This document shows positions 1-27,737 of a stretch of 27,737 nucleotides of DNA, piece after piece (within the stretch, counting starts at the first letter, position 1; every line of letters begins with the position of its first letter). The stretch comes from a virus. The notes under the pieces were generated by a model. It was given only the letters and a program-made list of their open reading frames with translations, was not told where the DNA came from and made no database searches. The translations under genes and the position numbers were made by a program. The stretch spans positions 1 through 27,737 of the IMG/VR virus record IMGVR_UViG_3300028844_005331; one strand, given 5' to 3'.

Positions 1-2
1 CA

Positions 3-185
3 GGTAAAGAATTTGGTAGTGGTGTTAGAGGGCAACAAGCACAATTAAAAGAATTGTGGAATATGCGTGATACTGCTAAAGGAATGCCAAATTGGGCAAC
101 ATGTAGATTCTTTGATTTAACACCAGATGGTGTTCCACGTTTTCCAGTAATTATTGATTATGGGCATGGAATTAGGCAAGATTAA
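3..185 (+). CDS. ATP-dependent DNA ligase, C-terminal OB-fold end (partial)
   Basis: Only the last 60 residues are in the window; the reading frame enters at base 3 and ends in TAA at 183-185. The sequence carries a GSG turn near its start and later the block FFDLTPDGVPRFP. This resembles the OB-fold domain of ATP-dependent DNA ligases, where an 'xLTPDGxPRFP' stretch close to the C-terminus is typical. Such ligases seal nicks during phage DNA replication and repair. The nucleotidyltransferase core is upstream and out of view, so catalytic competence cannot be judged. A rho-independent terminator follows immediately. A second, divergent ligase relative lies at 12797-13774, so the genome appears to carry two. 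The family call rests on one short domain and is moderately sure. Confidence 0.6.
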   Translation, partial: GKEFGSGVRGQQAQLKELWNMRDTAKGMPNWATCRFFDLTPDGVPRFPVIIDYGHGIRQD

Positions 186-197
186 TTTAAATTAATT

Positions 198-227
198 TAA
201 AAACCCTTGAAAAACAAGGGTTTTTTT
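198..227 (+). terminator. Rho-independent terminator after the ligase gene
   Basis: A perfect nine-base stem, AAACCCTTG paired with CAAGGGTTT around a five-A loop, runs into a T tract. It separates the upstream ligase transcript from the promoter at 241. Confidence 0.9.
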
Positions 228-240
228 ATGGCCTTAAAGG

Positions 241-269
241 TTGACAACCAAGACATCTTATCGTATACT
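241..269 (+). promoter_or_regulatory. sigma70-type promoter
   Basis: TTGACA at 241-246 and TATACT at 264-269 are separated by exactly 17 bases. The promoter lies between the terminator and a gene with a GGAG ribosome binding site at 291-294. This is a textbook host-polymerase promoter and probably drives the 301 gene and those behind it early in infection. Confidence 0.9.
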
Positions 270-300
270 ATATGTATAGTTAATAAAAAAGGAGATAAAA

Positions 301-651
301 ATGCAAACACAAATAGAAACATTAAAAGGTAAAATTAAAGCAGATTACATTAGATGGACTACTAAAGGTGGTACAGAAGAACTGTCAGGTTACTTTAAAG
401 AAACTGTTGATAAGTTTGATGATAGTATAACTGTTAAAGCTGGTAAAAAATATACAAAGATCATTAGAGATAATGGTGTTTGGGGGTTTATTGCCAATGA
501 TGATTTTGTAACGTCAAACGGTAAAGCATTTAAGAAAGGCGATATTCTTAAAGCAGCTGGTTGGCAAGCACCTGCACTAAACAGTGCAAGAGGAAACATT
601 TTTGATGATGATTATTCCATCGCATGGACTGGTCCTCATTACTTAAAATAG
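301..651 (+). CDS. Hypothetical protein, 116 aa
   Basis: I do not recognise this family. It is a soluble protein without signal peptide or membrane segment, with balanced Lys/Asp content. The N-terminal half holds the stretch KADYIRWTTKGGTEEL; the C-terminal half is rich in Gly, Asn and Asp and ends in WTGPHYLK. The start is well supported by GGAG seven bases upstream. It is the first gene behind a strong sigma70-like promoter, so early expression is likely. The next gene, an alarmone hydrolase, starts only eight bases after its stop, so the two are probably co-transcribed. Confidence 0.75.
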   Translation: MQTQIETLKGKIKADYIRWTTKGGTEELSGYFKETVDKFDDSITVKAGKKYTKIIRDNGVWGFIANDDFVTSNGKAFKKGDILKAAGWQAPALNSARGNIFDDDYSIAWTGPHYLK

Positions 652-659
652 GAAATAAA

Positions 660-1172
660 ATGGACGTTATTCAAAAAGCAGATTTGTTCGCTAGTGTGGC
701 TCATGCCGCAATTGGACAAAAACGCAAATACAGTGGAGTGGACTACATAGTTCACCCACGTAGAGTATCTAAAATTGTTGCTGATTACGATGGCACAAAC
801 GAAATGATAGCGGCCGCATTGTTGCATGACGTGTTGGAAGATACATATGTAACCAGTGAAATGATTGCAGAGGAGTTTGGTTGGAAGATCCACAAGTTGG
901 TTGTTGAGCTTACTGATACTAGCAAGCCAGAAGATGGAAACCGTGCAAAGCGTAAGGCAATTGACGCAGAGCGTTTGAGTCATGCAAGTTACGAAGCACA
1001 AATTGTTAAACTTGCAGATCTCATAGACAACAGTGATGATATTGAAGCAAATGATCCAAGTTTTGCTAAAGTGTTTTTAAAAGAAAAAGCACACCTTATT
1101 AAAGTTATGGATAAAGTACATTTGCACCCTTTATATCCTATAGCACTTGGTGTAGTTAACGGAGGTAAATAG
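660..1172 (+). CDS. HD-domain small alarmone hydrolase, MESH1/SpoT-hydrolase-like
   Basis: This 170-residue protein matches the stand-alone hydrolase half of RelA/SpoT. It has His32 in YIVHP, the HD pair His56-Asp57 followed by LED, and VKLADLIDN at 116-124. These are the metal-binding and substrate-site blocks of the HD family that removes pyrophosphate from (p)ppGpp. No synthetase domain is present, so the predicted activity is hydrolysis only. I chose the ATG at 660, preceded by GGAAA, over a longer frame from 624 that would run back into the previous gene. In infection it could lower ppGpp and keep translation and nucleotide synthesis running. Other HD phosphohydrolase substrates, such as NADPH for MESH1, cannot be excluded. 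Confidence 0.8.
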   Translation: MDVIQKADLFASVAHAAIGQKRKYSGVDYIVHPRRVSKIVADYDGTNEMIAAALLHDVLEDTYVTSEMIAEEFGWKIHKLVVELTDTSKPEDGNRAKRKAIDAERLSHASYEAQIVKLADLIDNSDDIEANDPSFAKVFLKEKAHLIKVMDKVHLHPLYPIALGVVNGGK

Positions 1173-1176
1173 TATT

Positions 1177-1392
1177 ATGATAGGATTAGATTTAATGATT
1201 ATATTAGGCCTGTTTACAATGGCCTGTGCATACTTTAGTCAACGAACTGGATATAGACAGGGCGTAAATGAAGGTATGGAATCAACTTTACAATTACTTG
1301 AAAACGGAGGCTATATTAAAATAGTCGAAGACAAAGCAACTGGTATGCAAGAAATACAGAAGGTACCAAATGGAAACAACACCAACACATAA
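1177..1392 (+). CDS. Small single-pass membrane protein, 71 aa
   Basis: Residues about 3-20 form a hydrophobic segment (LDLMIILGLFTMACAYF). A polar tail follows containing GYRQGVNEGM, a pattern common in small phage inner-membrane proteins of unknown role. The GGAGG overlapping the end of the hydrolase gene serves as ribosome binding site. Its 3' end overlaps the next gene by 23 bases, indicating a single transcript. No function can be assigned. Confidence 0.65.
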   Translation: MIGLDLMIILGLFTMACAYFSQRTGYRQGVNEGMESTLQLLENGGYIKIVEDKATGMQEIQKVPNGNNTNT

Positions 1393-2221
1393 ACTATTCA
1401 CCTTAGAACAATTACAAGATTATCAGCAAGCAGGTAAATGGCCACTTGCTGATTCTACATTGTTGTCTACAAAATATGCAAACCGATGGGAAATGTCTAA
1501 GAAACTACATGATAAAATTGATTTAGATTTTTTTAAAAAACATAATACTAAACATGAGCTTGAAGAATGGGGCGACAACGATATCCCTAATAAGATTTAT
1601 TCAAATCTACATTCAGGAAATGCTATTGGGTGGGATCAAGATTTTATAGCAGGTCCAGAGTCATTTGGATGGGACAATGATAATATTAAATCTGATGAAA
1701 CTGTACAAAGAAGTAAAGTATATTTTTATCAATGGACCGAGGAAGAACTTACTTCCCCTGCACCAGAAGAATTTAGTTATTTTATAGAAATGCATAAAGA
1801 TTTTAAATCAGTGGCAGAACATTACTTGTATGAAAACTACTCAGATCAAGCAGATCAATGGGAGAAATTAGTTCTTTACAAATTAATGATTATCAAGTAT
1901 AATACTCCTAGTGCTACAGAAAAAAATCGTACAGAACATAGAAAACATAATTCTAAACGATTTGGCCAACATCATTGCGATGAAACATTAGGTGGGTTAC
2001 ACTTAGGTGAAAACTATTCAGAGTTTTGGGCAGAAAATACTAAAACAAAAGAACGAGATATGATTACAGAACTAGCAGAGAATAAAATGTTATGGATGCA
2101 TGGAGAACATGCAGAACAAAGCGGGTGGATCCCAACATATCATGGAATGCAACATAATCCACAAGAAGACCTAGGAGATAGGTATAGTATAATTATGGAT
2201 TTACAAGTAAGATATAAATAG
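1370..2221 (+). CDS. Candidate 2OG-Fe(II) oxygenase-like protein, 283 aa
   Basis: The N-terminal 180 residues are not recognisable. The C-terminal third shows the order expected of a double-stranded beta-helix dioxygenase: His202-x-Asp204 (HCDETLGG), then His262 in MQHNP, then Arg271 in GDRYSIIMD. In the 2-oxoglutarate/Fe(II) family an HxD...H triad binds iron and a downstream Arg, usually followed by a hydroxyl residue, binds 2-oxoglutarate. Spacing and the GDRYS block fit well. Such enzymes are frequent in marine T4-like phages, with mostly unknown substrates. The start overlaps the previous gene by 23 bases. An octamer TATAAATA sits in its last codons, just ahead of clpP. The assignment is motif-based only. 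Confidence 0.5.
2213..2220 (+). promoter_or_regulatory. Candidate T4-type late promoter octamer before clpP
   Basis: TATAAATA lies inside the last codons of the upstream gene. By T4 geometry the transcript would begin around 2226, only four bases before the clpP ATG and past its GGAG. It would therefore produce a nearly leaderless clpP mRNA. It could also be chance, since it encodes the gene's C-terminus. Confidence 0.4.
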
Positions 2222-2229
2222 GAGATAAT

Positions 2230-2817
2230 ATGTTAATACCAACAGTAATTGAGACAACAGGCAGAGGCGAACGTGCATACGACATTTACAGTCGTTTGCT
2301 TAAAGATCGTATTGTAATGCTTAACGGAGAAGTTAACGACCATACAGCAAATTTAGTAGTTGCACAAATGCTATTTTTGGAATCACAAAATAGTGCAGAA
2401 GATATTAATTTTTACATTAATAGTCCAGGTGGTGCAGTAACTTCGGGACTAGGTATATATGACACAATGCAATTTATTAAATCTCCAGTAAGCACAATTG
2501 TAATGGGTCAAGCATGTAGCATGGGTAGTTTCCTTGCTATGGCAGGTGAGCCGGGCAAACGTTTAGTATTGCCAAATTCACGTACAATGATTCACCAACC
2601 AAGCGGTGGTGCAGGCGGACAAGCAACTGATATGCAAATTCAAGTTGAAGAGATTCTTAAAATGAAAAAGAACCTAACAGAAATTTATGTTAAACATAAT
2701 AGTGTAGGTAAAACATATGAAGAATTGGCATCAGCTATGGAACGTGATAATTTTATGTCAGCACAAGAAGCCGTAGATTTTGGCCTAGCAGATAAGGTTA
2801 TTGTTCGAAAAGCATAA
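2230..2817 (+). CDS. clpP: ATP-dependent Clp protease proteolytic subunit
   Basis: This is a full-length ClpP of 195 residues, matching the mature size of bacterial ClpP. The catalytic triad is intact: Ser97 in GQACSMGS, His122 in MIHQPSGG, and Asp173 in MERDNFMS. The oxyanion-region glycines (SPGGAV) and the [14 protein letters not shown] end block are also conserved. ClpP forms a tetradecameric barrel that degrades proteins fed in by ClpX or ClpA. Both unfoldases are encoded in this window (5894 and 26919), along with ClpS. A GGAG lies six bases before the ATG. It starts directly at residue [15 protein letters not shown] with no long propeptide. Function as an active peptidase is very likely. 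Confidence 0.97.
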
Positions 2818-2839
2818 TATAATTGTAATACTGTATTTG

Positions 2840-2847
2840 CATAAATA
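2840..2847 (+). promoter_or_regulatory. T4-type late promoter octamer, leaderless configuration
   Basis: CATAAATA is followed by exactly five bases and then the ATG at 2853. In T4 late promoters TATAAATA spans about -13 to -6, so +1 would be the A of the start codon. There is no Shine-Dalgarno sequence between the octamer and the ATG. Confidence 0.65.
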
Positions 2848-2852
2848 ATAGT

Positions 2853-3542
2853 ATGAAGATACACGATATATTAGAAACAGAACAAGTACTCGAAGGTCCA
2901 AACGATCCTCACATATTTAAAGCAGTATTCCTAGCAGGTGGTCCTGGTTCGGGTAAAAGCTATGTGGCTCAGAAACTATTAACCGGCGGCGGTTTAAGAC
3001 CTCTTAATAGTGATGACGTCTATGAGTATCTTGCTAAAAAACACAATATTGATTTAAGTGACCCTGATGTTATTGGAAGCGATAAAGGGCAAGAACTCCG
3101 TAGCCGTGCTAAAGAGATTACTAAAACAAGAGAAGACTTATATTTAGATGGTCGTCTAGGTTTAGTTATTGATGGCACAGGTAAAGATGTATCTAAAGTA
3201 TCACAAGCTAAATCCCAATTGGGGCAGTTAGGATACGACACTATGATGTTATTTGTTAACACAAGTGAAGAGGTAGCACAAGAACGTAATCTACAAAGAA
3301 CCAGAGTATTATCAAATGATATGGTAAAGATTATGTGGCAACGTGTACAACAAAATATAATGAAATTCCAACAAGTCTTTGGAGCTGCAAGGTTCCACGT
3401 AATAGACAACAGTGGTGGGTTAGAAGACCCCGATCGTAAAGAAAACTTTGATACGGTATATAGAGAAGTACAAAAGTTTTTAAATGATCCTCCATCTAAA
3501 AGAGCCGCCAAGGCATGGTTAGCCAAGAATACTAAAACATAG
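2853..3542 (+). CDS. Zeta-toxin-like P-loop kinase, 229 aa
   Basis: The protein has a clear Walker A motif, GGPGSGKS, at residues 29-36 in the context FLAGGPGSGKSYVAQ. SDDVYEYL follows, then an ARxxT-like stretch and an Arg-rich lid region (ERNLQRTRV). This layout fits the zeta-toxin/AAA_33 kinase group, which phosphorylates sugar-nucleotide or other small substrates. Phage members are of unknown substrate; polynucleotide kinase-like activity is an alternative. No antitoxin-like partner is next to it, so a toxin role is not implied. It stands behind a late octamer with no ribosome binding site, suggesting leaderless late expression. Confidence 0.65.
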   Translation: MKIHDILETEQVLEGPNDPHIFKAVFLAGGPGSGKSYVAQKLLTGGGLRPLNSDDVYEYLAKKHNIDLSDPDVIGSDKGQELRSRAKEITKTREDLYLDGRLGLVIDGTGKDVSKVSQAKSQLGQLGYDTMMLFVNTSEEVAQERNLQRTRVLSNDMVKIMWQRVQQNIMKFQQVFGAARFHVIDNSGGLEDPDRKENFDTVYREVQKFLNDPPSKRAAKAWLAKNTKT

Positions 3543-3565
3543 TATTTAAGTACCACCAAAAATAG

Positions 3566-3573
3566 CATAAATA
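3566..3573 (+). promoter_or_regulatory. T4-type late promoter octamer before the nuclease gene
   Basis: CATAAATA lies in the gap between the kinase and nuclease genes. Predicted +1 is 3579, which is the first base of the stem-loop at 3579-3596, so the late mRNA would start with a hairpin. Confidence 0.6.
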
Positions 3574-3578
3574 TTAAG

Positions 3579-3601
3579 CAGTTCAAATATTAACTGTTTT
3601 T
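3579..3601 (+). other. Stem-loop at predicted late mRNA 5' end
   Basis: CAGTT and AACTG pair around an eight-base AT loop, followed by five T. It could be a weak terminator for the upstream gene. Because it begins at the predicted late +1, it could equally be a protective 5' hairpin. Confidence 0.4.
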
Positions 3602-3620
3602 ATATTAGATAAGGAATTTT

Positions 3621-3974
3621 ATGTATACATATAAAGCAAAATTAGTAAGAGTAATAAACGGTGATACTTTGGACATTGAAATCGATCTAGGTTTTGATAT
3701 TATAATCAAACAACGATTAAAATTGTATGGAATTGATACTCCTGACAGTAGATCAACGAATACAGAAATTAAACAAAAAGGGCTTGACGTAAAGCAACGC
3801 CTTATGGATTTATTAACAAAAGAATTTAAAGTAGAAACTATGCTTAACAAACGTGGAAAGTATGGTCGTATACTTGGCAATATATATGTTACTGATAATA
3901 AAAGTAACGAGATTTGTATAAACGAATTGTTAGTCTCTGAGGGACTAGCAGTGCGTTATAACATCGGGAAATAA
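3621..3974 (+). CDS. Staphylococcal nuclease-like (thermonuclease) protein
   Basis: At 117 residues this is a compact SNase OB-fold domain. Recognisable blocks are VRVINGDTLDIEID (with calcium-binding-type Asp15), QRLKLYGIDTPD (Arg32 and Asp40) and KRGKYGRILG (Arg83). These correspond to Asp21, Arg35, Asp40 and Arg87 of the staphylococcal enzyme. The catalytic Glu43 position appears as Asp42, a conservative change often seen in phage and bacterial homologues. No signal peptide is present, so it would act in the cytoplasm, perhaps on host DNA or RNA. AAGGAA precedes the ATG. The following gene starts one base after the stop. Confidence 0.85.
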   Translation: MYTYKAKLVRVINGDTLDIEIDLGFDIIIKQRLKLYGIDTPDSRSTNTEIKQKGLDVKQRLMDLLTKEFKVETMLNKRGKYGRILGNIYVTDNKSNEICINELLVSEGLAVRYNIGK

Positions 3975-3975
3975 T

Positions 3976-5454
3976 ATGAAGTTATTCAGCATCTGGACAA
4001 TATTTGTAGCCTTATCTATAAGTGCTGTGGCGGCCTACTACAGCATTGTTGGACTTGTGGCTATTTTTGCTAGTGCAGTAATACCGATTATTATCATGGG
4101 GTCTGTGCTAGAAGTAGGCAAGCTAACATCAGCTGTTTGGTTGCACATGAACTGGAAATCAGCTCCATTTTTAATTAAAACGTATCTCACTATAGCCGTC
4201 ATAATGCTTATGTTTATTACAAGCATGGGTATCTTTGGATTTTTATCAAAAGCACACATTGAACAAACTAGTGCGGCTAGTGAGAACGTTGCCCAAATTG
4301 AACGTATAGAAGAAAGCATAGTAAGAAATAAATTAATTATTACTAAGTCAGAAGATAAAATTATTAAACTAGAAGAAGTTGATGTTTCATTAGACGATGG
4401 AATACAAGATAAAATACGTATAGAGCAACAAAGAATTGAAAACGCATACACAGGTGTGCAACCATCAATTGATGAACAAAATGCAATTATAGTTGCAGAA
4501 ACTGAAGCTAAAGCAAATGCTATAGCACCGTTTGAAACAGAATTATCCAACATTATTGAAAAACTGGCATTAATGGATCAGTATTCAATCAATGGCGAGA
4601 TTGAAAAAATGCAAGGATTATTAGGTGTTAGACAAGATGGTATACTTGGTTGGAATACTAGAGAAGCATTAAAGAAATTTAAAGAAGATAATAATAAAGC
4701 AAAAGGCCTAGCAGGATATCAGCTAAATAAAGTTAGAGAAGAGTTTGATGATTCTGTTATCAAAGATGCTAGAGCTGAAATTAAAAGAATTAGAATGTTA
4801 GCAGAACAACAGATTGCAGACTCTAATGCATTGATTACTAGGTTAAGAGCACAACTTGGACAAGGACAACAAGAAGATAATACTGCATTAATTGATTCAC
4901 AACGTGACTTAATTATTAATTCTGAGAACAAATTAGAAGAACTTTATACTACAAAATATACACTAGAAGGCGAAAGCAGAAAACTAGAAGCAGAAGTTGG
5001 ACCAGTTAAGTATATTGCAGAATTAGTTTATGGTCAAGAACCAGGTAGAAATGTCTTGGAAGAAACAGTAAGATATGTTATACTAGTACTTGTATTTGTA
5101 TTTGATCCGTTAGCAGTTGTACTTGTTCTTGCAGGAATATCTGGATTAGGATTACGCAAACCAATAAAGGAAATATATGAGCCAAAAAAACAACCCAAAA
5201 AAAATGAAGTTAGTGCAAATACCAAAGATGTCACCAGCACTAAGAAAAATGATTTGGGTAATAAAAAGAACAGCAAGCCTACCAAAAAACCTGTTGTTCA
5301 AAATGAAGTACATGAAGAAGATATAATCCATGTTGATTCAAAAGGTAAAGAGTATACAGTTGACAAACATGGAAATAGAAAATATCTTATTGAACAACTA
5401 CAATACGACCTCAACGACATATCAAAAAAATTACAACAACAAAAGAAAAATTAA
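3976..5454 (+). CDS. Membrane-anchored coiled-coil protein with peptidoglycan-binding-like motif, 492 aa
   Basis: Three hydrophobic segments near residues 5-24, 28-50 and 72-95 are followed by long Glu/Lys/Ile-rich stretches predicted as coiled coils (about 100-190 and 255-340). Between them, MQGLLGVRQDGILGWNTREA resembles the PG_binding_1 repeat (LGVxxDGIxGxxTxxAL). A fourth hydrophobic segment lies near 368-392, and a Lys-rich cytoplasmic-type tail ends the protein. I do not know a characterised homologue. It could be an inner-membrane protein that reaches the cell wall, either for lysis timing or superinfection exclusion, or a virion component. Downstream genes abut it directly (ATG at 5455), so it is part of a tight transcription unit leading to clpX. 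Confidence 0.7.
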   Translation: MKLFSIWTIFVALSISAVAAYYSIVGLVAIFASAVIPIIIMGSVLEVGKLTSAVWLHMNWKSAPFLIKTYLTIAVIMLMFITSMGIFGFLSKAHIEQTSAASENVAQIERIEESIVRNKLIITKSEDKIIKLEEVDVSLDDGIQDKIRIEQQRIENAYTGVQPSIDEQNAIIVAETEAKANAIAPFETELSNIIEKLALMDQYSINGEIEKMQGLLGVRQDGILGWNTREALKKFKEDNNKAKGLAGYQLNKVREEFDDSVIKDARAEIKRIRMLAEQQIADSNALITRLRAQLGQGQQEDNTALIDSQRDLIINSENKLEELYTTKYTLEGESRKLEAEVGPVKYIAELVYGQEPGRNVLEETVRYVILVLVFVFDPLAVVLVLAGISGLGLRKPIKEIYEPKKQPKKNEVSANTKDVTSTKKNDLGNKKNSKPTKKPVVQNEVHEEDIIHVDSKGKEYTVDKHGNRKYLIEQLQYDLNDISKKLQQQKKN

Positions 5455-5904
5455 ATGAAAATTGATAACAGTAGTTACACTGTAACACCCCCAGACCTTT
5501 ATATGACAGAACATGGAATAAGTATTCTTATTTCAAGTACTAACAACGAACTAATTATACCAGTAAAAGAATTATTTGAAAAATTTATAGCAACAAGCAT
5601 TGTATTTCTTGTTCAAAACAAAAAAACAAATTCAGAAACATTACCATGGATGTGGAATGTATCTAAAACATGTGATTTTATGATCATTGACGTAGATACT
5701 TGTGCATGGGAAGACATAATGGCAGGACTTTTAAAGTCAAAAGAAGAAGAAAATACTGTCCTATTTTACAGCGATAAATATAAGAGAAGAGAAACTGTAA
5801 AATTAATAAATGCTACAGGCACTAATCTAGTTGTGAGATCATTAGCTGATATAAACAACTATATAAAACTACAAATGAGCCCAGAATATTTTAATGAATC
5901 CTAG
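5455..5904 (+). CDS. Hypothetical protein, 149 aa
   Basis: Not recognised. It is a soluble alpha/beta-type protein with the hydrophobic strand pattern FMIIDVDTCAWEDIMAGLL around residues 78-96 and no membrane segment. The start codon follows the previous stop without a gap, and its end overlaps clpX by 11 bases. Co-translation with clpX is therefore likely. The FMIIDVD segment hints at a Rossmann-like or receiver-like fold, but no catalytic motif supports a specific call. Confidence 0.65.
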   Translation: MKIDNSSYTVTPPDLYMTEHGISILISSTNNELIIPVKELFEKFIATSIVFLVQNKKTNSETLPWMWNVSKTCDFMIIDVDTCAWEDIMAGLLKSKEEENTVLFYSDKYKRRETVKLINATGTNLVVRSLADINNYIKLQMSPEYFNES

Positions 5905-7108
5905 TAACACCATATGTAATTTTTGTAATAAAGACACAACGCAAGTAAAAAAACTACTAGCGGGTGAGAATGGCACCCACATATGTAGTGACTGTGTGGT
6001 GCTTTGTTATGGTATTGTTAAAGATGCTACAACAAATGCTATACAAAAAGATCGCAATAAAAAACTTGAAGTACTTACCCCTAGACAAATACATAACGAT
6101 CTAAACAAGCATGTAATTAGTCAAGATCGTGCAAAAAAGACTTTGAGTGTAGCAATATATAATCATTATAAAAGAATATCATCAAATACAAAAACAAAAT
6201 TACAAAAAAGCAATGTATTATTAGCAGGACCTACAGGAACTGGTAAAACACTAATGGCTCAAACACTTGCAGATTTTTTAGGAGTACCAATGGTAGTCAC
6301 TGATGCAACAGTTCTTACTGAAAGTGGATATGCAGGTGACGATGCAGAAGTTCTAATACACAAATTATTTCAGGCAGCAGACCATAAAAAAGAACGTGCT
6401 GAACATGGTATTATATATGTAGATGAAATTGACAAAAAAGCAAAGCGTAATGACTATGTTAGTTTAAGCAGAGACGTATCTGGAGAAGGTGTGCAACAGA
6501 GCCTTTTAAAGCTCATGGAAGGTACTATAGTACCGGTTCCGAACAAACCGCAACATAACCCGGAGAAGGTGGATATTGATACCCGTAACATACTATTTGT
6601 AGTAGGTGGAGCCTTTGTTGGCCTACAAGATGTTGTGGTTAACAGGCTTGGTAAAGCAAAGATAGGATTTAACGACGATTTAGACGCCGATGTAGAACAG
6701 TGGGAAAAGCACTTACAAACACGTGATTTAGTGAAATATGGACTTATACCCGAATTTGTGGGTAGATTACCGTCTGTAAACGTCCTTAGCCCCTTAAATA
6801 AGAACGATCTTGTACGCATACTAACTGAACCTGTTGATAGTATTATAGACCAAATAAAAGAGCTTTTTCTACTTGACAAAATACAAATAGAGTTTACAAT
6901 AACAGCATTGGAAGAAATAGCTAATATTGCCATAGAAGAAGAATTAGGTGCTAGAGGATTACGCAAGATATTAGATCAAGCACTATTAGAAACGCAATAT
7001 CAGTTACCAGAATTATATAAAAATGGAGTACGTAAAATTATTATAAATGAACAAGTTATATCTAGAAACGCTAAGCCACAGTACATTAAAGGTGAAAATG
7101 CAGAATAG
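5894..7108 (+). CDS. clpX: ATP-dependent Clp protease unfoldase ClpX
   Basis: This is a full ClpX architecture in 404 residues. The N-terminal zinc-binding domain has Cys8, Cys11, Cys31 and Cys34. Walker A is GPTGTGKT at 112-119, the pore loop GYAG at 145-148, and Walker B is VDEID at 176-180. IGF at 257-259 is the loop that docks onto ClpP, and sensor 2 is GARGLRK near the end. ClpX unfolds substrates bearing C-terminal tags such as the ssrA tag and passes them to ClpP. All three partners (clpX, clpP and an ssrA-type RNA) are in this window. The IGF loop suggests it can use either the phage or the host ClpP. The gene overlaps infC by 11 bases. Confidence 0.97.
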   Translation: MNPSNTICNFCNKDTTQVKKLLAGENGTHICSDCVVLCYGIVKDATTNAIQKDRNKKLEVLTPRQIHNDLNKHVISQDRAKKTLSVAIYNHYKRISSNTKTKLQKSNVLLAGPTGTGKTLMAQTLADFLGVPMVVTDATVLTESGYAGDDAEVLIHKLFQAADHKKERAEHGIIYVDEIDKKAKRNDYVSLSRDVSGEGVQQSLLKLMEGTIVPVPNKPQHNPEKVDIDTRNILFVVGGAFVGLQDVVVNRLGKAKIGFNDDLDADVEQWEKHLQTRDLVKYGLIPEFVGRLPSVNVLSPLNKNDLVRILTEPVDSIIDQIKELFLLDKIQIEFTITALEEIANIAIEEELGARGLRKILDQALLETQYQLPELYKNGVRKIIINEQVISRNAKPQYIKGENAE

Positions 7109-7646
7109 AAATAAAGGATATAAACAACGTAATAAAGGACCGTTTGTAATCTCAAACGAACGTATAAGAGCAAAAGAAGTAAGAGTAAACTTTCCAGACG
7201 GTGAAAGCCAGGTGCTGTCTTTGAAAGATGCTTTAGATGAAGCAAAGTCGTTATATTTAGATTTAGTGTTGATAGCCGAAAAGGCAAATCCACCAGTATG
7301 TAAAATTATTGATCTAAACAAACATTTGTATTCATTAAAGCAAAAAGAAAAACTGGCTAAAAAGAAACAACGTGAAAGCGTTGTAGAGACCAAAGAAATA
7401 CGTATGGGACTAAATATTGATTCGCATGATTTAGAAACTAAGGCTAAAGCAGCTCGTAAATTTTTGGATAAAAATAACAAAGTAACAGTTACAGTTGTTT
7501 TACGTGGTAGAGAACGTGGAAGGCAAGACAGTGCAAGGGAGTTGCTAAATACATTTGCATACTTGTTAGAAGTAGAATATGAACAAATCTCAACACAGAA
7601 CAATCGTGTATCTGGAAAAATAGAAGGAAAAAATGGGAAACTATAA
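7098..7646 (+). CDS. infC: Translation initiation factor IF-3
   Basis: This is full-length IF-3, 182 residues against about 180 in E. coli. The N-domain contains NERIRAKEVRV and the hallmark LDLVLIAEKANPPVCKIID. A Lys-rich linker follows, then a C-domain with KEIRMGLNIDSHDLETK and VLRGRERGRQ. IF-3 keeps the 30S subunit free of 50S and proofreads the start codon and initiator tRNA. I chose ATG 7098, which overlaps clpX by 11 bases; a longer frame from 7047 would add residues unrelated to IF-3. It overlaps the S21 gene, so ClpX, IF-3 and S21 would be translated from one message. A phage IF-3 could bias initiation toward phage mRNAs, including leaderless or non-ATG starts. Confidence 0.95.
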   Translation: MQNRNKGYKQRNKGPFVISNERIRAKEVRVNFPDGESQVLSLKDALDEAKSLYLDLVLIAEKANPPVCKIIDLNKHLYSLKQKEKLAKKKQRESVVETKEIRMGLNIDSHDLETKAKAARKFLDKNNKVTVTVVLRGRERGRQDSARELLNTFAYLLEVEYEQISTQNNRVSGKIEGKNGKL

Positions 7647-7908
7647 CAACAATAGAACTAATAATAGACGTAACGACAAACCTCAGTTTGGTAATGGACT
7701 ATCTGTGGAAGTTAGAAATGGCAATGTAGAACAAGCTATTAGAAAACTTAAGAAGCTAGTTATGAAAACTGGACTCATGAATGAAGTACGCGAACGCAGA
7801 TATTTTGTTAGTAATACTGAAAAAAGACTTAAAGCAGAGGCGGCAGGCCGAGCTAGAAGACGTAGAGAAATAGCCAAAGATTCTATAGAGAAGAAAAGAC
7901 TATATTAA
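7633..7908 (+). CDS. rpsU: Small ribosomal subunit protein bS21
   Basis: Residues 23-85 match bS21: GLSVEVRNGNVEQAIRKLKK, then GLMNEVRERRYFVSNTEKR, then a basic RARRRR tail. An Asn/Arg-rich extension of about 20 residues (NYNNNRTNNRR) precedes the conserved part and is unusual. bS21 binds the 30S platform near the 3' end of 16S rRNA and helps mRNA selection. Phage bS21 genes are known from marine phages and are thought to exchange into host ribosomes. The start overlaps infC by 14 bases. Its neighbour IF-3 acts at the same step, which supports a joint role in redirecting initiation. Confidence 0.95.
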   Translation: MGNYNNNRTNNRRNDKPQFGNGLSVEVRNGNVEQAIRKLKKLVMKTGLMNEVRERRYFVSNTEKRLKAEAAGRARRRREIAKDSIEKKRLY

Positions 7909-7928
7909 TACGTTATAACTGAATTTGT

Positions 7929-7947
7929 CCACATATGTGGATAAATA
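7929..7947 (+). promoter_or_regulatory. Late promoter octamer with adjoining 12-base palindrome before hsp20
   Basis: The octamer GATAAATA (7940-7947) overlaps a perfect palindrome CCACATATGTGG (7929-7940). T4 geometry puts +1 at 7953, the first base of GTATAC in the leader stem. The palindrome covers the region just upstream of the late octamer and could be an operator or chance. Confidence 0.55.
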
Positions 7948-7950
7948 ACA

Positions 7951-8004
7951 ATGTATACAACAGGACTGATTCCTACCGTATACATAGAACGCCGAAAGGG
8001 TTCT
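7951..8004 (+). ncRNA. Two-hairpin structured 5' leader of the hsp20 mRNA
   Basis: Hairpin one pairs ATGTATAC (7951-7958) with GTATACAT (7978-7985) and contains an inner AGGA/TCCT stem. Hairpin two pairs AGAAC with GTTCT plus an inner CC/GG closed by a GAAA tetraloop (7986-8004). The TCCT of hairpin one could alternatively pair with AGGA of the hsp20 ribosome binding site at 8024-8029. This would suit a thermosensor-like or translational switch, as known for many small heat-shock genes. That alternative pairing is inference. Confidence 0.6.
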
Positions 8005-8036
8005 AAATAATCTTGCTTAATATAAGGAGAAAAGAT

Positions 8037-8459
8037 ATGACTAGATTAACAACACTAAATCTTCCAGATTTTTATAAGACTACAATAGGATTTGATAGTA
8101 TGTTTGATGAGATGCAAAATGCATTTGCAACAAACACAGGCGGTTACCCACCTTACAATATTGTAAAGGAAAGTGACACTAGCTATTCAATTAGCCTAGC
8201 AGTAGCAGGTTTTAACAAAGACGAAATAAAAATCGAACAAGACGGTAATACACTTTCAATTAATGCTGAAAAGAAACCAATCAAGGAAGAGATTGAATAT
8301 TTACACAAAGGCATTGGAACTAGAAACTTTACAAAAGAATTTAGTTTAGCTGATTATGTAGAAGTAACATCGTCAAAACTAGATAATGGTATCTTAGTAG
8401 TTACATTGGAACAAAATATTCCAGACGAAAAGAAACCACGAACTATTAAAATCGACTAA
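8037..8459 (+). CDS. Small heat-shock protein, Hsp20/alpha-crystallin family
   Basis: The 140-residue protein has the alpha-crystallin domain from about residue 40: PPYNIVKESDTSYSISLAVAGF, then DEIKIEQDGNTLSINAEK, and then ADYVEVTSSKLDNGILVVTLEQ. The last block contains the GILxVxL variant (GILVVTL). A C-terminal IxI-type motif is seen as RTIKID. Hsp20 proteins are ATP-independent holdases, and homologues are widespread in T4-like marine phages, perhaps aiding virion assembly. I start at ATG 8037, eight bases after AAGGAG, not at the upstream ATG 8013 that lacks a site. The next gene, clpS, starts 14 bases after its stop. Confidence 0.95.
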   Translation: MTRLTTLNLPDFYKTTIGFDSMFDEMQNAFATNTGGYPPYNIVKESDTSYSISLAVAGFNKDEIKIEQDGNTLSINAEKKPIKEEIEYLHKGIGTRNFTKEFSLADYVEVTSSKLDNGILVVTLEQNIPDEKKPRTIKID

Positions 8460-8473
8460 TATAAGGTAAACAA

Positions 8474-8776
8474 ATGACTCAAGCATCAACAAGTAGCGTA
8501 GCAGATATTGTTAAATTAAAAGCACCATCAAGATATAATGTAGTATTATTAAATGATGATTCTACTCCGCAGGAGTTTGTAGTAAATGTTTTACAGACGA
8601 TTTTTAATAGATCGGCAGAACAGGCAAACTCTGTGATGCTTGAGGTACACGAAAAAGGCCGAGGCATAGCAGGCACATACAGTTACGAAGTAGCTGAACA
8701 AAAATGTGTAGAAACAATAACTAACGCAAGACAAAGTCAATATCCGTTAGATGTTACAATAGAAAAAGCAGAATAA
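8474..8776 (+). CDS. clpS: ClpS adaptor (N-degron recognin)
   Basis: This 100-residue protein shows the ClpS core: YNVVLLNDDSTPQEFVVNVLQ (with the substrate-pocket NDD and TPxEFV), then MLEVHEKGRGIAGTYSYEVAEQK, and the PLDVTIEKAE end. ClpS binds proteins with Leu, Phe, Tyr or Trp at the N-terminus and delivers them to ClpA, whose N-domain it contacts. A ClpA gene begins at 26919, so the phage brings both adaptor and unfoldase. ClpS also blocks ClpA from degrading ssrA-tagged proteins, which would steer tmRNA products to ClpX. It lies in the same transcription unit as hsp20. Confidence 0.96.
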   Translation: MTQASTSSVADIVKLKAPSRYNVVLLNDDSTPQEFVVNVLQTIFNRSAEQANSVMLEVHEKGRGIAGTYSYEVAEQKCVETITNARQSQYPLDVTIEKAE

Positions 8777-8784
8777 ACAATTAA

Positions 8785-9354
8785 ATGAAAATAGCAATCA
8801 CGCAACGTGTGATTGAATTTCGAAACGGACCTTACGATAGCATAGATCATGGATTCTATGAAATGTTTTCAGGTCATACATTGTTACCAATACCAAACCA
8901 TTTAGAACATTATAGAACAGATACAATAGTCAATAGCGACTTAGTAGTGTTTACAGGCGGCAATAGTATGATGCCAGATAATTGGCAATACAATGAAAAT
9001 CGTTTACGAGTTGAGAAACACACGTTAGATCTAGCAAAACTATATAATAAGCCAATATTAGGAATTAGCAGAGGCTGTCAGTTTCTGACAGTTGCCCATG
9101 GCGGATCTTTAGAAAAAAACGGTAGACATCACATCAATCATAGTGTAAACTATAAGGGTAGTAATGTAGAAGTATGCAGTAGGCATGAAGAAATTTTAAA
9201 AACTATACCCGCTGGTGCAACATGTTTAGCTACAGATGATTATGGATGTTGTGAAAGTTGGAAGCTAGATAATATGATTACTGTATTATGGCATCCAGAA
9301 AGAATGAAAACACACTGGCTTCCATATGAAGCATACGGAATTTTAGGATTATAA
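8785..9354 (+). CDS. Class I glutamine amidotransferase-like hydrolase (peptidase C26 type)
   Basis: The 189-residue protein has VVFTGGNS (oxyanion region, 54-61), the nucleophile elbow GISRGCQFL with Cys98, and WHPE with His170 and Glu172. This is the Cys-His-Glu triad of class I glutamine amidotransferases. Stand-alone members of the C26 branch hydrolyse gamma-glutamyl bonds, and fused or partnered members supply ammonia. The partner here is not obvious; a cytidylyltransferase lies 800 bases downstream in the same unit. The following gene starts on its last base. The fold is certain from the motifs; the substrate is not. Confidence 0.85.
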   Translation: MKIAITQRVIEFRNGPYDSIDHGFYEMFSGHTLLPIPNHLEHYRTDTIVNSDLVVFTGGNSMMPDNWQYNENRLRVEKHTLDLAKLYNKPILGISRGCQFLTVAHGGSLEKNGRHHINHSVNYKGSNVEVCSRHEEILKTIPAGATCLATDDYGCCESWKLDNMITVLWHPERMKTHWLPYEAYGILGL

Positions 9355-9758
9355 TGCAAGAAGAAGAAATAAAAGAAGCTATACAAGAAGAAGTTAAAGA
9401 ACAGTACAAAGATAGTCAAATGACTAAGGCTGGAAAACTGGCTATGGAACTTGGTGCTGAGCGTAAGCGTCTTAAAAAAGAATTATCAGAATTACAAACA
9501 GAAGTAGAAGATTTAACACCAACAACACCAGTTGGTACAACAGACTGGTACATTAAATGGGCAGCAATGGGTTTTGCAGTTTGTGGTGTGTTTTTAATTA
9601 GTGCAGGTTTAGTTTATTGGGGCCAATTAGCATATATGATTAGCAGTGTTGGTTGGGTAGCAGTTGGAATGGCTTGGGGTGATAGAGCTATTATGATAGG
9701 AAGTGCTATAACTGGAACAGCAGTAGCAATGAATTTTGTACAAGGATTATTAATATGA
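9354..9758 (+). CDS. Membrane protein with N-terminal coiled coil, 134 aa
   Basis: Residues 1-53 are highly charged and helical (EEEIKEAIQEEVKEQ and LKKELSELQTEVEDL). Three hydrophobic stretches follow, at about 66-88, 90-106 and 110-131. There is no signal peptide or known motif. Topology and size would allow a holin, but nothing proves this, and the neighbours are metabolic genes, not lysis genes. The start overlaps the amidotransferase stop by one base and the end overlaps sufE by four bases. Confidence 0.65.
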   Translation: MQEEEIKEAIQEEVKEQYKDSQMTKAGKLAMELGAERKRLKKELSELQTEVEDLTPTTPVGTTDWYIKWAAMGFAVCGVFLISAGLVYWGQLAYMISSVGWVAVGMAWGDRAIMIGSAITGTAVAMNFVQGLLI

Positions 9759-10150
9759 AAATAAATGAATGGGCAGATAACTTAAACATGTTTGAAGATG
9801 GAACAGAAAGACTTGCCTATTTAGTTGAACTTGCAAGGAAGTCAACGACACTACCTAAAGAACTACGTACTGATGATAGACTTGTAGATGGTTGTATGTC
9901 AAAGATTTGGATTGATGTAGGAGTTGTAGAAGACAAAGTAAAAGTATACTATGACAGTGATGCAATGATTACTAAAGGTATTACTAGTATTGTTGCAGAT
10001 TGTTTTACAGATATTCCAGTTGCAGAAGCAAAGAAAATTACACATGATGATTTTCAAAGTTTAAACATTGCACAACTACTTACACAACAACGCAGAAACG
10101 GATTAGGAAACTTAATTGAAACTATAAGACAAAAGGTATATGTATTATGA
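9755..10150 (+). CDS. sufE: SufE-like sulfur acceptor protein
   Basis: The protein is 131 residues long, close to the usual SufE size of about 140. The key block RLVDGCMSKIWID places Cys47 where SufE carries its persulfide-accepting cysteine (consensus V-x-G-C-x-S-x-V-W). The C-terminal helix LTQQRRNGLGNLIETIRQ also matches. SufE takes sulfane sulfur from the cysteine desulfurase SufS and passes it to the scaffold. No desulfurase is seen in the window, so host SufS or IscS would be required. An IscU scaffold is encoded at 15969, making an iron-sulfur function plausible. Confidence 0.9.
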   Translation: MKINEWADNLNMFEDGTERLAYLVELARKSTTLPKELRTDDRLVDGCMSKIWIDVGVVEDKVKVYYDSDAMITKGITSIVADCFTDIPVAEAKKITHDDFQSLNIAQLLTQQRRNGLGNLIETIRQKVYVL

Positions 10151-10554
10151 AAATAGGATTTACATGCAGTACATTTGATTTATTACATGCAGGACATGTA
10201 CAAATGTTAAGAGAAGCAAAAGAACAATGTGATTATTTAATATGTGGATTACAGATGGACCCAAGTATTGACAGAGATACTAAAAATCCACCAATACAAT
10301 CAGTTGTAGAACGTTATACACAACTTAATGCAGTACAGTATGTAGACGAAATTATTCCATACGCATTAGAAAAAGATTTAGAAGATATCCTAGAAATGTA
10401 TCATATTGATGTACGGATACTAGGCGAAGAATACAGAGAAAAAGATTTTACAGGAAAAGACATTTGTAAAAGACGAGATATTGATCTACACTTTAATAAA
10501 AGAGATCACAGATTTAGTACAACAGATTTAAGAAAAAGGGTAATGCAATACTGA
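10147..10554 (+). CDS. TagD-like cytidylyltransferase
   Basis: This 135-residue nucleotidyltransferase has the HxGH motif at 14-17 (FDLLHAGHV) and the C-terminal RFSTTDLRKRV block. Both are the ATP/CTP-binding signatures of glycerol-3-phosphate cytidylyltransferase and its relatives. GLQMDPS and ILGEEYR are also family-like. It would attach CMP to a phosphorylated alcohol or sugar, making a CDP-activated precursor. No matching transferase is visible nearby, so the acceptor is unknown. It overlaps sufE by four bases and the next small ORF by four bases (CTGA). Confidence 0.88.
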   Translation: MKIGFTCSTFDLLHAGHVQMLREAKEQCDYLICGLQMDPSIDRDTKNPPIQSVVERYTQLNAVQYVDEIIPYALEKDLEDILEMYHIDVRILGEEYREKDFTGKDICKRRDIDLHFNKRDHRFSTTDLRKRVMQY

Positions 10555-10703
10555 CTGAGAATCAAGTAAGAAACGAATATAGAGAACATAGAAAAGACCC
10601 AGTATTTGCTGAGCTTTGGCCAGACACAAATAGAGCTTTTTATGAATGGTGTTCGCAATATTTAGATTACATGCACATAAAGGATAAAAGAGATGAGAAT
10701 TGA
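10551..10703 (+). CDS. Small ORF with probable CTG start, 50 aa
   Basis: An open frame runs through the gap between the cytidylyltransferase and guaC. It reads (M)[16 protein letters not shown], then [17 protein letters not shown], and ends in a charged tail. No ATG, GTG or TTG exists at a sensible place. A CTG at 10551 overlaps the upstream stop as CTGA, exactly like the ATGA junctions elsewhere in the window, with AGGG about ten bases upstream. The end overlaps guaC by 11 bases. The amino-acid make-up is protein-like and leaves no coding gap, so I favour a real gene with a rare start codon. Confidence 0.55.
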
Positions 10704-11862
10704 AACAGAAACTAAACTAGATTATACAGATGTATTGATTAGACCAAAGCGTAGTGTATTAGGCTCACGCAAGGATGTAGACTTAGCTCGTGGATTTACT
10801 TTTAGAAATTATGAAGGTGATACGTTAGATGGATATAGACATTATAAAGGTGTACCAATTATAGCCGCTAATATGGATGGAGTAGGAACATTTCAAATAG
10901 CAGATAAAATTGCACAACAAGGAATGTTTACATGCTTGGTTAAAACATATGCAGTAAGTGAATTAATTGAATACTTTGATTATGCAGAATGGACATTACC
11001 ACCAGAAGATAAAAATTTAAGAAAAGAACATGTAGCAATGAGTATTGGTATTACTGATACAGACGCAGCAAAGTTCAATGCAGTATATAAAATGACAAAA
11101 GGTAATTTAAAGTATGTTTGCATTGATGTAGCAAATGGATACAGTGAACGTTTTGGAAACTTTGTAAGAAAGTTTAGAAAACAATATCCGAATGTAGTAA
11201 TTATAGCAGGTAACGTGGTTACCGGAGAGATGACAGAGGAGTTAATTTTAAATGGAGCAGACATCGTTAAAGTCGGAATTGGACCAGGAAGCGTGTGTAC
11301 AACACGAATCCAAACAGGAGTCGGGTATCCGCAACTTAGTGCGGTCATTGAGTGTGCAGATGCGGCACATGGACTTGGTGGACATATTATCGCTGATGGG
11401 GGCTGTAACTCTAGTGGTGATGTGGCTAAAGCATTTGCTGGCGGCGCCGATTTTGTAATGCTAGGCGGAATGCTTGCAGGACATGATGAAGGCGGTGGCA
11501 ATATTATTACCAAACATTATAAAACAAACGAATTAGAATACGAAGTAGGCGAACACTTGGATAATCAGAAATGTAAAATTGAAGAAAAAAAGTTTGTACA
11601 ATTTTATGGAATGAGCAGTGATGCAGCCAACACAAAACATTTTGGTGGACTAAAAGACTATCGTGCAAGCGAAGGACGAGAAGTATTAGTTCCATACAGA
11701 GGTGAAGTACAATACACCGTACAAGCAATCCTAGGTGGGTTGCGTAGTACTTGTACATACGCAGGTGCAAGTAGATTAAAGCACTTGATGAGATGTGCAA
11801 CATTTGTAATGGTTAATAATCAATTTAACCGTACATACGAAAGCACAACAACAAAACTCTAG
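10693..11862 (+). CDS. guaC: GMP reductase
   Basis: The 389-residue TIM-barrel protein opens with [14 protein letters not shown] and [15 protein letters not shown], the GMP reductase form of the IMPDH/GMPR family. It also has [11 protein letters not shown], the active-site loop [20 protein letters not shown] with Cys202, and later IIADGGC and YRGEVQ. GMP reductase converts GMP to IMP with NADPH, a salvage step. It is somewhat longer than E. coli GuaC (347), mostly through insertions in the first half, and there is no CBS domain, which argues against IMPDH. In a phage it could drain guanine nucleotides toward IMP and adenine pools, which suits an AT-rich genome. Confidence 0.95.
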
Positions 11863-11882
11863 CTATGTTGTACACGCATAGC
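11862..11882 (+). other. Stem-loop at the guaC stop
   Basis: GCTATG and CATAGC pair around a nine-base loop right behind the TAG stop. No T tract follows, so it is a message end-stabiliser or processing site candidate, not a standard terminator. Confidence 0.4.
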
Positions 11883-11922
11883 GTCTTTGCAGCAGATAAG
11901 TAAGTGATTCTGCGGTATTATA

Positions 11923-11930
11923 GATAAATA
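11923..11930 (+). promoter_or_regulatory. T4-type late promoter octamer before the structured RNA
   Basis: GATAAATA in the intergenic region gives a predicted +1 at 11936. It would drive the structured leader and the small-protein cluster behind it. A 14-base perfect palindrome ACACAACGTTGTGT lies at 11948-11961. Confidence 0.6.
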
Positions 11931-11935
11931 GATGT

Positions 11936-12157
11936 GTAATAAAAATGACACAACGTTGTGTTATAGTTACATGTACAAAGTAGTACAGAGCGACCTCGGC
12001 TCAGAAAAAAAGAGCGGCAGTTAGTGCCACGCTAACTGACTCTGGGAAAGACCAGGGCATAACCCATGCCTTACAAGCGATACATTATGAGGTATCGTGG
12101 TAGCGGCCAGGAGAGACTGGCAAAACGGATGCTTTCCCAAAAACATCGGAGAATAAA
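11936..12157 (+). ncRNA. Strongly structured non-coding RNA or leader, unknown class
   Basis: This gap has no credible ORF but a dense series of stems. They are 11988-12002 (GAGC/GCTC), 12018-12038 (nine pairs, CAGTTAGTG with CGCTAACTG, CCA loop), and 12040-12057 (CTCTGG/CCAGGG). They continue with 12056-12070 (GGCAT/ATGCC), 12077-12098 (GCGATAC/GTATCGT) and 12106-12121 (GCCAG/CTGGC). GGGAAAG at 12044-12050 is an exact reverse complement of CTTTCCC at 12132-12138, just ahead of the ribosome binding site GGAG at 12148. That pairing competes with the 12040 stem, so a switch is possible. Local GC content is clearly above the neighbours. It may be a cis leader of the small-protein cluster or an independent RNA. 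I cannot match it to a known family. Confidence 0.75.
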
Positions 12158-12361
12158 ATGACTACGACATTTTTTAATGCATGGTCAAGGTTGTTCAACG
12201 GTCGCCGTCGAAGTGTGGCCTATAACAAGAACCTAATGACATATGCGAAAACAGAGTATGGTACTGATTGGCAATATGCCTACAACTATATGTTAGAACA
12301 CGATGGTACTGCCCCAAAAAGCTACCATTCAAAGAACTTGATAAGGGTAACAATAAAATGA
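12158..12361 (+). CDS. Small hypothetical protein, 67 aa
   Basis: First of three tiny proteins behind the structured leader. The N-terminus TTTFFNAWSRLFNGRRR is an amphipathic, Arg-rich helix of the sort that starts DUF1127 proteins. The middle EYGTDWQYAYNYMLEHDG is aromatic. GGAG lies six bases before the ATG. Its stop overlaps the next start as ATGA. No function is known. The Arg-rich helix suggests nucleic-acid binding, which is inference. Confidence 0.65.
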   Translation: MTTTFFNAWSRLFNGRRRSVAYNKNLMTYAKTEYGTDWQYAYNYMLEHDGTAPKSYHSKNLIRVTIK

Positions 12362-12549
12362 CAGCAACATTAATATATAAACAAACATGCGAAGTTTGTG
12401 AAAAGATTAAAAACGCAACTCTAACAGTGCTATTAGCACTTTGGGGATTTGGTGAAGCAGTTGGACGTGCTAAAGCAGCCGCACAGTTGCACCGTGATGG
12501 GTTTCACGAAGAAGCAAAAAGTTTATACATGGATAATAAAAATGATTAA
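12358..12549 (+). CDS. Small protein with CxxC and hydrophobic segment, 63 aa
   Basis: It starts at the ATGA overlap at 12358; a longer frame from 12268 has no support. It contains a single CxxC (TCEVCEKI), a short hydrophobic stretch TVLLALWGFGEAVG, and the motif RAKAAAQLHRDGFHEEAKSL. Similar 'RAxAAxxLxRxGxxEEAKxL' tails occur in small alphaproteobacterial proteins found near DUF1127 genes. The next ORF begins within its last codons (ATG at 12542). The role is unknown. Confidence 0.6.
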   Translation: MTATLIYKQTCEVCEKIKNATLTVLLALWGFGEAVGRAKAAAQLHRDGFHEEAKSLYMDNKND

Positions 12550-12727
12550 TACTATAACAAACAAATTAGGCTGGTTAAAACGTGCATACGATCGTAATCA
12601 AAGTTGCAAAGCAACTGAAAAGGCTTTGTCAGATTTAAATGATTTTGAATTAAATGATATTGGATTATGCAGAGGCGATATTAGATCAGTAGCACGTGGC
12701 GAAAAAGTTTATAGAAAGACATATTAA
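12542..12727 (+). CDS. DUF1127 (YjiS-like) small protein, 61 aa
   Basis: The C-terminal half reads EKALSDLNDFELNDIGLCRGDIRSVARG, the DUF1127 signature (L-x-x-L-x-D-x-x-L-x-D-I-G-L-x-R-x-D-I). The N-terminal half is a basic helix, WLKRAYDRNQ. DUF1127 proteins are abundant in alphaproteobacteria; in Rhodobacter one member (CcaF1) affects RNA maturation and turnover. A phage copy could act on host or phage RNA. I chose the start at 12542, overlapping the previous gene by eight bases. The whole cluster sits behind a structured RNA, an arrangement worth comparing with bacterial DUF1127-sRNA loci. Confidence 0.85.
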   Translation: MINTITNKLGWLKRAYDRNQSCKATEKALSDLNDFELNDIGLCRGDIRSVARGEKVYRKTY

Positions 12728-12772
12728 ATGTGGCCTTATACTGACGAAGAATTAGAATTTATTAATAAGTAG
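12728..12772 (+). CDS. Possible micro-ORF, 14 aa
   Basis: An ATG directly follows the DUF1127 stop codon and encodes MWPYTDEELEFINK before TAG. It could be translated by coupling. It is too short to trust without other evidence. Confidence 0.25.
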   Translation: MWPYTDEELEFINK

Positions 12773-12783
12773 AGTTTTAATTG

Positions 12784-12791
12784 TATAAATA
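12784..12791 (+). promoter_or_regulatory. T4-type late promoter octamer, leaderless configuration
   Basis: A perfect TATAAATA is followed by exactly five bases and the ATG at 12797. Predicted +1 coincides with the A of the start codon, and no ribosome binding site is present. Confidence 0.7.
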
Positions 12792-12796
12792 GCTGT

Positions 12797-13774
12797 ATGA
12801 GTAAAGTACATCTATTATCAGAAATTATAACAAAGTTGCAAAACTTTAGTACTCAGGATGAGAAACTAGAGCTTCTGCACACCTATCATAAAGAACCTAT
12901 ACTACAAAGAATAATCACTATAGCATATAATCCTTGGATTGATTTTGGAATGCAAGATTTTGTTCCAAGACGGCATGGCAAACAATTTGGTATGGGTTTA
13001 ACAAAGTTCTTACATCTTCTAACAGACATCATAGATGAAAAATATGATGAAAAAGAAAAGAATTTTTCTTGTCAAATGGCAATGAATCACATAGACGAAC
13101 GTGATGCTGGACTATTTCTTAGTTTGTTAAAACAAGAGTTAGACTTAGGACTAGAACCCGAAACAATTAATGCAGTATGGCCAGGATTAATTATGGTGTA
13201 TCCACTAAGTACACCAACTGTAGCAGATTATAAAACATTTCACAAATACCCAGCAGCAGTACAGCCTATTAGTAGAGGACTTCGAGTTAATGTAATTGTA
13301 CATAAAGGCATAGTAAGTTACAAAGATAAAGAAGGTAATGATATTGAAGGTTGGAATATATACGACGAGCAGTTTATTAATTTAGCACAAAACAATAGTA
13401 CAGTATTTGACGGTCATGCAGTTGTGGCCAATGGAATAACCATTGTAGAAACTGATAATCAAAAAGTATTAGAAGCAGACCCAGAAAATATTAAGTTTGT
13501 ATTTTGGGATATCATACGGTATGATGGATTTATAAAAGGTGAAGATACACGTATAGGTTACAACTGGAGGCATAATGGTCTTGAGCATATGATTATTCTT
13601 GCATTTGATAAAAACAAAACACCTTGTTATGACATAGTTAAAGCTGATTTAGTAGGAAGTGATGAACAGTTAGAATTAACTGTTAAAAAGTTTGCAAATA
13701 AATGTGTTATAAAACGGTTAGATGGAACATGGATACGTGGAGAAGATCCAACCCAAGTTATTTACGAGTCTTAA
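12797..13774 (+). CDS. T4-type DNA ligase relative lacking catalytic residues, 325 aa
   Basis: The N-terminal part follows T4 DNA ligase: a helical DNA-binding domain, LKQELDLGLEPETINAVWPGLI (T4 has RDLECGASVSIANKVWPGLI), then an adenylation-type core. The catalytic motifs are altered. Motif I KxDG reads ISRG (158-161), so the adenylated lysine is Ile158. Motif III DGE reads DGH (205-207). Motif IV EGIILK reads NKCVIK, and motif V KFK reads VIYES, after which the protein stops. The OB-fold domain is missing. FxxWD of motif IIIa survives. The frame is long and undamaged, so it looks like a maintained pseudoenzyme, not a decaying gene. It might bind nicks or protein partners. A true ligase C-terminus is at 3-185. 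Confidence 0.75.
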   Translation: MSKVHLLSEIITKLQNFSTQDEKLELLHTYHKEPILQRIITIAYNPWIDFGMQDFVPRRHGKQFGMGLTKFLHLLTDIIDEKYDEKEKNFSCQMAMNHIDERDAGLFLSLLKQELDLGLEPETINAVWPGLIMVYPLSTPTVADYKTFHKYPAAVQPISRGLRVNVIVHKGIVSYKDKEGNDIEGWNIYDEQFINLAQNNSTVFDGHAVVANGITIVETDNQKVLEADPENIKFVFWDIIRYDGFIKGEDTRIGYNWRHNGLEHMIILAFDKNKTPCYDIVKADLVGSDEQLELTVKKFANKCVIKRLDGTWIRGEDPTQVIYES

Positions 13775-14522
13775 TTTTTTTAATATATTGATTTCCAAAG
13801 TGGTCATATAATCCATCAAAGAACTGAAACTTACTAAATGCTTTACCAGTTCCTTTCATTCTATCTTTAAATCGTTGCCACCATGTTACTTTGGTTTTGA
13901 TATGTACATCATATGTAATATATTCTATTTGCCCAACGTGTTTATAATATCCAAAGAATGGAACTCTAGTAACAAGATCATTATTATTAACAAAACGATA
14001 TGCTGTAATATCTTTAAACTGTTCGCCCCATGTTCTATCACCTACTTTTGGTGATCCATATGTATATAATTCTAAATCTGCACCCAATTGGTGAAATCTA
14101 CTAGCACATATAGTTGCCATTGCAGCTCCCAAACTATGTCCAGTAATTACTATTTTTTTAGTAGTCAGTTTTTTACCTAACCACTTAATAATTTCAGGAT
14201 ATAGTTTATCTAGTTCATGCTTAAATCCAGAATGTACTGTACCTGTTGTATCAGCACCTGCTGGCCAAGCCTTAATATCTGCTATTAAGTCGCCTATTTG
14301 AGCGCCTTCAGTACCTCTAAAAGCAACGATCACATAGTCATGCATAACAATGCCATACCCTTGTGCGTTTTCTTTTTCAAAGAATTTAACACTTGAATGT
14401 TTTATTTTATTATCTTTTAGGAATTTAACTACTTCTGGTTTTTCTTCGTATACTATCTTTGATACATCTATACATAATTCTGCTAGATGCCAATTTATGT
14501 TATTTTTTGTTTGTGTCAGCAA
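13758..14522 (-). CDS. Class 3 lipase (alpha/beta hydrolase)
   Basis: The 254-residue protein has VAFRGTE (66-72, oxyanion loop), the nucleophile elbow GHSLG (128-132, Ser130), YGSPKVGD, Asp182 in NNNDLVTRVP, and His195 in YKHVG. Together these form the complete Ser-Asp-His triad of class 3 lipases. No signal peptide is seen, so it would act inside the cell, perhaps on membrane lipids at lysis or for lipid recycling. The start is TTG with GGAGAAGG just upstream, and it overlaps the MscS-like gene by 23 bases. Its 3' end overlaps the convergent pseudo-ligase gene by 17 bases. Confidence 0.9.
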   Translation of the reverse strand: MLTQTKNNINWHLAELCIDVSKIVYEEKPEVVKFLKDNKIKHSSVKFFEKENAQGYGIVMHDYVIVAFRGTEGAQIGDLIADIKAWPAGADTTGTVHSGFKHELDKLYPEIIKWLGKKLTTKKIVITGHSLGAAMATICASRFHQLGADLELYTYGSPKVGDRTWGEQFKDITAYRFVNNNDLVTRVPFFGYYKHVGQIEYITYDVHIKTKVTWWQRFKDRMKGTGKAFSKFQFFDGLYDHFGNQYIKKIKTRK

Positions 14523-14820
14523 TTACCTTCTCCAGTCTATGTGTGGGTATGCGTGTATTGTAGATATATCTCCATACTTTGCCTCGACCATTGTCAATTT
14601 CAAATATAGTTTCTCGCATGCCTATGCTAATAATTGTAGCCATTTCTCCGTCCAAATATACTACATCACCTGGCTCAAAACCCGGTTTCATCTTCCAACG
14701 TATACTTGCTACAAAGTCACCCACAGCTTCTTTAAACCATAGGACTATTATCGCAGTGATTCCCAGCCCTATTAATGGTTCTAAGAACATTGATATTTTC
14801 ATTGCTTCTGATTCTAACAT
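14500..14820 (-). CDS. Mini MscS-like membrane protein, 106 aa
   Basis: One hydrophobic segment (about 11-29) precedes FEPGDVVYLDGEMATIISIGMRETIFEIDNGRG. This resembles the beta domain of MscS channels, which has the pattern FxxGDxVxxxGxxGxVxxIGxRxT. YIYNTRIPTHRL takes the place of the usual IPN block. Bacterial MscS has three membrane helices and a large cytoplasmic domain; this version keeps only one helix and the beta domain. It could form a reduced channel or interfere with the host channel. It is co-transcribed with the lipase, suggesting a joint membrane-directed role. The homology is by motif pattern only. Confidence 0.5.
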   Translation of the reverse strand: MLESEAMKISMFLEPLIGLGITAIIVLWFKEAVGDFVASIRWKMKPGFEPGDVVYLDGEMATIISIGMRETIFEIDNGRGKVWRYIYNTRIPTHRLEKVIADTNKK

Positions 14821-14828
14821 ACTATAAC

Positions 14829-14836
14829 TATTTATT
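14829..14836 (-). promoter_or_regulatory. Candidate late promoter octamer, minus strand
   Basis: On the minus strand this reads AATAAATA, eight bases before the ATG of the MscS-like gene. It would give a leader of about three bases. It lies back to back with the sigma70 promoter at 14855. Confidence 0.4.
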
Positions 14837-14854
14837 TAAAATAGGCAAAAAATG

Positions 14855-14883
14855 TTGACAAATACAATATAATATACTATAAT
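14855..14883 (+). promoter_or_regulatory. sigma70-type promoter before the peroxiredoxin gene
   Basis: TTGACA at 14855-14860 and TATAAT at 14878-14883 are spaced by 17 bases, a consensus match. AGGAG follows at about 14900, ahead of the ATG at 14910. Confidence 0.92.
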
Positions 14884-14909
14884 TACACTATTAAATAAAA
14901 GGAGTCTTT

Positions 14910-15446
14910 ATGACTAAAGAGAACAATAATGTACCAAGCGTTACATTTAAAGTACGAGTACCGGATGCATCAAACAGTGAAACAAATTCCTGTGAGATTG
15001 TACCATCAAAATGGGCAGATTTAACTACAGATGAAATCTTTAAAGATAAGTTAATTGTAGTTTTTAGCCTACCTGGTGCATTTACACCAACATGCAGTAC
15101 ATTTCAGTTACCAGGGTTTGAACAAAAAGCACAAGATTTTTATGATCTTGGAGTAAGCGAGATTTATTGTGTAAGCGTTAATGATTCATTTGTTATGAAT
15201 GCATGGCGTGATGCAAATAATCTTAAGAATGTTAAAGTATTACCAGATGGTAATGGAACATTTACAGAAGGTATGGGTCAATTAATTGACATGAGTGTCG
15301 TAGGATTCAATAAGCGTAGCAGACGCTATGCAATGATTGTTGAGAACGGTGTAGTTCTTAAAATGTTTATTGAACCTGATAGTTCAGCAGAAGATCCAGA
15401 TCCATATGGTGAAACAACACCAGAAAATGTTTTTGCATCATTATAG
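14910..15446 (+). CDS. Peroxiredoxin, Prx5/redoxin type
   Basis: The 178-residue protein carries VVFSLPGAFTPTCSTFQLPGF, the Prx5-type active site with the peroxidatic Cys in the PxxxTxxC frame. It also has SVNDSFVMNAW, GQLIDMS and SRRYAMIVENGVV, all typical of this group. It reduces hydrogen peroxide and organic hydroperoxides using thiols such as glutathione or thioredoxin. Its own consensus sigma70 promoter and a good ribosome binding site suggest strong early expression. In this phage it may protect iron-sulfur and radical SAM proteins against oxidation, which is an inference from co-occurrence. Confidence 0.92.
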   Translation: MTKENNNVPSVTFKVRVPDASNSETNSCEIVPSKWADLTTDEIFKDKLIVVFSLPGAFTPTCSTFQLPGFEQKAQDFYDLGVSEIYCVSVNDSFVMNAWRDANNLKNVKVLPDGNGTFTEGMGQLIDMSVVGFNKRSRRYAMIVENGVVLKMFIEPDSSAEDPDPYGETTPENVFASL

Positions 15447-15455
15447 GAGTGAGTA

Positions 15456-15947
15456 TTGAAAATATTTAAATCATCAATTGATAACTTCTTTAGGTGGGTT
15501 AACTCTAGCGAATTAGTAGAATTAACTGACATTGATGTAAGTGAAGATCCAGTAAGACCTGACTTGGACTTAGAATTTAGAACAAGTTATGGTAGAAAAA
15601 TTTATGGATTAAAATACAAAGATAATATAGAAGGTATTATCTGTGTAGCGTTTTGTAATGATTTACCACAAAGTGAAAGAGAGCTTGGGTTAATTAGTCA
15701 AAATGCACATTTACTTGATAACGCCAATATTGCAGTTGCATACACAGTATGGTCACGCAAACGAGGTGCAGGTAAAGAAATAGTAGCAAAACTAAAGCAA
15801 CATATAATAGAAAAAACAGATATTGAACGAGTAGTTACATTATCGCCATTAACACCAATGGCAGCACATTTTCATATAAGTAACGGTGCTAAGTTAGTAC
15901 AGTATAATGCAACTACTCAGAATTTTGAGTATAAGTTAGATAAATAG
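15456..15947 (+). CDS. GNAT-fold acetyltransferase-like protein, 163 aa
   Basis: The C-terminal half reads AVAYTVWSRKRGAGKEIVAKL, matching the acetyl-CoA-binding motif A of GNAT proteins (R/Q-x-x-G-x-G/A). It is followed by a beta strand and HFHISNGAKLVQY, the usual 'FYxxxGF' position. The first 60 residues are not recognisable. The start is TTG at 15456 with AGGAG eight bases upstream; no ATG is available nearby. It directly precedes iscU. The acceptor substrate is unknown. Confidence 0.6.
   Translation: MKIFKSSIDNFFRWVNSSELVELTDIDVSEDPVRPDLDLEFRTSYGRKIYGLKYKDNIEGIICVAFCNDLPQSERELGLISQNAHLLDNANIAVAYTVWSRKRGAGKEIVAKLKQHIIEKTDIERVVTLSPLTPMAAHFHISNGAKLVQYNATTQNFEYKLDK
15939..15946 (+). promoter_or_regulatory. 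T4-type late promoter octamer before iscU
   Basis: GATAAATA overlaps the 3' end of the upstream gene. Predicted +1 near 15952 leaves a 17-base leader that still contains AGGAAG ahead of the ATG at 15969. Confidence 0.5.
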
Positions 15948-15968
15948 TATTTCATATAGGAAGAAATT

Positions 15969-16379
15969 ATGGCATATAGCGAAAAAGTGCTAGACCATTA
16001 CAATAATCCAAGAAATGTAGGTAAGTTTGACCCCAAGGAAGAGAATATCGGAACTGGAATGGTAGGCGCACCTGCATGTGGTGATGTAATGCGTTTGCAA
16101 ATTAAAGTAACAGAAGATGGCATTATTGAAGATGCAAAATTTAAAACATACGGTTGTGGAAGTGCAATTGCTAGTTCAAGTATGGTAACAACCATGCTTA
16201 AAGGTATGACGCTAGACGAAGCACAGGAAATTAAAAACACAACAATTGTTGAAGAATTAGCATTACCACCAGTAAAAATCCACTGTAGCGTATTGGCAGA
16301 AGATGCCATAAAAGCCGCAGTTAGAGATTACGGCGATAAAAAACAAAAAATAAACGCAAAACCGGTTGACATAACTTAG
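15969..16379 (+). CDS. iscU: Iron-sulfur cluster scaffold IscU
   Basis: This is full-size IscU (136 residues against about 128 usual). It has Cys37 and Asp39 in GAPACGDVM, Cys63 in TYGCGSAIASSS, Cys106 in KIHCSVLAEDAI, and the chaperone-recognition motif LPPVK at 99-103. All cluster ligands are therefore intact. IscU assembles [2Fe-2S] clusters from sulfur delivered by a desulfurase and iron, and hands them on with HscA/HscB help. The phage also carries SufE (9755), a member of the parallel SUF route, which is an odd pairing. The J-domain protein at 26255 is not HscB-like by sequence. The radical SAM protein at 20799 is a natural client. Confidence 0.96.
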   Translation: MAYSEKVLDHYNNPRNVGKFDPKEENIGTGMVGAPACGDVMRLQIKVTEDGIIEDAKFKTYGCGSAIASSSMVTTMLKGMTLDEAQEIKNTTIVEELALPPVKIHCSVLAEDAIKAAVRDYGDKKQKINAKPVDIT

Positions 16380-16398
16380 TTTTGTGTTATCATAAATA
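16366..16398 (+). promoter_or_regulatory. Overlapping sigma70-like and late promoters for the tmRNA
   Basis: TTGACA (16366-16371) and TATCAT (16388-16393) with 16 bases between form a good sigma70 promoter. The last part overlaps the late octamer CATAAATA (16391-16398), with predicted late +1 at 16404. The tmRNA could thus be made both early and late. Confidence 0.6.
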
Positions 16399-16403
16399 AC
16401 ATA

Positions 16404-16702
16404 TAACGTTGAAACTTGACTCAACGCATTTCAGGACCTCGGGGCAGTACCGAGCAGCTCCACCATAAACACATTTAGATGAGATATTGAATCACTGCAT
16501 GGGTGTGTTTATGATGGGGCTGAACTAGGATCGACTGGGTGTTAATAGGTAAGCGGAGTTATCGGGATCTAAGCACCGTTATCGCGAAGAAAATTTATAA
16601 TTGCAAATGACAATTATTCGCCAGAAATGGCATTAGCGGCTTAGTTTAACTAAGCACGTAGGGGTTTTAGTAAGTTGGACCTGGCAACAGAATCAACTTA
16701 CG
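16404..16702 (+). ncRNA. ssrA: Circularly permuted (two-piece) tmRNA
   Basis: The halves are in reversed order. The acceptor piece comes first and ends CAGCTCCACCA at 16465. The coding piece starts GGGGCTG at 16516 and pairs with it to form the seven-pair acceptor stem with one G-U, as in normal tmRNA. The T-arm is CTCGG/CCGAG with an atypical loop GGCAGTA. The spacer folds through CATAAACACA (16464-16473) and TGTGTTTATG (16504-16513). The reading frame from GCA at 16603 encodes the tag ANDNYSPEMALAA and stops at TAG 16642-16644, inside the hairpin GCTTAG/CTAAGC. An eight-pair stem (16670-16701) closes the coding piece. Permuted tmRNAs are the rule in alphaproteobacteria. The ends at 16404 and 16702 are estimates. 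Confidence 0.95.
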
Positions 16703-16709
16703 CTATAAT
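16681..16709 (+). promoter_or_regulatory. Probable sigma70-type promoter of the outer-membrane-protein gene
   Basis: CTGGCA (16681-16686) and TATAAT (16704-16709) lie 17 bases apart, overlapping the 3' end of the tmRNA. The -35 matches four of six positions, the -10 is perfect. Confidence 0.55.
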
Positions 16710-16752
16710 ACAATGAGTATTGTAGTATATAGTAAATAATCAAGGAATAATT

Positions 16753-17337
16753 ATGAAAAAGACTATAATTGCAGCGGCTTTACTTGTCGCTTTAACTGGT
16801 ACGGCACAAGCCGATAACTATGACAATACATCTATCTCAATGGCAGCCGAATCGGCAACTATGGGTATTTCTTTGTCAACTAACGATACATCAAGATCAA
16901 TTGATGTTTATACAATGGGCAGAGCTTTAGACTTTGGAGCAGGAGTAAGTGATAACGGAACTAACCGTGATTATAGCCTTTCTGCTGGAAGAACTATGGA
17001 TATCGTAAACGTAGGTCCAGTAGGAACATACGTTGATGGCGAAGTTGAATACAATTGGGGAGATACGTTTACTAAATCAGAAATGCACTTTACTCCAACA
17101 TTAGGTGGTAAAATGGACCTAGGTATCATTAGCCCATATGCTGAAGTAAATTACTTATTAAAGTCAGTTGAAGGTGACTTCACAAGCATTGATAAAGTAA
17201 CACCAACAATGACTTTTGGTACAAAAGTTGAGTTGACTACTTCTACTTCACTAAACGCTAAATTAACTAATTCACTTAACAGTGATTGGGAATCTACGGA
17301 TAAAGAAGTTAGTGTAGGACTTACAGTTAAGTTTTAA
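16753..17337 (+). CDS. Secreted outer-membrane beta-barrel-like protein, 194 aa
   Basis: A clear signal peptide (KKTIIAAALLVALTGTAQA, cleavage after residue 20-21) is followed by alternating polar/hydrophobic strands with many Gly, Thr and Ser and no cysteine. The protein ends VGLTVKF; a C-terminal Phe with alternating hydrophobics is the signal for outer-membrane barrel insertion. About eight strands would fit its length. It has its own probable promoter, an AGGA site and a strong terminator. A phage-encoded barrel might mask or replace the receptor, change permeability, or be exposed to block superinfection. The exact family is not recognised. Confidence 0.75.
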   Translation: MKKTIIAAALLVALTGTAQADNYDNTSISMAAESATMGISLSTNDTSRSIDVYTMGRALDFGAGVSDNGTNRDYSLSAGRTMDIVNVGPVGTYVDGEVEYNWGDTFTKSEMHFTPTLGGKMDLGIISPYAEVNYLLKSVEGDFTSIDKVTPTMTFGTKVELTTSTSLNAKLTNSLNSDWESTDKEVSVGLTVKF

Positions 17338-17353
17338 ATTTAACAAAAGTAAG

Positions 17354-17385
17354 TTAAAAAGGTCGCTTTATGCGGCCTTTTTTTA
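17354..17385 (+). terminator. Rho-independent terminator
   Basis: AAAGGTCGC and GCGGCCTTT pair with one G-U around TTTAT, followed by a run of T. It ends the outer-membrane-protein transcript. Confidence 0.9.
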
Positions 17386-17388
17386 TGG

Positions 17389-17417
17389 TTGACTAATAGG
17401 GTTAAATGTTATATATT
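17389..17417 (+). promoter_or_regulatory. sigma70-type promoter of tRNA-Arg
   Basis: TTGACT (17389-17394), a 17-base spacer and TATATT (17412-17417) lie immediately before the tRNA at 17425. Confidence 0.8.
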
Positions 17418-17424
17418 AATGAAT

Positions 17425-17501
17425 GGACCCGTAGCTCAGTTGGATAGAGCGTTGGTTTGCGGAACCAAAGGCCAGAGGTTCGAATCCTCTCGGGTCCGCC
17501 A
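17425..17501 (+). tRNA. tRNA-Arg (anticodon GCG)
   Basis: A complete 77-base cloverleaf: acceptor GGACCCG/CGGGTCC, D stem GCTC/GAGC, anticodon stem TTGGT/ACCAA with loop TTGCGGA, T arm AGAGG-TTCGAAT-CCTCT, discriminator G and encoded CCA. Anticodon GCG reads CGC and CGU. Most bacteria use ACG modified to inosine for these codons, so GCG is unusual. It stands alone, about 900 bases before the other four tRNAs. Confidence 0.93.
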
Positions 17502-17519
17502 AAAAAATTAAATTAGGTA

Positions 17520-17548
17520 TTGACTTAATTATCCGTTTATCGTATAAT
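17520..17548 (+). promoter_or_regulatory. sigma70-type promoter with no gene directly behind it
   Basis: TTGACT (17520-17525), 17 bases, TATAAT (17543-17548). The next 93 bases hold no ORF before a second promoter at 17642. It may act in tandem or make a short RNA. Confidence 0.75.
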
Positions 17549-17641
17549 GTATATATTGTTGTTGGAAATAATTGATTTCATAAACATAGTATATTACTAA
17601 TTTAGTATAAGACTAAACAGTATATATAAGATAAAAAATAG

Positions 17642-17671
17642 TTGACAGTGATGTGACTATTGTGTTATACT
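17642..17671 (+). promoter_or_regulatory. sigma70-type promoter
   Basis: TTGACA (17642-17647) and TATACT (17666-17671) with 18 bases between. AAGGAAGAG follows ahead of the ATG at 17700. Confidence 0.85.
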
Positions 17672-17699
17672 AATAACACTAAAACAAGGAAGAGCGGAT

Positions 17700-17933
17700 A
17701 TGATTAGTAGTAGACAAATTGTGGAAATCATCAAAGATGAAATGAACAAAGAAGAGAACAGCCAAGAAATCCGTATGGCACTTAAAAAAGTTAAGGAACG
17801 TATAGAGATTTTGGAAGAAATTGATTATGTGAATACAGTTAAACAACCTTATTTGGAAGAACCAACTGGTAAACAAAGCAAAGAAAAGCAAACAGCAGCA
17901 CAAGCCTTTGAAGAATTATTTGGTTTAAAATAA
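17700..17933 (+). CDS. Hypothetical charged helical protein, 77 aa
   Basis: Not recognised. It is almost entirely helical and highly charged (IKDEMNKEENSQEIRM, LKKVKERIEILEEID), consistent with a short coiled coil. The tail is Gln/Lys/Ala-rich and ends AFEELFGLK. A tandem promoter pair and good ribosome binding site suggest early expression. Its stop overlaps the next start (TAATG). Confidence 0.65.
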   Translation: MISSRQIVEIIKDEMNKEENSQEIRMALKKVKERIEILEEIDYVNTVKQPYLEEPTGKQSKEKQTAAQAFEELFGLK

Positions 17934-18103
17934 TGGTAGAGTTTAGCGAAATAACTAATAAAATAGAAGTTTCAAAAGAATTAATAGAGGTGTTCAAAAG
18001 CCGTATCAAGCCAAGTGCTACTGGATACCTCTATACAACAATTAGTACGCTCGAACAATATATAGAAGAACTTGAAAAACAACTAGACGTAATAGAGAAG
18101 TAA
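17933..18103 (+). CDS. Hypothetical small helical protein, 56 aa
   Basis: This short frame starts at the TAATG overlap with the previous gene and runs to TAA at 18101-18103, one base before the next ATG. It begins MVEFSEITNKIEVSKELIE and ends LEQYIEELEKQLDVIEK, a likely coiled coil. It resembles its upstream neighbour in composition, so the pair could form a complex. No known family. Confidence 0.6.
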   Translation: MVEFSEITNKIEVSKELIEVFKSRIKPSATGYLYTTISTLEQYIEELEKQLDVIEK

Positions 18104-18104
18104 A

Positions 18105-18410
18105 ATGCGATTCAAAGACGTAAAAATGTTAGACCAAGGTAAGCCTCACGTAAACGGTAAGCAGGCAATTATTGACTTTGGCAAATATAAACTAAGCATA
18201 ATCTGTAATGACATGTCATATGGTGGAAAATCAGGCATGTACGAAGTAGGTGTGTTTAAAGACTGGGGAACAGAAGAAGAAAAACTATGTGAACTCCCAG
18301 GCATCACAACAGAAGGCGACACAGTCGCTGGATATCTAACTGCATCAAATCTAGATGCAATACTCCAAAAAATGTATTTAATTACAGCAAAGGAACCAAT
18401 ACAAATTTAA
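18105..18410 (+). CDS. Hypothetical protein, 101 aa
   Basis: Not recognised. It is a soluble beta-rich protein with KQAIIDFGKYKLSIICND, then SYGGKSGMYEVGVFKDW, and a C-terminal helix ASNLDAILQKMYLI. The layout is reminiscent of small conserved proteins in T4-like cyanophages and pelagiphages, but I cannot name one. It is the last protein gene before the tRNA cluster, which begins ten bases after its stop. Confidence 0.7.
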   Translation: MRFKDVKMLDQGKPHVNGKQAIIDFGKYKLSIICNDMSYGGKSGMYEVGVFKDWGTEEEKLCELPGITTEGDTVAGYLTASNLDAILQKMYLITAKEPIQI

Positions 18411-18419
18411 ACAGTTTTG

Positions 18420-18496
18420 GTCTCCTTAGCTCAGCTGGATAGAGCAACGGCCTTCTAAGCCGTAGGTCACAGGTTCGAATCCTGTAGGGGACGCCA
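18420..18496 (+). tRNA. tRNA-Arg (anticodon UCU)
   Basis: A complete cloverleaf with encoded CCA: acceptor GTCTCCT/AGGGGAC, anticodon stem ACGGC/GCCGT and loop CTTCTAA, giving UCU. It reads AGA and AGG, the dominant arginine codons in this AT-rich window. Confidence 0.96.
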
Positions 18497-18500
18497 ATTT

Positions 18501-18584
18501 GCTCGCATGGTGGAATAGGTAGACACAACAGACTTAAAATCTGTCGCTTATGGCGTCCCGGTTCGACTCCGGGTGTGAGCACCA
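18501..18584 (+). tRNA. tRNA-Leu (anticodon UAA)
   Basis: An 84-base class II tRNA with encoded CCA, anticodon stem ACAGA/TCTGT and loop CTTAAAA, giving UAA, plus a normal Leu-type variable arm. It reads TTA and TTG; TTA is very common here. Confidence 0.96.
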
Positions 18585-18588
18585 AAAT

Positions 18589-18663
18589 ATGGGTGTGGTG
18601 TTAATGGTAGCACGTTGGATTCCAAATCCAAAAGTCAGGGTTCAAATCCTTGCACCTATGCCA
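18589..18663 (+). tRNA. tRNA-Trp (anticodon CCA)
   Basis: A 75-base cloverleaf: acceptor ATGGGTG/CACCTAT with a G-U pair, anticodon stem TTGGA/TCCAA, loop TTCCAAA giving CCA, discriminator G and encoded CCA end. Confidence 0.92.
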
Positions 18664-18667
18664 ATTC

Positions 18668-18761
18668 AGTCCTATAGTTTAACGGTAAAACACCCGACTT
18701 ATATTCGGCACAGTCTCCAGATTAGAGAGCGATACAGGTTCGAATCCTGTTAGGACTACCA
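18668..18761 (+). tRNA. tRNA-like, anticodon UAU (Ile?) with an unusually long variable region
   Basis: Acceptor AGTCCTA/TAGGACT, discriminator A, encoded CCA, D stem GTTT/AAAC and T arm ACAGG-TTCGAAT-CCTGT are all good. The anticodon arm is CCGA/TCGG with loop CTTATAT, giving UAU for AUA. Position 27-43 is a C-C mismatch. Between anticodon arm and T arm there are about 25 bases holding a stem TCTC/GAGA. Isoleucine tRNAs are class I and lack such an arm. It may be a derived class II tRNA. Confidence 0.7.
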
Positions 18762-18787
18762 AAATAACAAAGAAAGAAGGAAGTAAG

Positions 18788-18973
18788 ATGAGTAATTTTA
18801 ATCAAGACCATTTTTTTACTAAAACTGAAAAAGGTTATTTCTTAGCATGTGGAATAATAATTGCTTTAAGTGTTGCATATGTTACACATCTATATTTTGA
18901 ATATAGAGTTGTAAATGCAACTTGGGAAACAACATTTGTTTCCCCTGCAGAATTTTGGAAGGAAGTAAGATGA
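18788..18973 (+). CDS. Small membrane protein, 61 aa
   Basis: A polar N-terminus is followed by one hydrophobic segment (YFLACGIIIALSVAYVTHLYF, about 18-37) and a short C-terminal domain. GGAAG lies upstream. The stop overlaps the next start as ATGA. Paired with another small membrane protein, it may form a complex, possibly lysis-related since endolysin and holin candidates follow. No family is recognised. Confidence 0.6.
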   Translation: MSNFNQDHFFTKTEKGYFLACGIIIALSVAYVTHLYFEYRVVNATWETTFVSPAEFWKEVR

Positions 18974-19263
18974 GAAAATTTATTTACAACAGTTGGAATG
19001 TAGTAATGGATCACGAGAAGAATCCACTAAGCAACATTCCAGATTTCAGTACACGACATATGATCATGCAGGTACTTGCATGGATGTGGTGTATTGTATT
19101 TGCTATTATTGTAGGTAGCATGTGGGCAGGAGTGTTTAGTATGATACTTCATGTATTAATACTAGGTGCTATTGCTATTACTGTAGCAACATTCGAAACC
19201 GCCAAACGTAAGCCACAATATTTTGGTGGATATGGTCGCGGTAACGGTGGCGAACATGAATGA
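18970..19263 (+). CDS. Small membrane protein, 97 aa
   Basis: It starts at the ATGA overlap; a longer frame from 18922 is unsupported. Two hydrophobic segments, about 34-51 and 54-72, follow a soluble N-terminus (RKFIYNSWNVVMDHEKNP). The tail KPQYFGGYGRGNGGEHE is Gly-rich. It could be a holin or antiholin by topology, but this is a guess. GGAAG in the previous gene serves as ribosome binding site. A late octamer begins at its last codons. Confidence 0.6.
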   Translation: MRKFIYNSWNVVMDHEKNPLSNIPDFSTRHMIMQVLAWMWCIVFAIIVGSMWAGVFSMILHVLILGAIAITVATFETAKRKPQYFGGYGRGNGGEHE

Positions 19264-19269
19264 TAAATA
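19262..19269 (+). promoter_or_regulatory. T4-type late promoter octamer
   Basis: GATAAATA overlaps the previous stop codon. Predicted +1 at 19275 leaves a 39-base leader with GGAGG before the ATG at 19314. Confidence 0.55.
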
Positions 19270-19313
19270 ACTATCAAAAAAGATTACATTAGTAATATCA
19301 ACGATGGAGGGTT

Positions 19314-19454
19314 ATGAAATTATATAAAAATTTTATAGCACACGAATCACAACCAAAGAAAACAAGTATAGGAAACACGCATTCACGAACAAAATTCAGT
19401 TCTATGAACAAAAGTAAAAAACGTTCTTATAAAAAATATAAAGGACAAGGTAAG
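19314..19454 (+). CDS. Small basic protein, 46 aa
   Basis: MKLYKNFIAHES opens a Lys/Arg/Ser-rich sequence ending KKRSYKKYKRTR. GGAGG lies six bases before the ATG, behind a late octamer. High basicity suggests nucleic-acid or virion DNA binding, without further evidence. The next gene starts five bases after the stop. Confidence 0.5.
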
Positions 19455-19459
19455 TAATT

Positions 19460-19660
19460 ATGGGATTTAAACCAGCAACAAAGGTACAAAAGCCATTAAA
19501 CCTTAAACGTTCTTTAGATGGAATTGAGATAAAGCCAACACTATTCATATCAAAAAATGGTAAAAAGAAGATGGCTGGAAGCATAGATGGTGAAATAATT
19601 GTGGATAAAGATGGTAAAGTACTGCCGTTACACCATATAAGGCACAACGGAATACTATAA
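19460..19660 (+). CDS. Hypothetical protein, 66 aa
   Basis: A small, basic, beta-rich protein (LKRSLDGIEIKPTLFISKNG, then GEIIVDKDGKVLPLHHI). AAGGACAAGG upstream can serve as a ribosome binding site. No family recognised. It is probably co-transcribed with the basic protein before it. Confidence 0.55.
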   Translation: MGFKPATKVQKPLNLKRSLDGIEIKPTLFISKNGKKKMAGSIDGEIIVDKDGKVLPLHHIRHNGIL

Positions 19661-19667
19661 TAAATAC

Positions 19668-19696
19668 TTGACACATGCACTATTCCAGTGTAAACT
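19668..19696 (+). promoter_or_regulatory. sigma70-type promoter of the lysis region
   Basis: TTGACA (19668-19673), 17 bases, TAAACT (19691-19696). It precedes a leader with a 13-codon ORF and an inverted repeat, then the small membrane protein and endolysin. Confidence 0.75.
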
Positions 19697-19729
19697 AATA
19701 AATAATATAGTAATATTAATAGGATTCCT

Positions 19730-19771
19730 ATGAATCTGCTATATTACAATGTGAGAAGATTCTCACAATAG
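19730..19771 (+). other. Leader with 13-codon ORF and inverted repeat
   Basis: ATG at 19730 opens MNLLYYNVRRFSQ, ending TAG, with AGGA upstream. Its second half contains the perfect inverted repeat TGTGAGAA-GA-TTCTCACA (19750-19767). Either a leader peptide or, more simply, an operator or hairpin. Confidence 0.35.
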
Positions 19772-19798
19772 ACTATATAATATAAAAAGGAGATCAAT

Positions 19799-19966
19799 AT
19801 GATTGAATGGATTAAAGATAGACTAAGCGAACGTACATCTTGGGATGGCGGCGCTCTAATTGCCGTAGGAGTTATTACACTTTTCTTTAGTGCAATTATT
19901 CCAGTTAACTTATTAGCCTGGGCAGCCATTGTATATGGTGCTTGGACATTGCTTAAAAGCGAATAA
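19799..19966 (+). CDS. Small membrane protein, holin candidate, 55 aa
   Basis: This frame reads MIEWIKDRLSERTSW, then a long hydrophobic stretch from about residue 19 to 52 broken by a Pro-Val-Asn turn. That is enough for two short membrane helices. A strong AAAGGAGAT site precedes it and the endolysin starts five bases after its stop. Small two-helix proteins next to an endolysin are commonly holins or pinholins. Sequence alone does not prove it. Confidence 0.6.
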   Translation: MIEWIKDRLSERTSWDGGALIAVGVITLFFSAIIPVNLLAWAAIVYGAWTLLKSE

Positions 19967-19971
19967 GTTTA

Positions 19972-20796
19972 ATGCAATTTGATTTTAAAGTAGAGCAAGT
20001 CGCAGAACTACTGCCACGTGTTAATGGCCTTTTATGGCATGATGCAATGCAAAGAGTTTTGCCCAAATGGAATATCAATACAGTTGATAGAGTTGCAGGG
20101 TTTATTGCCCAAACATCTCATGAATCGGCTGGATATACCGTTCTAACAGAGAATCTAAACTACAGTGCTGAAGCACTGGATAAGATTTTTCCAAAGTATT
20201 TTAAACGAGCAGGACGAGATGCAAACAATTATCATAGGCAACCTGAAAAGATTGCTAACATAATTTATGCAAATCGTATGGATAATGGTGATACAGATAG
20301 TGGGGATGGCTGGCGCTTTAGAGGTGGTGGCATTCTTCAACTAACTGGTAAATACAATTATACACAATTTGGTAAAGCAGAAGATATGAGTGCAGAAGAA
20401 GCCACAGAGTTTGTTCGCAGTCCTATTGGAGCCTTGGCAAGTGCATGCTGGTTTTGGGATACAAATAACATTAATAAGTATTGCGATGCTCAGGATATAA
20501 CTGGTATGACAAAACGTATTAATGGTGGAACTATCGGGCTAGAAGATCGCAAAAAACATTACGCACATGCTTTAGAAGTTTTAGGTGGACATTATACTCC
20601 ACGTGAAACGTTTGAAACAGTGCGTCTTGGATCTCGAGGCCCAACTGTAGTAAAACTACAAGAAACACTTGGACTTACTGCAGATGGTATCTTTGGAAAA
20701 GGCACAGAAGCAAAACTTAAAGGATGGCAATCTCTTAGAGGATTAACACCGGATGGTATTGCAGGACCCAACACACTAGGAATCTTATTTAAATAA
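19972..20796 (+). CDS. Endolysin: GH19 glycosidase with peptidoglycan-binding domain
   Basis: The first about 200 residues are a GH19 (chitinase-like) domain: FIAQTSHESAGYTVLTENLNYSA with His50-Glu51 and Glu60 as catalytic acids, then WRFRGGGILQLTGKYNY and the RINGGTIGL block. Residues about 218-274 are a PG_binding_1 domain, with the two hallmark repeats TLGLTADGIFGKGTEAKLKG and LTPDGIAGPNTLG. It would cleave the glycan backbone of peptidoglycan at lysis. No signal peptide is present, so it needs a holin; the 55-residue protein before it is the obvious candidate. No clear ribosome binding site is seen, so translation may be coupled. Confidence 0.95.
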   Translation: MQFDFKVEQVAELLPRVNGLLWHDAMQRVLPKWNINTVDRVAGFIAQTSHESAGYTVLTENLNYSAEALDKIFPKYFKRAGRDANNYHRQPEKIANIIYANRMDNGDTDSGDGWRFRGGGILQLTGKYNYTQFGKAEDMSAEEATEFVRSPIGALASACWFWDTNNINKYCDAQDITGMTKRINGGTIGLEDRKKHYAHALEVLGGHYTPRETFETVRLGSRGPTVVKLQETLGLTADGIFGKGTEAKLKGWQSLRGLTPDGIAGPNTLGILFK

Positions 20797-20798
20797 TA

Positions 20799-22034
20799 AT
20801 GGATAAAAACACTAAGCCAGTTAATAAACATAGCGATACTTGGTGTCCAATTCCATTTAATGCTATTAGCTTTCACCCCACAGGTGCATTTACTCGTTGT
20901 ATGATGAGTGACACTCCAATGGGTGAAAGTTATGATAGCGAACAAATGAAAAAACTACGTCAAGATATGCTTGACGGCAAGTGGGATAAAACAGGGTGTG
21001 AAACCTGTTATAAAAAAGAACAACATGGAAATATTAGTCAAAGACAAAAATGGCTATTGCGTAACCCACATGATTTTAAAAGTCAAGAAGGATATAATAA
21101 TCCACAAGTAACAGGAAATCCAGTAAATCATATGTTTATTAATTACAGTAATATCTGTAATTTTAAATGTAGAATGTGTAGTCCTTTATACAGTAACGGT
21201 CTTATACCAGAATTTAAGCGTCTAGCATCATTAAATATAGTTTCTAAATCTAAACTCGATAATAACTTAATTAAAAATAGAAATTTTATAAATGATACTT
21301 TGCGAAATGATCCAAGTAAGTTAGATAGTGTAACAAGTATTTGGATAACAGGCGGTGAACCTTTTATAGATAATAATGTTTATGATCTTGTAGGCATATT
21401 AGATCAACATGATAAATCATTTGAGACAGATTTAGTTGTTACAACAAATGGATCAAAGTTAGATTTAGACAGATTACAAAGTTTTGAAACATTAAAAAGT
21501 TTTGAACTTGATTTAAGTTTAGATGCACCTAGTACTATGTTTGAATATATGCGTAGTGCAGGAGTATTTACTTGGGCAGAAATGGAAAAAGTATTAGCTG
21601 ATTTAAAGTATTTTGCACAAGTAAATAGTAGTTGGTTTAATTTTTCATTAAATGCTAGTATACAAGCATATAATTTTGATACTATACTGCAACTTAATAA
21701 TTTAGCTATAGAATGCGGTGCTAGTAATAATTCAAGACAATTACTAAATCCAAGAGTATTTAGAACAGATGTATTACCGTTAGAAATGAGACAAGAAGAA
21801 TTAAAAAAATTAAAAAACTATAAAGTTGTAGATCAGATAAGTTCGCAAAGATTACAAAGAACAATTGACGATGCTTATTTAAATTTATCAAAACCACAAG
21901 CAGATCGTGATGCGGTTAGAAAGTTTGTAAGAAGAACAATAGAAACAGACAAGTATAGAAATATGTACTTATATGATTACAATAAGCAATTAGGTGACTG
22001 GGTTTATAGCACTTATGACCATTACTTTACTTGA
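20799..22034 (+). CDS. Twitch-type radical SAM enzyme, 411 aa
   Basis: The [4Fe-4S] motif is CNFKCRMC (Cys120, Cys124, Cys127), in the CxxxCxxC spacing that binds the SAM-cleaving cluster. An N-terminal Cys set (Cys16, Cys34, Cys67, Cys70 in TWCPIP, RCMM, GCETC) looks like an auxiliary-cluster 'twitch/SPASM' element placed at the front. WITGGEPF (about 185-192) is the GGE motif contacting SAM. Homologues are common in marine T4-like phages with unknown substrate. SAM radical chemistry and two clusters give a reason for the phage SufE and IscU. The start lies two bases after the endolysin stop. Confidence 0.93.
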   Translation: MDKNTKPVNKHSDTWCPIPFNAISFHPTGAFTRCMMSDTPMGESYDSEQMKKLRQDMLDGKWDKTGCETCYKKEQHGNISQRQKWLLRNPHDFKSQEGYNNPQVTGNPVNHMFINYSNICNFKCRMCSPLYSNGLIPEFKRLASLNIVSKSKLDNNLIKNRNFINDTLRNDPSKLDSVTSIWITGGEPFIDNNVYDLVGILDQHDKSFETDLVVTTNGSKLDLDRLQSFETLKSFELDLSLDAPSTMFEYMRSAGVFTWAEMEKVLADLKYFAQVNSSWFNFSLNASIQAYNFDTILQLNNLAIECGASNNSRQLLNPRVFRTDVLPLEMRQEELKKLKNYKVVDQISSQRLQRTIDDAYLNLSKPQADRDAVRKFVRRTIETDKYRNMYLYDYNKQLGDWVYSTYDHYFT

Positions 22035-22059
22035 CAAATAGCATAATTTACGCTATAAT
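22031..22059 (+). promoter_or_regulatory. sigma70-type promoter
   Basis: TTGACA (22031-22036), 17 bases, TATAAT (22054-22059), a full consensus. CGGAG at 22081-22085 is the ribosome binding site for the next gene. TTTACGC just before the -10 is mirrored by GCGTAAA at 22085-22091. Confidence 0.93.
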
Positions 22060-22092
22060 GTAAATGTAACAAATTTACTACGGAGCGTAAAT

Positions 22093-22530
22093 ATGACAAT
22101 GCATCTTCTAGGACCAGAAATGTCCACTACTCAATACAGTCGTAAGAAAAGCAAAAAGGCTTTGAGTCCAGCAAAACTAGAAAAACTAAAAGTACAATGG
22201 CGACAACACAATAAAGATTGTCGCAGGCGACATATACATGCGGCACAATTTGCAAAGTTTGAAGACTTTGTTGCATATGTAAGTGGTACATACAAAGCCC
22301 CAAAAACTACAACAAAACGCCAAGCATACGAACCTCCAAAGGTACGTGAAACACAAAACTATCCAAGTCTCAGTAATAATATTATTGGTAATGGCACACG
22401 TAAAGAACCAATGCAATACACAGGTGAGCGTAAGTTACTAGGTATTGCCACAATGCACAAAAGCAACATGGTACCTATCTTTGAAGATCAAAAAGAACAA
22501 GCAGTTGAAATTGCACAAATGAGGCGTTAA
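22093..22530 (+). CDS. Hypothetical basic protein, 145 aa
   Basis: Not recognised. The first half is strongly basic (SRKKSKKALSPAKLEKLKVQW and KDCRRRHIHAAQF). It is followed by a Thr/Pro/Lys-rich linker, then GNGTRKEPMQYTGERKLLGIATMHKSNMVPIF near the C-terminus. The latter pattern, EPMxYTGxxxxGIAxMHKSNxVP, recurs in phage proteins of unknown role. Behind a consensus sigma70 promoter, so probably early. It could bind nucleic acid. Confidence 0.7.
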   Translation: MTMHLLGPEMSTTQYSRKKSKKALSPAKLEKLKVQWRQHNKDCRRRHIHAAQFAKFEDFVAYVSGTYKAPKTTTKRQAYEPPKVRETQNYPSLSNNIIGNGTRKEPMQYTGERKLLGIATMHKSNMVPIFEDQKEQAVEIAQMRR

Positions 22531-22829
22531 TGACAAAAGTCTGGAGTGTTACTATCAAAGGCAAAAACGATACAGTTGTAATGACTGATGAACAAGCAAT
22601 GATAGTTAAAATGAAGTTCTCTCCAAATATTGATATGCATGATTTAACTACATTACATGGACTAACACCAGAATACTTACACAAGATAGAACGAAATAAA
22701 TCCTTTGAAGGCGAAGATAAAAGTCTACTTTGGATGAAAAACAGTTTAGAGATGGGAGTATATGGTGGCTGGCCAGGTGAATTTGAGAAAGCAGTTTGGG
22801 AATATCAAGACCTAATTGACATGAAATAG
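22530..22829 (+). CDS. Hypothetical protein, 99 aa
   Basis: Starts at a TAATG overlap with the previous gene. Soluble, with TDEQAMIVKMKFSPN and a C-terminal aromatic stretch GVYGGWPGEFEKAVWEYQDL. No recognised family. A new promoter follows one base after its stop, so it ends the transcription unit from 22031. Confidence 0.65.
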   Translation: MTKVWSVTIKGKNDTVVMTDEQAMIVKMKFSPNIDMHDLTTLHGLTPEYLHKIERNKSFEGEDKSLLWMKNSLEMGVYGGWPGEFEKAVWEYQDLIDMK

Positions 22830-22830
22830 G

Positions 22831-22859
22831 TTGACAAAAGCAAGAACTCTTGCTATAAT
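22831..22859 (+). promoter_or_regulatory. sigma70-type promoter with an inverted repeat filling its spacer
   Basis: TTGACA (22831-22836), 17 bases, TATAAT (22854-22859). AGCAAG and CTTGCT (22839-22844 and 22849-22854) form a perfect inverted repeat between the two boxes, a candidate operator. Confidence 0.9.
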
Positions 22860-22868
22860 ATACACATA

Positions 22869-23474
22869 ATGTTAGAAAAAAGAGGATTAAAGTTGGAAGA
22901 TAAAATTATACTTACAGATTGCGATGGTGTACTACTAGATTGGGAAAGTGCATTTCATAAATGGATGGAATCACATGGACATGTTAAAGTAGCACATGGA
23001 ATGTACGATATAAGCCAGCAGTACGGATTTGAAAAGTCCGAAGGCAAACAGTTAATTAAAATATTTAATGAAAGTGCATGGATGGGTTATTTAAAAGCAT
23101 TCCGTGATGCACGAAGCGGTGTTGCTAAATTATACGAGCATGGATATAGGTTTCATTGTATTACTAGTTTAAGTTTAGATAAGAAAGCAATACGTTTAAG
23201 GAAGTACAACTTAGAAAATGTATTTGGTAAAGGTACATTTAAAGAAGTATTATGTTTGGATACAGGTGCTGATAAAGATGAAGCACTAGCTCCATATGTC
23301 GGAAGTGATGCATTTTGGATCGAGGACAAACTCGAAAATGCAGAAAGTGGTGCAAAAATAGGATTAAAAAGTATTCTATTAAAACACGATCATAATAAAA
23401 ATGAAGTCTTAATGGACGGAATAATAATGGCAGGCAATTGGGCCGATATAGTTGACATTATTGTCAACAGTTAA
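22869..23474 (+). CDS. HAD-superfamily phosphatase, 201 aa
   Basis: Motif I is LTDCDGVLLDW with Asp17 and Asp19. Motif II is ITSLS at about 98-102, a Lys-containing helix follows, and motif IV is FWIEDKLENAESG. This is the arrangement of phosphate-hydrolysing HAD enzymes, similar to phage 5'(3')-nucleotidases. It may remove phosphate from nucleotides. The ATG at 22869 lies ten bases behind the -10 box, so the leader is very short and lacks a clear ribosome binding site. An alternative start would be the ATG-free region downstream, so I keep this one. Convergent with phoH. Confidence 0.8.
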   Translation: MLEKRGLKLEDKIILTDCDGVLLDWESAFHKWMESHGHVKVAHGMYDISQQYGFEKSEGKQLIKIFNESAWMGYLKAFRDARSGVAKLYEHGYRFHCITSLSLDKKAIRLRKYNLENVFGKGTFKEVLCLDTGADKDEALAPYVGSDAFWIEDKLENAESGAKIGLKSILLKHDHNKNEVLMDGIIMAGNWADIVDIIVNS

Positions 23475-23475
23475 A

Positions 23476-24210
23476 TTATTCTTCGTCTCCGTAAATAGTT
23501 AGAACTTCAGTAACAGCGACATGTCGTTCAACATCACCTTTGGTAAAGCTGACAACTCCAATTATATCACTACCTCTTTGTTCTAGTAGTTTTACGAAAT
23601 TTTTAAGACCGTTGTCTTCGAATCCACGGTCGTGTTGTGCTAAGTCTCCTGTTACAATAATTTTAGAATTCTCGCCAATGCGTGTTAATAACATCTTCAT
23701 TTGAGATGGTGTCGCATTTTGCATTTCGTCTGCTATAATCCAAGAATTCTTAAAAGTTCTACCACGCATATATGCCAGTGGTGCAATCTCGATAATGTTC
23801 TCATTAATCATATGTTCGATTGTGCTTGGTGACCAATATTCTTCCATTACGTCAAATATAGGTCTTGTCCATGGTGCCATTTTTTCTACTAGTGTTCCTG
23901 GTAGAAATCCATGTTGTTCATCAACACTGACAGCAGGTCGTGTAATTACAATTTTACTACATAAGTTTGAATTGTATGCGTCAATAGCCGCTAACACGCC
24001 TAGCAATGTTTTACCTGTACCAGCAGGCCCCATTGCAAACACAATGTTACGTTTTTCATCGTCAAGAAGTTCCACATAATCTTCTTGTGCAAGATTTCGT
24101 GGTACAATTTGTACGTGTCTTTTTCTGTGTGCGTTAAGTTGGACTATCTTATCCTGTGAATGTTCTTGTTGATATTGTTGTTTTTTGGTTTTTCGAGCTC
24201 GTTTAGCCAT
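23476..24210 (-). CDS. phoH: PhoH-like ATPase
   Basis: The 244-residue protein has a Lys/Gln-rich N-terminus, then Walker A GPAGTGKT (61-68), ITRPAVSVDEQHGFLPG, Walker B-like IIADEMQNATPSQMKMLLTR, and VTGDLAQHDR. These are the diagnostic blocks of PhoH. PhoH ATPases are common in marine phages; RNA or ribonuclease-linked roles have been proposed. AGGAG lies seven bases before the start. It is one of only three minus-strand genes here. Confidence 0.95.
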   Translation of the reverse strand: MAKRARKTKKQQYQQEHSQDKIVQLNAHRKRHVQIVPRNLAQEDYVELLDDEKRNIVFAMGPAGTGKTLLGVLAAIDAYNSNLCSKIVITRPAVSVDEQHGFLPGTLVEKMAPWTRPIFDVMEEYWSPSTIEHMINENIIEIAPLAYMRGRTFKNSWIIADEMQNATPSQMKMLLTRIGENSKIIVTGDLAQHDRGFEDNGLKNFVKLLEQRGSDIIGVVSFTKGDVERHVAVTEVLTIYGDEE

Positions 24211-24328
24211 GTGTTCTCCTATTTGGATGTTGGGCCCTTTACTGCCTGCTCATAAGTATTTAATAGTTTAACGAATAAGTTAACTTAGTATAAAAAGAAT
24301 AAAAAGGTAGACACTAAGAACTAACTGT

Positions 24329-24336
24329 CATAAATA
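24329..24336 (+). promoter_or_regulatory. T4-type late promoter octamer
   Basis: CATAAATA in the divergent gap between phoH and the 24361 gene. Predicted +1 at 24342 leaves a 19-base leader with AAAGGA before the ATG. Confidence 0.65.
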
Positions 24337-24360
24337 AGTATATATTAAAGGAAATTCACA

Positions 24361-24888
24361 ATGGATCAAAATTATATTTTAAACAACCTAAGAGCAAACA
24401 CTAGTAGAGATAGTGCATTAGAAACACTAATGGACTTTGAACGTGTAATGGATACTGCCAACATTTATGCATATAAAAACTGGATGGAAGGCGAAATTGT
24501 CGAAGGTCCACATATTGATAGATACTGGGTAACAGTTACCTTAATGTATTATAAAAATCAAATGCCAGATCCAGAAGGTGCAATGAGATTAACAAGAAAT
24601 GGTTGTAAGGTATATTATGCGGAAGAAGAATATATTACGGCTGCAAAACTAAAAAGTCCAGACGACAGTGAAGGACAAGATAATGCGGACGGTAGAAGAC
24701 CAGGCCAATCACGTGCTAAGAGAGTTATTAAGCCTATTTGGTTAGTAACAATAGTAATGCCTAGAAAATATATGAATGATGTAGAAGCAGCTAAATTGCG
24801 TGTTGATGATCAAGGTATTGATAGTAATGCAGTAGAGCAAGCATACACAGATGAGATATCTGCTGCAGATGAAGGATTAGACTTATGA
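24361..24888 (+). CDS. Hypothetical protein, 175 aa, probably late
   Basis: Not recognised. It is soluble and acidic. Its N-terminal helical region (SALETLMDFERVMDTANIYAYKNWMEG) is followed by a beta-rich part (RYWVTVTLMYYKNQMPDPEG) and an acidic tail. The late octamer and good ribosome binding site point to a late, perhaps structural, protein. It overlaps the next gene by four bases (ATGA). Confidence 0.7.
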   Translation: MDQNYILNNLRANTSRDSALETLMDFERVMDTANIYAYKNWMEGEIVEGPHIDRYWVTVTLMYYKNQMPDPEGAMRLTRNGCKVYYAEEEYITAAKLKSPDDSEGQDNADGRRPGQSRAKRVIKPIWLVTIVMPRKYMNDVEAAKLRVDDQGIDSNAVEQAYTDEISAADEGLDL

Positions 24889-25352
24889 GCATACAAAACA
24901 ATGATTTAATAGATTTAGTACAATCAACATTTAGTGTAGATCAATACAAAAGTAAAATAGGCGATGATAAGAATGTTGTAGTATTAGCATTTGAAGTCAA
25001 AGATGCCGACCCAGCAAAAGATTTAAGCCAATTTATAGAAACAGGACATGATACAATAGATGTAGACGTATCACCAGGTCCAGACAAAGACGGAAATTAC
25101 AAAGTTTTTGTCGAGTTACAACGAAACAGTAAGTTATTTGATGCAATTGATAACATACTAAAAGATATTACTCGCATAGACGAATCAGCAAACAACTTTA
25201 TGTTTAATGCATATAAAAGCGATATGCCTTCAAGTTGGAATAGACAAAACTTTGAAAGTAGTGTATACTCAAGTAGTTACGATTATGAAATGGCCACTAA
25301 CCCTAAGGCACAAGAAATATCGGAACGCATTAAATTTTTAAACAAGTATTAA
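24885..25352 (+). CDS. Hypothetical protein, 155 aa, probably late
   Basis: Not recognised. Pattern of alternating beta strands (NVVVLAFEVKDADPA, TIDVDVSPGPD, NYKVFVELQRN) followed by helices and the tail ISERIKFLNKY. No membrane segment. Translationally coupled to the preceding gene and followed by the spanin genes, so it is likely a late virion or assembly component. Confidence 0.65.
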   Translation: MSIQNNDLIDLVQSTFSVDQYKSKIGDDKNVVVLAFEVKDADPAKDLSQFIETGHDTIDVDVSPGPDKDGNYKVFVELQRNSKLFDAIDNILKDITRIDESANNFMFNAYKSDMPSSWNRQNFESSVYSSSYDYEMATNPKAQEISERIKFLNKY

Positions 25353-25356
25353 TATT

Positions 25357-25830
25357 ATGATCTTAGGAAAATTAAAATTACTTCTTATCCTGACCGCGGT
25401 AATAGGTGCCGTCGGTTTTGGTGCGTGGAAGTATTACACATACACTCAAGAACAGATTCGTGTATATGCCACAAACGCCGCAACTGCTGAGCAGGCCGCT
25501 GCTGCATCTGAGGCAGCATTTGAATCAGTACAAAAAGATCTAGCAGAAGTACAAAAACAATATAATGAAGTAAGCAAAGAATTTGCATCAGCACAATCAC
25601 GTGTTGATACACTTGAAGAAAAACTAAGCGAACATGACTTAGGTCAACTTGCACAAGCAAGACCTGGATTAGTTGAAAAAATAATTGACAAAGCCAGCAA
25701 CAACGTAGCAAGATGTATAGAGATACTAAGCGGTTCACCATTAACGGAGAAAGAAATCAATGTTACACAAAAATCAAAAGCCAATACTGAATGTCCTGGC
25801 ATTGCTAATCCTAACTATATTCCTAAGTAG
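25357..25830 (+). CDS. i-spanin (Rz-like) inner-membrane lysis protein
   Basis: The 157-residue protein has one N-terminal membrane helix (about 8-25), then a long Ala/Glu/Gln-rich coiled coil (about 30-100) and a C-terminal periplasmic part with two Cys. This is the classical i-spanin layout. The gene for a lipoprotein starts inside its 3' end at 25760 in another frame, which is the standard Rz/Rz1 arrangement. The pair would span the periplasm and fuse inner and outer membranes in the last lysis step. The sequence itself is not close to a named Rz, so the call rests on architecture. Confidence 0.8.
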   Translation: MILGKLKLLLILTAVIGAVGFGAWKYYTYTQEQIRVYATNAATAEQAAAASEAAFESVQKDLAEVQKQYNEVSKEFASAQSRVDTLEEKLSEHDLGQLAQARPGLVEKIIDKASNNVARCIEILSGSPLTEKEINVTQKSKANTECPGIANPNYIPK

Positions 25831-26209
25831 TTGTGCAACTGCACCACAGGTAATTTCATACAAAGCAGAACCTATTGAAAAACCAGCACTAGTATTACCT
25901 GCCGCAGGCACACTAGAATTAAGAGATGCTGATTGGGATATTATTACACCAGAAGCATTAGGAACAATATTTGATAAGTTAAAAGAAGATGGCGAACCTG
26001 TAGTTATATATGCATTAACAACAGAAGGCTACGAGCAACTTGCATTAAATATGGCAGATGTAATTAAATTGTTATCAGAACAAAAAGCAATTATTGAAGC
26101 ATACAAAGAATATTACGAACAAACAGAAAAAAATATAGATGACCACAACAGTAAAACAATACAAGTTCCTGTTGAAAAAACAGGAATACTCGACAAATTT
26201 CTTAATTAA
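25760..26209 (+). CDS. o-spanin (Rz1-like) lipoprotein
   Basis: Its signal sequence ends in the lipobox LSSC (Cys25), so the mature protein would be an outer-membrane lipoprotein. It overlaps the i-spanin gene by 71 bases in a different frame. At about 125 mature residues it is longer than many Rz1 proteins and contains a C-terminal helix (VIKLLSEQKAIIEAYKEYYEQ) that could contact the i-spanin coiled coil. GGAG about 14 bases upstream may serve as the ribosome binding site. Confidence 0.8.
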   Translation: MLHKNQKPILNVLALLILTIFLSSCATAPQVISYKAEPIEKPALVLPAAGTLELRDADWDIITPEALGTIFDKLKEDGEPVVIYALTTEGYEQLALNMADVIKLLSEQKAIIEAYKEYYEQTEKNIDDHNSKTIQVPVEKTGILDKFLN

Positions 26210-26241
26210 AAACACTAACGTTTAAGGCTCTTCATAATGTC

Positions 26242-26249
26242 AATAAATA
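26242..26249 (+). promoter_or_regulatory. Late promoter octamer variant, leaderless configuration
   Basis: AATAAATA is followed by exactly five bases and the ATG at 26255. This is the same geometry as at 2840 and 12784. Confidence 0.5.
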
Positions 26250-26254
26250 CTACG

Positions 26255-26926
26255 ATGAAGAAAATGAACAACCCTTGGTTTATTCTTGGCCTAGAACCAG
26301 GTGCTACATTAAAAGAGGTCAAAACAGCATACAAAAAATTAGCTCTAAAAAATCATCCAGACAAGGGCGGTACTATCGCCGACTGGTTGGCTATAAGTGA
26401 TGCATACGATAATATAACAGAAAAGAAACATATTCCTATTGTAAAATCACCAGATGTACAAATGGTAGATTTAGCATTAACAATAGAACAACAAATTAAT
26501 GGAATAAATGATTATATTCAAATTGATGATTTATATTTAAAAGTAAACATTCCAGCTGGTGTATTAGTAGGTGATAAATTCAAAGTAACCGATAAAAGAA
26601 AGAAATATATAATAAATGTAAAAGAAAAGGCAAATAAAGTCTTTACAAGATCAGGAAATAATATTATAATGTATAAGACATTAGATGTTATTGATGTAAT
26701 GAAACTAAATTCATTTATGATAATAACACCAACAGGTGAGCGTTGTGAAATTGATATTCCAACGGACACAGTAACAGGAAGTATAATAGTGCTAAAGGGA
26801 CATGGGTTATACAACAGAAAGAGCAAAAGAAAAGGAAATTTAAGGATACATATAAAGGTGGACATACCTTACTTAAATAGTACTAACATGGAAGAATTTA
26901 TAACGAGGTTAAGGACAAATGACTGA
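26255..26926 (+). CDS. DnaJ-domain co-chaperone
   Basis: Residues 7-60 are a J-domain: PWFILGLEPGATLKEVKTAY, then KKLALKNHPDKGG with the HPD motif that stimulates DnaK ATPase. The later part has KVNIPAGVLVGDKFKV and VLKGHGLYN, like the C-terminal substrate-binding beta domains of DnaJ (IPAGVxxGxxxRxxGxG). The Cys-rich zinc domain is absent, so it resembles type II (CbpA-like) J-proteins. An upstream ATG at 26237 is possible. I prefer 26255 because the late octamer lies exactly five bases before it. Host DnaK would be the partner. It overlaps clpA by eight bases. Confidence 0.9.
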   Translation: MKKMNNPWFILGLEPGATLKEVKTAYKKLALKNHPDKGGTIADWLAISDAYDNITEKKHIPIVKSPDVQMVDLALTIEQQINGINDYIQIDDLYLKVNIPAGVLVGDKFKVTDKRKKYIINVKEKANKVFTRSGNNIIMYKTLDVIDVMKLNSFMIITPTGERCEIDIPTDTVTGSIIVLKGHGLYNRKSKRKGNLRIHIKVDIPYLNSTNMEEFITRLRTND

Positions 26927-27737
26927 TATTGAAAAAATTGTAATAACTGCTATCAATTTAGCAAAAAAATTAAAACACGAATATGTAACAATAGAACATA
27001 TAGCCGCAGTTATATTAGATGATCCACAAGTGCAAGCAATGTGTTTTGAAGTAAATGCAGATTTTGAAAGTTTGCAAATTGCATTAGTAGAATATTTAGA
27101 AAAAGAATGTGTTGAATTAGTTAAGAATGATGCTCAAGAACCAAACCCTTTTAAAACACAAATGCTTGAACGAGTATTTAATAGAGCATTAACACAAGCA
27201 TTATTTCAAGGTAAGAAACATCTTAACCAACTAGATTTAGTATTAAGTATACTAGGTGAAGAAAATAGTATAGCGGCACAGTACGCAGAACAGTTAGGTC
27301 TTAGTAAAAATAAAGTTATAAAATGGATGCAAGAAACACAAGCACAAGAAAATGAGCAAATATTTGGCCCAGTTGATGGATTAGGTGATCCTCGTAGACC
27401 TCAAGGTGCAATGACACCTAGAGATGTATTAGCACAGTTTTGTACTAACATGAATGAAGCATATGATGAATATGATGATTTAATTGGTCGCAGACATGAA
27501 TTAAAAGAATTAGTACAAACAGTTGCACGTAAGAAAAAATCTAATGCTATTCTAACTGGTGGTAGTGGTGTTGGTAAAACAGCAGTCGTACAAGGACTAG
27601 CAAAACTTATAGTTGAAGGAAATGTTCCTGATATTATTAAAGATAAAGTTGTATGGGAATTAGATATGACTAAGTTAGTTGCTGGTACAAAATACAGAGG
27701 CGACTTTGAAGAACGTATGAAACAATTAGGCGAAGCA
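26919..27737 (+). CDS. clpA: ATP-dependent Clp unfoldase ClpA (partial, 3' end outside)
   Basis: The window holds the first 273 residues. An N-domain (1-140: AINLAKKLKHEYVTIEHIAAVILDD, with a second repeat around 78-115) precedes the first AAA+ module. That module has LIGRRHELKELVQTVARKKK, Walker A GGSGVGKT (214-221) and LVAGTKYRGDFEERM. The N-domain is the ClpS docking site, and clpS is at 8474. ClpA was preferred over ClpB because of the clpS partner and N-domain type. Whether the D2 module and ClpP-binding loop are present cannot be seen. The start overlaps the J-domain gene. Confidence 0.93.
   Translation, partial: MTDIEKIVITAINLAKKLKHEYVTIEHIAAVILDDPQVQAMCFEVNADFESLQIALVEYLEKECVELVKNDAQEPNPFKTQMLERVFNRALTQALFQGKKHLNQLDLVLSILGEENSIAAQYAEQLGLSKNKVIKWMQETQAQENEQIFGPVDGLGDPRRPQGAMTPRDVLAQFCTNMNEAYDEYDDLIGRRHELKELVQTVARKKKSNAILTGGSGVGKTAVVQGLAKLIVEGNVPDIIKDKVVWELDMTKLVAGTKYRGDFEERMKQLGEA

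Follow-up and report, generated by a model that had tools for sequence, protein, structure and literature searches.

Sets of clp genes together with tmRNA are already known from giant phages. In the PA5oct group (Arenbergviridae; MIJ3, Paride, Callisto and others), clpX, the gene for ribosomal protein bS21, hsp20 and clpS stand in a row and clpP is present; elsewhere, phoH on the minus strand is followed by structural genes, dnaJ and clpA. This arrangement is largely that of the DNA analysed here (the window), which comprises 27,737 nucleotides (positions 1-27,737 of IMG/VR record IMGVR_UViG_3300028844_005331). Unlike the window, the PA5oct group has clpP after clpS, encodes FtsH, has no IF-3 annotated beside clpX and yields no tmRNA over the cut-off, and its ClpX combines a GYVG pore-1 loop with a divergent RKH region of its own. 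In Sinorhizobium phage Phosso (PV764938), clpX adjoins the IF-3 gene as in the window. Phosso also has bS21, hsp20, clpS, clpP and clpA, and its permuted tmRNA, left unannotated in the record, scores over the cut-off. However, these genes are spread across a 469-kb genome, and the Phosso ClpX (GYVG, SIT, RKN) is near the bacterial type, unlike that of the window.

Three further phages have been described in print. Sinorhizobium phage AP-J-162 has six Clp ORFs, clpX by IF-3, Hsp20, DnaJ and one tmRNA (PMC11242549); ClpX is named among its Clp proteins, and ClpS and ClpA are absent from the main text of that article. Agrobacterium phage Atu_ph07 is reported to encode ClpX, ClpP, ClpA, ClpS, DnaJ and Hsp20, as the window does (PMC6102473), and IF-3 again adjoins clpX. 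Unlike the window, it has ClpB and no tmRNA over the cut-off; Table 1 of PMC11242549 likewise gives its tmRNA count as zero. Methylophilales phage Melnitz resembles the window in its alphaproteobacterial-type permuted two-piece tmRNA, which is riboswitch-controlled; 'clp' does not occur in the main text of the article describing it (PMC9004378).

Gene content and distribution

Every gene originally predicted in the window was confirmed in place: clpP, clpX and clpS, the 5' part of clpA, the genes for Hsp20 and a J-domain protein, and that for a tmRNA whose tag ends in ALAA. The same gene run holds two genes missing from that list. The first encodes IF-3 (infC, 7047..7646, plus strand; 137.9 bits, cut-off 60); the first ATG of its frame lies inside the 3' end of clpX, and the true start may be downstream. 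The second encodes bS21 (7633..7908, plus; 45.8 bits, cut-off 28.95). The Hsp20 small heat-shock protein (phrog_432) is encoded at 8013..8459 (plus), and a protein with a J domain and a DnaJ C-terminal domain at 26237..26926 (plus). Also on the plus strand are tRNA-Arg(gcg) at 17425..17501 and a tRNA cluster, Arg(tct), Leu(taa), Trp(cca) and Ile(tat), at 18420..18761.

The view that such a set is exceptional did not hold. In INPHARED, all four clp genes are listed together for at least 12 records, and clpP, clpX, clpS, full clpA and tmRNA occur together in 15 of the 50 records examined, 46 of which are from IMG/VR and mostly fragments. Cultured Phosso is one of the 15, and the order ClpP-ClpX-ClpS-tmRNA-ClpA is common to 13 of them. 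Such a set is also on record for Atu_ph07 and, with tmRNA, in part for AP-J-162, going by the portions of the two reports cited above. Records named 'Acinetobacter phage MD-2021a', in which clp genes occur as well, were excluded from the tally of phages, since the contig inspected is bacterial DNA (argC, aroF, rpiA); several unannotated records named for Listeria, Staphylococcus and Escherichia phages, suspected to be bacterial, were kept out of the evidence.

Comparison of coding sequences supports purifying selection on the Clp genes. Among chosen loci, drawn from 17, dN/dS in the compared pairs is far under 1: 0.04-0.13 for ClpP, 0.14-0.20 for ClpX, 0.08-0.25 for the N-terminal part of ClpA and 0.10-0.43 for ClpS (two IF-3 alignments crossing a stop were left unscored). 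Phage Clp and tmRNA genes are usually catalogued singly; here gene order, selection and synteny point to one inherited module, which is shared with cultured phages and therefore amenable to laboratory study.

Motor, docking and pore loops of ClpX

The clpX gene (5894..7108, plus) encodes 404 aa with zinc-finger, AAA_2 and D2-small domains, and its product exceeds the cut-offs of both the ClpX equivalog TIGR00382 (433.8 bits, cut-off 370.75) and NF003745 (484 bits, cut-off 359). Its docking features had been predicted to be intact. This is borne out for the C4 zinc finger, Walker A and B, arginine finger, sensor 2 and IGF loop, all of which are retained, but not for the loops that grip ssrA tags: pore-1 reads GYAG, atypical of ClpX, pore-2 reads SLSRDV, and the RKH loop is replaced. 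Bacterial ClpX read GYVG at pore-1 in 20 of 20 cases.

These changes are shared by a clade of 32 distinct sequences that is monophyletic in the tree with support 1.0; the cut that delimits it, 51.5% identity to the window, was chosen after the loops had been seen, and the tree later gave the identical set. The alignment covers 66 of 76 ClpX loci, 10 partial or duplicate ones being omitted; the 19 bacterial loci came from 19 of 21 genomes, the other two giving no match over the cut-off. The zinc cysteines, Walker B, IGF, Y153 and V202 (E. coli numbering) are kept in all 32 clade sequences. Sensor 2 is GARGLR in 31 and GARGLK in one, and variants of Walker A and of the arginine finger are conservative, with a single EFIGRFA. 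In contrast, V154 is alanine and T199 serine in 32/32, and arginine at 228 and histidine at 230 are absent, by alignment, from every one. The clade thus departs from the six-residue ssrA-specificity set (Y153, V154, T199, V202, R228, H230), which 20/20 bacterial ClpX retain in full. The loss of H230 hinges on the alignment, because about 0.41 of clade sequences, that of the window among them, have a histidine one column beyond it, and the loop is three residues shorter (14 residues in 31 of 32 sequences, against 17 for the RKH loop). The replacement loop is conserved like the whole protein, with a mean top-residue share of 0.78 vs 0.75.

The six E. coli residues, the transplant of human-ClpX loops and the effect of R228A are described in PMC7652416, where T199S raises KM only about 4-fold. 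The modest size of that effect and the retention of Y153 and V202 may leave some residual ssrA binding. Judged from the aligned residues, ClpX has probably been retuned away from ssrA tags. A literature search for phage-encoded ClpX found no papers, which is no proof of absence from print. The clade-wide pore change amounts to a natural experiment in which an AAA+ protease shifts its substrate choice and keeps its motor and docking loop. What phage Clp proteases degrade thereby becomes a directly testable question.

tmRNA, ClpS-ClpA and the fate of tagged proteins

The predicted tmRNA proved to be of the permuted two-piece type (16370..16735, plus; RF01849, 114.9 bits; RF04321, 114.5 bits). 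Its acceptor piece ends with an encoded CCA at 16465 (plus); its coding piece starts with GGGGCTG at 16516 (plus), with tag codons and stop at 16603-16644. The tag, ANDNYSPEMALAA, ends in ALAA, and all 10 distinct tags found end in [L/M/I]AA. All 20 distinct tmRNA genes called by ARAGORN have the G3.U70 pair that marks alanine identity, and all encode the ACCA end. The script that defined acceptor stems picked fully paired stems starting with G and left the third pair free; compensatory changes in the stem are biased to pairing because of that choice. A search for one-piece tmRNA (RF00023) gave one record of 23 over the cut-off, phage G, the sub-threshold rows being mostly about 75 bases long and tRNA-like. 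No riboswitch match was obtained in the window. SmpB was found in 0/50 records, most of them fragments, with the control positive in 10 of 14 genomes; the description of the pathway as nearly complete is thus not upheld.

The original prediction joined ClpX and tmRNA in one rescue-degradation route. Both genes are there, but the route is doubtful because the ssrA-gripping loops of ClpX are replaced throughout the clade. On balance we favour an inherited translation and proteolysis toolkit that would sustain translation and protein turnover during host take-over. The tmRNA would be charged by host alanyl-tRNA synthetase and, with host SmpB, would release ribosomes stalled on broken mRNA and add a short-lived tag with Ala-Ala at its end; phage translation may be favoured by IF-3, bS21 and the tRNAs. 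Phage ClpX would use ATP normally and bind ClpP by way of its IGF loop. Because its ssrA-binding loops are replaced by another conserved loop, phage ClpXP would most likely act on other substrates, and ClpAP or host ClpXP would receive most of the tagged proteins. The originally suggested roles in recycling host proteins to amino acids, ribosome clearance and elimination of defence proteins are putative. Besides the caveats on T199S and H230 given above, several points weigh against the favoured reading: the Ala-Ala ends of the phage tags fit degradation by phage ClpX or by host enzymes alike, the SmpB result comes mostly from incomplete records, the ClpS pocket motif varies within the clade, and ClpA and ClpS score under their NCBIfam equivalog cut-offs. 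More tentatively, the clade might combine a tmRNA with a ClpXP blinded to its own tags; tagged debris would then fall to ClpAP or host ClpXP, and the phage's ClpXP would be reserved for phage-chosen substrates through the new conserved loop, VPNK....PE.

The route might instead be self-contained, with phage ClpXP degrading phage-tagged nascent proteins and the new loop having co-evolved with the tag. The constancy of the [L/M/I]AA end across 10 otherwise divergent tags would fit, as would the hydroxyl still present at 199 alongside Y153 and V202, the conservation of the replacement loop, and the placement of tmRNA and clpX within about 10 kb in the window. Yet the clade lacks V154, R228 and the 17-residue RKH loop, and SmpB did not appear in the records searched. 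The remodelling of ClpX is, moreover, clade-wide even though 16 of the 46 IMG/VR records (fragments), some of them with remodelled ClpX, have no tmRNA over the cut-off. We regard this alternative as fairly unlikely.

As a further part of the favoured toolkit, phage ClpAP with ClpS would degrade N-degron substrates, and such a route is plausible from the window's own proteins. ClpS (8474..8776, plus; 100 aa, 100.8 bits) keeps, as predicted, the NDD motif and a histidine, which we take to be residues of the N-degron pocket; its gate methionine is replaced by glutamine (M40Q). Its score is under the cut-off of all NCBIfam ClpS equivalogs (106.2 vs 149 for the best). Across 28 aligned clade loci the motif, read by eye, is NDD in 17, NDE in five and NDN in six. 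The window ends within clpA (26919..27737, plus; 273 codons, the ClpA N-terminus). On a near-identical contig (L128), a 753-codon clpA frame begins with the same 273 residues and continues beyond the window, encoding the N-domain, the D1 and D2 AAA+ modules and a ClpP loop. The adjoining sequence had been expected to supply D2 and an IGL-type loop; D2 is there, but the loop is IGF. IGF and GYVG occur in 15/15 aligned ClpA loci (15 of 28 loci were aligned), and the ClpA equivalog TIGR02639 is missed (745.9 vs cut-off 993.15).

The IGF docking loops of both unfoldases and the altered specificity loops of ClpX would also suit a take-over of host proteolysis, in which phage ClpX and ClpA, produced in surplus, would engage the ClpP of both host and phage so that defence proteins or host proteins are degraded instead; a jumbo-phage review proposes that phage ClpP and ClpS target the host. 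We consider this unlikely: capture of host ClpP is unnecessary because the phage encodes its own, and the targets are putative only.

ClpP and the phage origin of the window

The clpP gene (2230..2817, plus) encodes 195 aa (Pfam, 266 bits) with 59% identity to E. coli ClpP and, by sequence comparison, the predicted Ser-His-Asp triad intact. The protein scores 302.2 bits against NF001368 (cut-off 249) and misses the equivalog TIGR00493 (284.9 vs 308.6). At nine positions that we take to form the hydrophobic pockets for the unfoldase loop, six residues equal those of E. coli (LNYFIMLLI vs LYYFIMFLL).

The best PHROGs match of this ClpP, phrog_94, is named 'head maturation protease' and virion genes lie close by, so ClpP might serve head maturation, with ClpX and ClpA acting in capsid assembly. 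The full-length, housekeeping-type sequence makes this very improbable: a profile of ClpP-related head proteases scores below its cut-off (113.2 vs 120), and a second, divergent ClpP-like gene in Phosso and three other records (G012, G016, G032) could serve instead.

As part of the favoured reading, the window would be a fragment of the genome of a large tailed phage whose clade, a relative of the PA5oct group, is uncultured. It encodes two virion structural proteins (phrog_12928 and phrog_13138; 24361..25352, plus) beside a PhoH-like ATPase (23476..24210, minus) that lies outside the pathway proper and anchors synteny with PA5oct, where the structural genes adjoin phoH too; a 204.8-kb relative is collinear with PA5oct, with 59 of 250 ORFs matched. 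The phage origin that had been predicted is thus upheld, and the module is almost certainly real and phage-borne. Bacterial contamination or a chimeric assembly, which housekeeping-type genes together on a single contig might suggest, is rejected as vanishingly improbable given the virion proteins, the PA5oct collinearity of the relative and an identical gene order in 13 records with differing IMG sample numbers.

Host signals in the window disagree. The nearest relatives of its IscU gene, among the best 80 loci listed, are in gamma- and betaproteobacterial genomes (best 82%), and this affinity clashes with the alphaproteobacterial type of the tmRNA. A comparable clash is reported for phage Melnitz in PMC9004378.

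Gene content of the window

The Clp and tmRNA gene set is real, phage-borne and conserved. Searches against Pfam, NCBIfam and PHROGs confirmed ClpP, ClpX, IF-3, bS21, Hsp20, ClpS, SufE, IscU and PhoH in the 27,737-base IMG/VR record, with further matches to a J-domain protein, the ClpA N-terminus and two virion structural proteins, and ARAGORN and Rfam placed a permuted tmRNA and five tRNAs there; with these tools, the gene list and coordinates of the original prediction proved correct. Past the window edge, L128, a contig near-identical to the window, extends the ClpA reading frame to 753 codons, which cover both AAA+ modules. It carries the D2 domain (pore loop GYVG) and the ClpP loop anticipated in adjoining sequence, the latter reading IGF; GYVG and IGF are conserved in 15/15 aligned loci, out of 28 found.

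SufE (9755-10150, +), a peroxiredoxin-like protein (14910-15446, +) and IscU (15969-16379, +) make up an Fe-S/redox set; IscU has already been described from uncultured phages (excerpts of PMC5332604). An HD_4 protein (624-1172, +) resembles the hydrolase part of RelA/SpoT (TIGR00691, 77.8 bits, far under the family cut-off) and is possibly a small alarmone hydrolase. The window also encodes a P-loop kinase that matches AAA_33 and resembles zeta toxin (2853-3542, +), an IMP dehydrogenase/GMP reductase gene (10693-11862, +), a Class 3 lipase where the GC skew is reversed (13758-14522, -) and a GH19 and peptidoglycan-binding domain protein, a likely endolysin (19972-20796, +).

Distribution and inheritance of the set

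We compared 50 records, made up of the phages Phosso, PA5oct, Atu_ph07 and G and 46 IMG/VR relatives, each 20 kb or longer. Since most relatives were picked up via ClpX or ClpS, the counts are not an unbiased survey. ClpS is found in 45/50 records, ClpP in 44, full ClpA in 25 and the permuted tmRNA in 30 above cut-off (33 at E ≤0.001); in a control for RF04321, 5/14 control genomes gave matches, only one above the cut-off. In 15/50 records the tmRNA accompanies the full set of four clp genes; 13 of these records share the order ClpP-ClpX-ClpS-tmRNA-ClpA over 24-34 kb. INPHARED holds at least 12 records with all four clp genes (nine PA5oct-like, Atu_ph07 twice, and Phosso), a lower bound, as ClpX was counted among 40 of 188 matches. 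L158 (CAKLQF020000008.1), named 'Acinetobacter phage MD-2021a', carries bacterial chromosomal genes and was dropped from the phage count.

In the original prediction the set looked exceptional; by these counts it is not. Consulted parts of published accounts describe ClpX, ClpP, ClpA, ClpB, ClpS and DnaJ in Atu_ph07 (PMC6102473), six Clp ORFs with clpX by IF-3, Hsp20, DnaJ and one tmRNA in AP-J-162 (PMC11242549), patchy ClpP, ClpS, ClpA, ClpX and IF3 in a jumbo-phage comparison, IF3, S21, tmRNA and SmpB in huge phages (PMC7162821), and a phage two-piece tmRNA, 50/53 from marine or aquatic samples, in the Melnitz paper (PMC9004378). The Clp and tmRNA combination is therefore of a known kind.

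In a 204.8-kb relative, 59/250 ORFs match PA5oct, mostly collinearly across ~80 kb, among them ClpX, bS21, Hsp20, ClpS, PhoH, the two virion structural proteins, DnaJ and ClpA; ClpP also matches, but is placed elsewhere in PA5oct. This collinearity makes the Clp module an old, inherited component of the PA5oct-related phage group. Each of the nine genes tested has a pairwise dN/dS far under 1, with a maximum of 0.43 in a single ClpS pair whose dS is very low.

Specificity loops of ClpX

Excerpts of PMC7652416 list six residues with which E. coli ClpX grips the ssrA tag: Y153, V154, T199, V202, R228 and H230. In the clade of phage ClpX sequences at ≥51.5% identity to the window protein, which is monophyletic (support 1.0), V154 is replaced by alanine and T199 by serine, and R228 and H230 are absent by alignment, each in 32/32 distinct sequences; the loop of R228/H230 is three residues shorter in 31/32. 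All six residues are present in 20/20 bacterial ClpX, namely the E. coli protein and 19 others encoded at gamma- and betaproteobacterial loci. The remaining 21 sequences from phage records vary: all 21 have V154, 11 have T199, 12 have R228 and 8 have H230. The clade retains the ATPase, zinc and IGF motifs, and its new loop, VPNK....PE, is conserved (mean top-residue share 0.78 vs 0.75 for the whole protein). The change looks like replaced specificity, not decay. Of the ClpX features said to look intact, the zinc domain and IGF loop stand.

According to the same excerpts, human ClpX lacks ssrA recognition until E. coli loops are added, and R228A lowers ssrA preference and raises N-degron preference. 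By analogy, phage ClpXP has probably been retuned. Against this count the modest KM cost of T199S by itself (only ~4-fold; PMC7652416, in part) and a histidine one column past H230 in ~0.41 of the clade. The ClpX-tmRNA degradation route is the weakest step of the original prediction, and now amounts to a clear test. Our literature searches found no report of a remodelled phage ClpX, which weakly suggests that it is novel.

tmRNA, ClpS and ClpP

All 20 distinct ARAGORN-called tmRNA genes, drawn from the window and 30 loci (four loci, Phosso included, lack a call), encode ACCA and set G3 against U70, the alanine identity pair of the acceptor stem; the stem occurs in seven variants, and all ten distinct tags end in [L/M/I]AA. 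The permuted tmRNA of Phosso (L160/L190, 349596-350198) scores above the Rfam cut-off and is absent from the deposited annotation. A search for SmpB gave 0/50 records, most of them genome fragments, with matches in 10/14 control genomes, so the phage probably makes the RNA half of trans-translation and borrows SmpB from the host. SmpB-carrying huge phages do exist (PMC7162821, in part).

As predicted, the window ClpP retains its catalytic triad and the window ClpS its NDD motif. The pocket histidine of this ClpS is likewise present, and glutamine replaces its gate methionine. By-eye reading of the alignment shows D36 to be variable in clade ClpS (17 NDD, 5 NDE and 6 NDN in 28 loci). At a shared locus, ClpP comes in two subtypes in the clade, one with a 13-residue signature and the other with TMIHRVSS/KFDTF, and the subtype differs between the window and L040, L042, L043, L098, L109 and other compared loci; PA5oct ClpP is also of the TMIHRVSS/KFDTF subtype. 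A second, divergent ClpP-like gene is found in the compared record G012 (31433-32071, -; best PHROGs match phrog_94), and likewise in G016, G032 and Phosso.
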